From NCBI GenBank assembly GCA_025362315.1, contig JANYGP010000024.1, positions 1-64,000 on the forward strand: a stretch of DNA of 64,000 nucleotides, given 5' to 3'. Positions within the stretch are counted from its first letter, which is position 1. The number at the start of each line of letters is the position of its first letter. Shown here piece after piece: positions 1 to 64,000 of the stretch. This stretch comes from Polaromonas sp. (GTDB lineage: Bacteria; Pseudomonadota; Gammaproteobacteria; Burkholderiales; Burkholderiaceae_C). A program made the position numbers and the translations under genes. Under the pieces are notes generated by a model. The model was not told where the DNA came from. It saw nothing but the letters and a program-made list of their open reading frames with translations, and did not search any database.

Positions 1-61
1 CCGCATGCATGTCAGTCGGCTGAGTGGGGGTAGAGGTCATGGATGGGCCGTTCTGGGGTGC

Positions 62-67
62 TATAAT
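62..67 (+). promoter_or_regulatory. Candidate -10 box upstream of rpsB
   Basis: A perfect TATAAT lies about 130 bases before the rpsB start. No good -35 hexamer is visible at the usual distance, so this is a candidate only. The remaining leader of about 125 bases before rpsB contains no gene and could carry the autoregulatory S2 target known in other proteobacteria, but I could not recognise that structure here. Confidence 0.35.
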
Positions 68-196
68 CGATTGGCTTAGCAGATGATGAATGTGTCATTT
101 TGCAAGCTAATCGCAAATCAGCCATTCAAGGTGTTGCAGGGAAATAATTCCCGGCGATAAGCGCTGATTTTAGACACAACCTTTGGAGTATTTACT

Positions 197-943
197 ATGT
201 CAACTACCATGCGCGAAATGCTGGAAGCCGGTGTCCATTTCGGTCACCAAACCCGCTTCTGGGACCCCAAGATGGCGCCGTACATCTTTGGCCATCGCAA
301 CCGTATTCATATCATCAACCTCGAGAAATCGCTGCCGATGTACAACGAGGCGATGAAGTTCGCCAAGCAGTTGTCGGCTAACCGCGGCACCATCTTGATG
401 GTGGGTACCAAGCGCCAGGCGCGCGAAACCGTTGCCATGGAAGCCAAGCGTGCGGGTGTTCCTTTTGTCGACCAGCGCTGGCTGGGCGGCATGCTGACCA
501 ACTTCAAGACGGTCAAAACATCGATCAAGCGCCTGAAAGAGATGAAAGCCCAGCAAGAAGCTGGTCTGGACACCATCAGCAAAAAAGAACAGCTCACCTT
601 CAAGCGCGAAATCGAAAAGCTTGAAAAAGACATCGGCGGCATTCAGGACATGGCAGCTCTGCCGGATGCGATTTTCGTGATTGACGTGGGTTTCCACAAA
701 ATTGCGATTCTGGAAGCCAAAAAGCTCGGTATCCCATTGATTGGTGTGGTGGATTCCAACCATTCACCGATTGGTATCGATTACGTGATTCCGGGCAACG
801 ATGACTCGTCAAAAGCTGTTGCGCTGTACGCACGCGGCATTGCAGACGCCATCATTGAAGGCCGCGCCAACGCGACCAGTGAAGTGGTCAAAATGGTTCA
901 GCCTGAGAGCAAAGACGAATTTGTGGAAGTCGCTGCTGCCTAA
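197..943 (+). CDS. rpsB: 30S ribosomal protein S2
   Basis: The 248-residue product has the usual S2 length and conserved S2 stretches: an early [14 protein letters not shown] segment, then [14 protein letters not shown], and a C-terminal segment with [13 protein letters not shown]2 sits on the back of the small subunit and is needed for S1 binding. The start is the ATG at 197, eight bases after a GGAG. It is the first gene of the classic rpsB-tsf-pyrH-frr series. A terminator-like hairpin separates it from tsf, as expected if S2 is made in excess over EF-Ts. Confidence 0.98.
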
Positions 944-993
944 ATAAGCCCGGCTGCGTGATACGCGCTGGACGTGCTTAACGTAAAACAAGG

Positions 994-1016
994 GGGGCTC
1001 GCGTAGCCCCTTTTTT
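994..1016 (+). terminator. Rho-independent terminator or attenuator between rpsB and tsf
   Basis: A six-base-pair GC-rich stem (GGGGCT / AGCCCC) with a five-base loop is followed directly by six T residues. It lies 50 bases after the rpsB stop and about 30 bases before tsf. Because tsf, pyrH and frr are normally co-transcribed with rpsB, it probably acts as a partial terminator that lowers downstream expression. Confidence 0.8.
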
Positions 1017-1047
1017 ACAAGTTAAAGATAAACCGAGAGATTTGAAA

Positions 1048-1962
1048 ATGGCAATTACTGCAAGCATGGTCGCCGAGTTGCGCGCCAAAACCGATGCTCC
1101 CATGATGGAGTGCAAAAAAGCCCTGACTGAGGCGGAAGGCAACTTCGAGAAAGCCGAAGAAATCCTGCGCGTCAAGTTGGGTAACAAGGCTGGCAAGGCT
1201 GCTTCCCGTATCACGGCCGAAGGCGTGATTGCGTATCACACCGAAGGTGGTGTCGGTGCGCTGGTTGAGATTAATTGCGAAACCGACTTTGTGACCAAGA
1301 ACGACAGCTTCTTGGCATTTACCGATGCCGTAGCCGTCGGCATTGTCAAACATAACCCGGCAGATGTCGCGGCCATTGGCACCATGCCATTGACGCTTGA
1401 CGGCTTTGGCCCAACAGTTGAAGACGTGCGCAAGGGCCTGATTGGCAAAATCGGCGAGAACATGTCGGTACGCCGCTTTCAACGCTTTGCAAGCGGTAAA
1501 TTGGCTTCTTACCTGCACGGCACCCGCATCGGTGTGGTGGTGGAGTTTGATGGCGACGAAGCCGCCGCCAAAGATGTTGCCATGCACGTCGCGGCGATGA
1601 AACCCGTGTCGCTGTCAAGTGACCAGGTGCCTGCCGAGCTGGTGGCGCGTGAGCGTTCCGTGGCTGCAGCCAAAGCCGCTGAAGATGCCAATGTGGCCAC
1701 CGCTGCGGGCAAGCCTGTGCAGTCTGCTGAAATTGTTGCCAAACGCATCGAAGGCGGCGTGCAAAAGTACCTGAAAGAAGTCAGCCTGCACAACCAGACG
1801 TTTGTTAAAAATGACAAGCAGACGGTTGAGCAAATGCTAAAAGAAAAAGCCACGGCCGTTAAATCCTTCACCCTGTATGTGGTGGGTGAGGGCATTGAGA
1901 AAAAAGTCGACGACTTTGCAGCTGAAGTTGCTGCGCAAATCGCAGCTGCAAAGTCTGCTTGA
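1048..1962 (+). CDS. tsf: Translation elongation factor Ts
   Basis: EF-Ts exchanges GDP for GTP on EF-Tu. The 304-residue product begins with the UBA-like N-terminal domain ([24 protein letters not shown]), the conserved contact to EF-Tu, followed by the two core subdomains and a coiled-coil-like segment. A TTG two codons earlier (1042) could also be read, but the ATG at 1048 is better placed, eight bases after GAGAG. It lies downstream of the rpsB terminator and 64 bases upstream of pyrH. Confidence 0.98.
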
Positions 1963-2026
1963 GCGTCTTCGTCTAGCCGGAAGGCCGCTAAACTTACCAC
2001 CAACCCAACTCCAGAAAGCGCCAAAG

Positions 2027-2749
2027 ATGCCAGAATACAAGCCAGCCTACAAGCGAATCTTGTTAAAACTGTCAGGTGAGGCGCTGATGGGTGACGATGC
2101 TTTTGGAATCAACCGCGCGACCATTGTGCGGATGGTTGAAGAAATTGCTGAAATTACCCGCATGGGTGTTGAGGTGGCAGTGGTCATTGGTGGTGGCAAT
2201 ATTTTCCGCGGCGTGGCGGGCGGCTCGGTTGGAATGGACCGCGCCACAGCCGACTACATGGGCATGCTCGCCACTGTCATGAATGCGCTGGCTCTGGGCG
2301 ACACCATGGACAAGGCAGGCTTGACGGCGCGTGTCATGTCAGCCATTGCAATAGAACGGGTCGTGGAGCCCTATGTGCGGCCAAAAGCATTGCAGTACCT
2401 GGAAGAGGGCAAAGTGGTGATTTTTGCCGCTGGTACAGGCAATCCATTTTTCACGACCGACACTGCTGCAGCATTGCGTGGTGCTGAAATTGGTGCCGAA
2501 ATAGTTTTGAAGGCCACCAAAGTTGACGGTGTGTATTCAGCTGACCCGAAAAAAGACCCGAACGCAACGCGGTATACCAGCATCACCTTTGACGAAGCCA
2601 TGGGCAAGAATCTGGAGGTGATGGACGCGACTGCCTTTGCGCTATGCCGTGACCAGAAGTTGCCGCTCAAGGTTTTCAGTATTTTCAAACATGGCGCGCT
2701 CAAGCGCGTTGTGATGGGCGAAGACGAAGGCACGCTGGTGCATGTCTGA
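2027..2749 (+). CDS. pyrH: Uridylate kinase (UMP kinase)
   Basis: PyrH converts UMP to UDP with ATP and belongs to the amino acid kinase fold family; the bacterial enzyme is a hexamer. The 240-residue protein shows the N-terminal [12 protein letters not shown] segment, the glycine-rich [10 protein letters not shown] loop, and the C-terminal [14 protein letters not shown] region. The reading frame extends upstream, but homology starts at the ATG at 2027 ([10 protein letters not shown]). Position after tsf and before frr is the standard order. Confidence 0.98.
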
Positions 2750-2812
2750 TCGGCTTTTTAGAGCTTTATTCCTGCCGCTGACGTGCAGAGAGATTAATGG
2801 AGAGTTTTAACC

Positions 2813-3373
2813 ATGAGCATCGCTGAGATCAAATCGACCGCTGAACAAAAAATGCAGCAGTCCATCGACTCGTTTAAAAACGGTTTGACCAAAATCCGCA
2901 CTGGCCGTGCCAACCCGGGTTTGCTAGACACTGTGCATGTTGACTATTACGGGTCCATGGTGCCCATCAGCCAGGTCGCCAATGTGTCCCTGCTCGATGC
3001 CCGCACCATCAGCGTCTCGCCATGGGAAAAAAGCATGGGCGCAAAAATTGAAAAAGCCATCCGTGATTCTGATTTGGGTTTGAATCCTGCGGCCCAAGGT
3101 GATCTGATTCGCGTGCCAATGCCTGCCATGACCGAAGAGCGCCGCAAGGAACTGACCAAGGTCGTGCGGGGTGAGGGTGAGCACGCCAAGGTAGCGATTC
3201 GCAATCTGCGCCGCGATGCCAACGACAGCGTCAAGAAACAAGTCAAAGACAAACTTGCGTCCGAAGACGATGAGCGCCGCTCGCAAGATGAGGTGCAAAA
3301 ATTTACCGATCGTTTCATTGCGGATGTCGATAAATTGGTGGCATCCAAAGAGCAGGACATCATGGCGGTTTAA
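2813..3373 (+). CDS. frr: Ribosome recycling factor
   Basis: RRF splits post-termination ribosomes together with EF-G. The 186-residue length is typical, and the family signature [13 protein letters not shown] is at the N-terminus, with the long helical bundle in the second half ([13 protein letters not shown]). A GGAGAG precedes the ATG at 2813. The gene follows pyrH after 63 bases and precedes uppS after 35 bases. Confidence 0.98.
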
Positions 3374-3408
3374 AGTCGTACGACACTGAACTTACCCTCA
3401 AACTGCGC

Positions 3409-4158
3409 ATGTCAGACCCCTCAGTTCCACACCACGTTGCCATTGTCATGGACGGCAATGGTCGCTGGGCAACAGGGCGTTATCTGCCGCGTATTGCAGG
3501 TCACAAGCAGGGTGTGGAAGCGCTGCGTACCTGTGTTCAGTCTTGCATTGACCGGGGCGTTGCCGTCCTGACAGTGTTTGCGTTTTCATCCGAAAACTGG
3601 AATCGCCCAACCGAAGAGGTGTCAGGGTTGATGGAGTTGCTGGGTATGGCACTGACAAGGGAAGTCCCCAGGCTGCTGGCCAATGGCGTGCGCATGCATT
3701 TTGTCGGCAACCGGCTGCAACTTTCAGCCAAAGTACAGGCCGGTTTGTCAAAAGCAGAGCTGGACACAGCGCAAAACCAGCGATTGATATTCAACATTTG
3801 CTTTAATTACGGCGGGCGCTGGGACATTGCCCAGGCTGCACAAAAGCTGATGGCCAGGGGCCATGCCATCACGGAAATGGCTTTGGATCGTGCCATGGCA
3901 CTTGCCCATGTCCCGGATCCGGATTTGTTGATACGCACCGGCGGCGAACTGCGAATCAGCAATTTCCTGCTGTGGCAGTCTGCTTATTCCGAGTTTTATT
4001 TCACCACTAAACTTTGGCCTGACTTCGATGCCGCGGCGCTGGACGAGGCCATCGTGTTTTTTAAAACACGGGAACGGCGGTTTGGGCAAACTTCTGCACA
4101 GGTGAAAACACAAGTGAAATTGCACATGGCCAAGGTCCATGTTGTGAAAGCCGCCTGA
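3409..4158 (+). CDS. uppS: Undecaprenyl diphosphate synthase (cis-prenyltransferase)
   Basis: UppS condenses isopentenyl diphosphate units onto farnesyl diphosphate to make the C55 carrier lipid for peptidoglycan and O-antigen. The 249-residue protein has the signature VMDGNGRWA with the catalytic Asp15, the FAFSSENW loop, and the C-terminal DLLIRTGGELRISNFLLWQ substrate-binding region. Its stop overlaps the cdsA start by one base, so translational coupling is likely. Confidence 0.97.
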   Translation: MSDPSVPHHVAIVMDGNGRWATGRYLPRIAGHKQGVEALRTCVQSCIDRGVAVLTVFAFSSENWNRPTEEVSGLMELLGMALTREVPRLLANGVRMHFVGNRLQLSAKVQAGLSKAELDTAQNQRLIFNICFNYGGRWDIAQAAQKLMARGHAITEMALDRAMALAHVPDPDLLIRTGGELRISNFLLWQSAYSEFYFTTKLWPDFDAAALDEAIVFFKTRERRFGQTSAQVKTQVKLHMAKVHVVKAA

Positions 4159-5009
4159 TGCTCAGGCAACGCGTGATAACCGCCGTTGTTTTGTTGTGTG
4201 TGTTGCTGCCCGCCATGTTTTACAAATCACCCAACCCGTTTTGTGCAGCAGCACTCGTGTTGATTGCTGCGGGCGGGTGGGAGTGGGGCCGGTTAAACGT
4301 TTGCAGTCCGCCCACCAATATTTTTCTTGGCCTAACGACGGCCTTGCTTTGCGGACTGGTCTGGTATGCAGGCCTGCTGGACAGCTCTCTGGGGCAAGTG
4401 TGGCTGTTGATTGGCGGCGCCTGGGTATTGTTGGGTGCTGCGCTGCTGCGAGGAGGGGTGTCAAGGTGGCCCAAGATTCCAAAATGGGTCCGTTTGCCGG
4501 GAGGTCTTGCTGCATTGTGCTTTGCCTGGGTGGCCGTTGCACAGGCCCGAATCATGGGCATTTCTTTTTTGCTTTCGGTCCTGCTGCTGGTTTGGGTGGC
4601 CGACATCGCCGCTTATGCAGCAGGGCGTGCATTCGGAGGCAAGTTCACGCAGCAAAAATTGGCACCGGCCATCAGTCCTGGCAAAAGCTGGGAAGGTGTA
4701 TGGGGTGGTATGGCTGGTGTGGTACTTTTAGCACTGTTTTGGGGGTTTGCAGAACGTTCGGGCATTTCCTTGTTTTCTGGCAGTCTGTATGCCCAGCTTT
4801 GGAGCCGGCATGGCGTGTGGGTCATGCTGCTGTCTGTGTTGTTCCTGGCGGCTATGAGCGTGGTGGGCGACCTCGTGGAGTCGCTGGTCAAACGCAGCGC
4901 AGGCGTGAAAGACTCGAGCGGATTGCTGCCGGGCCACGGGGGTGTGCTGGACAGGGTCGACGCACTGCTGCCCGCTGTCCCGCTGGCCATGATGCTGGTC
5001 AATTTATAG
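4158..5009 (+). CDS. cdsA: Phosphatidate cytidylyltransferase (CDP-diglyceride synthase)
   Basis: CdsA makes CDP-diacylglycerol from phosphatidic acid and CTP in the inner membrane, the entry point for phospholipid synthesis. The 283-residue protein is mostly hydrophobic with about seven to eight membrane segments and ends with the family signature KRSAGVKDSSGLLPGHGG...DRVD. The ATG at 4158 overlaps the uppS TGA. The next gene, dxr, starts five bases after its stop. Confidence 0.96.
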   Translation: MLRQRVITAVVLLCVLLPAMFYKSPNPFCAAALVLIAAGGWEWGRLNVCSPPTNIFLGLTTALLCGLVWYAGLLDSSLGQVWLLIGGAWVLLGAALLRGGVSRWPKIPKWVRLPGGLAALCFAWVAVAQARIMGISFLLSVLLLVWVADIAAYAAGRAFGGKFTQQKLAPAISPGKSWEGVWGGMAGVVLLALFWGFAERSGISLFSGSLYAQLWSRHGVWVMLLSVLFLAAMSVVGDLVESLVKRSAGVKDSSGLLPGHGGVLDRVDALLPAVPLAMMLVNL

Positions 5010-5014
5010 CCTTT

Positions 5015-6202
5015 ATGAACCTAAAAAAACACAGTGTCACTGTTTTGGGCTCGACGGGATCGGTTGGAGTCAACACGCTGGATGTGATTGCTGCGCATCC
5101 TGACAAGTTTGAGGTTTTTGCACTGAGCGCTGCCACCCGCGTCGACGCGCTGTTGGCCCAATGTGTGCAGTTCAAACCGCGATACGCAGTCATGGCCAGC
5201 GCACCGCATGCGCATGACCTGGCTGAAAAATTAAAGGCAAATAGCCTTAAAACCGTTGTTTTACATGCGCTAGACGCTCTTGAAATAATAGCATCACACG
5301 AAGATGTTGATACTGTGATGGCTGCTATTGTTGGGGCTGCCGGGCTGGCATCCTGCATGGCTGCTGCCCGGACAGGCAAACGCCTGCTTTTGGCCAACAA
5401 AGAGGCGCTGGTGGTTGGCGCAGAGATCTTCATGGAGGCTGTACAGTCTGGTGGCGCCCAACTGTTGCCCATTGACAGCGAGCATTCTGCTATTTTTCAG
5501 TCACTGCCTGATGACCCCTCAACATGGTCTGCGCGGATTGAAAAAATCATTTTGACGGCTTCAGGTGGGCCATTTCTCAGGCGTGATCTGTTGACTCTCA
5601 GGCACGCAACACCGCAAGAAGCGTGTGCGCACCCGAACTGGACCATGGGGCAAAAAATCTCGGTTGATTCTGCAACCATGATGAACAAGGCGCTGGAAGT
5701 CATTGAGGCAAAGTTCCTGTTTGGTTTGCACCCATCACAGATAGAAGTTGTTATACATCCACAAAGCATTGTTCATTCAATGGTGCAATATCTGGACACC
5801 TCCGTGGTGGCCCAGTTGGGCACACCTGACATGCGTGTGCCGATTGCTTATGGCCTTGCCTGGCCAGGCAGGATTGCCTCGGGAGCAAAAGCGCTGGATT
5901 TCACGGCTTTTGCCAACATGAGTTTTGAAAAGATGGACCTGATGCGCTTCCCCGGTTTACAACTTGCCTGGGATGTTCTGGCAGCGCCCCGCGGCACGCC
6001 AGCCATTTTGAATGCAGCCAACGAGGTTGGTGTGGCAGCATTTCTTGACAAAAAAATACGCTTTGACCAGATTCATGCAGTGAATCTTGCAACACTGGCA
6101 GCTGTCGCTGCACCTGCTGTTCACGACGTGTCGGACCTGCTTGAGTTAAATTTAAGAGCCCGGGCTTTCGCACAGAATTTTGTCTGCTCCATGGAGTTGT
6201 GA
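5015..6202 (+). CDS. dxr: 1-deoxy-D-xylulose 5-phosphate reductoisomerase
   Basis: Dxr catalyses the committed NADPH-dependent step of the MEP isoprenoid pathway, giving 2-C-methylerythritol 4-phosphate. The 395-residue protein has the N-terminal GSTGSVGVNTLDV nucleotide-binding loop, LLANKEALVV, the metal and substrate segment LPIDSEHSAIFQ, and TASGGPF. The open frame extends 800 bases upstream through cdsA in another frame, but homology begins at the ATG at 5015. Residues 85-93 (ALDALEIIA) are encoded by a short form of the dispersed repeat. Confidence 0.97.
   Translation: MNLKKHSVTVLGSTGSVGVNTLDVIAAHPDKFEVFALSAATRVDALLAQCVQFKPRYAVMASAPHAHDLAEKLKANSLKTVVLHALDALEIIASHEDVDTVMAAIVGAAGLASCMAAARTGKRLLLANKEALVVGAEIFMEAVQSGGAQLLPIDSEHSAIFQSLPDDPSTWSARIEKIILTASGGPFLRRDLLTLRHATPQEACAHPNWTMGQKISVDSATMMNKALEVIEAKFLFGLHPSQIEVVIHPQSIVHSMVQYLDTSVVAQLGTPDMRVPIAYGLAWPGRIASGAKALDFTAFANMSFEKMDLMRFPGLQLAWDVLAAPRGTPAILNAANEVGVAAFLDKKIRFDQIHAVNLATLAAVAAPAVHDVSDLLELNLRARAFAQNFVCSMEL
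5267..5292 (-). repeat. Short form of the dispersed repeat, inside dxr
   Basis: This 26-base segment (GCGCTAG..GCTC.TGAAAT.ATAGC) matches a segment in gpsA (62656-62681) at 22 of 26 positions by eye. Both are read in the same frame (A-L-x-A-x-E-I-I-A). It shares the terminal ATAGC and the overall layout of the longer dispersed repeat. Membership of that family is an inference. Confidence 0.5.
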
Positions 6203-6203
6203 A

Positions 6204-7667
6204 ATGTTGACTTTATTGGCCTTTGTCCTTGCACTTGCCGTGTTGATTGCCATCCATGAATATGGTCATTACAAGGTGGCAGTGCTGTGCGGTATCAAGG
6301 TACTGAAATTTTCCATCGGTTTTGGCAAACCCATTTACACCTGGCGCCTGAAAGGCAAACCGACTGAATTTTGCATTGGCATGCTGCCCCTGGGTGGTTT
6401 TGTCAAAATGCTGGATGAACGCGAAGCGCCAGTCGACGCAGCCGAGCGGCACCTGGCCTTCAATACCCAGCCACTTAAATCGCGCGCTGCAGTGGTGGCC
6501 GCCGGCCCTGCTGCCAATTTGTTGCTGGCAATCTGTCTTTACAGTGCATTGAACTGGATTGGTTTGCAAGAACCCAAAGCGGTTCTGGCCAGTCCTGTGG
6601 CAGGCTCTGTTGCTGAAAAAGCAGGCTTGCGTGGCCATGAACTGGTACAGGGATTTGGATTTGACGATGAAGAAATTCAAAACATCCGGTCATTTGAAGA
6701 CCTGCGCTGGCAGTTGATGCAAGCTGCACTGAATGGCCGCAATTTACGTCTGGCAGTCAGCAAAAATGACAGCAGCGCCCCAAGTGATGCCAAAGATGCG
6801 TCAACGCGGGAGGTCAATTTGAAATTTCAGAACTTTGAAGCAGCTGAAGTGGACAGCCAGTTTTTCCGGCGGATTGGCATCGTAGGTCCCTGGACACCGC
6901 CAGTCATTGGCATGGTCGTACCCGATGGACCTGCATTTAAGGCGGGTTTACTGGCGGGAGACATTGTTCAACGTGTTGACAACACTGACATTGTTGATGG
7001 TCAGCAACTCAGGCAACTTATCAGGTCCGCTGGAAGCGTCGGTTTGGGCAATGCCAATGGCACTGGTGCTGGCAACAGCGCAGGCAATCGGGCTTCGGGC
7101 AATGTTGCTCTACTCACTGGTGTCGTTCTGACTCAAACCTGGGTCGTGAGCAGAAATTCAAAAACACTTTATTTGCCTCTCATGCCAAAGCTGGCGGCGG
7201 ATGGCAAGCTCACGGTTGCCAAAATTGAAGCATCTATTGGCGCAGCGCCTGAATTTGTCACTGTACGTTATGGCTTGTTCGATGGGCTTTGGCGCGGCAT
7301 GGCGCGCACCTACGACTCGTCAGTTCTCACATTAAAAATGATGGGGAAAATGCTGCTTGGCGAAGCCTCTTTGAAAAACCTGAGCGGGCCCCTCACCATT
7401 GCCGACTACGCTGGTAAATCTGCCAGCATGGGCGTGACTGCGTATCTGCTTTTTTTGGCAGCCATCAGTGTCAGCCTGGGCGTTCTTAACCTCCTGCCTT
7501 TGCCTGTCCTGGACGGGGGGCACCTGATGTATTATCTTTGGGAGGGTGCGACTGGGAAAACAGTCTCTGATGCATGGATGCAGGGTTTGCAGCGCGGCGG
7601 TGTCGCTGCATTGCTTGGCATGATGTCAATCGCCATGTTTAACGACCTTACCCGGCTTTTCGGCTGA
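6204..7667 (+). CDS. rseP: RIP zinc metalloprotease RseP (site-2 protease)
   Basis: RseP is an intramembrane protease that cuts the anti-sigma factor RseA and signal-peptide remnants. The zinc site HEYGH (His18, Glu19, His22) lies in the first membrane helix and the third ligand region NLLPLPVLDGGH (Asp437) in a C-terminal helix. Two PDZ domains lie between. At 487 residues it is longer than the roughly 450 of the E. coli protein. The surplus includes a Gly/Asn/Ala-rich stretch near residues 280-305 and a Ser/Asp-rich one near 190-205. It starts one base after the dxr stop. Confidence 0.95.
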   Translation: MLTLLAFVLALAVLIAIHEYGHYKVAVLCGIKVLKFSIGFGKPIYTWRLKGKPTEFCIGMLPLGGFVKMLDEREAPVDAAERHLAFNTQPLKSRAAVVAAGPAANLLLAICLYSALNWIGLQEPKAVLASPVAGSVAEKAGLRGHELVQGFGFDDEEIQNIRSFEDLRWQLMQAALNGRNLRLAVSKNDSSAPSDAKDASTREVNLKFQNFEAAEVDSQFFRRIGIVGPWTPPVIGMVVPDGPAFKAGLLAGDIVQRVDNTDIVDGQQLRQLIRSAGSVGLGNANGTGAGNSAGNRASGNVALLTGVVLTQTWVVSRNSKTLYLPLMPKLAADGKLTVAKIEASIGAAPEFVTVRYGLFDGLWRGMARTYDSSVLTLKMMGKMLLGEASLKNLSGPLTIADYAGKSASMGVTAYLLFLAAISVSLGVLNLLPLPVLDGGHLMYYLWEGATGKTVSDAWMQGLQRGGVAALLGMMSIAMFNDLTRLFG

Positions 7668-7751
7668 TTCCAGATGTTGTGTGCATCTGGGCATCAACCC
7701 GGGTCATTTCTGATCTTCCCAGGTCCATTCACCGTTTATTCCTTGAAGTTC

Positions 7752-10052
7752 ATGCAAATAAAACTCAACCGATTCAAAACCCGAACAGTTTGTGCCATAG
7801 CGGCGGGCATCCTGGCGTCCCAAATGGCATGGGCTGTTGACCCCTTCACTGTCCGTGACATCCGGGTTGAGGGTCTTCAGCGCGTCGAGCCGGGAACCAT
7901 ATTTGCTTCCCTGCCCGTCAGGGTTGGTGAGACATACAACGACGACAAGGGTGCGGCTGCCATTCGTGCGCTTTTTGCTCTCGGCCTTTTCAAGGATGTG
8001 AGGCTTGAAGTCAGCGGTGACGTGCTGGTGGTGATCATTGAAGAGCGGCCAACAGTTGCTGACGTGAACTTTATTGGCACGAAAGAGTTTGACAAGGATG
8101 TGCTGAAAAAAGCGTTGCGTGACGTTGGACTGTCAGAAGGTCAGGCTTTTGACAAATCACTGGCAGACAAGGCTGAGCAGGAAATCAAACGCCAGTACAT
8201 CAACCGCAGCATGTACAGCGCAGAAATCGTCCTGACAGTCACGCCCATTGAACGCAATCGCGTGAATCTTTCCTTCAATGTCACCGAAGGGGACTCCGCC
8301 AAAATCAAGGAAATCCGCATTGTCGGGAACAAGGTTTTCAGCGAATCGACCTTGCGCGGCCTGTTTGACCTGGATACCGGTGGCTGGATGAGCTGGTACA
8401 CCAAAGCCAACCGTTATTCCCGTGCCAAGCTCAGTGCAGACACTGAAACCATGCGGTCCTATTACCTCTCAAGAGGTTATCTGGAGTTCAAGGTTGACTC
8501 TACCCAGGTTGCCATATCGCCCGACAAGCAGGACATTGCCATCACGATCAACATCACTGAAGGTGAGCGGTTTTTGGTATCAGGCGTCAAGCTTGAAGGC
8601 AACTTCCTGAACAAGGAAGAGGAATTCAAATCCCTGGTCAGCATCAAGCCCGGCGATGCCTACAACGCCGATACAGTTGCCGCGACCACCAAGGCATTCA
8701 CTGATTATTTTGGCACTTTTGGTTTTGCATTTGCAAAAGTCGACGCCGTTGCCCAGATTGACCGCATCAACAATCGCGTGGCATTTGTGCTCCAGGGTGA
8801 GCCGTCCCGCCGGGCGTATGTTCGCCGCATCAATGTGTCGGGCAACTCCCGCACGCGCGATGAAGTGGTTCGCCGTGAGTTCAGGCAGTTTGAGTCGTCG
8901 TGGTATGACGGCGACAAAATCAAACTGTCCCGCTCACGCGTGGACCGTCTCGGGTTTTTTACCGAAGTCAACATAGACACGCAGGAAGTTCCAGGCACCA
9001 CGGACCAGGTTGACCTGTCCATCGGTGTGGTGGAAAAACCAACGGGCAATTTGCAAATCGGTGCTGGATTTTCCAGCAGTGACAAGCTTGCGCTCAACCT
9101 GGGCATCAAGCAGGAAAATGTATTTGGTTCGGGCAATTACCTGGGCATCGATGTCAACACCAGCAAAATCAACCGCCAGGTTGTATTGACCACTGTCAAC
9201 CCGTATTTCACGCCGGATGGCATTTCCAGATCCTTTGATCTTTACCACCGGTCCAGCCGACCCCTGGATGGCCAGGGTGGTGACTACGGGCTGAAAACGA
9301 CTGGCAGCACTATTCGTTTTGGCGTTCCGTTCACAGAGCTCGATACCGTCTTTTTTGGTGCAGGCTACGAACGCCTCACCATTCGACCCGGCTTCAATCC
9401 TTTGCCGCTGACCTATCAGAACTATGCCAATTTGTTTGGCTACACCAGCAGCTCCATACCGTTGACAGTTGGCTGGACACGGGACAACCGCGACAGTGCA
9501 CTGGTGCCGACCCAAGGTCGCTACCAGCGTGTTTTTGGCGAGTGGGGGGTTGCCGGAGACGCCCGGTTTATTCGCGGTAGTTATCAAATACAGCAGTACA
9601 CGCCATTGAACAAGCAATTCACGGTAGCCTTGAATGCAGAATTTGGATGGGGCCGGGGGCTGAGCAACAGGCCGTTTCCGGTGTTCAAGAATTCAGCGTC
9701 TGGCGGTTTGGGTTCAGTGCGTGGTTTCCAGCAAGGATCCCTGGGTCCGCGAGATGCAGCCAATCTTGCGCTTGGCGGCCCCAAAAAGATTACTTTGAAC
9801 GGTGAGCTGGTTGCCCCCTTCCCGGGCACTGGCAATGACCGGACTTTGCGTGTGTTCGGGTTTGTGGATGCCGGAAATGTTTTTGGCGAAAACGACGCTT
9901 ACAGATTAAACGAGTTGCGCTCGTCTTTTGGTGTTGGTCTCAGCTGGATATCGCCGATTGGGCCATTGCGTTTTGCATTTGCCAACCCAATTCGCAAAAA
10001 AGTAGGCGATAGAATAGAACGCTTCCAGTTTCAAATCGGAACCTCTTTTTAA
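7752..10052 (+). CDS. bamA: Outer membrane protein assembly factor BamA
   Basis: BamA is the central barrel of the BAM complex, which inserts beta-barrel proteins into the outer membrane. The 766-residue precursor has a signal peptide ending near MAWA, five POTRA repeats over roughly residues 25-345, and a C-terminal 16-strand barrel. The conserved VRGF motif of the barrel lid loop is present near residue 656, and the last residue is Phe as expected for barrel proteins. I chose the ATG at 7752 because the signal peptide begins there. It overlaps the next gene by one base. Confidence 0.96.
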   Translation: MQIKLNRFKTRTVCAIAAGILASQMAWAVDPFTVRDIRVEGLQRVEPGTIFASLPVRVGETYNDDKGAAAIRALFALGLFKDVRLEVSGDVLVVIIEERPTVADVNFIGTKEFDKDVLKKALRDVGLSEGQAFDKSLADKAEQEIKRQYINRSMYSAEIVLTVTPIERNRVNLSFNVTEGDSAKIKEIRIVGNKVFSESTLRGLFDLDTGGWMSWYTKANRYSRAKLSADTETMRSYYLSRGYLEFKVDSTQVAISPDKQDIAITINITEGERFLVSGVKLEGNFLNKEEEFKSLVSIKPGDAYNADTVAATTKAFTDYFGTFGFAFAKVDAVAQIDRINNRVAFVLQGEPSRRAYVRRINVSGNSRTRDEVVRREFRQFESSWYDGDKIKLSRSRVDRLGFFTEVNIDTQEVPGTTDQVDLSIGVVEKPTGNLQIGAGFSSSDKLALNLGIKQENVFGSGNYLGIDVNTSKINRQVVLTTVNPYFTPDGISRSFDLYHRSSRPLDGQGGDYGLKTTGSTIRFGVPFTELDTVFFGAGYERLTIRPGFNPLPLTYQNYANLFGYTSSSIPLTVGWTRDNRDSALVPTQGRYQRVFGEWGVAGDARFIRGSYQIQQYTPLNKQFTVALNAEFGWGRGLSNRPFPVFKNSASGGLGSVRGFQQGSLGPRDAANLALGGPKKITLNGELVAPFPGTGNDRTLRVFGFVDAGNVFGENDAYRLNELRSSFGVGLSWISPIGPLRFAFANPIRKKVGDRIERFQFQIGTSF

Positions 10053-10564
10053 TGATGAATATGTCACGCAAACTCTTTTTGATCGGCCTTATTTCGCTGG
10101 CTGGTGCTGCAGCCAGTGCTCAGGAGTTCAAAGTTGGCATTGTCAATCTTGACCGCATTTTTCGCGAAGCTAATTCTGCAAAATCAGCCCAGACCAAACT
10201 CGAGCAGGAGTTTGGCAAGCGCGAAAAAGAATTGAACGATGTCGCTGCGCAGTTGAAAACAGCGTCAGATAAATTTGAGCGTGAATCTCCAACCTTGTCT
10301 GAAAGCCAACGCAACACAAGGCAAAAGCAGCTGGTGGACCAGGACCGCGATTTCCAGCGCAAACGCCGGGAGTTTCAGGAAGACCTGAACACGCGCAAAA
10401 ATGAAGAATTGCAGACAGTGATTGAGCGCGCCAACAAGGTGGTGAAATCTTTGGCAGAAGCCGAAAAATACGACCTGATTGTGCAGGAAGCTGTTTACGT
10501 CAATCCCAAGCACGACATCACTGACAAAGTGCTCAAATCACTGAATGCAGCAGGCGGCAAGTAA
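10052..10564 (+). CDS. skp: Periplasmic chaperone Skp / OmpH family
   Basis: Skp holds unfolded outer membrane proteins in the periplasm and hands them to BAM. The 170-residue precursor has a signal peptide ending around AAASAQ, then a short beta segment (FKVGIVNLDRIF) and a long charged coiled coil (residues about 45-125) that forms the tentacles. The first ATG at 10052 overlaps the bamA stop; ATGs at 10055 and 10061 are also possible. The location between bamA and lpxD is standard. Confidence 0.93.
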   Translation: MMNMSRKLFLIGLISLAGAAASAQEFKVGIVNLDRIFREANSAKSAQTKLEQEFGKREKELNDVAAQLKTASDKFERESPTLSESQRNTRQKQLVDQDRDFQRKRREFQEDLNTRKNEELQTVIERANKVVKSLAEAEKYDLIVQEAVYVNPKHDITDKVLKSLNAAGGK

Positions 10565-10610
10565 CCAACAGGGTTTGGACGGCGCGCATGCCGGATGATG
10601 GTGAATTTGC

Positions 10611-11681
10611 ATGACCATCAAGCTTTTGGATTTGTTCGAAATTCTGGCTGCTGAATTTCCGGCTGCCAGACTTGTTGGCAATGCCGATGTTTTGATTCAT
10701 GACCTGGCACCACTGGAAGGTGCGGGCCCCCAGACCCTCAGCTTTCTGAGCCACCCAAAGTACTCACAAAACCTGGCAGCTTCCAAAGCTGGCTGTGTGG
10801 TTGTCGGACGCCAGGCTGAGCAGCTTGCAGTCCAGCGGGGCACATGCATTGTTGTTGATGACCCGTACCATTATTTTGCACGCGTCACGCAAATCTGGAA
10901 AAAGCTTCAGCAATCTGGCCAGGCTTCGTCCATTCACGCCACGGCTTGTATTGATCCCTCATCGAAAATCGGCGCGGATGTGTCCGTAGGTGCTTTTACC
11001 TGCATTGGGCCAAATGCAGTCATTGCTGATGGGGTGAATGTCGGAGCGCATTGTGTTATCGGTGAAAACGCTTCTGTCGGTGCCTACTCTCGCCTGGCGG
11101 CACGTGTCACAGTGGGTGATGGCTGCTCAATGGGCGAGGGCTGCGTTGTTCACTCCGGTGTGGTGATTGGTGCAGACGGTTTTGGCTTTGCGCCACATGA
11201 CGGACGCTGGGTAAAAATTGAACAATTGGGCGGTGTGCGCATTGGCAACGACGTCGAAATTGGCGCCAACACCTGTGTGGACCGGGGCGCACTGCAAGAC
11301 ACTGTGATTGAAGATGGCGTCAAGCTCGACAACCTGATCCAGATTGGCCACAACGTTCGCATTGGTGCGCATTCAGCACTGGCCGGTTGCGTTGGCGTTG
11401 CAGGCAGTGCCAACATTGGAGCGCATTGCACGATTGGCGGTGGTGCGGTGGTATTGGGTCATTTGACACTGGCCGATCATGTGCATATTTCAGCGGCCTC
11501 GGTGGTGACCCGTTCAATTTTGAAGGCGGGCAACTACACCGGGCTTTTTCCCATCGACGACAATACTGCCTGGGAAAAAAACGCTGCAACCCTCAAGCAG
11601 TTGCATGCCCTGCGCGACCGTTTGAAACAGGTTGAAAAGCAGCTTGTGCAAACCCTCTCATCCAAAGAAGAAAAATCATGA
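10611..11681 (+). CDS. lpxD: UDP-3-O-acylglucosamine N-acyltransferase
   Basis: LpxD adds the N-linked acyl chain in the third step of lipid A synthesis. The 356-residue protein has an N-terminal uridine-binding domain, then a left-handed beta helix built of hexapeptide repeats (residues about 105-320). The catalytic histidine is His247 in the [11 protein letters not shown] segment. A GGTGAAT-like sequence precedes the ATG at 10611. The last codons overlap fabZ by four bases (ATGA), suggesting coupled translation. Confidence 0.96.
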
Positions 11682-12118
11682 TGGACATCCACCAGATACT
11701 GAAACAACTGCCACACCGGTACCCGATTTTGCTGGTAGACCGTGTGCTGGAAATTGAAAAAGGCAAGCGCATCAAGGCACTGAAAAATGTCACCATCAAT
11801 GAGCCTTTTTTCATGGGGCATTTCCCGCACCGGCCGGTCATGCCAGGTGTGCTGATGCTGGAAGCCATGGCGCAAGCCGCAGCGCTGCTGGCGTTTGACA
11901 TGCTGGGCCAGGCACCTGATGACAAAACTGTGTACTACTTTGCGGGCATTGATGGCGCCCGATTCAAGCGCCCGGTTGAGCCGGGTGACCAGCTCATCAT
12001 GGACGTGACACTTGAGCGCATGAAGGCTGGCGTATTTAAATTCAAGGGCACTGCGCGCGTCGGTGAAGTTGTGGCCTGTGAGGCCGAGTTGATGTGCACC
12101 ATGCGGTCCATTGCTTAA
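11678..12118 (+). CDS. fabZ: 3-hydroxyacyl-[ACP] dehydratase FabZ
   Basis: FabZ dehydrates 3-hydroxyacyl-ACP in fatty acid elongation and competes with LpxA/LpxD for the same substrate, which explains its place between them. The 146-residue hot-dog-fold protein has the active-site segment [13 protein letters not shown] with His48 and Glu62 in the following helix (LEAMAQ). The start overlaps lpxD; lpxA follows after 12 bases. Confidence 0.97.
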
Positions 12119-12130
12119 GAGGTTGTGAAC

Positions 12131-12922
12131 ATGGGTATTCATGCGACAGCAATTGTTGATCCGCAGGCCAGAATAGACAGCACAGCCAGCATTGGGCCTT
12201 ACACCATCGTTGGACCCCATGTCAGCATCGGTGCCAACACCACCATCGGCGCGCACTGCGTGATTGAAGGTCACACCACCATCGGCGCTGACAACCGGAT
12301 TTTTCAATTCAATTCACTTGGCGCGATACCGCAGGACAAAAAATATGCTGGCGAGCCCTGCGAGCTGGTCATTGGCAACCGCAACACCATCCGCGAGTTT
12401 TGTACCTTCAATATCGGCTCACCGGGTGATGTGGGCGTCACGCGAGTGGGCGATGACAACTGGTTCATGGCCTATGTGCATCTGGCACACGACTGCCAGG
12501 TAGGAGGCCACACGATTTTTGCCAACAATTCCCAGCTTGCAGGCCATGTGCATGTGGGTGACTGGGTGATTCTGGGTGGCTTTACCGTAGTGCACCAGTT
12601 TGTGCGATTGGGCGCGCACAGCATGACGGCGATGTGCTCGCTGTTGTTGGCTGACTTGCCGCCGTTTGTGATGTCGCAGGGTCAGCCTGCCGAGGCACGC
12701 ACTATGAATTTTGAAGGGCTGCGTCGGCGCGGGTTTTCTGCTGAACGGATTGCCGCCGTCAAAGCCATGCACAAAGCGATGTACCGTGATCATTTGACGC
12801 TTGAAGCAGCTCGACTGCAAATTGCTGGTTTGACCGGCAGCCATCCCGACTCGGCGCCAGACGTACGCATGATGCTTGCATTTTTAGAGCACACATCGCC
12901 GCAGCGCGGCATCGTCCGGTAG
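12131..12922 (+). CDS. lpxA: Acyl-[ACP]-UDP-N-acetylglucosamine O-acyltransferase
   Basis: LpxA carries out the first step of lipid A synthesis. The 263-residue protein is a hexapeptide-repeat beta helix (residues about 1-190) with an alpha-helical C-terminus, and His120 in the HLAHDCQVG segment matches the catalytic base. A GTG two codons upstream (12125) is in frame, but AAGAGG is only two bases from it and eight from the ATG at 12131, so the ATG is preferred. Confidence 0.97.
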
Positions 12923-12928
12923 CACCCG

Positions 12929-14080
12929 ATGCAGAAAGCGCCCACAGTGGCGATGGTTGCGGGCGAGACTTCTGGCGATTTGTTGGCGGGGCTTTTGCTC
13001 GATGGTTTGAAAACCCGTTGGCCCGGCTTGCAAGCCTTCGGCATCGGTGGGCCACAGATGGCGAAAAAGGGTTTTGACGCCTGGTGGCCCAGTGACAAAC
13101 TGGCCGTGCGCGGCTACGTCGAGGTGCTGCGCCATTACCGCGAAATTGTCGGAATTCGCGAGCAAGTCAAAACCCGCCTGCTGAACTCTCCGCCCGATAT
13201 TTTCATTGGTGTGGATGCGCCAGACTTCAACCTTGACCTGGAAGCGGCACTCAAAGCCAAAGGCATCAAGACCGTGCATTTTGTCAGCCCGTCCATTTGG
13301 GCCTGGCGGGCAGACCGTGTTGAAAAAATCCGCCGCAGCGTTGACCATATGCTCTGCATTTTCCCGTTTGAAGTCGCTTTGCTGGCACAGCACGGCATCG
13401 CTGCCACCTACGTTGGCCATCCGCTGGCCAATGTCATCCCAATTCAGCCAGACCGGCGTGCTGCCCGTGCCAGCTTGGGCCTGAGCGAAGCAGATACTGT
13501 TGTTGCCATCCTGCCGGGCAGTCGAAAGTCCGAAGTTCAATACCTCGCCCATAGGTTTTTTAAAGCTGCAGCGCATATAAATAGGGCGCGACCAGCTATT
13601 AAATTTATAGTACCTGCAATTCCCGCGTTGCAGCCCGAAATTAAAAGCATTGCCAGTCAGGTCGGCGTGCAAAACCTGCAAATCTTCACAGGCCAGTCGC
13701 ACACCGCACTTGCCGCCTGTGATGTCACATTGATCGCCAGTGGCACTGCCACGCTGGAGGCAGCGCTGTTCAAGCGCCCGATGGTGATTGCCTACAACAT
13801 GAACTGGCTGTCCTGGCGCATCATGCAGCGCAAAAAACTGCAGCCCTGGGTGGGTTTGCCAAATATTTTGTGTGAAGAGTTTGTGGTGCCCGAGCTGCTG
13901 CAGGGTGCTGCAACGCCTGAAGCCCTGGCTGATGCTGTTTTGAAGTGGGTGAATACCCAGGCGAATGAGCCTGCCAAAATACAAGCCCTGGAACAACGTT
14001 TTACCCGCCTGCACGCTGAGCTGCAGCGGGACACCCCAAAACTGGCCACCGATGCAATCAAAAAAATTCTTGAAAGCTGA
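12929..14080 (+). CDS. lpxB: Lipid-A-disaccharide synthase
   Basis: LpxB (glycosyltransferase family 19) joins lipid X and UDP-2,3-diacylglucosamine. The 383-residue protein shows the N-terminal [21 protein letters not shown] and LPGSRKSEV segments, and [11 protein letters not shown] in the C-terminal half. It begins six bases after lpxA. Residues 215-230 are encoded by a copy of the dispersed repeat in frame, giving [16 protein letters not shown] between two conserved blocks. The C-terminus overlaps rnhB by 29 bases. Confidence 0.96.
13571..13617 (-). repeat. Dispersed repeat copy inside lpxB
   Basis: The segment contains the repeat core AGCTATTAAATTTATAGTA preceded by a degraded form of the hairpin half (GCGCATATAAATAGGGCGCG). 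It matches the copies in the rRNA methylase, the DUF4149 gene and the nuclease gene in the same orientation and the same reading frame (A-I-K-F-I-V here). The gene is not interrupted. Confidence 0.8.
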
Positions 14081-14669
14081 GCAGGCCGCTTTGCTGTGGG
14101 ACACACCTGGCCTGGTGGCAGGCGTGGACGAAGCTGGGCGCGGCCCACTGATGGGCCCTGTTGTGGCGGCCGCAGTGATTCTGGACGAACTCAATCCCAT
14201 CAAAGGACTGGCTGATTCCAAAAAACTCACAGCTTTGCAACGCGACAGGTTGTACGATGAAATTCACGCCAGGGCGCTGTGTTTTTCTATTGCGATGGCC
14301 ACGGTGGAAGAAATCAATGAATTGAACATCTTGCAGGCCACGATGTTGGCCATGAAGCGCGCGGTTGAAGGTTTGCGGCTTAAGCCGCACAAGGCGCTGA
14401 TCGATGGCAATCGGCTACCCATGCTGAATATTCTTGCAGAGGCCATTGTCAAAGGCGATACAAAAGTACCGGCAATTTCGGCAGCATCCATATTGGCAAA
14501 AGTCACGCGAGACCGCTGGTGCGCCAAGTATGACCTTGTCTTTCCCCAATACGGCTTTGCCGGACACAAAGGTTATGGCACCACAGCCCACCTGCTGGCA
14601 CTGCAGGCGCATGGGGCTTGTCCGCAACACCGCAAATCATTTGCACCGGTGGCAGCGGTGCTGTTATGA
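14052..14669 (+). CDS. rnhB: Ribonuclease HII
   Basis: RNase HII removes ribonucleotides from DNA duplexes and RNA from RNA-DNA hybrids. The 205-residue protein has the catalytic N-terminal motif [10 protein letters not shown] (Asp26, Glu27), the [17 protein letters not shown] segment, and [11 protein letters not shown]. The open frame runs further upstream inside lpxB, but homology starts near [10 protein letters not shown], so I use the ATG at 14052. The overlap with lpxB and with the next gene (ATGA) suggests one transcript. Confidence 0.95.
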
Positions 14670-15460
14670 CGCAGGCACCCGAGCGCATCACCTCCAGCAG
14701 CAATCCACTGATCAAGGAGTTACGCAAGCTTGGCACTGACAACACTGCTTACCGCAAACAGGGCAGGGTGTGGCTGGAGGGTGACCATTTGTGCCGTGCA
14801 GCGCTGCTGCGCGGCGTCAAGCCTGTTTTTAGTCTTGTTTCTGAGTCTTATTGGCCGCTAGCCCAATCAATGTATGCGCAAGCAGCTATTAAAAACATAG
14901 TAGTTCCAGATGCGCTGTTCGCCCAGATCAGCTCGCTTGAGTCACCTGGTGGCATGGGCTTTGTGATGGATTTGCCAGCTGAATTACCGTTGTCACCGCT
15001 GGTGTCCAGCGTCATCCTCGACCGCGTTCAGGATGCCGGCAATGTGGGCTCAATTTTGCGCAGTGCCGCTGCATTTGGCTTTGGCCAGGTGATTGCGCTC
15101 AAGGGCTCCGCTGCCCTGTGGTCACCCAAGGTATTGCGATCGGGCATGGGTGCGCATTTTGGTTTGAAGTTGATTGAAGGCACTGACATACAAGCTTTGA
15201 CCACGCTTGGCGTACCCCTGGTTGTCACCAGCTCGCATGAGGGGGATTTTTTGGGTCAGGCCAGGCTGCCCACACCCTGCGCCTGGGTTATGGGCCACGA
15301 AGGTCAGGGCGTCAGTGAGCTGTTGATGAAGCAGGCAACCATCAAAGTACGCATTGCGCAGCCGGGCGGTGAAGAGTCGCTCAATGTGGCCGCTGCAGCA
15401 GCGATTTGCCTGCATTTCTCTTCTGCACAAAACAGCCTAACCAATGGGCAAAGGCTATAA
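14666..15460 (+). CDS. TrmH/SpoU family RNA 2'-O-methyltransferase
   Basis: This 264-residue protein is a SPOUT-fold methyltransferase that uses S-adenosylmethionine to methylate ribose in rRNA or tRNA. An N-terminal substrate-binding domain (residues about 1-100) precedes the knotted catalytic domain with [33 protein letters not shown] and the [12 protein letters not shown]-type third motif. The exact RNA target is not evident. The start overlaps rnhB. Residues about 65-79 ([15 protein letters not shown]) are encoded by a dispersed repeat copy. The stop codon overlaps a TATAAT. Confidence 0.9.
14857..14903 (-). repeat. Dispersed repeat copy inside the SpoU methyltransferase gene
   Basis: It reads GCTAGCCCAATCAATGTATG followed by CGCAAGCAGCTATTAAAAAC and ATAGTAG, a close match to the repeat orientation seen in lpxB. 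It lies in the linker between the N-terminal domain and the catalytic knot, in frame, with the shared A-A-I-K-N-I-V peptide. Confidence 0.85.
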
Positions 15461-15461
15461 T
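15456..15461 (+). promoter_or_regulatory. Candidate -10 box for carAB
   Basis: A perfect TATAAT overlaps the stop codon of the preceding methyltransferase gene. About 130 bases of leader follow before carA, with no gene in it. A convincing -35 box is not visible. The position just before carA makes a carA promoter plausible. Confidence 0.4.
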
Positions 15462-15591
15462 CAAGGGCTTTTCTAAACCCGGCCAGCCCCAAGCGACACA
15501 ACGCAGAATCCCTTAAAAAAGCAGCGTACCCGTCAACGACGAACACACGTTTGGGCAGGCCGTCATCGACCGACAGCTCTCAGGAGGCCCC

Positions 15592-16767
15592 TTGCTTTTG
15601 TCCTTACAGGGATCGTCCCTTACAAATCCTCAAGCCATTTTGGCGCTGGCCGACGGGACAGTTTTCATTGGCAATTCAATTGGCGCTGCCGGCCACACGG
15701 TTGGCGAGGTGGTTTTCAACACCGCCATGTCGGGTTATCAAGAAATTCTGACCGACCCGAGTTATTGCCAGCAACTGGTCACTCTGACTTACCCGCACAT
15801 CGGCAATTACGGCGTCAGCCATGAAGATGTGGAGGCGTCCAGAATTTACGCCGCTGGCCTGATCATCAAAGACCTGCCTTTGCTGGCATCCAACTTTCGC
15901 GCGTCAATGACGCTGTCCGAGTACCTGGTCAACGAAGGCACGGTTGCCATTGCCAACATTGACACGCGCCAATTGACCCGCCATTTACGCACCCGAGGTG
16001 CCCAAAACGGCTGCATCATGGCTTTGCCTGTTGGTGAAGTTGCTTCGTCGACTGCCATCGCCAAAGCGATTGCGCTGGCGAAAGCTGCGCCCAACATGGC
16101 AGGCCTTGATCTTGCCAAAGTTGTGTCGGTTGACAAGGCTTACGAATGGACGCAGACCGAGTGGCAATTGGGAACAGGTTATGGGGTGCAAACGGACCCT
16201 AAATTTCATGTGGTGGCCTGCGACTATGGCGTCAAGAAAAACATTTTGCGCATGCTGGCCCAGCGGGGCGCGCGCATCACGGTAGTGCCTGCCCAAACAT
16301 CGGCCCAGGAGGTGTTGAAACTCAAACCCGATGGCGTTTTTCTGTCCAACGGCCCCGGCGATCCAGAGCCGTGCGATTACGCCATTGAAGCCGCACGTGA
16401 GCTGATCGACAGCGGTATCCCCACGTTCGGCATTTGTCTGGGCCACCAGATCATGGCTCTGGCTGCAGGCGCCAAAACCTACAAGATGCAGCAAAGCCAC
16501 CACGGCGCAAACCACCCTGTCAAAGACCTTGACACCGGGCGCGTCAGCATCACCAGCCAAAACCATGGGTTTTCGGTGGACCTGTCCAGCCTGCCAGCGC
16601 ATCTGCGTGCAACCCACATCAGTTTGTTTGACGACACACTGCAAGGCCTGGCTTGGGCGGACAAGCCGGCTTTTTGCTTTCAGGGTCACCCGGAGGCATC
16701 GCCTGGGCCGCATGATATTTCGTATCTGTTTGACCGCTTCACAGCATTGATGGGGCAGGACAAATGA
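15592..16767 (+). CDS. carA: Carbamoyl phosphate synthase small (glutaminase) subunit
   Basis: CarA hydrolyses glutamine and channels ammonia to CarB for carbamoyl phosphate, the precursor of arginine and pyrimidines. The 391-residue protein has the N-terminal CPSase domain (residues about 15-150) and a class I glutamine amidotransferase domain with Cys282 in FGICLGHQ and the His/Glu pair in [12 protein letters not shown]. No ATG is near the start. A strong AGGAGG at 15582-15587 precedes TTG codons at 15592 and 15598, so initiation at a TTG is inferred. Confidence 0.95.
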
Positions 16768-16798
16768 GCCCCCACGTCCACGGCAATGCCGATTCACT

Positions 16799-16848
16799 GC
16801 CCCCCGAGGGGGCTTTTGCTCCCTTGGAGCGGTCCTACGGGAGCAAAA
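16799..16848 (+). repeat. Intergenic palindrome between carA and carB covering the carB ribosome binding site
   Basis: Two structures lie in tandem: CCCCCGAGGGGG at 16801-16812, then a perfect ten-base inverted repeat with arms TTTTGCTCCC (16814-16823) and GGGAGCAAAA (16839-16848). The right arm contains the only purine-rich ribosome binding sequence for carB and ends at the base before the carB ATG. Similar GC-rich palindromes are, from memory, common between genes in Comamonadaceae. Confidence 0.8.
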
Positions 16849-19800
16849 ATGCCTAAACGCACCGACATCAAATCCGTTCTTATCATTGGCGCAGGCCCGA
16901 TCATCATTGGCCAGGCATGCGAGTTTGACTATTCCGGCGTGCAGGCCTGCAAGGCGCTGCGGGAAGAGGGCTACAAGGTCATTTTGATCAACAGCAACCC
17001 CGCTACCATCATGACTGACCCGGCGACGGCGGACGTGACCTACATTGAGCCAATCACCTGGCAAACCGTTGAAAAAATTATCGCCAAGGAAAAGCCCGAT
17101 GCGATTTTGCCAACCATGGGTGGGCAAACTGCGCTCAATTGCGCTCTGGATTTGTGGCACAACGGCGTGCTGGAAAAATACACGGGTGGTGGAACGGGCA
17201 ATCCCGTGGAACTGATTGGCGCAAAACCCGAAGCCATTGACAAAGCCGAGGATCGCTTGAAGTTCAAGGATGCGATGACCAAAATTGGTCTGGGCTCGGC
17301 CCGGTCTGGCATTGCCCATTCGCTGGATGAAGCTTGGGCAGTTCAAAAAACACTGGGTTTCCCGACGGTCATTCGCCCCAGTTTCACACTGGGCGGCACC
17401 GGCGGCGGCATAGCCTACAACGCTGAAGAGTTTGAAGTGATCTGCAAACGCGGGCTGGAGGCATCACCGACCAGCGAGCTGCTGATTGAAGAGTCGTTGC
17501 TGGGCTGGAAAGAGTACGAGATGGAGGTTGTGCGCGACACGGCAGACAACTGCATCATCGTGTGCTCGATTGAAAATCTGGATCCCATGGGCGTGCACAC
17601 CGGTGACTCGATCACGGTCGCCCCAGCGCAAACGCTAACCGACAAGGAATACCAGATCATGCGCAATGCATCGCTGGCGATTTTGCGTGAGATTGGTGTC
17701 GAGACGGGCGGCTCGAATGTGCAGTTTTCCATCAACCCGGATGATGGCCGGATGGTGGTCATTGAGATGAATCCGCGTGTCTCGCGATCCTCCGCGCTGG
17801 CGTCTAAGGCCACAGGTTTCCCAATCGCCAAGGTCGCGGCCAAGCTTGCGATTGGCTACACGCTCGATGAGCTGCGCAACGAGATCACGGGCGGCTCAAC
17901 GCCTGCATCGTTTGAACCCAGCATCGACTATGTCGTCACGAAAATTCCGCGCTTTGCATTTGAGAAATTCCCCACAGCAGACTCGCGATTGACCACACAA
18001 ATGAAGTCGGTTGGAGAAGTGATGGCCATGGGTCGCACGTTCCAGGAATCGTTTCAAAAAGCGCTTCGCGGACTGGAAGTTGGCGTTGACGGCATGAACG
18101 AAAAAACCCAGGACCGTGAAGTGCTGGAAAAAGAATTGGGCGCACCTGGCCCGGACCGCATCTGGTACGTGGGCGACGCATTTGCCATGGGCATGAGCGT
18201 GGACGAAGTTTTTGCATTGACCAAGATTGATCCCTGGTTTTTGGTGCAGATCGAGCAGATCGTGAAAATTGAACTGGAGCTGGAAACAACGTCGCTTGAC
18301 AAGATTGACGCTGCAACGCTGCGCGTTCTTAAACAAAAGGGCTTTTCAGACCGCCGTCTGGCCAGGCAGCTGAAAACGACTGACACCGCTATTCGTGAAC
18401 GGCGCAGAGCGCTGGGCGTCAGGCCTGTCTACAAGCGGGTAGACACCTGCGCAGCAGAGTTTGCTACCAACACGGCTTATCTGTATTCAACTTACGAGGC
18501 TGAAGGCTCTGAGTGCGAAGCCGAACCCACAGACAAGAAAAAAATCATGGTGCTGGGCGGTGGGCCTAACCGCATTGGCCAGGGCATTGAGTTTGATTAC
18601 TGCTGCGTGCATGCCGCACTGGCCCTGCGCGAAGACGGTTACGAGACCATCATGGTTAACTGCAACCCTGAAACTGTATCGACCGACTACGACACCTCAG
18701 ACCGTCTGTACTTTGAGCCGCTGACGCTGGAGGACGTGCTGGAAATTGTTGACAAGGAAAAGCCGTTTGGTGTGATCGTGCAGTACGGCGGTCAAACACC
18801 ACTCAAGCTAGCGCTCGACCTGGAAGCCAATGGCGTGCCCATCATCGGCACATCACCTGACATGATTGATGCAGCTGAAGACCGGGAGCGGTTCTCGGCA
18901 TTGCTGCGCAAATTGACTTTGAAGCAGCCACCGAATGCCACAGCACGTACTGAGGCGGAGGCACTTGAAAAAGCTCTTGCGCTCGGCTACCCACTGGTGG
19001 TGCGTCCCAGCTACGTGCTGGGCGGCCGCGCGATGGAGATCGTTCACGAGCAGCGGGATCTGGAACGCTACATGCGCGAAGCCGTGAAGGTCAGCCATGA
19101 CTCGCCTGTGCTGCTCGACCGCTTTTTAAACGATGCCATTGAATGCGATGTCGACTGCATTCGTGACGACACGGGCGCGACGTTTATTGGCGGCGTGATG
19201 GAGCACATTGAGCAAGCCGGCGTACACAGCGGAGACTCTGCCTGCTCGCTGCCGCCGTATTCATTGAGTGCCGAGACCATCAAGGAAATCAAACGGCAAA
19301 CCTCTGCCATGGCAGCTGCTCTTGAGGTGGTTGGCTTGATGAACGTGCAGTTTGCGATTCAGCATGTCGACGGCAAAGACGTGATTTACGTGCTTGAAGT
19401 CAACCCACGCGCCTCACGCACCGTGCCATTTGTCAGCAAGGCAACCGGCATCCAGCTGGCCAAGGTCGCTGCGCGCTGCATGGTGGGCCAGTCATTGGCA
19501 TCGCAGGGCTTAATTGTTGACGGGGAAAGCAAAGAAGTCACACCTCCGTATTTCAGCGTCAAAGAAGCCGTGTTCCCGTTTGTCAAATTCCCGGGCGTTG
19601 ACACGATTTTAGGGCCAGAGATGAAGTCAACTGGCGAGGTCATGGGCGTTGGCAAAACCTTTGGCGAAGCGTTTGTCAAGTCGCAACTGGGTGCAGGCAC
19701 AAAGCTGCCAACGTCTGGGCGGGTGTTTTTGACTGTCAAAAACAATGATAAACCGCGTGCAGTAGAAGTAGCACGGGCGCTGGCTGCTATGAAGTTTGAC

Positions 19801-20112
19801 ATCGTGGCCACAAAGGGTACCGCCGCTGCCATCTCCGCTGCGGGCATTGCCTGCGGCATTGTCAGCAAGGTCACAGAAGGCCGCCCGCACGTTGTTGACA
19901 TGATCAAAAACAACGAGATTGCGCTGGTGATCAATACGGTTGAAGAACGGCGCAACGCCATTGCAGATTCAAGGCAGATTCGAACGTCGTCCCTGCTGGC
20001 CAGAGTCACGACTTTCACCACCATTGCCGGCGCGGAAGCTGCCGTTGAGGGCATGAAATACATGAATGACCTGAGCATTATTTCTGTTCAGGAAATGCAT
20101 CAGCAGTTGTAA
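16849..20112 (+). CDS. carB: Carbamoyl phosphate synthase large subunit
   Basis: CarB makes carbamoyl phosphate from bicarbonate, ammonia and two ATP. The 1087-residue protein has the expected two homologous halves, each with an ATP-grasp domain: [22 protein letters not shown] opens the first and [21 protein letters not shown] the second. An oligomerisation domain lies between, and the C-terminal MGS-like allosteric domain spans about residues 950-1085. I use the ATG at 16849; an in-frame ATG at 16786 would add a proline/glycine stretch without homology. A weak repeat-like stretch near 19755 is explained by protein conservation. Confidence 0.97.
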
Positions 20113-20192
20113 ATACGTTTTGTATCTTTGCCGCGTTGTGTTTTTGGGTCACTCGCGTGTGGTGGTATGGGTGATGAATCTCACACTACTTA

Positions 20193-21701
20193 TCACAGGA
20201 CTTTGCAAAGCTCAAACACCAGCGCAGGTGCAAGGGACTCAGGAATCGCGTCAATCACAACATGCGCAGTTGACATGCTGCCTACGGATGTGAAATGAAA
20301 ACCTGCAGCATCAGCGCTTGTTGTCTGCGCATCTTCTGCGTCGCAGAGTTCGAGGTAGGCCGTCTTGCGCATACTGGCCCAGTCATGGCGCAACTGAAGC
20401 ATCTCGCCGGCCTGTATTTTGCTGCTGAATATGACGGCATGTGGCACCTGGGCCCGCTCTGCAAAAACCATTGCTCCACGGACGTTTGCAACCACCTGGA
20501 TGTGAAGCCCCAGACTGGCAACAGCGCTGACCACCGCGTTTCTTACCTTCAGCTCTGAAACAATCACAATGACATGACAGCCCTTGACAATTTCAGCAAT
20601 ATCGCGGGCGTGTGACAGCTCGCGCACGCTGGCTTGTCCTGAAGGCCCATGACCTGAGAACATATTAAACCGTGATTTGTCTGCAAGCGATTGCACTGCA
20701 ATTGCTGACACTGGCTGTGCATCCTGCCTGAACCGCTGGGTTGATTCACGCTGCAGGGACATTGGATTGCGCAAGGCTTTTTCAGGCGTGTTGTCAGCTT
20801 GTCCTGGCGCAGCCGCAGGGGTAAACGTCACTGATACGCACAATGCTTCGTCCATCACATTTAACTCGGCAGAGCCCCCAACAGCAGTTGCCAGTTTGTG
20901 CCACAAGTACCAACCAACATTGGTCCATTCAGCATCGCCCACATGGTTGTGCCCGAATTTGGCATAAACCAGCAACTGGATGCCAGCACGATTGAGTTTG
21001 GTTGTGTTGATGGCCACCACTACCTCCGGCGCCAGCTTGGCCGCCCATGAGACCAGCTCGTCAATCAATAAAAACAGTGCAGTGATGTTGGCAACCAGCC
21101 GGGCATCCAGTGGGCCCACACTGATTTTGATTTGGCGCTTTTCAAGCCACTTGGTCCGTTGCGCAATCACTTCGAGCACCACCTGGCGCAGCGAAACATA
21201 GCCGGTTTCATGCTCGGCAATGGTTCTTGACTGCACAAGCTGAAGGGTGATCAGGGCAGTCCGCCGGGCCTGTTCAAGCTGCTCAATCACTGCTGAGATC
21301 TGGACAGCAATGCTGGCGTTGTCTTGACTGATCTGCTTGAGTTGCGCAATACTTTTGCCGAGAGCGGTGGTGCTTTCATACCCCAACATGTGGGTGATGT
21401 CATTCCACGGAAGGTTGATTCTTTCTGCCAACGCTGGTGGTTTTTTTGCTTTTTTTGGCCGCCCCGACGGGATTTGTTGTGCTGAAAGTAAATCGCAAGA
21501 ATCCTGATTTGCCCATTGCTGACTGTTGCTGAGCATACTTTCGTGTTCAAGCGATCGGTCTTGTGTGGAAGCGAAATATTTGTGGGCAGTATCGGTCGGG
21601 ACTTTTTGATCGGAAACATTGCGTTTCGAGCCTTTGCCCCCGACACGGGCTGACATGGTTTTTTCACCGTCGACGACTTTCTTTAAAATCTTGAAAATCA
21701 T
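20193..21701 (-). CDS. Degenerate hybrid histidine kinase-like protein (unknown function)
   Basis: The roughly 502-residue protein has a basic, low-complexity N-terminus with an AT-hook-like SGRPKKAKKPP (residues 79-89), a helical segment like a dimerisation domain (LKQISQDNASIAVQISAVIEQLEQARR), and a segment like the end of a kinase ATPase fold (NVGWYLWHKLATAVGGSAELN). Residues about 375-502 resemble a receiver fold. The expected phospho-histidine, N-box asparagine and receiver aspartate are not visible, so it is probably a pseudo-kinase/pseudo-receiver. It is convergent with carB. The start is uncertain: ATGs at 21701 and 21656 and a GTG at 21731 are possible. Confidence 0.6.
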   Translation of the reverse strand: MIFKILKKVVDGEKTMSARVGGKGSKRNVSDQKVPTDTAHKYFASTQDRSLEHESMLSNSQQWANQDSCDLLSAQQIPSGRPKKAKKPPALAERINLPWNDITHMLGYESTTALGKSIAQLKQISQDNASIAVQISAVIEQLEQARRTALITLQLVQSRTIAEHETGYVSLRQVVLEVIAQRTKWLEKRQIKISVGPLDARLVANITALFLLIDELVSWAAKLAPEVVVAINTTKLNRAGIQLLVYAKFGHNHVGDAEWTNVGWYLWHKLATAVGGSAELNVMDEALCVSVTFTPAAAPGQADNTPEKALRNPMSLQRESTQRFRQDAQPVSAIAVQSLADKSRFNMFSGHGPSGQASVRELSHARDIAEIVKGCHVIVIVSELKVRNAVVSAVASLGLHIQVVANVRGAMVFAERAQVPHAVIFSSKIQAGEMLQLRHDWASMRKTAYLELCDAEDAQTTSADAAGFHFTSVGSMSTAHVVIDAIPESLAPALVFELCKVL

Positions 21702-21840
21702 TTGTTTATTTGCTTGCTTCCCTGTTTCCACTTTCTATCGCGTGAAAATGTTTGTAGGTGTAAAGATTGTCGCTAACCTTATCGGATTCTTACAAACAAC
21801 GTTTTTAAAACTTGTCTGGTTCACTGCATAATTGAAGAAT

Positions 21841-21873
21841 ACGCCTGTCATGTTGTCAGGCGTTTTGCATTTT
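21841..21873 (+). terminator. Hairpin with T-rich tail upstream of greA
   Basis: A seven-base-pair stem (ACGCCTG / CAGGCGT, loop of nine bases) is followed by TTTTGCATTTTT. It ends about 12 bases before the greA start. Transcription across it in the plus direction would come only from the greA promoter region, so it may be a leader attenuator instead of an ordinary gene-end terminator. Confidence 0.5.
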
Positions 21874-21884
21874 TAAAACACACC

Positions 21885-22361
21885 ATGGCCACCATTCCCA
21901 TCACCAAAATCGGCGCTGAAAAACTGAAGGCCGAGCTGCATCAGCTGAAAACTGTCGACCGCCCGTGGGTGATCAATGCCATTTCTGAAGCACGTGCGCA
22001 GGGTGATCTCAGTGAAAACGCCGAGTACGAAGCCGCCAAGGATCGCCAGGGTTTTGTGGAAGGTCGCATACAGGAAGTGGAAGGCAAGCTGTCTATTGCG
22101 CAAATCATCGATCCATCAGAAATCGATGCCGGTGGCAAGGTGGTTTTTGGCTCCACCATTGAACTGGAAGACGAAGACTCTGGCACCAAAGTGACTTACC
22201 AGATTGTGGGAGAGGATGAAGCCGACATCAAGTTTGGCCGTGTCAACATCAGCTCGCCCATTGCAAGAGCATTGATTGGCAAGGACGAAGGCGACTCCGT
22301 CGAGTTTCAGGCACCAGGCGGCCTGAAACGCTATGAAATCATCGCCGTGATGTACATCTAA
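21885..22361 (+). CDS. greA: Transcription elongation factor GreA
   Basis: GreA rescues backtracked RNA polymerase by stimulating transcript cleavage. The 158-residue length is standard. The N-terminal coiled coil has the acidic tip ([14 protein letters not shown]) and is followed by the C-terminal FKBP-like domain (residues about 80-158). The ATG at 21885 is preceded by AACACACC with no Shine-Dalgarno sequence. In related bacteria greA also follows carB; here a divergent gene lies between them. Confidence 0.97.
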
Positions 22362-22371
22362 AGATATTTTG

Positions 22372-22806
22372 ATGCGCTACCGCTTTGGTTTGATGGTGGC
22401 GGCGCTGTGGTGGGGCAGCCTCACGGCGCTGGGTTTTATCATCGTGCCCCTGTTGTTTGTAAACCTGCCCAGCCCAGCCGCAGCTGGGCAAATGGCTGCC
22501 AGGCTTTTTACAGCACAGACATGGCTCAGCATAGCCTGCAGCATGTTTCTGCTCCTTATTTTTAATCAAAAAGACGCTGTAGCAGCCGATAATAGGTCGC
22601 AAACAGCTATTAAATTTATAGTGGCTGGTTTGCTGCTTGCAGTGTTGGTCGAATTTGGCTTGTCACCCCGCATCGTCAGCGCCCGGGCTGATGGTGGTAA
22701 TTTGAAGCTTCTGCACGGCTTGGGCAGTGCGATGTATTTCGGTCAGTGGATTTGCAGCGGGTTTGCGCTGTGGCGCTTGACCCAAACAACCAAGCCTGGC
22801 GTCTAG
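22372..22806 (+). CDS. DUF4149 family small membrane protein
   Basis: The 144-residue protein has four predicted membrane segments, opening with RYRFGLMVAALWWGSLTALGF and ending with a segment including YFGQWICSGFALWRL. This matches DUF4149 (TMEM205-like) proteins found next to greA in betaproteobacteria. Function is unknown. The frame could begin at a TTG at 22369, but the adjoining ATG at 22372 is preferred. The stretch after residue 68 is encoded by a dispersed repeat copy, giving a T-A-I-K-F-I-V peptide that leads into the third membrane segment. Confidence 0.8.
   Translation: MRYRFGLMVAALWWGSLTALGFIIVPLLFVNLPSPAAAGQMAARLFTAQTWLSIACSMFLLLIFNQKDAVAADNRSQTAIKFIVAGLLLAVLVEFGLSPRIVSARADGGNLKLLHGLGSAMYFGQWICSGFALWRLTQTTKPGV
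22575..22625 (-). repeat. Dispersed repeat copy inside the DUF4149 gene
   Basis: The core ACAGCTATTAAATTTATAGT follows a partly degraded hairpin half. It is in the same orientation and reading frame as the lpxB and methyltransferase copies. It falls between the second and third membrane segments and the frame stays open. Confidence 0.8.
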
Positions 22807-22832
22807 CTTTCAAAGAAATTTCAATTGCTTGG

Positions 22833-23585
22833 TCAAGTATCGGGGCAGAACACATCAACCCGGTCTGTGATGAGCCCATCCGTCTTGAGGGCTGACAAAC
22901 GCTGTACCTGCTCTACATCATTGACGGTGTAGCTCAAAGTTTTGAACCCGGCGCTTTTGGCCTGCGTGACGCTGGAGGTGTCCCACAGTTTGTGGTTGCA
23001 AATGATCGCCTGGCAACCCAGCATGAGGCCGGTCTCAAGCCAGCCTGTCCACAGCTCGTGCAGCAGCAATCCACGCGGTAGACCGGGAGCAGCATCTAGC
23101 GCTGCTTGCAACGCATCTGGTTTGAAGGACGTGAGCAGTGGCTTGCGTCGCTCATTTCGCCACAGGCGCGCGGCATGTTCTGCAACGACCTTGCCTGTGC
23201 GCTGGTCAGTGCCAGTGGTGGGTTTGATTTCAATGTTCAAGTCAAACCCGTTGGCGATGCAATAAGCGGCAATGGTGTCCAGGCTGGGGATGGGTTCAGC
23301 TGCATAGGCGCTTGATTGCCAGCTGCCTGCATCCAGTTTTTGCAATTCTTGCCAAGACTGCAAGCCAGCAATTCCACTGCCATTGGTGGTGCGCTCCAAC
23401 GTGTCGTCATGCAGTAAAAATGGCACGCCATCGTTGCTCAGTTTCACGTCGCATTCAAACATGCGGAAGCCGTAACTGGCCCCCAGCTTGAATGCAGCCA
23501 GCGTATTTTCAGGCGCCAGCTTTCCCGCGCCGCGGTGCGCTACCCAGCGCGGGTAAGGCCACATGTCGTCTGCCGCGAAGGTCAT
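22833..23585 (-). CDS. ugpQ: Glycerophosphodiester phosphodiesterase
   Basis: UgpQ hydrolyses glycerophosphodiesters to glycerol-3-phosphate and an alcohol. The 250-residue protein is a TIM barrel of the GDPD family with VAHRGAGKLAPENT near the N-terminus (His and Glu of the active site), FECDVKLSNDG, and LLHDDTLERTTNG. No signal peptide is visible, so it is cytoplasmic. It is the last gene of the ugp operon and its ATG overlaps the stop of the preceding lipoprotein gene (ATGA). Confidence 0.93.
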   Translation of the reverse strand: MTFAADDMWPYPRWVAHRGAGKLAPENTLAAFKLGASYGFRMFECDVKLSNDGVPFLLHDDTLERTTNGSGIAGLQSWQELQKLDAGSWQSSAYAAEPIPSLDTIAAYCIANGFDLNIEIKPTTGTDQRTGKVVAEHAARLWRNERRKPLLTSFKPDALQAALDAAPGLPRGLLLHELWTGWLETGLMLGCQAIICNHKLWDTSSVTQAKSAGFKTLSYTVNDVEQVQRLSALKTDGLITDRVDVFCPDT

Positions 23586-24154
23586 GGCGCTGCCTTGGGC
23601 GTTTGCTGCATCGTGGGGTCAATCAACACGCGCAATTTGCCATTGAGCACCTGCACACTGGCAATGCTCATGGAGGCCAGCTTGCCACTCTGCGCATTTT
23701 TGAAGTTATAAATCGGCGTGCGCTCCAGACTTTGTTTGGCCAGGATGGAGCCATACTGGGTCACCAGATTTGTCACGTTTGGCGGAACACCTGGAAAGCT
23801 CAAGCTCTGGATTTGTGAATCGTCCAGAAATATTTCGCCCGTGCTGGCCTGGTAGCGCGGCTTGGCAGACACCACCGCTGTGCCCGTCACGGGCTGCTGC
23901 AGCACCGTAACTGTGGTGTTCAGACTCAGAGTGATGCGGTCTGAATTGTCTTGCAGCATGACCAGTGGATTTTGCAGCTTGATGCAGGTAATCGGCAGCG
24001 GGCAATTTTCTGCCGGAAACTTGGGCGCTATCGCATCCTGAATTTGTTTGGCTGAAAAATCGAGCGTGAACTTGCCGTCTGAAAAGCCACAGGCAGACAG
24101 CATTCCGGCCATTAAAACAAGAAAAATTTGGCAGAGAATTTTGCGATTTGTCAT
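23582..24154 (-). CDS. DUF1439-type lipoprotein within the ugp operon
   Basis: The 190-residue protein has a lipoprotein signal peptide with lipobox LSAC (Cys22), so it should be membrane anchored. The body resembles DUF1439 proteins such as E. coli YceB, proposed lipid-binding lipoproteins. A TTG two codons upstream (24160) is in frame, but the ATG at 24154 is the better start. It lies between ugpC and ugpQ, 14 bases after ugpC, so co-transcription with the uptake genes is likely. A role in phospholipid breakdown products is only an inference. Confidence 0.75.
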   Translation of the reverse strand: MTNRKILCQIFLVLMAGMLSACGFSDGKFTLDFSAKQIQDAIAPKFPAENCPLPITCIKLQNPLVMLQDNSDRITLSLNTTVTVLQQPVTGTAVVSAKPRYQASTGEIFLDDSQIQSLSFPGVPPNVTNLVTQYGSILAKQSLERTPIYNFKNAQSGKLASMSIASVQVLNGKLRVLIDPTMQQTPKAAP

Positions 24155-24168
24155 GCGCAAGTTATGCG

Positions 24169-25179
<1,011 letters not shown>

Positions 25180-25180
25180 G

Positions 25181-26032
25181 TTATTTTTCCGTATCCACAA
25201 GTCCCTTGACAAACCATTTTTGCATCAGTACCACCACAAAAGCAGGCGGCAACATGGCCAAAATAGCTGTGGCCATGACCACGTTCCATTCGTTTTGAGA
25301 ATCACCACCAGCAATCATGCGCTTGATACCAATCACCACCGGGTACATGTCTTCACTGGTGGTTGCCAGCAGCGGCCACAGGTACTGGTTCCAGCCGTAA
25401 ATGAACTGGATCACAAATAGGGCGGCCATGGATGTTTTGGACAGCGGCAGCAAAATGTCCTTGAAAAACCGCATCGGTCCCGCGCCATCCATGCGCGCCG
25501 CTTCAACCAGCTCATCAGGCACGGTGAGAAAAAATTGCCTGAATAAAAATGTCGCTGTCGCCGATGCAATCAGTGGAATGGTCAGTCCCGCGTAACTGTT
25601 GAGCATTCCCAGGTCAGACACGACTTGATAAGTCGGGCCAATGCGTACCTCTACAGGCAGCATCAGCGTGATGAAAATCATCCAGAAGAACAGACCCTTG
25701 AGCGGAAATCGGAAGTAAACAATCGCGAATGCTGACAACAGCGAAATGGAAATTTTGCCAAAAGTGATAACAAGAGCGGTCACCAGACTGACCCACATCA
25801 TGCGGGCAACGGGGGCACCCGAGCCCTGGCCGCCAGAGTTGCCGAACAGCGCAGTTTTGTAGCTTTCCCAAAAATTGCTGCCTGGCAAAAGCGGCATGGG
25901 AGCCTGAACGATTTCCTGCGCGGTGTGGGTGGACGCTACAAAAGCCAGATACAGCGGAAAGGCAACAATCAACACGCCAATGATCATCACGACGTGAGCA
26001 AGAATCCCCAAAGTAGTGCGACGCTCAACCAT
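25181..26032 (-). CDS. ugpE: sn-glycerol-3-phosphate ABC transporter permease UgpE
   Basis: The 283-residue inner membrane protein has six predicted membrane segments and the binding-protein-dependent permease EAA-type loop ([26 protein letters not shown]) that docks onto UgpC. It forms the channel with UgpA. The ATG at 26032 shares one base with the ugpA stop, and ugpC follows one base later, so the three genes are tightly coupled. Confidence 0.93.
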
Positions 26033-26913
26033 CAGTAATTGACCTTTTTCTCAACATAGCGAAACTGCAGGACAGTCAGCGCAACAACAATTGCCATCAG
26101 CACCACAGACTGCGCTGCCGAGCCGCCCAGGTCCATCGCCTTGAACCCGTCGTAATACACCTTGTAAACCAGTATGGACGTGTCCTGGCCCGGGCCGCCA
26201 TGGGTGGTGGCATCGACAATGGCAAACGTCTCAAAAAATGCGTACACCATGTTGATGACCAGCAGAAAAAACGTGGTGGGCGACAGCAGCGGAAACTGAA
26301 TGGACCAAAAGCGCCGCCACGGGCGCGCACCGTCAATGGCAGCGGCTTCTATCAGTGATTTGGGGATCGATTGCAAACCCGCCAGAAAAAACAAAAAGTT
26401 ATATGAGATTTGCTTCCAGACTGCAGCTGCAACAATCAGGGTCATGGCGTGACCGCCGTCGAGCAGGTGGTTCCAGTTGATGCCAATCTTGCCCAGCGCA
26501 TAGGCCACCACACCCAGTGAGGGTGAAAACATGAACACCCACAACACGCCTGCCACGGCAGGTGCAACGGCATAGGGCACAACCAGAAAAGTTTTGTAAA
26601 CGAGGCCGCCTTTGATGATGCGATCCGCAAAAACGGCAAGGAGCAGTGACAGGCCAATGCCTAGCACCGCGACCAGTACAGAAAAGATGGCAGTGGTCTT
26701 GAACGATGCCAGGTAGCTCTCATCATTGAACAGGGTGACAAAGTTGGCCAAACCTACCCATTGTGTTGACAGGCCAAACGCGTCCTGCACCTGAAACGAT
26801 TGCAGCACAGCCTGCGCGGCAGGCCAGAAAAAAAACACCGCAATCACCACCAGCTGGGGCATGAGTAAAACCCATGGCAGCCAGGTTGACTTGAAGAGAA
26901 CGCGTTTTTCCAA
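26032..26913 (-). CDS. ugpA: sn-glycerol-3-phosphate ABC transporter permease UgpA
   Basis: The 293-residue membrane protein has six membrane segments and an EAA loop ([27 protein letters not shown]). The start carries no ATG. The likely start is TTG at 26913, giving [14 protein letters not shown] with an AAGG six bases upstream; the earlier TTG at 26919 sits directly on the AAGG. It is separated from ugpB by about 105 bases that hold a dispersed repeat copy. Confidence 0.92.
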
Positions 26914-26944
26914 GAGCAACCTTACAAATATTTAGAGTCTGTAT

Positions 26945-26992
26945 GCTATAAATTCAGTAGCTGCTTGCGCCCGTATTGTATGGGCTACAAGC
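26945..26992 (+). repeat. Dispersed repeat copy between ugpB and ugpA
   Basis: This is the most complete intergenic copy. It reads GCTATAAATTCAGTAGCTGC then TTGCGCCCGTATTGTATGGG and CTACAAGC. The second half can fold (GCCC...GGGC) around GTATTGTAT. A second small inverted repeat (CTATT / AATAG) follows toward ugpB at about 26998-27012. No gene is present in the gap. Confidence 0.85.
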
Positions 26993-27018
26993 ATTTTCTA
27001 TTCTGAAAATAGACGGTT

Positions 27019-28332
27019 TTAGCCCTTGTTGGCCTTTTGAAAGCGCTCCAGCTGCTCGTCACCGCGTTTGACTATGGCGTCCAGTGCTTCCTTGGCCGTT
27101 TTCTTGCCGTTCCACACTTGCTCCAGCTCTTCGTCCTCAATGGCCCGAATTTGCACATAATTGCCCAGTCGAATGCCGCGGCTCTTGTCCGTGACCTTGC
27201 GGATCATCTGCGTCACGGCAACGTCGGTGCCTGGGTTTTGCTTGTAAAAACCGGACTTGTCAGTCAACTGGTACGAGGCAGTTGTGATGGGCAAATAGCC
27301 TGTCCGTTTGTGGCTGGCCGACTGCACTTCAGGGCTGGAAAGATAATTAAAAAACGCTGCCACGCCTTTGTATTCTGGCGCGTTTTTGCCCGACATCACC
27401 CACAGGCTGGCACCGCCAATTACCGTGTTTTGAGGGGCGCCGGGCACATCTGGATAGTAGGGCAGAGACGCCAGGCCATAACCAAACTTGGCGTTTTTGG
27501 CGACGTTGCCGTAAAAGCCCGACGAAGTGGTCATCATGGCGCATTCGCCTGAAATAAAGCTGGCCTCGGGCACGTTGCCTCGGCCCTTGTACACAAACAG
27601 CCCCTGCTTGGCCATGTTGCCCAGGTTCTCAATGTGGCGCTGGTGCAGGGGCGAGTTCATTTTCAGGCGTGCGTCCATGCCTTTCAGGCCATTGGACTGG
27701 CTAGCGAACTCCACGTTGTGCCAGGCTGAAAAGCTCTCCAGTTGCGTCCAGCCCTGCCAGGCGGTGGTGAATGGGCATTTGTGGCCCGATGCCTTGAGCT
27801 TGGCCGCTGCCAAAGCGACTTCTGGCCAGGTTGATGGCGCTTTGTCTGTCGGCAGGCCGGCTGCTTGAAAGGCATCTTTGTTGAAATAAAACACGGTTGT
27901 TGAGCTGTTGAATGGAAAGCTCAACATCTGGCCATTGGGCGCGGTGTAATAGCCTGCCACGGCAGACACATAGGCAGTTGGGTCAAATTTATATCCTGCG
28001 TCCGTCATGACTTTGGCCACTGGCACAATCGCGCCCTTGCTGGCCATCATGGTGGCAGTGCCGACCTCAAACACCTGCAAGATATGTGGGGCACTGCCCG
28101 CACGAAAAGCTGCAACCGCAGCGGTCATTGACTCGTCATAGGTGCCCTTGAATGTCGGCACGATTTTGTAGTCTTTCTGGCTGGCGTTGAAGTCTTTGGC
28201 CAGGTCATTGACCCATTCGCCGTTCACAGCCACCATTGAATGCCACATTTGGACTTCAGTCTGGGCCTGACTGACAAAAGGCATGCAGACGGCAAACGTG
28301 GCCAAAGCAGAGGCGGCAAAGCGGTATTTCAT
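27019..28332 (-). CDS. ugpB: sn-glycerol-3-phosphate periplasmic binding protein
   Basis: UgpB captures glycerol-3-phosphate and glycerophosphodiesters in the periplasm. The 437-residue precursor has a signal peptide (MKYRFAASALATFAVC...VSQA, cleavage around residue 23) and an extracellular solute-binding family 1 fold, with VQMWHSM at the mature start. The reading frame is open further upstream, but the signal peptide fixes the ATG at 28332, preceded by TGGAG. It is the first gene of the operon; the intergenic repeat downstream could raise its level over the permeases. Confidence 0.94.
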   Translation of the reverse strand: MKYRFAASALATFAVCMPFVSQAQTEVQMWHSMVAVNGEWVNDLAKDFNASQKDYKIVPTFKGTYDESMTAAVAAFRAGSAPHILQVFEVGTATMMASKGAIVPVAKVMTDAGYKFDPTAYVSAVAGYYTAPNGQMLSFPFNSSTTVFYFNKDAFQAAGLPTDKAPSTWPEVALAAAKLKASGHKCPFTTAWQGWTQLESFSAWHNVEFASQSNGLKGMDARLKMNSPLHQRHIENLGNMAKQGLFVYKGRGNVPEASFISGECAMMTTSSGFYGNVAKNAKFGYGLASLPYYPDVPGAPQNTVIGGASLWVMSGKNAPEYKGVAAFFNYLSSPEVQSASHKRTGYLPITTASYQLTDKSGFYKQNPGTDVAVTQMIRKVTDKSRGIRLGNYVQIRAIEDEELEQVWNGKKTAKEALDAIVKRGDEQLERFQKANKG

Positions 28333-28363
28333 AAAAACTCCAGATTGTTTGGTTGGAACGCAC

Positions 28364-28395
28364 AGCATAAGAGCTATTTGTGACAAGTAATTTAA
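28364..28395 (-). promoter_or_regulatory. Possible PhoB-type promoter for the ugp operon
   Basis: On the minus strand a half-site CTTGTCAC (28380-28387) resembles half of the Pho box consensus. It is followed about 10 bases later by TATGCT (28364-28369), a possible -10 box, and then the ugpB ATG about 31 bases on. The second half-site is poor. PhoB control of ugp is established in E. coli; here it is a guess supported by spacing. Confidence 0.3.
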
Positions 28396-28523
28396 TGGCT
28401 CGCCCCTGTTTGCGCCAGCGGGGTTTCCATGGGTGGGTTTTACTGGCTTGGCTTGCAACTGCTCCCCTGCGTTAACATCGAAGATTGCCTCGGGTATACC
28501 CCCGCATACCAAGAATTTTCACG

Positions 28524-31500
28524 ATGAACGCACCCACGCAATTTGACAGACTGAACGTTCTCTTGCCAGAGACAAAGCCGCAAGAAAACCGCATCCGCGA
28601 GATTCCGTATAACTACACGTCCTTTTCGGACCGCGAGATTGTTATTCGCTTGTTGGGAACGCGTGCTTGGGGCTTGCTGAACCAGTTGCGTGGCGAGCGC
28701 CAGACCGGCCGGTCTGCCCGCATGTTGTACGAGGTGCTGGGCGATGTGTGGGTGGTGCAGCGCAATCCGTATCTGCAGGACGACATGCTGGATAACCCCA
28801 AGCGCAGAAAGCTTTTGACAGATGCACTTCAGCATCGGTTGACAGAAGTTGAAAAACGCCGCACACCAGATGTGGACAGCCACCGGGATGCCATCGTAGG
28901 CGAGCTGCTTGCAGCTGCGCGCGATGCCGTAACCCGCTTTTCAAAGTCGTTCGAGGAGATTTATGACCTGCGGCGCCTGGCCAGCCGCCGCTTGAGCAAA
29001 CTGACCCAAAAGGACAATATCAAGTTTGATGGTTTGTCCCGCGTCTCGCATGTCACTGATGCAACCGACTGGCGGGTCGAATACCCGTTCGTGGTGCTGA
29101 CGCCGGACACTGAAGTGGAAATGGCAGGCCTGGTCAAGGGCTGCATTGAACTGGGGTTGACAATTGTCCCGCGCGGCGGTGGTACGGGCTACACCGGTGG
29201 CGCGATTCCACTGACATGGAAGTCAGCGGTCATCAATACCGAAAAGCTCGAAGCCATGACCGAGGTTGAAATGACTGCGTTGCCAGGTCTGGCCAGCCCG
29301 GTAGCAACAGTCTGGACAGAAGCCGGCGTGGTCACCCAGCGCGTGGCCGATGCAGCAGAGCGCGGCGGCTTTGTCTTTGCAGTCGACCCGACATCAGCAG
29401 AAGCATCGTGCATCGGCGGCAACATCGCCATGAACGCAGGCGGCAAAAAAGCTGTGCTGTGGGGCACCGCGCTTGACAATCTGGCCAGCTGGCGCATGGT
29501 CACGCCAGATTCGCAGTGGCTCGAAGTGACCCGCATCAACCACAACCTGGGCAAGATTCACGATGCCGAGCTGGCAAGCTTTGAGCTGAAGTATTTTGAA
29601 GCCGACGGCAAAACCTTTGTGCGTCAAGAGCGGCTAGACATCCCGGGCAAAAGCTTTCGCAAACAAGGCCTGGGCAAAGACGTGACCGACAAGTTTTTAA
29701 GCGGCCTGCCCGGCATACAAAAAGAAGGCTGCGACGGCCTGATCACCAGTGCCCGCTGGATCGTGCACCGCATGCCGGTCCACACCCGCACGGTGTGCAT
29801 GGAGTTTTTCGGCAATGCCAAAGACGCCGTGCCTAGCATTGTAGAAATCAAGGATTTCATGTTTGCCGAGCAAAAGCGCAGCGAAGCAGCAGGTTCCCCG
29901 GTGTTGCTGGCCGGGCTGGAGCACCTGGACGACCGCTATTTGCGCGCGGTGGGTTACGCCACCAAATCTAAACGTGGCGGCTTGCCCAAGATGGTTTTGA
30001 TCGGCGACATTGCAGGCGATGATGCGGATGCTGTGGCCAGAGCAACCAGCGAGGTTGTGCGCATTGCCAATTCACGCAATGGTGAAGGTTTTATCGCCAT
30101 TAATCCTGAAGCCCGCAAAAAGTTCTGGCTGGACCGCAAAAAAACCGCTGCCATTTCACGCCACACCAATGCCTTCAAAATCAACGAAGACGTGGTGATT
30201 CCGTTGCCGCGCATGGCTGAGTACACAGATGGCATTGAGCGCATCAACATTGAACTGAGCCTGGCCAACAAGATCAGGTTGTGCGATGCGCTGGAGGCTT
30301 TTCTAAGCAAGGGCAATTTGCCGCTGGGCAAGGCTGAAGACGCGGGCGATGTGCCATCGCCTGAGATGCTGGAAAGCCGGGTTGCACAGGCATTGGCGCT
30401 GGTGGCCGAGACACGTGCGCTGTGGGCTGGCTGGCTGCAAAACGTCGAAACGCTGTTCGTGCAATTGCAAGACCACTCTCTGCGCGCCAGCTGGAAGGCA
30501 CAGCTCAAAGCGCCATTACAAGCCGTTTTTACGGGCGGCGCGTTTTTGCCGATATTCAACGAATGTGTGGCGATCCACAAGCGCGTGCTCAAGGGCCGCG
30601 TATGGGCTGCTCTGCACATGCACGCAGGCGATGGCAATGTACATACCAACCTGCCCGTCAACAGCGACGACTACGAGATGCTGCAAACCGCCCGTCATGC
30701 GGTCGAACGCATCATGGTGCTGGCGCGCTCGCTCGACGGCGTGATTTCTGGCGAGCACGGCATAGGAATCACCAAGCTGGAGTTTTTGACCGATGCTGAA
30801 CTGAAACCGTTCGCCGATTACAAGGCCAGGGTGGACCCTGAGGGGCGTTTTAACAAAGGCAAGTTGCTACGAAATAAGGAGCTGCTCGCGCCCGTATTGA
30901 ATGGGCTAGAGGCTAAAAACACACCTGAAATCAGCCAAAAAGGGCCTCTTTTGGCGGATTTGACGAATGCCTACACGCCAAGTTTTGGCCTGATGGGCCA
31001 TGAATCGCTGATCATGCAGCAGTCTGACATTGGTGCAATAGCCGCCAGCGTTAAAGACTGCTTGCGCTGCGGCAAATGCAAGCCGGTTTGCGCCACCCAC
31101 GTGCCACGCGCCAACTTGCTGTACAGCCCACGCAACAAGATTTTGGCAACTTCATTGCTGGTTGAAGCATTTTTGTACGAAGAGCAAACGCGGCGTGGCG
31201 TGTCCATCAAGCATTGGCAGGAGTTTGAAGACGTGGCCGACCACTGCACCGTGTGCCACAAGTGTCTGAGTCCGTGCCCGGTTGATATTGACTTTGGCGA
31301 AGTGTCAATGAACATGCGCAACCTGCTGCGCAAAATGGGTCAAAAAACCTTCCGCCCCGGCAATGCAGCAGCAATGGTGTTTTTAAACGCGACGAGCCCG
31401 CAAACCATCAAGCTGATGCGCAGTGCGATGGTTGACGTAGGCTTCAAAGCCCAGCGGCTGGCCAACAGTTTGTTCAGACGCCTGGCACGCAAGCAAACGT

Positions 31501-32516
31501 CCATGCCACCTGCTACCAATGGCAAGGCACCGATCAAAGAGCAGGTGATTCATTTCATTAACAAGAAGATGCCAGGCGGGTTGCCGAAGAAAACCGCACG
31601 GGCATTGCTGGACATTGAAGACAAGGACTACGTGCCGATCATCCGCAATCCAAAGGCCACCACAGCCGAGACGGAAGCAGTGTTTTACTTTCCTGGCTGC
31701 GGATCTGAACGCCTGTTCAGCCAGGTCGGTTTGGCCACCCAAGCCATGCTGTGGCATGCGGGTGTGCAAACCGTGTTGCCGCCCGGCTATTTGTGCTGTG
31801 GCTATCCGCAAAAAGGCAGCGGCCAGTTTGACAAAGCCGACAAGATGATCACCGACAACCGGGTGCTATTCCACCGCGTGGCCAACACGCTGAACTACCT
31901 CGACATCAAAACCGTGGTGGTGAGCTGCGGCACCTGTTATGACCAGTTGCAGGGTTATGAATTCGACAAAATTTTCCCGGGCAGCCGCATCATTGACATT
32001 CACGAGTATTTGCTTGAAAAAGGCATCACTCTCAGGCCTGAAGGTGGTCAAGGTGCAGGGTACCTGTTTCACGACCCGTGCCACAGCCCGATGAAGCTGC
32101 AGGAGCCAATGAAAACTGTGAAGGCGCTGCTGGGCGACAACGTCATCAAAAACGAGCGCTGCTGCGGTGAGTCCGGCACGCTGGGCGTGACGCGGCCTGA
32201 TATTTCAACCCAGGTACGCTTCAGAAAAGAGGAAGAGCTGCGAAAGGGCGAAGCAGCTCTCAACGAATTGACGGAGGGCTCTGCAAGTGGTGCAACTGGT
32301 GCAAGTGCAGCCACTGAAAAAGCAAACGTCAAAATTTTGACCAGCTGCCCGAGTTGTCTGCAAGGCCTGTCGCGTTACCAGAACGACATGAAAAACGGGC
32401 TGCTGGAGGCCGACTACATCGTCGTTGAAATGGCCAACCAGATGCTGGGCAAAGACTGGCTGCAAACCTATGTGGATTCAGCAAACCGTGGCGGCATTGA
32501 GCGGGTTCTTGTGTGA
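28524..32516 (+). CDS. Large FAD-binding oxidase / iron-sulfur oxidoreductase fusion (DUF3683 type)
   Basis: This 1330-residue protein fuses an N-terminal DUF3683-like segment, a PCMH-type FAD domain ([12 protein letters not shown] near residue 217), an FAD-oxidase C-terminal domain ([26 protein letters not shown]), two 4Fe-4S motifs ([11 protein letters not shown] near residue 846, [12 protein letters not shown] near 907) and two cysteine-rich CCG domains (FPGCGSE...CCGYP; HDPCHSP...CCGESG). The layout is like GlcD plus GlcF in one chain, so a membrane-associated D-2-hydroxyacid (lactate/glycolate) dehydrogenase is likely. Residues 781-797 are encoded by a dispersed repeat. Confidence 0.88.
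30865..30914 (+). repeat. Dispersed repeat copy inside the FAD/iron-sulfur oxidoreductase gene
   Basis: The repeat half GCGCCCGTATTGAATGGGCT at 30889-30908 is nearly identical to the ugpB-ugpA and ligase copies. It lies in frame in the linker between the FAD-oxidase C-terminal domain and the first 4Fe-4S motif, adding [12 protein letters not shown]. Confidence 0.9.
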
Positions 32517-32953
32517 TGGTGGATGCGATTGCCAATAACTGCCCACTGTGCACGACAGACGGCGGTGTGCTGGTGTTCAGGAACGATCAAGTCCGTGTTG
32601 TTCAAGCAATAGAGCCAGGCTTTCCAGCGTTTTACAGGGTGGTGTGGCATACCCATGTGGCCGAGTTTTCAGACTTGACCCCAGGCGAGCGTGACAGCTG
32701 CATGAACACGGTGGTGACAGTTGAGCAAGTCCTGCGTGAGCATTTGCAACCCACCAAAATCAATCTGGCAGCCCTGGGCAACGCCGTGCCTCATTTGCAT
32801 TGGCATGTGATTGCGCGCTTTGACTGGGACAGTCACTTTCCAGGGTCTGTCTGGGCTGCACCGCAGCGAGACGCGCAGACTCACAGGCTGACGGAACTGG
32901 CGGTGCAGTGCAATCAGGTCAATCGCCTGCTGGCTGCAAAGCTTGCCGAGTAA
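32516..32953 (+). CDS. HIT family protein (nucleotide hydrolase/transferase)
   Basis: The 145-residue protein has the HIT motif as PHLHWHVIARF, which supplies the histidine triad of nucleotide-binding phosphohydrolases, and an N-terminal NNCPLC segment. Its substrate is unknown. The ATG at 32516 overlaps the last base of the preceding stop codon; a GTG at 32513 is also in frame. Overlap suggests co-expression with the oxidoreductase. Confidence 0.88.
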   Translation: MVDAIANNCPLCTTDGGVLVFRNDQVRVVQAIEPGFPAFYRVVWHTHVAEFSDLTPGERDSCMNTVVTVEQVLREHLQPTKINLAALGNAVPHLHWHVIARFDWDSHFPGSVWAAPQRDAQTHRLTELAVQCNQVNRLLAAKLAE

Positions 32954-32974
32954 ACCTGAAATGAAAGACTGAAC

Positions 32975-33388
32975 ATGGCAGGCCTTGCAGCAGATTCGCC
33001 GACACCGACTGCAATGACGGTTCACAGCAAATCACGCGTGTTGGACATTACTTTTTCAGATGGCGTCCAGTTCACCATTGCGTTTGAACTGATGCGAGTC
33101 TGCTCACCTTCTGCAGAAGTACAGGGTCACGGCCCGGGCCAGGAAGTGCTGCAGGTTGGCAAACGGGAAGTTGGTATTGCCGAGCTTGCCCCGGTTGGCA
33201 ATTACGCGGTCAAGCCTGTTTTTACTGACGGTCATGAAAGCGGCATTTTTTCATGGGACTACCTGTATCACCTGGGTGTCAACCAGCAAAGTTTGTGGGC
33301 TGACTACAAACGCCGATTGGCAATGGCTGGTATGTCCCGTGACAATCCGTACGTGGTTTCTGGTGGCACCAGTCCCGGCAGTTTGTAA
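32975..33388 (+). CDS. DUF971 (GBBH-like N-terminal domain) protein
   Basis: This 137-residue protein carries a single domain resembling the N-terminus of gamma-butyrobetaine hydroxylase (residues about 20-105; DITFSDGVQFTIAFELMRV, GIFSWDYLYHLG). The same small protein stands beside ubiE in many betaproteobacteria. Its function is not established; a link to iron-sulfur or quinone metabolism is only suggested by location. The ATG at 32975 is 21 bases after the HIT gene. Confidence 0.82.
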   Translation: MAGLAADSPTPTAMTVHSKSRVLDITFSDGVQFTIAFELMRVCSPSAEVQGHGPGQEVLQVGKREVGIAELAPVGNYAVKPVFTDGHESGIFSWDYLYHLGVNQQSLWADYKRRLAMAGMSRDNPYVVSGGTSPGSL

Positions 33389-33495
33389 AAATGCTCGCAA
33401 GAGTGTTGTATTTGCAGCATATAAACCAACAATTCCCTGATTCTGACTAGGGTTGTAGCCCTGCTTTCAGGTTCACGCCAACTAGCATTGTGCTC

Positions 33496-34227
33496 ATGAC
33501 ATCGACCCATTTTGGTTTTCAATCTGTTGAAGAAAAAGACAAGGCCAAAGCCGTGCGCGGCGTGTTTGACTCTGTTGCGTCGAAATACGACGTGATGAAC
33601 GACCTGATGTCGGTTGGCATGCACCGTGCCTGGAAGGCCTACACCGTGCTGGTGGCCAATGTCAAAACTGGCCAGCGGGTGCTTGACATCGCTGGCGGAA
33701 CAGGCGACCTGGCGTTGGCATTTGCACCCAAAGTTGGCAGCACAGGGCAGGTGGTTCACACAGACATCAACGAAGCAATGCTGCGTGAGGGCCGCAACCG
33801 CCTGCTGGATGCTGGTGTTAGCTTGCCGACACTGGCTTGTGATGCCGAGCAGCTGCCTTTTCCGGATCACTGTTTTGATCTGGTGACTGTGGCCTTCGGA
33901 CTGCGCAACATGACACACAAAGATGCAGCCCTGCTTGAAATGAGCCGGGTGCTCAAGCCAGGTGGCAAACTGCTGGTGCTGGAGTTTTCCACGGTAGCCA
34001 AGCCACTTGAAAAAATTTACGACTGGTATTCATTCAAGGTTTTGCCAAAATTGGGCAAGCTGGTAGCCAATGACGACGCCAGTTACCAGTACCTGGCCGA
34101 GTCAATTCGCATGCATCCTGACCAGGATGCGCTAAAGGCCATGATGCTCAAAGGCGGCTTTGCGCATGTGGACTATCACAACCTGTCTGGTGGGGTAGTG
34201 GCTTTGCATGTTGGAATCAGGTGTTGA
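33496..34227 (+). CDS. ubiE: Ubiquinone/menaquinone biosynthesis C-methyltransferase
   Basis: UbiE methylates the benzoquinol (or demethylmenaquinol) ring with S-adenosylmethionine. The 243-residue class I methyltransferase shows the N-terminal [21 protein letters not shown] region, the SAM loop [12 protein letters not shown], and the [13 protein letters not shown] segment. A GTG two codons earlier (33490) is possible; the ATG at 33496 is conventional. No Shine-Dalgarno is evident before either, and a 107-base gap without a gene separates it from the DUF971 gene. Confidence 0.95.
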
Positions 34228-34290
34228 AAATTTACTGTTCATCCTCACGTCGAAACGACGATTTTGTGTGTTGTTAATCAAGGAGACGTT

Positions 34291-35244
34291 ATGAAAATCT
34301 GGTCTATCGTTCTTTCAGCTGCAATGGCGCTGAGCTTCGGCTTGAGCGCTACCAACGCCGACGCCGCCCGACTGGGGGGTGGCAAGTCAACTGGCAAGCA
34401 GTCTTCCAATGTGACGCAGCGCGAAGCGGCCAAACCTGCAACGCCTGCAGCACCCCCTACTGCCGCTGCTCCCACTGCTGCTCCTAAAAAGCCTTGGGGC
34501 GCAATGCTGGGTGGTCTGGCTGCTGGCCTCGGTCTGGCATGGCTGGCCTCATCACTCGGTTTGGGCGGGGCAATGGCCAATATCATGATGTTTGCTTTGC
34601 TGGCTCTGGTCGCTGTTGTGGTCATTGGCTTTGTCATGCGCAAAATGAAGGGTGGCAATTCTGCCCAGGGCCAGTCGCCTTTTGCGATGCAAGGCGCGGG
34701 CAATGCGGCAACACCGCGCAGCTACAGCCCGGAAAATGTGGGCAACGACGCATCGGCCCGTCCGTGGGAACGCAACAACATGGCTTTCGACGCTGCCAAG
34801 CCTGCCGGTTCTGGCTCCATGATTGGTTCTGGCTTGTCAGGCTCGCAGTCCTGGGGTGTCCCTGCAGATTTTGATGCCAACGGTTTTTTAAATGCATGCA
34901 AGGCCAACTTCATGACGCTCCAGGGCGCGTGGGACCGTTCAGACCTCAACAGCCTGCGCGCCATGATGACGGACGACATGCTCACTGAAATCAAAACCCA
35001 ACTGGCCGAGCGTGAGTCACACACGGGTGTCGGCGTGAACAAGACTGAGGTGCAAATGCTGGATGCCAAATTGCTGGGCATCGAAGAGTTGCCTGACATG
35101 TACATGGCCAGCGTTGAGTTCTCTGGCATGATCCGCGAGGACGCGTCAGCAGGTGCCAGCCCGTTCCGTGAAGTATGGAACATGACCAAGCCGCGTTCAG
35201 GCGCAGGTGGCTGGCTGGTTGCTGGTGTGCAAGCATTGCAATAA
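34291..35244 (+). CDS. Tim44-like domain protein
   Basis: The 317-residue protein has an N-terminal signal-like segment, an Ala/Pro-rich stretch (about residues 45-70), two hydrophobic helices (AMLGGLAAGLGLAWLASSLG and the following ANIMMFALLALVAVVVIGFV), and a C-terminal Tim44-like domain (FDANGFLNACKANFMTLQGAWD onward). Bacterial Tim44-like proteins are of unknown function; the fold is related to NTF2-like folds. A strong AAGGAGAC precedes the ATG at 34291. It sits between ubiE and ubiJ as in relatives. Confidence 0.85.
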   Translation: MKIWSIVLSAAMALSFGLSATNADAARLGGGKSTGKQSSNVTQREAAKPATPAAPPTAAAPTAAPKKPWGAMLGGLAAGLGLAWLASSLGLGGAMANIMMFALLALVAVVVIGFVMRKMKGGNSAQGQSPFAMQGAGNAATPRSYSPENVGNDASARPWERNNMAFDAAKPAGSGSMIGSGLSGSQSWGVPADFDANGFLNACKANFMTLQGAWDRSDLNSLRAMMTDDMLTEIKTQLAERESHTGVGVNKTEVQMLDAKLLGIEELPDMYMASVEFSGMIREDASAGASPFREVWNMTKPRSGAGGWLVAGVQALQ

Positions 35245-35286
35245 TTAACGCCTCAACCCCTCGGGGTTAAATATTCCGTCAAAATC

Positions 35287-35316
35287 GGGAACGTATGAAC
35301 AACACGTTCCCTTTTT
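35287..35316 (+). terminator. Perfect hairpin with T-tract overlapping the ubiJ start
   Basis: An eight-base-pair perfect stem (GGGAACGT / ACGTTCCC) encloses a nine-base loop and is followed by TTTTT. The loop begins with the ubiJ ATG (35295) and the left arm contains the only ribosome binding purines. It looks like a terminator for the Tim44-like gene that has merged with the next gene's start. Confidence 0.6.
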
Positions 35317-35852
35317 CTTTCCTGGAATCTTTAGCCACCCGCTTTCAGCCGCCTGGATGGGTGGTCAGTCAGATGCAACAGCGGCTGGTGCTTTTTTTAA
35401 ACCATGTGTTGATGCAGGAAAAAGAAGCGCAGGACCGCCTGGCCCGCAAAAAAGGCAGCGTTCTGCACATTCGCTGGGGTTTGTTTGCACTTGATTTGTT
35501 GATCACGCCTGCAGGACTGCTGGACAAAGCGGATCCGGATTCCAAACCTGACCTGCTGGTGGCTGTCGCAGCTGACTCGCCTTTAACAGTTGTTCAGTCA
35601 GTTATGGCGGGCAAGTCGCCTCCGGTCAAAATTGAAGGCGATGTGCAATTGGCCGCTGAATTGGGCTGGCTGGCTGAAAACCTGCGCTGGGATTTTGAAG
35701 AAGATTTGTCCCGTGTCGTTGGCGACATTCCTGCGCATGCCATGGCTGATGCGGCCCGGCAACTCGGCAAGGCCTTGAAATCATTTTTGGCGTCTGCACC
35801 GGGCAGTCCATTTGGCCGCGCAACTGGTAGTGATGCGAAAGCCGCCATATGA
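35295..35852 (+). CDS. ubiJ: UbiJ-like SCP2-domain accessory factor of ubiquinone biosynthesis
   Basis: The 185-residue protein matches UbiJ in position and in its SCP2-like lipid-binding layout, with VEGDVQLA-type residues ([21 protein letters not shown]) in the middle. UbiJ helps assemble the soluble ubiquinone hydroxylation complex in E. coli. It lies between ubiE and ubiB, and its stop overlaps the ubiB start (ATGA). The ATG at 35295 lies in a hairpin loop, so the start deserves a check. Confidence 0.8.
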
Positions 35853-37411
35853 GCCGGATTTTCAGGGGCTTTTTTATTGTCTGGACAGTGCTGCGGTTTG
35901 GTCTGGACGAACTGGTACTTTCAGGCTTTGAAAAACCGTGGATCAAGCTCATCAGGCGCATCGTCTCGGTAGGCCGCAATTTGCGGGCGCCACGTGGAGA
36001 ACGCCTGCGGGAGGCCCTGGAAAGTCTGGGCCCGATTTTTGTCAAATTTGGCCAGGTCATGTCGACTCGCCGGGACTTGCTGCCGCCGGATATTGCCGAT
36101 GAGCTGGCCAGGCTGCAGGACCGCGTGCCGCCTTTCGAATCAGCACTTGCAGTGGCCATTGTTGAAAAATCTTTCGGCAGGCCCCTGGCAAAAATTTTTG
36201 CAAGTTTTGACCAGACGCCTATTGCCAGTGCATCGATCGCGCAGGTGCATTTTGCGGTGTTGCCGGATGGACGCGAAGTGGCTGTCAAGGTGCTGCGGCC
36301 CAACATACTGCCCGCCATTGAAAAAGACCTGGCCTTGATGCACATGATGGCGGGCTGGGTGGAGCGTTCATCGGCCGACGGAAAGCGCCTGAAACCGCGT
36401 GAGGTCATTGGCGAGTTTGACAAATACCTCCATGACGAACTGGACTTGCTGCGCGAAGCCGCAAGCGGTGCCCAGCTGCGCCGCAACATGGCTGGCCTTG
36501 ACCTGGTCATGATCCCCGAAATGATCTGGGACTATTGCATGACAGACGTGATGGTGATGGAGCGCATGAAGGGCGTGCCGATTGGCCAGACCCAGCGGCT
36601 GCGCGACGCCGGTGTAGACATGAAAAAGCTGGCTCGTGATGGCGTGACCATATTTTTTACCCAGGTGTTTCGGGACGGGTTTTTTCATGGGGACATGCAT
36701 CCCGGCAACATTCAGGTGAGCCTGGACCCGGCAACTTTCGGCCGCTTTATTTCGCTGGATTTTGGCATTGTTGGCACGCTGACTGAAGTTGACAAGGAAT
36801 ATCTGGCGCAAAATTTCAGCGCGTTTTTCAGACGCGACTACAAGCGTGTTGCAGAGTTGCATATTGAGTCGGGTTGGGTCCCGCAAACCACCCGCGTGGA
36901 CGAGCTTGAATCTGCCATCCGGGCCTGCTGCGAGCCCTACTTTGACAGGCCACTGAAGGAAATATCGTTGGGCCTGGTGCTGATGAGGCTGTTTCAAACC
37001 TCGCGCCGCTTTCATGTTGAAATCCAGCCGCAGTTGGTGCTGCTGCAAAAAACCTTGCTGAACATTGAAGGACTTGGACGGGACCTTGATCCTGACCTGG
37101 ACCTGTGGAGCACTGCCAAACCGTTTCTGGAAAAGTGGATGCTGGAGCAGATTGGGCCTGAAAAACTGCTGGCACAGCTCAAGGCAGAAGCGCCGTCTTA
37201 TGCCAAGCTGTTACCACTGCTACCGAGATTGCTGTCGGACTATTTAAAGCGCCAGCCGGGCAACAGTCAGATGGGTCAAACTGCTTTGGTAGAACTGCTT
37301 GCTGAGCAAAAACGAACCAACAAACTGCTTCAGGGCATCATTTACGGCGGTGTGGGTTTTGTCCTTGGGCTGCTTGCCATGCAGTTGCTGGTCAGGGTCA
37401 GACTTTTCTGA
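35849..37411 (+). CDS. ubiB: UbiB family ubiquinone biosynthesis kinase-like protein
   Basis: UbiB is an atypical protein-kinase-like ATPase needed for ubiquinone synthesis. The 520-residue protein has the family KxGQ motif ([15 protein letters not shown]), an Ala-rich loop region ([11 protein letters not shown]), [11 protein letters not shown] and SLDFGIVG in the catalytic core, and a C-terminal membrane segment ([20 protein letters not shown]). Length and the C-terminal anchor fit the family. It is translationally coupled to ubiJ. Confidence 0.94.
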
Positions 37412-37488
37412 GCGACCGCATATACTTGAAGGTTTTGCCACCCGGGCCTTTCCGGGGGTGCAGTTATTTGAAAAGTCGACACTGAATC

Positions 37489-37875
37489 ATGCCAATTTAT
37501 GCCTACAAATGCGAGTCTTGCGGGCATGCCAAAGACGTGCTGCAAAAAATGTCAGATGCGCCGCTTGTTGATTGCCCTTCGTGTGGCGCACCTGCTTTTA
37601 AAAAACAGCTGACAGCTGCGGGGTTTCAACTCAAAGGCTCCGGCTGGTACGTCACTGACTTTCGCGATGGCAAAGGTGGGGCTGACAAAGCCAAAGATAC
37701 CGAAAAATCCAAGGATTCAGGCACCCTTGAGAAAACAGATGCATCTGCCAGCAGTACACCAGCTCCGGCTGTTACAGGCGCGAAAGCAGAAGCCGCGGCT
37801 GCTGCACCGGCGCCAGCTTCTCCGGCTGCCAGCCCGACATCAGCATCAAAAGCTCCTTCGAAAGACATGCCGTGA
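37489..37875 (+). CDS. FmdB family zinc ribbon protein with Ala/Pro/Ser-rich tail
   Basis: The N-terminal 60 residues form an FmdB-type zinc ribbon with CxxC pairs at Cys8/Cys11 and Cys29/Cys32, starting PIYAYKCESCGH. The remaining half is low-complexity, charged and then Ala/Pro/Ser-rich, with no domain visible; many relatives have a similar tail. FmdB proteins are called putative regulators, but no function is firm. The gene precedes the DUF502 gene and aspS, a common betaproteobacterial order. The stop overlaps the next start. Confidence 0.85.
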   Translation: MPIYAYKCESCGHAKDVLQKMSDAPLVDCPSCGAPAFKKQLTAAGFQLKGSGWYVTDFRDGKGGADKAKDTEKSKDSGTLEKTDASASSTPAPAVTGAKAEAAAAAPAPASPAASPTSASKAPSKDMP

Positions 37876-38495
37876 TGGCAGCCATCCGCAAATGGCTGCT
37901 CGCTGGGCTGTTGGTGCTGGTGCCGTTGACAATCACAATCTGGTTGTTGAACTGGTTTGTAGCCACGCTAGACCAGACACTGCAAATCCTGCCTGGTAAC
38001 TGGCATCCTGACAAGCTGATTGGGTTCCACATCCCCGGATTTGGTGTACTTTTGGCGCTGGCCATTGTGCTGACCATCGGCGCAGTGGCAAGCAATTTTT
38101 TAGGCAGGAAATTGGTTAGCTGGTGGGATGCGCTGCTGAGCCAAATTCCCATCGTCCGATCAATTTATTCCAGTGTCAAGCAGGTTTCTGACACCCTGTT
38201 TTCAGAAAACGGGAATGCCTTTCGCAAGGCTTTGCTGGTGCAGTGGCCGCGCGAAGGGGTTTGGACCATCGCCTTTCAAACCGGATCGCCCGGCGGTGAT
38301 GTGGTCAACCATCTGGCTGGTGATTACCTGAGTGTTTACGTTCCGACCACGCCCAACCCCACCGGTGGCTACTTTGTCATGCTTAAAAAGCAGGACTGTA
38401 TTGAACTCAAAATGAGTGTTGATGAAGCCCTGACTTACGTGATCTCAATGGGCGTTGTGGTGCCTGGCAGTGCTGCAAATTACAAACCCAAATAA
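37875..38495 (+). CDS. DUF502 family membrane protein
   Basis: The 206-residue protein has two N-terminal membrane helices ([20 protein letters not shown] and a second around residues 55-77), the DUF502 segment [13 protein letters not shown], and a cytoplasmic-facing C-terminal domain with [11 protein letters not shown]. Function is unknown. A GTG at 37872 is in frame; the ATG at 37875 overlaps the fmdB-type gene stop by one base. It lies 19 bases before aspS. Confidence 0.88.
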
Positions 38496-38514
38496 TCTTT
38501 TTCAATTTTTATTT

Positions 38515-40314
38515 ATGACTTCTCAAATGCGATCCAATTATTGCGGCCTGGTGACTGAGGCTTTGATGGGCCAAACGGTGTCCCTGTGTGGCTGGGTCAA
38601 CCGCAGGCGTGACCATGGCGGCGTGATTTTTGTCGACTTGCGTGATCGTGAAGGCTATGTGCAGGTGGTGTGTGATCCTGATCGCGCTGACATGTTTGCC
38701 ACGGCAGAAGGTGTGCGCAACGAGTTCTGCATACAGGTCAAAGGCGTTGTCCGCGCGCGACCGGCCGGCACTGCCAATGACGGTCTGAAGAGCGGCAAGA
38801 TTGAAGTGCTTTGCCATGAAATGACAACGCTGAACCCCAGCGTCACGCCGCCGTTCCAGCTGGACGATGACAACTTGTCGGAAACCACGCGCCTGACGCA
38901 CCGCGTTCTGGACCTGCGCCGCCCGTACATGCAAAACAACCTGATGCTGCGCTACCGGGTTGCGATGGAGACCCGCAAATTTTTGGACGCCAATGGTTTT
39001 ATCGACATTGAAACGCCAATGCTGACCAAAAGCACACCGGAAGGCGCGCGCGATTACCTGGTGCCCAGCCGCGTGAACGAAGGCATGTTTTTCGCGCTGC
39101 CGCAAAGTCCGCAATTGTTCAAGCAATTGCTGATGGTGGCAGGGTTTGACCGTTACTACCAAATCACGAAATGCTTTCGCGACGAAGACCTGCGCGCAGA
39201 TCGCCAGCCTGAGTTCACACAGATTGATATTGAGACGTCCTTCATGGGCGAGCAGGACATCAGGGACATGTTTCAGGGGATGATCAGCAACATTTTCAAA
39301 ACCGTGTTGAACACGGATCTGGGTGAATTTCCGGTTATGGCTTATGCCGACGCGATGCATCGCTACGGCTCTGACAAGCCTGACTTGCGCATCAATATGG
39401 CGTTCACAGAACTGACCGATGTGATGGCTGATGTTGATTTCAAAGTGTTCAGCGTACCTGCCACAACACCGGGCGGCCGCGTGGTCGCGCTGCGGGTGGC
39501 TGGCGGCTCGGAAATGCCGCGCAGCGAGATTGACGCTTATACCGAATTTGTCAAAATTTACGGAGCCAAGGGCCTGGCCTGGATCAAGGTTAACGACATT
39601 GGCAAAGGCAAGGAAGGCTTGCAAAGCCCCATCGTCAAGAATATTCACGATTCGGCGATTGCCGAAATTTTAAAACGGACCGGCGCAGCCAATGGCGACC
39701 TGCTCTTCTTTGGCGCTGACAAAGCCAAAATTGTCAATGACAGCATCGGTGCGCTGCGCCTGAAGGTCGGCTTGAGCGCCCTGGGCAAGAAACTTGGCCT
39801 GTTTACGGCTGGCTGGAAACCACTGTGGGTGGTGGACTTTCCAATGTTTGAACACGACGAAGCCAACAACCGCTGGAGCGCCGTACACCACCCGTTCACA
39901 GCGCCCAAAGACGGGCATGAGGACTGGATGGACACAGACCCAGGCAAGTGCATAGCCAAGGCTTACGACATGGTGCTCAATGGCTGGGAGTTGGGTGGCG
40001 GCTCGGTGCGTATCCACCGGGCCGATGTGCAGAGCAAAGTGTTTGATGCGCTCAAGATTGGACCGGAAGAAGCACAGGAAAAGTTTGGCTTTTTGCTTGA
40101 CGCGTTGCAATACGGCGCACCGCCCCATGGCGGCCTGGCTTTTGGTCTGGACCGCATTGTGACCATGATGACGGGTGCCGAATCCATCCGCGATGTGATT
40201 GCCTTTCCGAAAACCCAACGTGCCCAATGCCTGCTGACCCATGCGCCCAGTGCCGTGGACGAAAAACAGCTCAAGGAATTGCACATTCGCTTGCGGACAC
40301 CGGCGGCGGCATAG
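38515..40314 (+). CDS. aspS: Aspartyl-tRNA synthetase
   Basis: AspRS charges tRNA-Asp, and in organisms that lack AsnRS also tRNA-Asn. The 599-residue class II synthetase has the N-terminal anticodon-binding OB domain ([22 protein letters not shown]), motif 2 region [17 protein letters not shown], the GAD insertion and motif 3 [10 protein letters not shown]. The ATG at 38515 is the likely start; one at 38527 is possible. Whether it is discriminating cannot be settled by reading. Confidence 0.96.
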
Positions 40315-40351
40315 TCTCAAATTGCAGGGCAGCCTTTTCAAAGCAAAGGGT

Positions 40352-40801
40352 GTGAATAAAAACTTCAAAATCCCCGAGTCTGTTCTGGTCGTCATTCATA
40401 CGCCAGCTCTTGATGTGCTGTTGATTGAGCGCACTGACCATCCCGGGTTCTGGCAGAGTGTGACGGGCTCCAGAGACACCCTGCATGAAGATTTGCAAAC
40501 GACGGCCCAGCGTGAAGTGAAGGAAGAAACTGGTATTTTTCTGCCTCTTCAGGATTTCATCAATTGGTCTGTCTCCAATGTTTACGATATCTACCCAGCC
40601 TGGCAGCATCGCTATCCGCCGGGCATGACCAGAAACACAGAGCACGTGTTCAGCTTGTGTGTGCTGCCTGGTACGCAGATTCAACTGAGCCCTGCAGAGC
40701 ACACAGCATTTCAGTGGCTTGATTACCGCATGGCCGCCGATGCCTGCTATTCCCCTTCCAACGCAGAAGCAATCCTGATGTTGCCCCGATTTTTGACGTA
40801 A
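40352..40801 (+). CDS. nudB: Dihydroneopterin triphosphate diphosphatase (Nudix)
   Basis: NudB removes pyrophosphate from dihydroneopterin triphosphate, the product of GTP cyclohydrolase I, in folate synthesis. The 149-residue protein has the Nudix box in the form GSRDTLHEDLQTTAQREVKE then ETGI, with one extra residue before the first Glu compared with the strict pattern. No ATG lies at the right place; GTG at 40352 fits homology, and a TTG at 40322 is an alternative. The gene folE lies about 4 kb downstream. Confidence 0.85.
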   Translation: MNKNFKIPESVLVVIHTPALDVLLIERTDHPGFWQSVTGSRDTLHEDLQTTAQREVKEETGIFLPLQDFINWSVSNVYDIYPAWQHRYPPGMTRNTEHVFSLCVLPGTQIQLSPAEHTAFQWLDYRMAADACYSPSNAEAILMLPRFLT

Positions 40802-40810
40802 CCTCGGGGC

Positions 40811-42061
40811 ATGAAGTCAAGGCGCCAGAGCATTGAAAGGGTTCAGCACAGTGCTGAAGATCTACGCCTTTACCAGGGCGGGCGTGAATATTTTCCGGCG
40901 TTGATTCAGGCAATCGACAATGCGTCGGCACGGGTGCAAATGGAAACCTACCTGTTCAATATTTTTGGCACAGGTGCAGACGTGGCCAATGCCCTGATTC
41001 GCGCGGCCCAGCGCGGCGTGACCGTGCAGGTGATGGTTGATGGCATTGGCTCGGCTGCGCTACCGCCTGAATGGCAGGAGAAAATACGCAATGCGGGTGT
41101 TCAGTGGTGTGTCTATTCCCCCGTGGCTTCGACTTGGGCCATCCTGCAGCCGCTTGCCTGGCGCCGATTGCATCGCAAGTTGTGTGTGGTCGACCAGCGC
41201 ATCATGTTTTGCGGCGGCATCAATGTGCTGGACGATTTGTATGACCCAAACCATGGCACTTTGACTGAGCCCCGTTTTGACTTTGCCATCTCTTGTACAG
41301 GCGCGGTGGCAGTTGACACCGCCCAGGCCGTGACGGTGTTGTGGTGGCGCGTGCAGGCCGGTTTCAGCGCGCGTCAGCACCACCTGGCTGCTGCATGGGA
41401 CAAGTTCAAGGCAGCTGGTTACGGCGGCCGTACAACAGACGCGCTTGCACCAGCATCATCCCGTCAGGGCCTCGCTGCCATGCCAGTTGCCCATGTGGTG
41501 CTGGTGCTTCGGGACAACTTGCGCAACCGGAGCAGCATTGAGAAAAGTTACCTCAGGGCCATCAAAAATGCCAAGCTCAACATCGTGATTGCCAATGCCT
41601 ATTTTCTGCCGGGCGGCATGCTGCGCCGCGCATTGATTGATGCGGCGCGGCGAGGCGTCAAGGTCACTGTTCTGCTACAGGGCAAATACGAATACTTCAT
41701 GCAATACCACGCATCCAGGCCGGTATACGATGCGCTGCTCGCGGAAGGCATTGAGATTTATGCCTATGCCAAAAGCTTTCTGCATGCCAAGGTGGCTGTC
41801 ATTGATGGTCACTGGGCAACAGTGGGTTCGTCGAATCTTGATCCCTTGAGCCTGCTGCTGGCGCGTGAAGCCAATGTGGTGATCGAAAGCGTGGCATTTG
41901 CAAAAGAGTTGCAGGGCCATCTTTTGAATGAAGGTGTTTTGCAAAATTGCCGGATTGACCCGACAGCACACGCCCAAAGGTCACTGCTCAACCGCATGCT
42001 GGACTGGTTTGCCTATAGCGTGATGCGGTCTTTGTTATGGCTGACTGGCAAGCGCTATTGA
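40811..42061 (+). CDS. clsB: Cardiolipin synthase B (phospholipase D family)
   Basis: The 416-residue protein carries two phospholipase D HKD motifs: HRKLCVVDQRIMFCGG near residue 119 and HAKVAVIDGHWATVGSSN near residue 319. These define two-domain PLD transferases that make cardiolipin or move phosphatidyl groups. No N-terminal membrane pair is seen, which fits ClsB rather than ClsA. It follows nudB after nine bases. Confidence 0.9.
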   Translation: MKSRRQSIERVQHSAEDLRLYQGGREYFPALIQAIDNASARVQMETYLFNIFGTGADVANALIRAAQRGVTVQVMVDGIGSAALPPEWQEKIRNAGVQWCVYSPVASTWAILQPLAWRRLHRKLCVVDQRIMFCGGINVLDDLYDPNHGTLTEPRFDFAISCTGAVAVDTAQAVTVLWWRVQAGFSARQHHLAAAWDKFKAAGYGGRTTDALAPASSRQGLAAMPVAHVVLVLRDNLRNRSSIEKSYLRAIKNAKLNIVIANAYFLPGGMLRRALIDAARRGVKVTVLLQGKYEYFMQYHASRPVYDALLAEGIEIYAYAKSFLHAKVAVIDGHWATVGSSNLDPLSLLLAREANVVIESVAFAKELQGHLLNEGVLQNCRIDPTAHAQRSLLNRMLDWFAYSVMRSLLWLTGKRY

Positions 42062-42078
42062 TCTGCTAATAATTGGAT

Positions 42079-43164
42079 ATGCAAGACCTGATCATTCAAC
42101 GACCTGAAGGCCTGTATTGCCCTCCAGGCGACTTTTACATTGATCCATGGCGCCCTGTTGAACGCGCTGTTATCACCCATGCACATGCTGACCATGCTCG
42201 TACCGGACACGGCCACTATCTGGCCGCAGCCCCGGCGGAAGGTGTGCTCAGAGCCCGGCTGGGTCAGGGCATTGCATTGCAAGCTGTCCAGTATGGGGAC
42301 ACAGTCAGCCACAACGGCGTGACTGTGTCGCTGCATCCGGCAGGTCACGTGCTGGGGTCTGCGCAAGTGCGCTTGCAGCATGGCGGCCAAACCTGGGTGG
42401 CAAGTGGCGACTACAAGGTTGCGCCAGACGCCACCTGCATGCCGTTTGAAGCGGTTCGCTGCGACGTGTTCATCACCGAGTCAACTTTTGGAATGCCAAT
42501 TTATCGCTGGCGACCGGATCCGGAAGTGTTTGCTGAAATCAACGCATGGTGGGCAGCCAACGCAGCAGTGGGCCGGGCCAGCGTGCTGATGTGCTACAGC
42601 TTTGGCAAGGCGCAGCGCGTTTTGAGCGGGGTTGATGCATCCATCGCGCCAATAGTCGTGCACAGTGCAATCCAGACGCTCAACACCGCGTATCGCGATG
42701 CGGGCGTTGCTTTGCCTGAAACCCGTCTGGTCACAGAGGTCGGTGACCCAGCAGACTTCAAACGTGCCCTTGTTTTGTGCCCACCGAGCGCTGCAACAGG
42801 CCCGTGGATCAAAAGATTTGGCGACTTCAGTGATTCTTTTGCCAGTGGCTGGATGCAACTTCGAGGTGCTCGCAGGCGCGGCGGTTACGACAAGGGATTT
42901 GTGCTCAGTGACCACGCCGACTGGCCAGGCCTGATGGGTGCGATTGGCGCGACTGGTGCCAACCGGATCATCGTCACGCACGGCAGTATTCCAGTCATGG
43001 TGAGGTACCTGTCAGAGCAAGGCCTGCAGGCGGAGTCCTTTGACACTGAATATGGCGATGATGCGGCGGAAGAAAAAGCAGAAGGCATCAAAGAAGAACG
43101 GAAAGACGATAAAAAAGAAGATCGGAAAGACGATAAAAAAGAGCTGGGTACGGCCGTCCATTGA
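42079..43164 (+). CDS. Ligase-associated DNA exonuclease (metallo-beta-lactamase fold)
   Basis: The 361-residue protein has the metal site HAHADH (His34, His36, Asp38, His39), AGHVLGSAQ and SGDYK, typical of beta-CASP/MBL nucleases paired with ATP-dependent ligases in bacterial DNA damage response. The C-terminal 30 residues are highly charged and contain a 24-base tandem duplication. The ATG at 42079 is preferred over a TTG at 42073. Its stop overlaps the TTG start of the ligase, so the two are coupled. Confidence 0.9.
   Translation: MQDLIIQRPEGLYCPPGDFYIDPWRPVERAVITHAHADHARTGHGHYLAAAPAEGVLRARLGQGIALQAVQYGDTVSHNGVTVSLHPAGHVLGSAQVRLQHGGQTWVASGDYKVAPDATCMPFEAVRCDVFITESTFGMPIYRWRPDPEVFAEINAWWAANAAVGRASVLMCYSFGKAQRVLSGVDASIAPIVVHSAIQTLNTAYRDAGVALPETRLVTEVGDPADFKRALVLCPPSAATGPWIKRFGDFSDSFASGWMQLRGARRRGGYDKGFVLSDHADWPGLMGAIGATGANRIIVTHGSIPVMVRYLSEQGLQAESFDTEYGDDAAEEKAEGIKEERKDDKKEDRKDDKKELGTAVH
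43099..43142 (+). repeat. Two tandem copies of a 24-base unit at the exonuclease 3' end
   Basis: The 20 bases CGGAAAGACGATAAAAAAGA occur at 43099-43118 and again at 43123-43142, a 24-base period. The units encode an eight-residue Lys/Asp/Glu/Arg peptide. In-frame gain or loss of units would change the charged tail length without affecting the nuclease domain. Confidence 0.9.
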
Positions 43165-44855
43165 AACACTTTGCCGACCTCTTTACGGAACTGGACAGCA
43201 CCACATCCACCCTGGCCAAAGTCGCTGCCATGCAGGCGTATTTCAAAGTGGCACCCCCGCAAGATGCAGCGTGGGCCGTGTATTTTTTGTCTGGTGGCAA
43301 GCCCCGGCAGGTGGTCAAAACCGCTGCGTTGCGGGCACTTGCCTGTGAGGCAGCAGGCATTGACGACTGGTTGTTTGACGAGTGCTATCACGCGGTCGGT
43401 GACCTGGCCGAAACCATTGCCTATGTGCTTCCACTGGATTTTGAGCCTTCTGATGTGGGGCTTGCTGTGTGGATGGAAGAGCGATTGCTGCCCCTGCGCG
43501 GTTTGAGCGAGGAAGAGACTGCTTTTCGCATCAAACGCTATTGGCGTGAATTGGATGCGCGGGGGCGGTTTTTACTGATCAAACTGGTCGGAGGCAGCTT
43601 TCGCGTGGGTGTCAGCAAGTTGCTGGTGCAACGCGCACTGGCTGCACACGCAGGGCTGGACGCCAAACGGGTGGCCCAGCGCATGATGGGTTATGCCGAT
43701 GCCAAAGTGTTGCCAACTGCCCGAAAATTTCAGGCATTGATTGCCCACACTGAAAGCGGCGCATCTGATGTCATGGACGCAGGTCAGCCCTACCCGTTTT
43801 TTCTGGCACATCAGCTTGATGCAGTGCTGGGTGAATTTGACGCCAAACTGGGCCCTGTCAGCAACTGGCAAGTCGAGTGGAAATACGACGGCATACGTGG
43901 GCAAATCGTCAAGCGGGCAGGGCAGGTCTGGGTCTGGTCGCGAGGTGAAGAACTGGTGACGGAGCGTTTCCCGGAAATTGTGGCGCTGGCCTCCGGCCTG
44001 CCCGACGGCACGGTGCTGGACGGTGAAATCATGGTGTGGGTTGCAAACGCGCCAGCCGCGTTTGCGTTGTTGCAGCAGCGCATCGGGCGTAAAACATTGG
44101 GTAAAAAAATTCTTGCTGATGCTCCGGTCACCTTCATGGCCTACGACGTGCTGGAAGCCAACGGGCAGGACATCCGAATGCAGCCCCAGCATGCAAGGCG
44201 GCAACAGCTTGAGCAAATTCTGAGCGGAAGCGAATTGAAACTTTCACCGATTGAGCGTCTTCAATCATGGGCTGACTTTGCCTTGTTGCGCGGTGAATCC
44301 AGGGCGCGTGGTGTTGAAGGGTTCATGCTCAAGCGCATGGACGCTGCCTACGGGACTGGCCGCACCAAGGCAGACGGCTTGTGGTGGAAATGGAAGATAG
44401 ACCCCATGACCATTGACTGCGTTCTGATCTATGCGCAAGCAGGTCACGGCCGCAGGGCGTCGCTGTATACCGACTACACATTTGCGGTGTGGAATCGCCC
44501 TCCGGCTGATGCGCAGGAAGCGCAGGCCGTTGTCAAAGCCATTGAAAAACGTGACCCTGCCCAGGAGGGCGCACTGCAACTGGTGGCCTTCGCCAAAGCG
44601 TATTCCGGGCTGACAGACGAGGAATTCAAACAAATTGACAGCGTGGTCCGCAAAACAACGCTGGAAAAGTTTGGACCGGTACGCAGCGTCAAACCAACGC
44701 TGGTGTTCGAGCTGGGCTTTGAAGGCATTAATTTCAGCCCACGTCATAAAAGCGGCATTGCGGTGCGGTTTCCGCGCATGCTGCGCATTCGGCATGACAA
44801 ACCCATGCATGAAGCCAACACTCTGGAAGACCTGAAAATGCTATTAAAAACGTAG
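43161..44855 (+). CDS. ATP-dependent DNA ligase (damage-response type)
   Basis: The 564-residue protein has an N-terminal DNA-binding domain, an adenylation domain with the active lysine Lys241 in WKYDGIRGQIVKR, and an OB-fold C-terminal domain (GRTKADGLWWKWK motif V region). It belongs to the group found with the MBL exonuclease and an Lhr-type helicase. The start is a TTG at 43161 overlapping the exonuclease stop. The last codon and stop (44850-44855) fall inside a dispersed repeat copy. Confidence 0.92.
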   Translation: MKHFADLFTELDSTTSTLAKVAAMQAYFKVAPPQDAAWAVYFLSGGKPRQVVKTAALRALACEAAGIDDWLFDECYHAVGDLAETIAYVLPLDFEPSDVGLAVWMEERLLPLRGLSEEETAFRIKRYWRELDARGRFLLIKLVGGSFRVGVSKLLVQRALAAHAGLDAKRVAQRMMGYADAKVLPTARKFQALIAHTESGASDVMDAGQPYPFFLAHQLDAVLGEFDAKLGPVSNWQVEWKYDGIRGQIVKRAGQVWVWSRGEELVTERFPEIVALASGLPDGTVLDGEIMVWVANAPAAFALLQQRIGRKTLGKKILADAPVTFMAYDVLEANGQDIRMQPQHARRQQLEQILSGSELKLSPIERLQSWADFALLRGESRARGVEGFMLKRMDAAYGTGRTKADGLWWKWKIDPMTIDCVLIYAQAGHGRRASLYTDYTFAVWNRPPADAQEAQAVVKAIEKRDPAQEGALQLVAFAKAYSGLTDEEFKQIDSVVRKTTLEKFGPVRSVKPTLVFELGFEGINFSPRHKSGIAVRFPRMLRIRHDKPMHEANTLEDLKMLLKT

Positions 44856-44887
44856 CTGTTAGCGCCCGTATTACTTGGGCTACAGCA
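44840..44887 (+). repeat. Dispersed repeat copy spanning the ligase stop codon
   Basis: It begins with GCTATTAAAAACGTAGCTG, in which TAG is the ligase stop codon, and continues with TTAGCGCCCGTATTACTTGG and GCTACAGC. Orientation is the same as the copies at 26945 and 30865. The C-terminal residues L-L-K-T of the ligase are repeat-encoded. Confidence 0.9.
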
Positions 44888-44947
44888 TTAAAATCTCAAC
44901 AAAATTCAGATCCAAATGATTTTGGCAGTGTTTGGTAACATGTGACC

Positions 44948-45670
44948 ATGCTTATGGAAACAAAACAAACATTGCCAACCAGCCTGGACGAAGGCACACC
45001 CGTGTCTGTCAAGATTCGCGAGCGGCTTTTGGCTGCCAAAAAGCGGTTCAATGCCAATGACAATATCTCCCACTTCATGGTTCCGGGCGAGCTTGAAAAG
45101 CTGCTGGATGAAGTGGAAGTCAAAATGCAGGGCGTGCTTGACAGCATGGTGATTGACACTGAAAACGACCACAACACCAACAACACTGCACGCCGCGTGG
45201 CTAAGATGTATTTGACTGAAGTGTTCAAAGGCAGGTATGTCCCGGCACCCGCCGTGACCGAGTTTCCAAATGCAGAGCATTTGAACGAGTTGATGATTGT
45301 TGGTCCCATCACTGTCCGCAGTGCCTGCTCCCATCACTTGTGCCCCGTCATCGGAAAAGTCTGGATTGGTGTGCTGCCCAACGAACATACCAATGTCATT
45401 GGCTTGTCGAAGTACGCCCGCCTGGCGGAATGGGTGATGGGTCGGCCCCAGATTCAGGAAGAGGCGGTCGTGCAATTGGCGGATCTGATCATGGATAAAA
45501 CATCGCCGGATGGCCTGGCCATCGTCATGGAAGCAACGCACTTTTGCATGGGCTGGCGCGGCGTGAAGGACCTGGACAGCAAGATGATCAACTCGGTAAT
45601 GCGGGGTGTCTTTTTGAAAGACCCCAACTTGCGGCGCGAATTCCTGTCACTCATTCCCAAATCTTCTTAA
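44948..45670 (+). CDS. folE: GTP cyclohydrolase I
   Basis: FolE converts GTP to 7,8-dihydroneopterin triphosphate, opening the folate pathway. The 240-residue protein has the conserved TVRSACSHHLCPVIGKVWIG zinc and substrate region and HFCMGWRGVKD near the C-terminus. Starts at 44942 (GTG), 44948 and 44954 (ATG) are all in frame and give N-termini that differ by a few residues. It is preceded by a gene-free gap of about 90 bases that holds a dispersed repeat. Confidence 0.95.
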   Translation: MLMETKQTLPTSLDEGTPVSVKIRERLLAAKKRFNANDNISHFMVPGELEKLLDEVEVKMQGVLDSMVIDTENDHNTNNTARRVAKMYLTEVFKGRYVPAPAVTEFPNAEHLNELMIVGPITVRSACSHHLCPVIGKVWIGVLPNEHTNVIGLSKYARLAEWVMGRPQIQEEAVVQLADLIMDKTSPDGLAIVMEATHFCMGWRGVKDLDSKMINSVMRGVFLKDPNLRREFLSLIPKSS

Positions 45671-45697
45671 CTTTAAAACAACCCCGAGAACCCCCGA

Positions 45698-46123
45698 ATG
45701 TTGGTACGCCTCCTTTACGCCAGCCGCCTCGTTGACACCCAGTCCACGACAGCAACTGAATCCATCCTGGCGCAGTCACGTGCCCACAACCCGGCCAGCG
45801 GCATCACTGGCATTCTTTGCTACGGTGGCGGTATTTTTCTGCAGGCGCTGGAAGGCGGGCGCATGCAGGTCAGCGAGCTGTATTCGCACATCCAGAAAGA
45901 CACGCGCCACAAGGATGTGGTGCTGCTGCACTACGAAGAAATCATGGAGCGCCGTTTTGGCGGCTGGACGATGGGGCAGGTTAACGTGGCAAAACTCAAC
46001 ACCTCCATCTTGTTGAAGTATTCAGAAAAGCCCGAGTTCAATCCGTATGCTGTTTCGGGCCATGTTTCACTGGCGCTGCTGGAGGAGTTGATGGCAACTG
46101 CCAGCATCATCGGACGGTCTTGA
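45698..46123 (+). CDS. BLUF domain blue-light sensor
   Basis: The 141-residue protein is a single BLUF domain that binds FAD and responds to blue light. All key positions are present with AppA-like spacing: Tyr7, Asn31 and Gln49 of the flavin hydrogen-bond network, then Trp90 and Met92. A short C-terminal helix (residues about 120-141) has no attached output domain, so the signal must pass by protein contact. It lies 27 bases after folE and ends in a terminator. Confidence 0.93.
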   Translation: MLVRLLYASRLVDTQSTTATESILAQSRAHNPASGITGILCYGGGIFLQALEGGRMQVSELYSHIQKDTRHKDVVLLHYEEIMERRFGGWTMGQVNVAKLNTSILLKYSEKPEFNPYAVSGHVSLALLEELMATASIIGRS

Positions 46124-46149
46124 TTTGTAGCTGCAGCTGTGTTCTCCTG

Positions 46150-46172
46150 GGGCTGCCGCGTGCAGCCCTTTT
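46150..46172 (+). terminator. Rho-independent terminator after the BLUF gene
   Basis: A seven-base-pair stem (GGGCTGC / GCAGCCC) with a five-base loop is followed by TTTT. It sits 26 bases after the BLUF stop and just before the EamA gene. Confidence 0.75.
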
Positions 46173-46187
46173 GCTTGGGCATGTGCG

Positions 46188-47069
46188 TTGCCACTAGCAG
46201 CATTGTTTTTGGTACTGACGGGTGCATTGATCCATGCGCTTTGGAACATTGCAGCCAAAAAAGCGGGTGGTGACGCGCGCTTTACTTTTTTCTGCGCAGT
46301 CACGATGTTTGTCTTTTGGTCGCCGCTGAGCATCTGGCTGGGATGGCATGTTGTGCCGACTTGGGGCTGGCTGGAGTGGACAGTGATCGCCATCAGCGGC
46401 TTTGTGCACTGGGTGTACTTTGTCTGCTTGCTGACTGGGTATCGCAAGAGCGATTTGACTGTTGTTTACCCGGTGGCGCGGGGTAGTGCCCCCTTGTTGT
46501 CTTCCGGCGTAGCAGTCATTGTTTTTGGTGAAAAGTTTTCTGCTTTTGGCGCATTGGGCATTGCAGGTGTGGTGGTAGGCGTGTTTTTAATTGCCGGTGG
46601 ACCGGCGCTGTTTCGTGCAGCCCATGACCCCATCAAACGCGAACGCATCACCTCTGGCATGTTTTGGGGCGCACTGACAGGGGCACTCATTGCCTGCTAC
46701 ACAATCTTGGACGCTTGGGCTGTCAAGGTGCTGATGCTGTCACCCATCCTGTTTGATTATTGGTGCAATGTGCTGCGCATGCCCTACAGTTCCATCGCCG
46801 TGCTCAAAGACATCCCGCAAGCCAGACGCTTGTGGGTATTGCAGTGGAAATATGCGCTGATTGTGGGCATTTTCAGCCCGATGGGTTATGTGCTGGTTTT
46901 GTACGCCGCTCAAATTGCTCCCGTGAGTCACGTTGCACCAGCACGGGAAGTCAGCATGCTGTTTGCAGCACTGATAGGTGGGCAGTTGCTGGGTGAAAGC
47001 GACCGCGGCTTGCGCATTCTGGGTGCCTGCTGCATTGCTGCTGGCGTGATGGCGCTGGCTTTGGGTTAA
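46188..47069 (+). CDS. EamA/DMT family transporter
   Basis: The 293-residue protein has about ten membrane helices in two EamA halves, opening with ALFLVLTGALIHALWNIAAK and containing VVYPVARGSAPLLSS at the end of the first half. The family exports metabolites or drugs; the substrate here is unknown. No ATG is in frame near the N-terminus, so I infer a TTG start at 46188. Confidence 0.82.
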   Translation: MPLAALFLVLTGALIHALWNIAAKKAGGDARFTFFCAVTMFVFWSPLSIWLGWHVVPTWGWLEWTVIAISGFVHWVYFVCLLTGYRKSDLTVVYPVARGSAPLLSSGVAVIVFGEKFSAFGALGIAGVVVGVFLIAGGPALFRAAHDPIKRERITSGMFWGALTGALIACYTILDAWAVKVLMLSPILFDYWCNVLRMPYSSIAVLKDIPQARRLWVLQWKYALIVGIFSPMGYVLVLYAAQIAPVSHVAPAREVSMLFAALIGGQLLGESDRGLRILGACCIAAGVMALALG

Positions 47070-47086
47070 CAGAGGGTCTTTGGCAC

Positions 47087-47926
47087 ATGGTCATCATCGG
47101 TTGTGATTTTTCTTCGAGTCCGTCAAAACGCAAGCCTGTGGTGATTGCCGTGTCAGAGACTGCACGCGAGCTTGAAAACACCAAACTTAATAAATCAGAG
47201 CCTTGTGTGCTGTTGAAGACAGAACGCTTTGACACACTGGATGCATGGCAGCTGTGGCTGCAAGCCCAGCCGCAATGGGTAGGTGGTTTTGATCTGCCTT
47301 TTGGTTTGCCACGGGAACTGGTTGAAACGCTCGAATGGCCTTGCGACTGGGCGGCCTGCATTGACCATTACGCGGGGCACTCGCGCGAAGACATTCGGCG
47401 TATTTTCAAGGCGTTTTGCGATGCCCGACCTGTCGGCGGCAAGTTTGCGCATCGCGCTGCTGATGGGCCGGCTGGCAGCAGCTCCAGCATGAAGTGGGTC
47501 AACCCGCCTGTGGCCTACATGCTGCACGCAGGTGTACCGCGTTTGATTCAAACAGGTTGCGACTTTCCGGGCTTGTACGCTGGCAACGCCGACAAGGTGG
47601 CGCTGGAAGCTTACCCAGGGCTGCTCGCCCGTGAGGTGCTGGGAAACCGGAGTTACAAAAGCGACAGCAAGCCTAAACAGACACCCGAACGTCTAATTGC
47701 CCGCAAAGATCTGATCACTGCACTGGAACTGGGTCAAACACGTCTGGGTTTGCGATTGAAGTTGACCCACGCCCAACGCGACATGCTGGCAGCCGATGCA
47801 TCAGGCGATGCGCTGGATGCCGTCCTTTGCATGGTGCAGGCCACATGGGCGTACAGGCAGGGAGCCCCCCGATACGGCATGCCGTTGATGGCAGACCCGC
47901 TTGAAGGCTGGATCATCACGGCTTGA
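47087..47926 (+). CDS. DUF429 domain protein
   Basis: The 279-residue protein opens with IIGCDFSSSPSKRKPVVIAV, followed by FDLPFGLP and later KVALEAYPGLLAREVLG and DALDAVLCMVQA, which fit DUF429 (RNase H-like fold, predicted nuclease). The function has not been established. The ATG at 47087 follows the EamA gene by 17 bases. Confidence 0.8.
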   Translation: MVIIGCDFSSSPSKRKPVVIAVSETARELENTKLNKSEPCVLLKTERFDTLDAWQLWLQAQPQWVGGFDLPFGLPRELVETLEWPCDWAACIDHYAGHSREDIRRIFKAFCDARPVGGKFAHRAADGPAGSSSSMKWVNPPVAYMLHAGVPRLIQTGCDFPGLYAGNADKVALEAYPGLLAREVLGNRSYKSDSKPKQTPERLIARKDLITALELGQTRLGLRLKLTHAQRDMLAADASGDALDAVLCMVQATWAYRQGAPRYGMPLMADPLEGWIITA

Positions 47927-48019
47927 AAGAACGACTGAATCAAAGCTCAAATTGACATCGCAGCAAAGCAGGGCAGGGCAAAGCAGGACTCAAACATAAA
48001 ATCTAGGCAAAGGGAATTC

Positions 48020-48598
48020 ATGGTGTTCATATGTAAGATAAATAGTATTGCAGTCCATATAATACGGGCGCAAGCAGCTATAAAATTAGTAGCATTTGTC
48101 AACTTATTATTTTTCGTACCGGTGTTTGCCCAAGCTGCCATTCAGGCCCGCTATGTTCAGTTTGGCACCGTCTCGCGTGTGGTGGATGGCGACACGGTCT
48201 GGGTTCAAATCGGCAGCCATGCAAAGCCACTCAAAGTGCGGATTCAGGGCATAGATGCGCCTGAAATATGCCAGAGTGGCGGTCAGCAGACCCAAGCGGC
48301 TCTGAAAGGCAAAATATTGGGGCAGACTGTGACAGTCACGTCAAGTTCGCGCGATGACTTTGGACGAACTGTGGGCATGTTGCATCTGCACGAGCAGGAT
48401 ATTGGCCGCTGGATGGTCTCTCAGGGATATGCGTGGGTGTACAGCTTTCGGCACAAAAAAGGCCCGTATGCGGGCGAGTTTGCAGCTGCGCAAGGAGCCA
48501 GGCTTGGCATATTCGCCAATGCACAAACACAGGAGCCCAGAGAATTTCGCAAGGCAAATGGAAGCTGCCGGTTGTCCGCTTATCGTCCTACAAGCTAA
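48020..48598 (+). CDS. Secreted thermonuclease (SNase-like)
   Basis: The 192-residue protein has a staphylococcal nuclease fold: SRVVDGDTVWV, VRIQGIDAPE (Arg74, Glu82), and DDFGRTVGML (Arg116), the catalytic positions of the family. An N-terminal hydrophobic segment ending near VFAQAA is a signal peptide. Residues 11-25, including the start of that segment, are encoded by a dispersed repeat. No alternative start lies between the ATG at 48020 and the nuclease domain except a late GTG. Confidence 0.88.
   Translation: MVFICKINSIAVHIIRAQAAIKLVAFVNLLFFVPVFAQAAIQARYVQFGTVSRVVDGDTVWVQIGSHAKPLKVRIQGIDAPEICQSGGQQTQAALKGKILGQTVTVTSSSRDDFGRTVGMLHLHEQDIGRWMVSQGYAWVYSFRHKKGPYAGEFAAAQGARLGIFANAQTQEPREFRKANGSCRLSAYRPTS
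48050..48093 (-). repeat. Dispersed repeat copy at the 5' end of the nuclease gene
   Basis: It reads GCAGTCCATATAATACGGGC, GCAAGCAGCTATAAAATTAG, TAGC, a good copy in the same orientation and reading frame as those in lpxB, the methyltransferase and the DUF4149 gene. It encodes A-Q-A-A-I-K-L-V within the signal peptide. Confidence 0.9.
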
Positions 48599-48697
48599 AC
48601 AGATTAGGCTGACAGTTCACCGGACAAGGCGTTGGTAAAGTTATCTAACTAGCTTTCGGCAATAACGCAGAAAGCTGCATAACTTTAAGGAACTACC

Positions 48698-48895
48698 ATG
48701 AACAAAGACCAGGTAAAAGGCCGAGTTGAGCAGGCTGCTGGCAAAGTAAAAGAAGTGACTGGCAAGGTTGTTGGCAACGACAAATTGCAAGCCGAAGGCA
48801 ACCTTGACCAGCTCAAGGGCAAGGTAAAAGCAGGTGTTGGCGATGCCAGGCAACAAGTCAAAGACAAAGCCCAAAAAGTTGTGAACAAGATTTAA
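48698..48895 (+). CDS. CsbD family stress protein
   Basis: The 65-residue, highly charged protein matches CsbD (NKDQVKGRVEQAAGKVKEVTGK and LKGKVKAGVGDARQQVKDK). CsbD-like proteins are abundant under general or osmotic stress, with unknown mechanism. AAGGAAC precedes the ATG at 48698. It opens an accessory-looking cluster of small envelope and stress genes. Confidence 0.9.
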   Translation: MNKDQVKGRVEQAAGKVKEVTGKVVGNDKLQAEGNLDQLKGKVKAGVGDARQQVKDKAQKVVNKI

Positions 48896-48990
48896 GGGTT
48901 GGATCAATGGCCATATTTTCTTTATCAGCTGTTGTTTTACCGCTAGCGTCAGTATCAGAAGCAAGAACCAAAACAAGGGCAGTGACAGCA

Positions 48991-49443
48991 ATGAAACTGT
49001 TGTTGGCGATGGGCGCTTTGACTGTGTTGAGCGCTTGCGGCAAGACCGATGACGGCCGGACTGTAGGCCAAAAGCTTGATTCAGCGGTCAGCAGTACAGA
49101 GCAGGCCGCAAAAGATGCCAAGAACAGTGCTGAAAATTCTTTGAACAAAGTCGGTAACGCAACGAAAGATGCTGTTCAAATGACCGAGGTCAACAGCTCA
49201 AACACCGGTAGAGTAATCGGCGCGAGCGTTGACGACGTCGCCATTACTGCATCAGTATCTGCAAGCTTGGTCAAGGATGCTGACCTCAGTGCTATCAAAA
49301 TCGATGTTGACACCAAAAATGGTGTTGTATTGTTGACTGGCCCCGCACCGTCAGCTGCAGCACGTGACAGGGCATCCAGCATTGCCAAAAGTGTCAAAGG
49401 CGTCACGTCGGTTGAAAATAAACTGGTCGTCAAAGGCAGCTAA
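48991..49443 (+). CDS. BON domain lipoprotein
   Basis: The 150-residue protein has a lipoprotein signal with lipobox LSAC (Cys16), an Ala/Ser/Lys-rich helical linker (residues about 20-70) and a C-terminal BON domain (about 85-148). BON domains bind membranes in the periplasm. The frame is open to a start at 48907, but the lipobox supports the ATG at 48991. It is a paralogue of the BON protein at 50884-51222. Confidence 0.85.
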   Translation: MKLLLAMGALTVLSACGKTDDGRTVGQKLDSAVSSTEQAAKDAKNSAENSLNKVGNATKDAVQMTEVNSSNTGRVIGASVDDVAITASVSASLVKDADLSAIKIDVDTKNGVVLLTGPAPSAAARDRASSIAKSVKGVTSVENKLVVKGS

Positions 49444-49487
49444 CTAAGACTCCTGGTGGCACTGCTTTTGCAAGGGCAGTACACCGG

Positions 49488-50789
49488 TCAAGTAGGCACC
49501 GCTGGTTGACTGCTCTGTATGACCAGGTGTACAAAATGCAGTTTGGTCACCACAGTTGCAGGCAATACAAACGGATAAAAATCTGGCTGTCCCATACTTC
49601 GATTCATTTCATTGAGCAGAACTGTCAGACCAGCCCATTCATTTAAAAAGTTTAAAAACTCGCGAGCAGCTGCATCGTTTGACCCGTCAAACAAGGCGCT
49701 TGCAGAAAATGGCGTGAAATCAAGAAGCTGTGGATTGACAGTGAGCCCAAAACTCTGGGCCGTGTCGAGCGTGTCGCACATGTGAAGGTAATGTGCCCAG
49801 GTTTCTGCCCAGTCTTCCCAAGGGTGACTGCTGGCGTAGCTGCTGACATAGTTCAGCCCCCAATTTTTTGGCGGCCCTGAAGCATAGTTGGCCTGAATGC
49901 TCGTTGCGTAGTCTTGCGACTCGTCTCCAAACAGATGGCGAAAGTCACTTATCCAGTCTGAATTTTTAACCAGACGGTCCCAAAAATAATGACCTGTTTC
50001 GTGCCTGAAATGTCCCAGAAGCGTCCGGTACGGCTCTCCCATTGCGGTTCGTACAGACTCGCGGGTAGCATCATCAGCCTCCTGTAAATTCAGGGTGATC
50101 AAACCGCTGTCATGACCGGTCATTACGGTACTTTCGCCCGGCAGGGGATTCACAAGGTCAAATGCCAAACCGTTTTCAGAATCCTCTGATTTGGAAACAA
50201 TGCCAAGGCCCAGCCCAATCAAGCCTGCAAGCATTCTCCGCTTTGCCAGCTCAACTCGACCCCAATACACCTTGTTTTCAGGATGCGCCGCATCTGTCAG
50301 GTCAGGAATGGTCCGGTTCAAACTGCATGCGACGCAATAGATCTTTCCAACTGGCTCGTTTGCATTGATCAGCCAATTGCAAGCAGCTGGAGTTTGAAGA
50401 TTGGCACACCGTCTGTATTGTGCTGTTGGAATTTCTGGAGCTGCGGCATCAAAATTGACATTTGCATCGATGCTGTCGTCAAGGGATGGTGCAGAGTTTT
50501 CACTGACAATTTTGTTTTGATCGCTGGCAACTTCAGTGCCCGGCGCGGTATTCAAGTTGGAGGCGGAGTCAGATCCAGACTTGGATGCAGACTGAGCATA
50601 AATAGCACCGGTTTTGCCATATTCTTGCCATAAGCCGATATCCGACGTGTCCGGGTACACCGTACTTTTTTCAAGTGGAATCAGCAGCCGCAAGGCTGTG
50701 TCAAACCCGAGGGGTGTACTGCAGACCAGGCAAACGCTGTTTCTAAAAAAAACAGCGTTACCGCATTGGCAACGGTAACGCTTTAACAT
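49488..50789 (-). CDS. Zinc ribbon plus zinc metallopeptidase-like protein with low-complexity insert
   Basis: The 433-residue protein has an N-terminal zinc ribbon (Cys7, Cys9, Cys20, Cys23), a second Cys group (128, 137, 152, 155) and an HETGH metalloprotease motif (His263, Glu264, His267), as in the putative zinc-binding peptidases of COG4307. Between the two Cys groups, residues 64-122 are Ser/Ala/Asp/Asn-rich, an insert I do not expect in the family. The ATG at 50789 (MLKRYRCQCG) is the natural start although the frame is open 19 codons further. Confidence 0.8.
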   Translation of the reverse strand: MLKRYRCQCGNAVFFRNSVCLVCSTPLGFDTALRLLIPLEKSTVYPDTSDIGLWQEYGKTGAIYAQSASKSGSDSASNLNTAPGTEVASDQNKIVSENSAPSLDDSIDANVNFDAAAPEIPTAQYRRCANLQTPAACNWLINANEPVGKIYCVACSLNRTIPDLTDAAHPENKVYWGRVELAKRRMLAGLIGLGLGIVSKSEDSENGLAFDLVNPLPGESTVMTGHDSGLITLNLQEADDATRESVRTAMGEPYRTLLGHFRHETGHYFWDRLVKNSDWISDFRHLFGDESQDYATSIQANYASGPPKNWGLNYVSSYASSHPWEDWAETWAHYLHMCDTLDTAQSFGLTVNPQLLDFTPFSASALFDGSNDAAAREFLNFLNEWAGLTVLLNEMNRSMGQPDFYPFVLPATVVTKLHFVHLVIQSSQPAVPT

Positions 50790-50883
50790 TTTTATTCTTC
50801 CAAAATTTGCAGTGTGGTCCAGTACGAACAAAACCGCTGCAACCACCGTCCACTAGTATCCATGACAGACGGCGCAATCAGAT

Positions 50884-51222
50884 TTATGGGCGAACAACAA
50901 TGTCGTTGCGAACAGAACGCACATTCTTCACGCTGCGTGCCAAACTCTCAGCTTGGGCTTTTTCAGCCGCTGATTTCGCAAATCCTGACAATTGAACTGT
51001 TCCGTTCAAAGTTTCAACGCTGATGGAGGCTGCAGAAACAGTCTTGTCTTCTACCATTTTGGCTTTGACCGCTGTGGTGATGCCGGCGTCGTCTATGTAC
51101 GCACCAGTTGTTTCCTGACCGCGGACAACCGCGCAGCCAGTTGACAATACGGTCATGCCTGCCAATGCAGAGAATGCGCAAACCAGCGTAGCAGCACGGA
51201 CAAAGTTGGACGAATAATTCAT
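50884..51222 (-). CDS. BON domain lipoprotein
   Basis: The 112-residue protein has a lipobox LSTGC (Cys30) and one BON domain (residues about 44-112; DDAGITTAVKAKMVEDKTVS). It belongs to the OsmY-like periplasmic stress proteins. It is clearly similar to the BON domain of the lipoprotein at 48991, so one may derive from the other. It lies downstream of the envelope gene series on the minus strand. Confidence 0.88.
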   Translation of the reverse strand: MNYSSNFVRAATLVCAFSALAGMTVLSTGCAVVRGQETTGAYIDDAGITTAVKAKMVEDKTVSAASISVETLNGTVQLSGFAKSAAEKAQAESLARSVKNVRSVRNDIVVRP

Positions 51223-51318
51223 GGGATTACCTCAAAAGTTGATATGTTTAAATTGGTGCAGAGTTAAAAATGCATGATTGACAGTGGCACCACACCGGCA
51301 AACTTGCGCATTGATCAG

Positions 51319-51792
51319 TCAGGATGCGGGTGGCCTGGCTTGAGATTTGGATCGGGACAAAAGCATGGAAAGCGCCATATTGGTCATGCCTGAAGACTTT
51401 ACAACTGCCACCAATAATCCGGTTATAGAAACCAGGCGCCACGGCCGGATAAAAACTGTTGCAACACCAGCAACTGCTGCAATGCCGATAAGTTGATATG
51501 GCTTGTTTTTTGCATATTGGTTCAAGGCAGGCTCAGCAATTTCCAAAACCAACTTTGCCGGGTGGTGACGCCACCAGGTGTGCAACGTTCTTGCCAAGCC
51601 CAAAAGCATTGAATCCTTTGGGCGTTCGGCATCACCTTGAGCCAGGTAGACGCTGCTTTGCTGCTCATCAGCAGGTGCGTCGTTGTCGCCTCTGGCCATG
51701 TAGGCAACCAGTTTTTTACGGCTCGCTGTCATCCGTTGTTCAGGCGTTAAAACCTTGGCAAGGTCAACAGAGTCTGTAGGCAGGGTTGTCAT
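51319..51792 (-). CDS. Small membrane protein of the stress cluster, unknown function
   Basis: The 157-residue protein has a charged N-terminus (residues 1-65), a helix with WWRHHPAKLVLEIAEPAL, and two hydrophobic stretches around residues 95-130. No family is recognised with confidence. Its place just after the holin-like and DUF883 genes is like that of YqjK-type genes in the E. coli yqjCDEK set, but no sequence match was seen. A signal peptide is not evident. Confidence 0.6.
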   Translation of the reverse strand: MTTLPTDSVDLAKVLTPEQRMTASRKKLVAYMARGDNDAPADEQQSSVYLAQGDAERPKDSMLLGLARTLHTWWRHHPAKLVLEIAEPALNQYAKNKPYQLIGIAAVAGVATVFIRPWRLVSITGLLVAVVKSSGMTNMALSMLLSRSKSQARPPAS

Positions 51793-51818
51793 TTTTAGAC
51801 TTTAACCGTCACAACAAA

Positions 51819-52184
51819 TCAAGATGCCATGCGCAAGGCACTGACGTCATTTTTCAACTGTGTCTTGAGATCAGCAAAGTTACCGTGAACAAGCGGCTGT
51901 ACAGCTTTAAAACCTGCCCAAACAGCAATCAACAGAACGACTCCCGGTACAACAACCAGTGACCAGTGAAACTGATTTAAAGTAAATCCGAGCATGACGG
52001 CCACGCCCAACAACGAGACAAAAATTGAACCACAAATCACCGCCACTGATCCAGCTATTGCACGCTTGACAAACTGCGTACCTACAGCTTTTGCATCCTG
52101 ATTAATCACAGCGCAATAGGCTGAAACATGCTCAGCAATCAAATCCGGACGCTGGATGGCAGTTGAAAAAATTGGATGAAGCAT
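51819..52184 (-). CDS. Phage-holin-like/YqjE family membrane protein
   Basis: The 121-residue protein has two central membrane helices (residues about 45-68 and 74-96) flanked by charged ends, as in the YqjE/DUF1469 family. These proteins accompany DUF883 proteins in many proteobacteria. The role is unknown, possibly membrane or ribosome hibernation-linked as for YqjD. It follows the DUF883 gene by 41 bases. Confidence 0.7.
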   Translation of the reverse strand: MLHPIFSTAIQRPDLIAEHVSAYCAVINQDAKAVGTQFVKRAIAGSVAVICGSIFVSLLGVAVMLGFTLNQFHWSLVVVPGVVLLIAVWAGFKAVQPLVHGNFADLKTQLKNDVSALRMAS

Positions 52185-52225
52185 AGGCTACTGGTTAACA
52201 GAACAACAATATTTTCAGCAGATAT

Positions 52226-52615
52226 TCAACGGTAATTGCGTCGACCGTTTGACGACATGAGCAATGCCAGGCCCGCGCCCACCGCAGCTGCAATCAGAAT
52301 TGACTGAATTGGCTTTTCAGCAACATAGCGTGTGGTCACAGCGCTGTAGTTAGAGAGCTTTTCTTTTGCCTGATCTGTTGTGTATGAAGCCATGTCCATG
52401 CCGCGTTGCGCATAGTCCTGGGCTTTGCTGGCCAGCTTTTCCAGAACAGGTTCAACCTTGCTTTGAAGGCTGTGCATTTTATCCTCAGCTGAATCCAGCA
52501 CTTCATTTGTATAGCCACGGGTAGCATCAATGGCTTTGTCAGCAGAGTGGGCCATGTTTTCCGCTGCCTGGCGAGCATTTTGCGATGTGGAAGAGGTAGA
52601 TGCTGGAGTAATCAT
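52226..52615 (-). CDS. DUF883 (ElaB/YqjD-like) protein
   Basis: The 129-residue protein has a long amphipathic helical region (residues about 10-95) and a C-terminal membrane helix (IQSILIAAAVGAGLALLMSS) followed by basic residues (NGRRNYR). In E. coli YqjD anchors ribosomes to the inner membrane in stationary phase under RpoS; that is family knowledge, not seen here. A TTG at 52627 is also in frame; the ATG at 52615 is preferred. Confidence 0.83.
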   Translation of the reverse strand: MITPASTSSTSQNARQAAENMAHSADKAIDATRGYTNEVLDSAEDKMHSLQSKVEPVLEKLASKAQDYAQRGMDMASYTTDQAKEKLSNYSAVTTRYVAEKPIQSILIAAAVGAGLALLMSSNGRRNYR

Positions 52616-52660
52616 GATGACTTTCAAAAGATAGAAAAAAAGGGGGGCTATAGCCGGGTT

Positions 52661-52825
52661 TCAGCTTTTGCGGACCAGACTGATTACAAAACTGATCGCA
52701 GCCATGATGGCAAAAATGAAAAACAGGATTTTCGCAATCTCAACAGCCCCGGAGGCGATGCCGCCAAAACCGAAGATGGCCGCGATAAGGGCAATGACCA
52801 AAAATACAACTGAATAGTGCAGCAT
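52661..52825 (-). CDS. DUF1328 small membrane protein
   Basis: This 54-residue gene is easy to miss. Translation of the minus strand from the ATG at 52825 gives [20 protein letters not shown] followed by [16 protein letters not shown] and a second hydrophobic helix, ending LVRKS. It matches the DUF1328/YtjA family of two-helix membrane proteins seen in stress regulons. AAAGG lies eight bases upstream. It heads the minus-strand series to the DUF883, holin-like and BON genes. Confidence 0.87.
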
Positions 52826-53057
52826 GCGTGGCGCCTTTGTAAGGGTTACGGAAATAGCAGTAGAAATCCAAGCAGTTTGATAACAATCGATAAACCCAAA
52901 TCAAACCAGCCCGACAGTTACAAAGCATAAATTGCCGCGACAATGAACTTCATCGGTAACAAGCGCAGTGAGTTGTCAGACATGTCGTTACATGCCTGTA
53001 GGATTTTACTGACAATAAAACACAATTCCGATAACACGACCGGGCAATTTTTAGCTT

Positions 53058-54392
53058 CTATTTTGGCAGCACTGCACGCACACAAGTACCGGCGCCGGAT
53101 TCGCTGCTGACAGTCAGTTTGCCACCGGCTGCTTCCACCCGATGACGCATTCCTTGTATGCCATGGCTGGTTGGCGCAATGTTAGAAGGGTTAAATCCAA
53201 CGCCGTCATCGCGCACTTCGACCATTGCATAACCGCCCTGGTTCTGGAGACTGACTGTTATGTGTTTGGCATCTGCATATTTGGCAATGTTGGTAAGGGA
53301 CTCTTGCACCAGCCGAAAGACCGTCAGCTGTGCCGCACCGCCAAGCTCAACGCTTTCCAGATCATTGGTGAGCGGTGTACCAGAGCGCTCCTGATATTCA
53401 CGTCCCAATATTTCCAGGGAAGCCACCAGACCCAAATGCGAGAGTGACGACGGGCGGAGGTCTTCAACAATGCGGCGTTTCAATGCGATGCCATTGTTAA
53501 GTGTTTCTGTCAAATGCGAAATACGCTCGATTGCTTCAGGCTGGGCTGGCGTTATGCGAGATTTGAGCCGCGCCACATCCAGTTTGGCAGCAGTCAACAG
53601 GGCGCCCAGCTCGTCATGCAGTTCTCGGGCCAGATGGCCCCGTTCATCTTCGCGGACATTTTGCAGGTGGGTTGCCAATTCGGCAAGATTGGCAGTCCGT
53701 TCCCGTACCTGCAGATCAAGCTGATCCCGCTCACGCTTGAGGGCGTCCTGCTCCCGATTGCCCGAGTTGAGCAAAGCGCGGGTTTGCAGCAAATACATGT
53801 AAAAGGCCAGCAACCCCCCAACCGCCATGATTGCAATGCCAATGCGTGACAGCTGAAGGGTTCTCCTGACTTGGGCTTGACCCCGTGCAATGTTGCGGAT
53901 ACTGCTGGCTGCCAGCGTGTCAGCTTGCCTGCGAATGGCTTCCATCTGATCTTTGCCAATGTCTGTTGTCAGGACAAATCTCCACGCATCATCTTTGCCG
54001 GCATCGCGCATCTTGATGGTCAGGTCCATTTCAACCAGTTTGCGGGAAACATGCCGCGACATGACACCAAACTCGGCCAACTGCTCGGCATCAGGAGTAA
54101 AGATAATCCGCAACTGGTCAAGTTGCTGGTTGATTGTTTTTAAAGTCTCGTTATAAGGCAGCAAATACGACGGGCTGCCGGTCAACAAATAACCACGCTG
54201 GCCGGTTTCAGCATCCAGCATGGACTGCATCAGTTCATTGAGGGCACTGCGTGTACTTTGTGCCTGCTCCATGTTGTTGACTGCCTTGACCGTGGTGTGG
54301 TGGCCTGCCTCGTTTATGAAAACGATCAAAGCCACCGCTGACACCGCCATCAGCAGGCTGATTGCGATGGCAGGAACTTTAAAAAACCTCAC
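53058..54392 (-). CDS. NarL-type sensor histidine kinase with CHASE3 domain
   Basis: The 444-residue kinase has two membrane helices (about residues 8-28 and 185-203) flanking a CHASE3 sensor with DAETGQRGYLLTG, then a HisKA_3 region with the phosphorylated His259 in LARELHDELGALL, and a HATPase domain (ESLTNIAKYADA, VRDDGVGF). The reading frame could start at TTG 54431, but a strong GGAGGAG sits five bases before the GTG at 54392, which I take as the start. It is divergent from its likely partner response regulator. Confidence 0.93.
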   Translation of the reverse strand: MRFFKVPAIAISLLMAVSAVALIVFINEAGHHTTVKAVNNMEQAQSTRSALNELMQSMLDAETGQRGYLLTGSPSYLLPYNETLKTINQQLDQLRIIFTPDAEQLAEFGVMSRHVSRKLVEMDLTIKMRDAGKDDAWRFVLTTDIGKDQMEAIRRQADTLAASSIRNIARGQAQVRRTLQLSRIGIAIMAVGGLLAFYMYLLQTRALLNSGNREQDALKRERDQLDLQVRERTANLAELATHLQNVREDERGHLARELHDELGALLTAAKLDVARLKSRITPAQPEAIERISHLTETLNNGIALKRRIVEDLRPSSLSHLGLVASLEILGREYQERSGTPLTNDLESVELGGAAQLTVFRLVQESLTNIAKYADAKHITVSLQNQGGYAMVEVRDDGVGFNPSNIAPTSHGIQGMRHRVEAAGGKLTVSSESGAGTCVRAVLPK

Positions 54393-54397
54393 GCGGA

Positions 54398-54404
54398 CTC
54401 CTCC
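54398..54404 (-). promoter_or_regulatory. Ribosome binding site that fixes the kinase GTG start
   Basis: On the minus strand GGAGGAG lies five bases before the GTG at 54392. This favours that codon over the in-frame TTG at 54431, which would add 13 residues. Confidence 0.8.
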
Positions 54405-54469
54405 TACAAACAGTTCGGGTAAAAACGTCAATAATCAAAAGAATTAAAAACGGTTGAGAAAGACAAATA

Positions 54470-55102
54470 ATGATCAAGATCGGCATTGTTGATGATCACG
54501 CCATCGTGCGCTCAGGCTTGAGGCAATTTTTTTCCGAGCATGTCGATTTGCGTGTAGCAGGCGAAGCTGCCAGTGGCCGCGAAGCGATTGATTTGGTGCG
54601 CAATGTTGAACTGGACATATTGGTCATGGATTTGTCAATGCCGGGACAAAGCGGTATCGACGCATTGGCCATGATTCGCGCCAAAGCGCCTGATGTCGGC
54701 ATTCTTATTTTGAGCGGTTACCCAGAGGAGCATTATGCGGTCAGTCTGATCCGTCAGGGTGCAAGTGGCTACCTGAACAAGGAGTGCGATCCGCAAGAAA
54801 TTGTCAATGCAATCCGGGTCATTTCCTTGGGCAAGCGTTACATCACGGCAAGTGTTGCGGAGTTGCTGGCCCAGCAGCTGAATCGGCCGCAAGACATGGC
54901 GTCGCATGAACAATTGTCAGAACGGGAGTTTCAGGTATTTCTAAAACTTGCGAAGGGAGAGACTGCTGGTGATATTGCCAAAGCCTTGTCACTGAGTGTC
55001 AAAACGGTCAGTACCTATCGAACCCGGGTGATGGAAAAGATGAGCTTGGCGTCAAACAGCGACTTGACTTATTACGCGCTGAAAAACAAGCTTATTGATT
55101 GA
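54470..55102 (+). CDS. NarL/FixJ family response regulator
   Basis: The 210-residue protein has a receiver domain with acidic pair Asp8/Asp9, phospho-acceptor Asp54 in LVMDLSMPG, and conserved Lys in YLNKE, followed by a LuxR-type helix-turn-helix (LSEREFQVFLKLAKGETAGD, then VKTVSTYRTRVMEKM). It is divergent from the CHASE3 kinase across 77 bases, so it is the likely partner. The stop codon lies within a tetranucleotide repeat. Confidence 0.95.
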   Translation: MIKIGIVDDHAIVRSGLRQFFSEHVDLRVAGEAASGREAIDLVRNVELDILVMDLSMPGQSGIDALAMIRAKAPDVGILILSGYPEEHYAVSLIRQGASGYLNKECDPQEIVNAIRVISLGKRYITASVAELLAQQLNRPQDMASHEQLSEREFQVFLKLAKGETAGDIAKALSLSVKTVSTYRTRVMEKMSLASNSDLTYYALKNKLID

Positions 55103-55116
55103 TTGATTGATTGATT
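55094..55116 (+). repeat. (ATTG)5 tetranucleotide tract across the response regulator stop
   Basis: Five ATTG units followed by ATT run from 55094 to 55116. The stop TGA (55100-55102) lies inside. All three frames through the tract contain TGA early, so slippage would change only the last few residues. Confidence 0.9.
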
Positions 55117-55235
55117 AAATGGTTAATTGACCCAATGGGTGTTTGAATAATTAACAATATAAGGGGAGCAACTGCACACCGAGTTTTATTGCAATCGAAT
55201 TTTTGCCAAATGCTGAAACAAAAAGCACAACACAT

Positions 55236-55634
55236 TTAATCAATATTGCCACTTTGCTTTCGGCAATAGTCAACCAGCGCATCAATTTCGTTTGATTTGT
55301 CAAACACTGCGTCAACACCAAGCTGAATGCATCGCTGGCGAATATCAACAGTTGCATAATTGCTCAGCACCACAATTTTTTGTGTCGGCTTTCTTTCTCT
55401 GCACGCAGCCAAAACGCCCAAACCACTGCCTTGCTTTAAAAATAGATCAAGGATTGCCAAATCCCATTGATGCGGATTGTTCAGTAGCCATTCCTTGCCA
55501 TCATTTTCATTGTCAGATGTACCAACAGCACTTACGCAGGCAAGCTCCTCCAGAGTCGCAATCAGATTGTCCCGAATGGTCGGGTTGTCTTCAACAAGAT
55601 AAGTTTTGATAATCACAGGAGGCGTTAAAGACAT
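55236..55634 (-). CDS. Single-domain response regulator
   Basis: The 132-residue protein is a receiver alone: YLVEDNPTIRDNL with an acidic pair, phospho-acceptor Asp63 in LAILDLFLKQGSG, and VFDKSNE with the conserved Lys. There is no output domain. The frame is open up to 55754; ATGs at 55634 and 55667 are possible, and I use 55634 because receiver homology begins there. It converges with the NarL-type regulator and is divergent from the AsmA-like gene. Confidence 0.85.
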   Translation of the reverse strand: MSLTPPVIIKTYLVEDNPTIRDNLIATLEELACVSAVGTSDNENDGKEWLLNNPHQWDLAILDLFLKQGSGLGVLAACRERKPTQKIVVLSNYATVDIRQRCIQLGVDAVFDKSNEIDALVDYCRKQSGNID

Positions 55635-55826
55635 CTGCTGATGCAAAGGAGCAATTACGGAACGCATGGGTGATTTTGCATGTAAAGCAATGCTCAAAGT
55701 GTAGGAAATTTCCCACTGTTCAAGCTCTGTCGGCGCCTGCCCACACATTGGCAATGCAGCAGATGACCCTTAATTTTAAATGCAATGCAGACAATCAAAC
55801 AGCCTGTTCAAAGGAATCCACAATTT

Positions 55827-57938
55827 ATGAAAAAAGTGTTTCGACGGCACCCAAATCTTCAGCGTCTGCTTGTTGTTGCTGGCGTGGGTGCAGTGTTGCT
55901 TGTCATTGCAGTCATATTTTTCCCATGGGACATGCTGCGTGGGTCAGTCAATCGTTATGTGTCAGAGCAACTGGGACGACGTTTTGAAATCACGCAACGC
56001 TTGGCGGTTAATTTGGGTCTAACCACCAGCGTCAGGCTGGAAGGGCTGGAGTTTGCCAATCCTGATTGGGCAGTAGAGCCTTATTTTGTCAAGGCAAAAG
56101 CAGCAGAATTCGACATCAAACTGTGGCCTCTGATTTTTGGTCGTGTGGTCATCCCGCGCATTGCATTGTTTGAACCTCAGGTAGGACTCCAGAAAGAGGC
56201 CGACGGCAGAAAGTCCTGGGCTTTGTCAAGGGATACCAGCAATGAAAATGCCACGGCTGAAATAGGCACTGTGACGGCTGATCGCGGCAAATTAACGTAC
56301 AGGGAGGCAAAAAAAGGTGCGGACATCAGCACCCAATTTTCATTGGACGCAGACGATGCCAAACTATTGCCTTTGCGCTTTGAAGCCAGTGGCAAATGGC
56401 ACGACGCTTCTTTCACAGCAAATGGGCGAGCAGGCAGCATTCTGGCTTTGAGTCGGGATATCAAAGAGTCTTTTCCCATGGAAATCAACGCGCAGTCAGG
56501 CAAGACACAGTTGCGGGCAAAAGGCGTAGTCAACAATCTGCAGGAATTTGAAGGCCTGAATGCCAGTTTTGACCTTCAGGGGCGTAATCTGGAGGAGCTT
56601 TACAAAATTGCAGGTGTGGTGTTGCCATCAACCCCTCCCTACAAACTGCAAGGCCAACTCAGCATGCAAAACAAGGTTTGGGCTGCAGGACAGATTCGCG
56701 GCGTTTTGGGAAGTTCTGACATCAGTGGCGACATGCGCTTTGACATTTCGGGCGGCACACCGTTGCTCACTGGAAAAATCCAGTCAAAGGTTCTTGACTT
56801 TGCAGACTTGCTGCCTGTTATTGGATTGCCAGTCAAGACATCGGCAACACCTGCAAACATAAATGCGAATGTAAAAGCAAACGCAAATACAAATGCAAGC
56901 TTGAAAGCTGACACAAACTCGGATGCACGTCCAGCTGCAACGGCGACCGCAACTGTCAAAAAAAGTGCATCAGCAGTTTCTGATGCCGGACTACAGCGCG
57001 AAAAATTACCTGCAAAAGGCAGGGTTTTGCCCACTGCGACCCTGGACTTCAATCGTTTGAAGTCAATGAATGCCGATGTGGTTTACAGCGCTGCAGATGT
57101 TCGCCATGCGGCCCAGTTGCCAATTGACAAAGGCAATGTACACATCAGGCTAAACAAGGGAGTATTGCAACTTGATCCTGTGGTTTTGGGCGTGGCGGGC
57201 GGCTCCCTTGCAGGTCAGATCAAAGTTGATGTGAATGTGTTGCCGGCAGCTTTTGACACCCGGTTTGATTTGCGCGCAGTGGCTTTGAACCAGTTGTTTC
57301 CTACCATTCAGTCGACCAAGAGCAGCCTTGGCAAGGTCAGCGGTCAGGTTGCATTGAAAGGGCGTGGCAACTCCATGGCGCAAATGCTGGGCACTGCATC
57401 GGGAGATGTGGCCATGCTGACGGGCAAAGGAGAAATCAGTAATATTCTGCTGGAGTTCTTGGGCCTGGATGGAGGCGAAATCATCAAGTTTTTCTTGCGC
57501 GGTGATCGCAACGTGACGCTTCGCTGTGCTGCTGCAGCGTTTGATGTCAAGCAGGGTCTGATGAGCAGCAAAGTGATTTTGCTGGACACATCTGACACTG
57601 TGATCAATGGGCAGGGCCAAATTAATCTTGCCAACGAAACCCTGGACATTGATCTGAAACCCGAACCCAAAGACAAGAGCATTCTGAGCTTGCGTTCACC
57701 CCTGAAAATCAGCGGGACATTTGCGGCACCGTCCGCAGGGCCAGACAAGGTGGCACTGGGTGCAAGGGCAGGTCTGGCTATTGCATTGGGCGTGGTCAAT
57801 CCGTTTTTGGCTTTGCTGGCAACCATTGAAACCGGGCCTGGTCAGGATGCGGATTGCACAGGTGCAATGGCAACAGCGAAAAACGTGTCTAACACCAAGC
57901 CTAACGACAAACCAGCTGCCAAAACAACAGCTCAGTAA
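55827..57938 (+). CDS. AsmA family protein
   Basis: The 703-residue protein has an N-terminal membrane anchor (LLVVAGVGAVLLVIAVIFFP), an AsmA N-terminal domain (residues about 30-200) and an AsmA-like C-terminal domain (MLGTASGDVAMLTGKGEISN near residue 520). AsmA-like proteins bridge or transport phospholipid between membranes. An Asn/Ala/Thr-rich low-complexity linker lies near residues 345-385. AAGGAA precedes the ATG at 55827. The gene converges with, and overlaps by seven bases, the MoeB/ThiF gene. Confidence 0.87.
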   Translation: MKKVFRRHPNLQRLLVVAGVGAVLLVIAVIFFPWDMLRGSVNRYVSEQLGRRFEITQRLAVNLGLTTSVRLEGLEFANPDWAVEPYFVKAKAAEFDIKLWPLIFGRVVIPRIALFEPQVGLQKEADGRKSWALSRDTSNENATAEIGTVTADRGKLTYREAKKGADISTQFSLDADDAKLLPLRFEASGKWHDASFTANGRAGSILALSRDIKESFPMEINAQSGKTQLRAKGVVNNLQEFEGLNASFDLQGRNLEELYKIAGVVLPSTPPYKLQGQLSMQNKVWAAGQIRGVLGSSDISGDMRFDISGGTPLLTGKIQSKVLDFADLLPVIGLPVKTSATPANINANVKANANTNASLKADTNSDARPAATATATVKKSASAVSDAGLQREKLPAKGRVLPTATLDFNRLKSMNADVVYSAADVRHAAQLPIDKGNVHIRLNKGVLQLDPVVLGVAGGSLAGQIKVDVNVLPAAFDTRFDLRAVALNQLFPTIQSTKSSLGKVSGQVALKGRGNSMAQMLGTASGDVAMLTGKGEISNILLEFLGLDGGEIIKFFLRGDRNVTLRCAAAAFDVKQGLMSSKVILLDTSDTVINGQGQINLANETLDIDLKPEPKDKSILSLRSPLKISGTFAAPSAGPDKVALGARAGLAIALGVVNPFLALLATIETGPGQDADCTGAMATAKNVSNTKPNDKPAAKTTAQ

Positions 57939-58681
57939 CCGCCACACACGCTGCAAGCGCTGTTTTTAACAATGCGCATTTCGCTCCAGGCCATGTCAAG
58001 CGCATCCAGCATTTGAAGACGCCCTGACAGCGACTTACCTGCTCCAGTCAACAGCTTCAATGCTTCAGCCGCCTGCACGCTGCCCATGATGCCCACCAGG
58101 GGAGCAAAAACGCCCATCGTGCTGCACTGCGCTTCAGCAGGGGCAATGGATTCAGGAAAAACACAGGCATAACATGGTGAGTGTGATTCACGCAAGTCAT
58201 ACACCGTGACTTGTCCATCAAAACGAATTGCAGCACCGGAAACCAGTGGCTTGCGAAATTTGACACAAGCGCGGTTTATCAGGTGTCGTGTGGCAAAGTT
58301 GTCCGTGCAGTCCAGCACCACGTCAACTTTTTGCACAAGTGTATCAAGTACATGGTCAGTTGCCCGTTCAGTTACTGCGGTAACTTGCACGTCTGTGTTC
58401 AATGCAGCAATAGATTTTTGAACAGATAGCGCTTTTGGCTGACCCAATTCAGCCAGCGAGTGGGCTATTTGCCGCTGCAAATTGGTGCTGTCAACAGTGT
58501 CGTGGTCTACCACTGTGATGTGCCCAACGCCTGCGCTCCCAAGATAAAGCGCGGCGGGGGATCCCAACCCACCTGCACCAACAATCAGGACATGCGAGCC
58601 CAGCAGTTTTTGCTGGCCTTCAATACCAAGTTCGTTTAAAAAAATGTGGCGCGAATAGCGCAGCAGTTGCGAGTCGTCCAC
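57932..58681 (-). CDS. moeB: MoeB/ThiF/HesA family adenylyltransferase
   Basis: This E1-like enzyme adenylates the C-terminal glycine of a sulfur carrier (MoaD or ThiS). The 249-residue protein has the nucleotide loop VGAGGLGSPAALYL, DCTDNFATR, a zinc site (Cys170, Cys173, Cys243, Cys246) and the catalytic-type Cys186 in EAQCSTMG. There is no rhodanese domain. MoeB or ThiF cannot be told apart by reading alone. It follows ctpA by nine bases. Confidence 0.9.
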   Translation of the reverse strand: MDDSQLLRYSRHIFLNELGIEGQQKLLGSHVLIVGAGGLGSPAALYLGSAGVGHITVVDHDTVDSTNLQRQIAHSLAELGQPKALSVQKSIAALNTDVQVTAVTERATDHVLDTLVQKVDVVLDCTDNFATRHLINRACVKFRKPLVSGAAIRFDGQVTVYDLRESHSPCYACVFPESIAPAEAQCSTMGVFAPLVGIMGSVQAAEALKLLTGAGKSLSGRLQMLDALDMAWSEMRIVKNSACSVCGGY

Positions 58682-58690
58682 ACTGCAAAA

Positions 58691-60130
58691 CTAGTTGTCT
58701 TTTTTCTCGTTTTTGTTTTCAACAACAGCCGTCTTGCTGACCATCACAGGCCGACCCTTGAGCTGGTTGATGGCTTGTGCCAGCGGGAAGTCTTTGTCAC
58801 TGCCCAGCTCGGGTGAGCGGCGCTGCTCGGGCGTCTTTTTGTTTTCTTCTTCCAGAAGCTTCAAGGCCACCTCACGTGCTTTTTCACGGTTGGCATCCTT
58901 GACTTCGGCGCCCTGGCCGCTGCCCAGATGCTTTTCCAGGTCTGCTTCACGGGTGCGCAGCGCTGCAAACGGGCTGCCTTCCAGGGTTTCGTCGACCATC
59001 ACGTCCGGAATAATGCCCCGCGCCTGAATGGACTTGCCACTGGGCGTGTAGTAACGGGCTGTGGTGAGCTTGATGCCGGTGTCGGGACCCAGCGGGCGAA
59101 CAGTTTGCACAGACCCCTTGCCAAAAGTCTGGTTGCCCATGATGGTGGCGCGTTTGTGGTCTTGCAGCGCACCAGCCACAATTTCGCTGGCAGAGGCAGA
59201 GCCTTCATTGACCAGCACCACCAGGGGCACGGTTTTCAGGGCAGCTGGCAAGCGCTTGAGTGGGTCGTTGCCGGCTCTGCGCAAGTAAAATTCGGGTGCT
59301 GCCTTGTAGGTAAATTTGCTTTCAGCAAGCTGGCCGTTGGTGGAAACAACCACCACGTTTTCAGGCAGGAAAGCCGCCGAGATGGCCACTGCCGCATCCA
59401 GCAAACCACCCGGGTCATTGCGCAAGTCAAGCACCAATCCCTTGAGATTGGGCTCCTGCTTGTAAATCGCTTCCATCTTGGCAGCAAAGTCATCGACCGT
59501 GCGCTCCTGGAACTGGCTCAGGCGAATCCACGCGTAGCCAGGCTCAATGACCTTGCTGCGAACCGATTGCGTGCGGATTTCCTCACGGATGATCGTCACC
59601 GGAAACGTGCGGCTTTCGTCCTTGCGGAAAATAGTCAGCACCACCTTGCTTTTGGGTTCACCGCGCATTTTTTTCACTGCGTCATTGAGCGACAAACCCT
59701 TGACCACTGTGTCGTCAATTTTGGTAATCAGGTCGTTTGGTTTCAAACCTGCGCGGTCGGCTGGCGAGCCTTCAATGGGCGATACCACCTTGACAAGGCC
59801 GTCTTCCTGGCTGATCTCAATGCCGACACCCACAAAGCGTCCGGAAGTGCCTTCACGAAACTCCTTGAACGATTTTTTGTCAAAGTAGGCAGAGTGGGGG
59901 TCCAGGCTGGCAACCATGCCCGTGATGGCATCTGAAATCAGCTTTTTTTCATCAACAGATTCAACATAGTCCGACTTGACGAGGCCAAACACATTGGCCA
60001 GTTGCTGGAGTTCTTCCAGCGGCAATGGGGCCATAGCGCCACGTGCCACAGCTTGCAACTGAACCGTGGTCAACGCACCGGCCACCACACCAATTGAAAT
60101 CCACCCTGCAATTTTGAGCTTTTGACCCAT
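58691..60130 (-). CDS. ctpA: S41 family C-terminal processing protease
   Basis: The 479-residue periplasmic protease has an N-terminal signal or anchor segment (LKIAGWISIGVVAGALTTVQ), a PDZ domain (residues about 95-170) and the S41 catalytic domain with Ser313 in EGSASASE and Lys338 in TFGKGS. CtpA enzymes trim proteins involved in cell envelope maintenance. The frame opens at 60181, but the signal segment supports the ATG at 60130. It lies downstream of gpmA on the same strand and upstream of the MoeB/ThiF gene, a common order in betaproteobacteria. Confidence 0.93.
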   Translation of the reverse strand: MGQKLKIAGWISIGVVAGALTTVQLQAVARGAMAPLPLEELQQLANVFGLVKSDYVESVDEKKLISDAITGMVASLDPHSAYFDKKSFKEFREGTSGRFVGVGIEISQEDGLVKVVSPIEGSPADRAGLKPNDLITKIDDTVVKGLSLNDAVKKMRGEPKSKVVLTIFRKDESRTFPVTIIREEIRTQSVRSKVIEPGYAWIRLSQFQERTVDDFAAKMEAIYKQEPNLKGLVLDLRNDPGGLLDAAVAISAAFLPENVVVVSTNGQLAESKFTYKAAPEFYLRRAGNDPLKRLPAALKTVPLVVLVNEGSASASEIVAGALQDHKRATIMGNQTFGKGSVQTVRPLGPDTGIKLTTARYYTPSGKSIQARGIIPDVMVDETLEGSPFAALRTREADLEKHLGSGQGAEVKDANREKAREVALKLLEEENKKTPEQRRSPELGSDKDFPLAQAINQLKGRPVMVSKTAVVENKNEKKDN

Positions 60131-60235
60131 AAGAACACCTTGATTGATAAGCGGCAAAAAGACAACTGATGCAATATACACCTACGACCAAAGCCGCGTT
60201 AGTCAGTTCCGCAGATTCCTGTATTTGCACACGTT

Positions 60236-60931
60236 TTATGTGTTTTCAAGGTAATAGTGCCTGATTGGGTTGAGTTCGGCATCCAGCTCATACACAAGCG
60301 GCACACCGTTGGGAATATTCAGGCTAACGATGTCTGAATCAGAAATATCGTCCAGGTATTTGACGAGTGCGCGAATTGAATTGCCGTGGGCAGCAACAAC
60401 GACACGTTTGCCAGCTTTGATGCCAGGCACCATGGCTTCGTTCCAAAATGGCAGCACGCGCTCAACGGTGTCTTTCAGGCATTCCGTCAGCGGCACCTGG
60501 CCGGGTTTCAATTTGGAATAACGCCGGTCACTGCGCTCACTGCGTTCGTCATCAGCTGCCATGGCGGGTGGTGGAACGTCGTAGCTGCGCCTCCACAACA
60601 GCACTTGATCGTCACCAAATTTTTTCGCGGTTTCAGCCTTGTTCAAACCCTGCAAATCGCCGTAATGCCTTTCGTTGAGCCGCCAGCTATTGACCACCGG
60701 CAACCAGGTTCGGTCCATGGCATCCAGTGCGTGCCAGAGCGTGTGGGTGGCGCGCTTGAGCATGCTGGTGTGGGCCACGTCAAAGTCAAAGCCGGATTGC
60801 TTGAGCAATCGCCCTGCGTTTTTAGCCTGCGCCATGCCAGTGTCCGTCAGCGGAACATCGGCCCAGCCAGTAAAGCGGTTTTCCAGGTTCCAGGTTGATT
60901 CACCGTGGCGGATCAGGACAAGTTTGTACAT
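60236..60931 (-). CDS. gpmA: 2,3-bisphosphoglycerate-dependent phosphoglycerate mutase
   Basis: GpmA interconverts 3- and 2-phosphoglycerate in glycolysis. The product has the [17 protein letters not shown]-terminus with catalytic His9, the [19 protein letters not shown] segment, and the second His in [11 protein letters not shown]. From the ATG at 60931 it is 231 residues; ATG 60937 and TTG 60940 lie just upstream in frame and are also possible. It is divergent from the rhodanese gene. Confidence 0.94.
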
Positions 60932-61046
60932 ATTCATCAAGGTTCAAAAGAGGCTAAAACACAAGCGGATCAGGCTTGCAACGTCGTTATTCTAAAATCA
61001 CGGGCTTTGCCGCATATTTATCCAAAGTTTTCTAAAAAGGTACACC

Positions 61047-61463
61047 GTGAAATTTTTGATTGACAACTGGATGCTGATTTCCATTGCCCTGGCGTCCGGC
61101 GGCATGCTGGTCTGGCCCATGATGGCCAGCAGCATGAATTCAGGAGCATTGAGTGCAAGCGGCGCTGTCACGCTGATCAACCGCGAAAAAGCAGTTGTCA
61201 TTGATGTCAGCGAATCTGAAGAATTTGCAGGTGGTCATGTGGGTGGTGCCAAAAATGTTCCGTTCAGTGAGCTGGAAAGCAAACTTGGCGCCGCTGTTAA
61301 AAACAAGGCTTTGCCACTTATCTTGGTGTGTGCCAATGGCGCACGTGCCAATCGGGCAGTGGCAATCGCCAAGAAACTGGGCTACGAGCAAGCTCAGGCA
61401 TTGGGCGGCGGACTCAAAGCCTGGAAAGAGGCCAATCTGCCTGTTGAAAAAGCGGTTGCCTGA
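61047..61463 (+). CDS. Membrane-anchored rhodanese-like protein
   Basis: The 138-residue protein has one N-terminal membrane helix (residues about 9-26) and a rhodanese domain with the catalytic Cys95 in LVCANGARA. It may transfer sulfur or handle redox, and commonly lies next to grxC and secB. The start is a GTG at 61047, six bases after AAAAAGG. It is followed by grxC after 12 bases. Confidence 0.9.
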   Translation: MKFLIDNWMLISIALASGGMLVWPMMASSMNSGALSASGAVTLINREKAVVIDVSESEEFAGGHVGGAKNVPFSELESKLGAAVKNKALPLILVCANGARANRAVAIAKKLGYEQAQALGGGLKAWKEANLPVEKAVA

Positions 61464-61475
61464 GCTGAAAGACCC

Positions 61476-61733
61476 ATGCAAACCGTCAAAATTTACACCA
61501 CTGCGACCTGCCCTTATTGCATTGCGGCCAAGCAGCTGCTGGCCAAACGCGGCGTGACTGAGCTGATCGAGATTCGCGTTGACCAGCTGGCGGGGGAGCG
61601 CGAAAAAATGATGGCGCTGACCCAGCGCCGAACTGTTCCCCAAATATTCATTGGCGCCACCCATGTAGGCGGCTGCGACGACCTGATGGCACTGGACAGC
61701 AGTGGCGCTTTGCTGCCCATGCTGAACTCCTGA
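61476..61733 (+). CDS. grxC: Glutaredoxin 3
   Basis: The 85-residue thioredoxin-fold protein has the active site CPYC (Cys12, Cys15), the cis-Pro segment RTVPQIFI and HVGGCDDLMAL, all typical of GrxC. It uses glutathione to reduce disulfides in the cytoplasm. It lies between the rhodanese gene and secB, the usual order. Confidence 0.96.
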   Translation: MQTVKIYTTATCPYCIAAKQLLAKRGVTELIEIRVDQLAGEREKMMALTQRRTVPQIFIGATHVGGCDDLMALDSSGALLPMLNS

Positions 61734-61774
61734 AATTTTTAACGATCCACTTTTATCCAACCTGAAAGAATTCC

Positions 61775-62275
61775 ATGGCCGAAACCAGTCTTGACCCCGT
61801 GTTCCAGATCCAGCGCGTCTACCTCAAGGACATGTCGCTTGAGCAGCCCAATTCACCTGAAATATTGCTGAACCAGGAGCAACCCAATGTTGACATTCAG
61901 CTGGGCGTAGAAGCCGCGCCGGTGGCCGATGGCCTGTATGAAATAACGGTCACAGCCACGGTTCACGCCAAAATAGCTGAAAAAACGGTGTTTCTGGTGG
62001 AGGCAAAACAGGCCGGAATATTTGAGCTGCGCAACATGCCGCAGGAGCAGTTAGGCCCAATTTTGGGCATCGCTTGCCCACAAATCGTGTACCCCTACTT
62101 GCGCGGCAATGTGGCGGACATCGTGCAGCGTGCAGGCTTTCCGCCTGTGCATCTGGCTGAAATCAACTTTCAGGCCATGTACGAGCAGCAGCAAGCCCAG
62201 GCCCAGGCGACGCAGGTTGCAGGGGCCAGTGATCCGGCGGCCATCAGCCCTCCTGCACCCCAGATTATTGTTTAG
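61775..62275 (+). CDS. secB: Protein-export chaperone SecB
   Basis: SecB keeps precursor proteins unfolded and passes them to SecA. The 166-residue protein includes [19 protein letters not shown], the hydrophobic core around [20 protein letters not shown], and [21 protein letters not shown]. The C-terminal tail is Gln/Ala-rich. It lies 41 bases after grxC and 14 bases before gpsA. Confidence 0.97.
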
Positions 62276-62289
62276 CCATAGGCCAGCGT

Positions 62290-63291
62290 TTGAACATCGC
62301 TGTCATCGGTGCCGGTGCGTGGGGCACCGCACTGGCCGTTTGCGCAGCGGATACGCATCGCGTCAATTTGTGGGCGCGAGATGCCGACCAGGCCAATGCA
62401 ATGGCCGCAAGCCGAATCAATGAGCGCTATCTGCCAGGCATCACACTGCCAGACGGTTTGCATTTGTCGGGTGGTTCAGCGAAACTTGATCAGGTTTTGA
62501 CGGGTCAGGATCTGATCATTGTTGCCACTCCGGTGAGTGGTTTGCGCGAGGCCTTGCACTCTGTCAGGCATGTCAAAACGCCTGTCGCCTGGGTGTGCAA
62601 AGGCTTTGAAACCTCAAAAAATGAATCATTTGGCCTGTTGGCGCACGAAATATGTGCGCTAGCTGCTCCTGAAATTATAGCGGGTGTGTTGAGCGGGCCA
62701 AGTTTTGCGCATGAGGTCGCACGCGGCCAGCCAACGGCGCTTGTGGGTGCCAGCCAGCATGCAGCCGTGCGTGATGCGCTGGTGGCAGCCTTTCACAGCC
62801 CAAAGTTGCGTGTTTATGCCAGCGACGACATGGCCGGTGTCGAAGTTGGCGGCGCGGTGAAAAATGTCTTGGCCATTGCAACTGGCCTGTGTGATGGCCT
62901 TGGCTTGGGGTTGAACGCCAGAGCAGCGCTGATCACACGCGGTTTGGCAGAAATGAGCCGTCTTGGTGTGGCGTTGGGAGCCAAAGCCGAAACATTCACC
63001 GGACTGTCGGGCCTGGGCGATCTGGTACTGACAGCAACCGGTGATTTAAGCCGCAACCGCAAGGTGGGGCTGGCATTGGCCGAGGGCAAAACGCTCGCTG
63101 AAATCATGGCCGGGCTGGGACACGTTGCCGAAGGTGTGTACTGCGCAAAAAGCGTTGTTCAGCGTGCTGGCAGCCTGGGCGTTGACATGCCAATATCACG
63201 CGCTGTGGTGGCCCTGCTCGATGGGCAGCTGACTGCGCTGCAGGCAGTGGCCGAATTGATGGGGCGGGAGCCCCGGATTGAAGCGGCTTGA
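62290..63291 (+). CDS. gpsA: Glycerol-3-phosphate dehydrogenase [NAD(P)+]
   Basis: GpsA reduces dihydroxyacetone phosphate to glycerol-3-phosphate for phospholipid synthesis. The 333-residue protein has the Rossmann [10 protein letters not shown] near the N-terminus, [40 protein letters not shown] and [17 protein letters not shown]. No ATG is near the start; the TTG at 62290 gives the conserved N-terminus directly. A short form of the dispersed repeat encodes ALAAPEIIA near residues 123-131. Confidence 0.95.
62656..62681 (-). repeat. Short form of the dispersed repeat, inside gpsA
   Basis: GCGCTAGCTGCTCCTGAAAT followed by TATAGC matches the dxr segment at 5267-5292 at 22 of 26 bases and is read in the same frame. 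It lies just before the conserved VLSGPSFA block. Confidence 0.5.
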
Positions 63292-63336
63292 CAAACCTGC
63301 TCTAGAACAAATTGAATGCAAGCATGCAAAGAATCT

Positions 63337-64000
63337 TTAGCGCTCTTTGACATAAGGTTTGCCCAACGCCTTGGGCGCAATTGCCCGACCCACAAAGCCC
63401 GCCAGCAGCAACACCGTCATCAAATAGGGCAGGGCCTGAATCAGCTGCACCGGCACCTCGCCACCTCCCATAACGGCCGGCAATTTGATGCCCTGCATGC
63501 GGATGGCAAAAGCATCCAAAAACCCAAACAGCAGACAGGCAGCCAGTGCCCTGACAGGGTGCCAGCGACCAAAAATCAACGCTGCCAGCGCCATGAAGCC
63601 GCGCCCGGCTGTCATGTTGCTCGAGAACATGGCGCTTTGCCCCAGGACCAGATACGCCCCGGCCAGGCCACACAGCATGCCGTTCAGGCCAAGCGCCGTG
63701 TACCTCAGTTGCGTGACCGATACACCCGCTGCGTCAACCATGTGCGGGTTCTCGCCGACGGCCCGCAATCGCAGGCCAAAACGGGTTTTGAACAGCAGCC
63801 ACCAGATGGCAGGCACCCCTGCCAGCGCGGCGTACACCAAAGCGTTGTGGCGAAGCAGTCCATCGGCCAGCAACACGCCAACCCACGGCAGGCCTTGCAC
63901 AGTGTCAGCCAAACTTGCCAGCACCGGCCCCAGCCGCACGCTGCCAGGCAGCTGCGGTGTTTGCCCCCCTTGCGCAAACAGTGCAATGCCGAGCACCACT
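63337..64000 (-). CDS. ABC transporter permease for nucleosides or simple sugars (3' part only)
   Basis: The 220 residues visible show several membrane helices and the RbsC/BPL_trans-type segment GLRLRAVGENPHMVDAAGVSVTQLRYTA... then GRGFMALAALIFGRWHP, as in purine nucleoside/BmpA-linked permeases (YufQ class). The 5' end lies beyond the window. It converges with gpsA. The substrate cannot be told. Confidence 0.85.
   Translation of the reverse strand, partial: VVLGIALFAQGGQTPQLPGSVRLGPVLASLADTVQGLPWVGVLLADGLLRHNALVYAALAGVPAIWWLLFKTRFGLRLRAVGENPHMVDAAGVSVTQLRYTALGLNGMLCGLAGAYLVLGQSAMFSSNMTAGRGFMALAALIFGRWHPVRALAACLLFGFLDAFAIRMQGIKLPAVMGGGEVPVQLIQALPYLMTVLLLAGFVGRAIAPKALGKPYVKER

Follow-up and report, generated by a model that had tools for sequence, protein, structure and literature searches.

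A dispersed motif of about 66 bp at fixed positions inside conserved genes of Comamonadaceae, with features of a possible self-DNA recognition sequence

How can a dispersed DNA repeat lie within conserved genes without breaking them? The question is raised by the window analysed here, a stretch of 64,000 nucleotides from a Polaromonas sp., in which a sequence-only reading had noted seven long copies of a roughly 48-base element and two 26-base relatives. With 82 copies lying elsewhere in the genome as its training set, a 68-column profile found exactly nine sites in the window, at the same nine places and with scores of 39.4-76.0, while the top score in 40 first-order Markov windows was only 2.9, confirming a dispersed repeat family. 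The dimensions given earlier require revision, as conservation covers about 66 bp (-45 to +20 relative to the core start) instead of 48, and the presumed 26-base relatives at 5267 and 62656 are full-length copies (46.5 and 50.9). The nine copies are as follows, with the number of 80 named loci that share the position (score at least 15) where counted:

5228-5293, plus strand, in dxr (1-deoxy-D-xylulose 5-phosphate reductoisomerase, 5015-6202, plus; Pfam PF02670), score 46.5, shared by 16
13547-13612, plus strand, in lpxB (12929-14080, plus; NCBIfam TIGR00215), score 48.2, shared by 40
14837-14902, plus strand, in a SpoU-family RNA methylase gene, here named rlmB (14666-15460, plus; Pfam PF00588), score 59.6, shared by 40
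22558-22623, plus strand, in a DUF4149 gene (22372-22806, plus; Pfam PF13664), score 39.4, shared by 14
26944-27009, minus strand, intergenic, no called gene, score 76.0
30865-30930, minus strand, antisense in a FAD/Fe-S oxidoreductase gene (28524-32516, plus; Pfam PF02913, PF01565, PF02754), score 62.3
44839-44904, minus strand, over the 3' end and stop codon of an ATP-dependent DNA ligase gene (43161-44855, plus; Pfam PF01068), score 63.3
48029-48094, plus strand, at the N-terminus of, or immediately ahead of, a nuclease-homologue ORF (48020-48598, plus; Pfam PF00565), score 64.1
62617-62682, plus strand, in gpsA (glycerol-3-phosphate dehydrogenase, ORF 62290-63291, plus; Pfam PF07479), score 50.9

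Six of the nine copies are wholly genic, namely those in dxr, lpxB, rlmB, the DUF4149 gene, the oxidoreductase gene and gpsA. The earlier description of a single fully intergenic copy (26944-27009) and of one copy crossing a stop codon (the codon ends at 44855) was correct. Of five long copies said to lie wholly in reading frames, four do so, and the fifth, at 48029-48094, may be genic or upstream, as the gene caller places the start of its ORF further down. The claim that the family lives mostly inside genes holds in the window and fails in a larger sample of 91 copies, of which 40 are wholly genic, 43 intergenic and 8 partially overlapping, at a coding share of about 81-90% per stretch according to our own simple hexamer-based gene caller. 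Sixteen of these 40 genic copies are antisense to the host gene, and intergenic copies favour convergent genes (13/42 vs 34/227, p 0.025).

Beyond the window, 94 raw matches scoring at least 8 were obtained in 464 kb (the window plus 400 kb of same-genome stretches, with a profile trained partly on the same copies), and none in the reversed sequence. When up to 2 mismatches are allowed, the core pattern GCAGCTATNAAANNNATAG has 254 genomic matches, compared with one for the reversed control pattern, and about 680 copies of the motif are estimated for this Polaromonas-like draft genome. The motif carries 53.5 bits of information, against about 13 needed. Both strands and several reading frames carry copies; strand polarity is not strong (16 plus and 25 minus copies in the longest stretch, 240 kb), spacing is more even than random (p 0.029), and AT tracts recur with a period of about 11 bp, a descriptive observation. 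Recent near-identical copies, one sign of a MITE or small transposon, were not found among samples of 91 and 67 copies, in which the highest pair identities were 0.86 and 0.88. Pairwise identity nevertheless spreads more widely than column shuffles permit, indicating some shared descent or strength classes among the copies.

Across the family, 78 of 299 genomes were repeat-rich (a hand count from the table, recounted), with a cut-off of 40 core hits chosen after the counts were seen. Polaromonas glacialis, Curvibacter delicatus and Rhodoferax antarcticus belong to the rich group, and Polaromonas JS666 to the poor one. The lpxB site is occupied in 26/27 rich and 0/17 poor genomes, the rlmB site in 25/26 and 0/17, and the DUF4149 site in 13/16 and 0/14, while 110 of 126 motif hits fall at four shared gene positions, unlike the lineage-specific insertions of a MITE or small transposon. 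These observations strongly support sites that are orthologous and fixed in position. Loss is genome-wide and also occurs within genera, with switches such as 222/1/309 and 106/5/3/1. That many Comamonadaceae carry several hundred copies per genome, and that these are lost or altered together across the genome, is established or strongly supported.

The sequence-only reading had proposed insertion into reading frames. Among nine host genes compared, moeA carries a clear insertion, its linker containing the motif in 14/17 rich and 0/13 poor genomes, and pepN, gpsA and fabD show partial lengthening; for PepN, three of the genomes searched gave no match. At the lpxB site, by contrast, no gap appears in 81/81 sequences, motif present or absent, in 30/30 further genomes, or against solved LpxB, and the SpoU methylase is gap-free in 74/79 and then 29/30 further genomes. 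Alignment revealed no gap at the motif site in dxr, nor in KefC among 16 close orthologues (out of 30 loci, the remainder being paralogues or distant), and motif-bearing DUF4149 rows likewise lacked an insertion. These gap-free alignments exclude insertion as the general mechanism, with moeA as the exception; the motif is mostly not an in-frame insertion. The tolerance of the family inside conserved genes, also claimed earlier, is borne out.

Where the motif is present, its synonymous positions are held. Between rich-rich sisters, same-residue codon differences are fewer inside the motif than outside (92/426 vs 2593/7786; OR 0.55, p 2e-7), while rich-poor pairs show an excess inside (78/117 vs 1303/3024; OR 2.64, p 6e-7). 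In this first test the labels came from the site itself in 13/32 rich-rich, 1/12 rich-poor and most poor-poor rows. The test was repeated on independently labelled pairs, both genomes being counted independently, with 7 rich-rich (49/206 vs 1260/3497; OR 0.55, p 3e-4), 5 rich-poor (66/98 vs 1072/2551; OR 2.85, p 1e-6) and 3 poor-poor pairs (27/99 vs 452/1744; p 0.81). In the 81-sequence lpxB and 79-sequence SpoU alignments the groups were set by the site itself, so codon homozygosity there is circular. Preservation of the motif at the DNA level, through synonymous positions, is accordingly demonstrated or strongly supported. The family had been expected to prove an artefact if orthologues lacking the repeat showed the same peptide. 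Motif-free species can indeed encode a near-identical peptide with other codons (AIKFIVP with ATC, L066), which bears out that expectation in part, but the artefact verdict fails because the family far exceeds its controls and synonymous positions are held.

The motif also varies by clade. Dialects of the TAGCCCA and TTGCGCA types, with ranks, were distinguished at orthologous sites, and the letters typical of the P. glacialis dialect recur at several orthologous sites of that species and its sister; high P. glacialis-dialect scores also occur at some sites outside its clade (e.g. L058). Tong et al. (2017, PMC5217627) list for Polaromonas naphthalenivorans CJ2 an unnamed motif pair, ATAGCT(N)22CAAAAG, with 125 copies, 18 of them in genes, often between convergent genes. 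Compared by this published description, its boxes and spacing equal those of the P. glacialis consensus read as reverse complement, and the pair looks like one dialect of the present motif. The relevant section of PMC5217627 concerns a spaced pair in one genome and does not take up genic conservation, dialects, losses or mechanism. In a literature search largely confined to papers outside subscription, only PMC5217627, among the matches listed, seems to contain the motif.

Occupancy at orthologous sites tracks genome-wide counts, and the repeats may be sites that a DNA-binding activity recognises in trans, most likely self-DNA uptake sequences, a reading in which our confidence is evenly balanced. 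Motif-bearing DNA would enter preferentially through the type IV pilus and ComEC and be integrated by recombination, and a motif-improving point mutation in a tolerant gene stretch would outspread a motif-spoiling one by molecular drive. Under such drive sites would arise and persist in place, and if the receptor were lost or its specificity changed, they would erode or shift jointly to a new dialect. This reading is favoured by the low rich-rich and high rich-poor synonymous change inside the motif, as well as by the within-genus switches, the dialect at orthologous sites, the gap-free LpxB, the even spacing and the AT tracts near an 11-bp period. It is weakened by the moeA insertion and the partial lengthening of pepN, gpsA and fabD, by the identity spread beyond shuffles, by the high P. 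glacialis-dialect scores outside the clade, by the presence of ComEC and PilP in rich and poor genomes alike, and by a motif longer and richer than known uptake sequences.

Known uptake sequences have a core of about 9-12 bp and extend up to about 30 bp. They arise in genes without insertion, form dialects, block a reading frame and lie in genes less often than the coding fraction would predict (PMC1939737, PMC3630211, PMC2346458). The present motif resembles the DUS of Neisseriaceae and the USS of Pasteurellaceae, which number hundreds to thousands, in its hundreds of copies, many of them genic, its under-representation in genes relative to the coding fraction, its dialects by clade and its one stopped reading frame (PMC1939737, PMC2397512, PMC3630211, PMC2346458). 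Formation in place, as in DUS and USS, fits lpxB, rlmB, dxr, KefC and the motif-bearing DUF4149 rows, but not moeA, and pepN, gpsA and fabD only in part. The motif differs in spanning about 66 bp with 53.5 bits, not a 9-12 bp core, and in belonging to Comamonadaceae. As it fails on length, it is not classed as a DUS or USS member and most likely only works like one.

The search for uptake genes covered ComEC and PilP and yielded no receptor. ComEC was found in 30/32 genomes, being absent only from G035 (rich) and G044 (poor), and PilP in 47/50, being absent only from G004 (rich) and from G015 and G042 (poor). Such near-universality indicates that uptake machinery exists; these competence and pilus genes do not separate rich from poor, and were rejected as the on/off switch. 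Mobile DNA as a carrier was likewise set aside. Single-copy queries gave one weak partial match in 72,556 plasmid records and none in 50,697 phage records, which is weak evidence given the uncertain share of the family in these records. An exact pattern matches 6 stretches in a viral collection, either phage DNA or host flanks, and the full profile scores 35-63 in every one of them.

Other explanations account for part of these data. A protein that organises, replicates or repairs the chromosome could require hundreds of dispersed sites, kept by selection and not by drive, and all freed once the protein is lost. Such sites would explain the joint loss, the synonymous constraint, the orthologous positions and the evener spacing, but the information far exceeds the need of a binding site at such density, strand polarity is not strong, and repeated within-genus loss of hundreds of sites would be costly for an essential function; we consider this account rather unlikely, if worth serious attention. 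Lower still is the probability of old miniature mobile elements (REP/MITE, perhaps RAYT-moved) that spread ancestrally and are now fixed and eroding, an improbable origin despite the inverted repeats in the consensus, the intergenic enrichment and convergent-gene preference, the genuine moeA insertion and the frequency of a RAYT-like gene (PF01797), found in 29/32 genomes. That gene is present in rich and poor genomes alike, and 4/12 of its loci contain the motif, about what motif density predicts; most genes tested show no insertion, synonymous positions are constrained, no copy pair exceeds 88% identity, and hits concentrate at the four shared gene positions. The REP elements (GTAG/CGTC) described in PMC3733652 are similarly dispersed, palindromic in look and placed between convergent genes, and may sit in genes, but the present motif has fixed positions and lacks arm covariation, a RAYT link and new copies. 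With neither co-occurrence with RAYT nor stem covariation, a RAYT-driven REP was rejected.

The same arms bear on a transcribed structure, a terminator or RNA-stability hairpin, which the stem-like halves of the consensus and the convergent-gene enrichment might suggest. In 136 copies, 11 of 12 column pairs of the stem lie within about 3 of expectation, the sole weak excess being the pair -19/-7 (84 vs 71.4 expected, G-T allowed), and with so many genic copies antisense to the gene such a structure is very unlikely. Rickettsia palindromic elements occur in reading frames and add residues, whereas most present sites add none. An in-frame insertion element of that type would fit the copies in conserved genes and the moeA linker, but the lengths of lpxB, rlmB, dxr and KefC are unchanged, which refutes it as a general account and leaves it the least probable of all. 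HIP1 of cyanobacteria shares the abundance within genes, but is a short palindrome, unlike the present motif.

Returning to self-DNA uptake, the broader proposal would be that Comamonadaceae own a self-DNA recognition system with an uptake sequence several times the length of known ones, clade dialects, a drive that rewrites stretches of essential proteins and repeated within-genus switch-off, a tentative picture in which our confidence falls just short of even. The motif offers a natural experiment on a DNA-level force acting on essential proteins, in which sister species carry the same gene with the motif present, absent or written in a different dialect, mostly without change in protein length. 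Even if it is not an uptake sequence, it would be notable for a factor acting in trans to have several hundred conserved sites of 66 bp. If it is, contrasts between sister species with many and with few copies, such as Polaromonas JS666 and CF318 set against YR568, offer a direct route to the receptor, and self-specific transformation would extend to a large, mostly environmental family, which would join Neisseriaceae and Pasteurellaceae.

The dispersed motif of about 66 bp is a true and abundant family. A profile built from 82 copies on further contigs of the window genome recovered all nine places picked out in the sequence-only reading (left ends of the profile sites: 5228, 13547, 14837, 22558, 26944, 30865, 44839, 48029 and 62617) as one family and no further site in the window, with scores of 39.4-76.0 against a top score of 2.9 in 40 first-order Markov windows. 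Control sequence bore this out, the core pattern (up to two mismatches) matching the genome 254 times and its reversed form once. In a 464-kb sample, 13% of the genome, made up of the window and a further 400 kb in stretches, 94 raw matches scored at least 8, against 0 in the reversed sequence; 91 distinct sites were found at score 15, which scales up to ~680 copies per genome. The source is a 3.48-Mb draft, 88.5% complete with 6.29% contamination, and among the loci returned the window LpxB is closest to a Polaromonas sequence (84% to locus L001). Full motifs (profile 35-63) also occur in six viral-collection contigs (L283-L288), which may be of phage origin or flanking host sequence.

Oriented like the lpxB copy, 85 copies give the consensus.tTT....at.AAAT..G.CT.tAGCCCA..tAatAcGGGCGC.AGCAGCTAtT.Aat.aATAGCA. 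Counted from the core start, conservation extends from -45 to +20 and falls almost to nil beyond, save for a weak signal between -65 and -63, and AT-rich tracts recur descriptively at a period of ~11 bp. The motif holds 53.5 bits, where about 13.3 would be enough to specify its sites; conservation in genic copies equals that in the others (52.8 vs 54.6 bits). Among 136 copies, no covariation was detected between paired columns of the two inverted repeats, 11 of 12 pairs lying within about 3 of expectation; pair -19/-7 displayed a weak excess, 84 vs 71.4 counting G-T pairs. Because the arms do not covary, what is kept appears to be sequence rather than a stem. A related pattern, ATAGCT(N)22CAAAAG, is given as a potential novel motif of P. 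naphthalenivorans CJ2 in the available part of PMC5217627, which counts 125 copies there (101 intergenic, 18 genic and 6 overlapping) and the most motif pairs, 140, in Rhodoferax ferrireducens T118. Matched by that published pattern alone, its boxes and 22-base spacer coincide with the P. glacialis consensus once that is reverse-complemented; among the papers listed by our literature searches, no other description of the motif was seen.

Copies within genes were confirmed, although the claim that most lie there did not extend to the wider sample: 40 of 91 are wholly genic, 43 intergenic and 8 overlap a gene end, in stretches with a coding share of 81-90% by our own gene caller. Genic copies fall into several frames on both strands (20, 2 and 2 on the same strand; 11 and 5 on the opposite one) and thus do not encode one common peptide. 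Intergenic copies are enriched between convergent genes (13/42 vs 34/227, p 0.025). Copy spacing over eight stretches is evener than random (variance 0.58 vs 0.81, p 0.029); exponential gaps were not rejected in any of four single stretches tested (p 0.066-0.69), and the longest stretch lacks strong strand polarity (16 + and 25 - over 240 kb).

The proposal that the motif had been inserted in frame into its host genes failed in orthologue alignments for lpxB, dxr, KefC and most SpoU methylase rows, held for moeA and was partly upheld for pepN, gpsA and fabD. The LpxB motif stretch is gap-free in all 81 sequences, of which 41 carry the motif, 35 lack it and 5 fall between, in 30 of 30 additional genomes and against the solved E. 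coli LpxB structure 5w8n. Dxr likewise has no gap at the motif site against its solved homologue 3r0i. The SpoU methylase stretch is gap-free in 74/79 sequences and 29/30 additional genomes, with six extra residues of QNPKS type at the motif's left end in three motif-bearing loci of Rhodoferax type (L054, L057 and L075). DUF4149 is gap-free in 31/42 rows, including all 15 motif-bearing ones, and length differs in 11/21 rows without the motif. The KefC stretch stays at 18-19 residues in 16 close orthologues, seven of them motif-bearing; homologues L174, L183, L184 and L187 are each listed with one stop in the matched frame, which may reflect pseudogenes, frame ends or sequencing errors. Partial lengthening occurs in pepN, in gpsA (+5, at the left edge) and in fabD (+2 and +7). 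moeA differs: among 17 rich genomes (those with 40 or more core hits), 14 have a motif-holding linker, which is missing from YR568, Curvibacter delicatus and Comamonas sp. lk, and the motif is found in 0 of 13 poor ones; in most of these the linker is a few residues long, with longer motif-free linkers in CF318, JS666 and the genome of locus L066. These alignments suggest that copies within genes are mostly not insertions.

Constraint acts at the DNA level, as demonstrated by comparing only codons for the same amino acid inside and outside the motif. Motif-sharing sister pairs differ at 92/426 codons inside vs 2593/7786 outside (odds ratio 0.55, p 2e-7), and rich-poor pairs at 78/117 vs 1303/3024 (2.64, p 6e-7); poor-poor pairs revealed no constraint (115/262 vs 1982/5218, p 0.06). 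Restricting the test to pairs with both genomes independently counted gave odds ratios of 0.55 for rich-rich (49/206 vs 1260/3497, p 3e-4), 2.85 for rich-poor (66/98 vs 1072/2551, p 1e-6) and 1.07 for poor-poor pairs (27/99 vs 452/1744, p 0.81). A signature of the motif is the rare codon ATA, used for the Ile before Val-Pro in 32/33 motif-bearing lpxB genes, a site-defined and partly circular group, whereas most rows shown for species without the motif have ATC or Val codons there. In a LolB-like lipoprotein gene (G000 C90:95728-96246; L115:15728-16246), an antisense copy encodes LIAGC, which resembles the lipobox.

Sites are shared across genera. The profile located 126 sites in 80 named loci surrounding lpxB (0 in reversed loci), 110 of them at orthologous positions in four genes: lpxB (40), rlmB (40), dxr (16) and DUF4149 (14). 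For ten of the remaining 16, the distance downstream from the start of lpxB is 9.0-10.2 kb; they are likely one common intergenic site downstream of the carAB-greA region, at 19.0-20.2 kb in L001, L007, L009, L011, L014, L027, L029, L034 and L059 and at 10.75 kb in L006. A copy of it, scoring 26, persists even in repeat-poor JS666 (L007). Grouping 44 genomes by whole-genome core count alone, at our own cut-off of 40 hits (27 rich, 17 poor), lpxB is occupied in 26/27 rich vs 0/17 poor, rlmB in 25/26 vs 0/17 and DUF4149 in 13/16 vs 0/14. In poor genomes, one lpxB and four rlmB sites have scores of between 0 and 15, the range expected of eroded relics. The pattern mostly recurs in 30 further genomes picked for within-genus contrasts, except that two of the same genus with 157 and 189 hits have an unoccupied lpxB site and both lpxB and rlmB are occupied in a genome with 15 hits.

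Abundance switches sharply within genera. By hand count, 78 of 299 family genomes (141 genera) have at least 40 core hits, with contrasts of 222/1/309, 106/5/3/1, 157/189/8, 255/7/81 and 121/8/5; no total above 25 was noticed by eye in 387 genomes from other families of the order. A tree of 81 loci was built after masking the motif columns of lpxB and rlmB; in it, rich YR568 sits next to a short-branched pair made up of JS666 and CF318, and at least 10 state changes are needed at rlmB and 12 at lpxB. Change counts alone do not separate gain from loss; repeated loss is the simpler reading because site positions are common to genomes. Species also have dialects, TTGCGCA in P. glacialis (67 copies) and its sister genome (18) vs TAGCCCA in the window genome. 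By dialect score, the orthologous sites of P. glacialis and its sister rank 1 and 3 of 42 at rlmB, 2 and 1 of 17 at DUF4149, 1 and 5 of 22 at dxr, and 6 and 11 of 43 at lpxB; the score is also high at some sites of other species. Copy identity exceeds column shuffles in both maximum and variance; its top pairwise values, 0.86 (window genome) and 0.88 (P. glacialis), give no indication of recent copying in either.

A chromosomal protein with dispersed sites is a serious rival to uptake sequences, the known kind that shares the most features with the motif. According to the available excerpts of PMC1939737, PMC2397512, PMC3630211 and PMC2346458, uptake sequences (DUS and USS) resemble it in abundance, dialects, a reading frame that is blocked, a genic share under the coding share, and genic copies that form without insertion, as here in most of the genes compared. 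The excerpt of PMC2397512 holds that many new DUS originate through recombination, not point mutation, and that of PMC1939737 argues for point mutations. The main departures are the motif's length and information content. ComEC and PilP are found in rich and poor genomes alike; the machinery therefore exists, yet the switch is not accounted for. A gene for a RAYT-like Y1 transposase (PF01797; in G000 at C70:38448, locus L141) is often single-copy and, in 12 of the 14 genomes compared, rich and poor alike, shares a contig with pilP at a distance of 6.7-16.5 kb; it may be a domesticated gene whose synteny with the pilus locus is conserved. Taken together, the fixed positions, the synonymous constraint and the joint loss or change at separate sites would call for a factor that recognises the motif sequence in trans.
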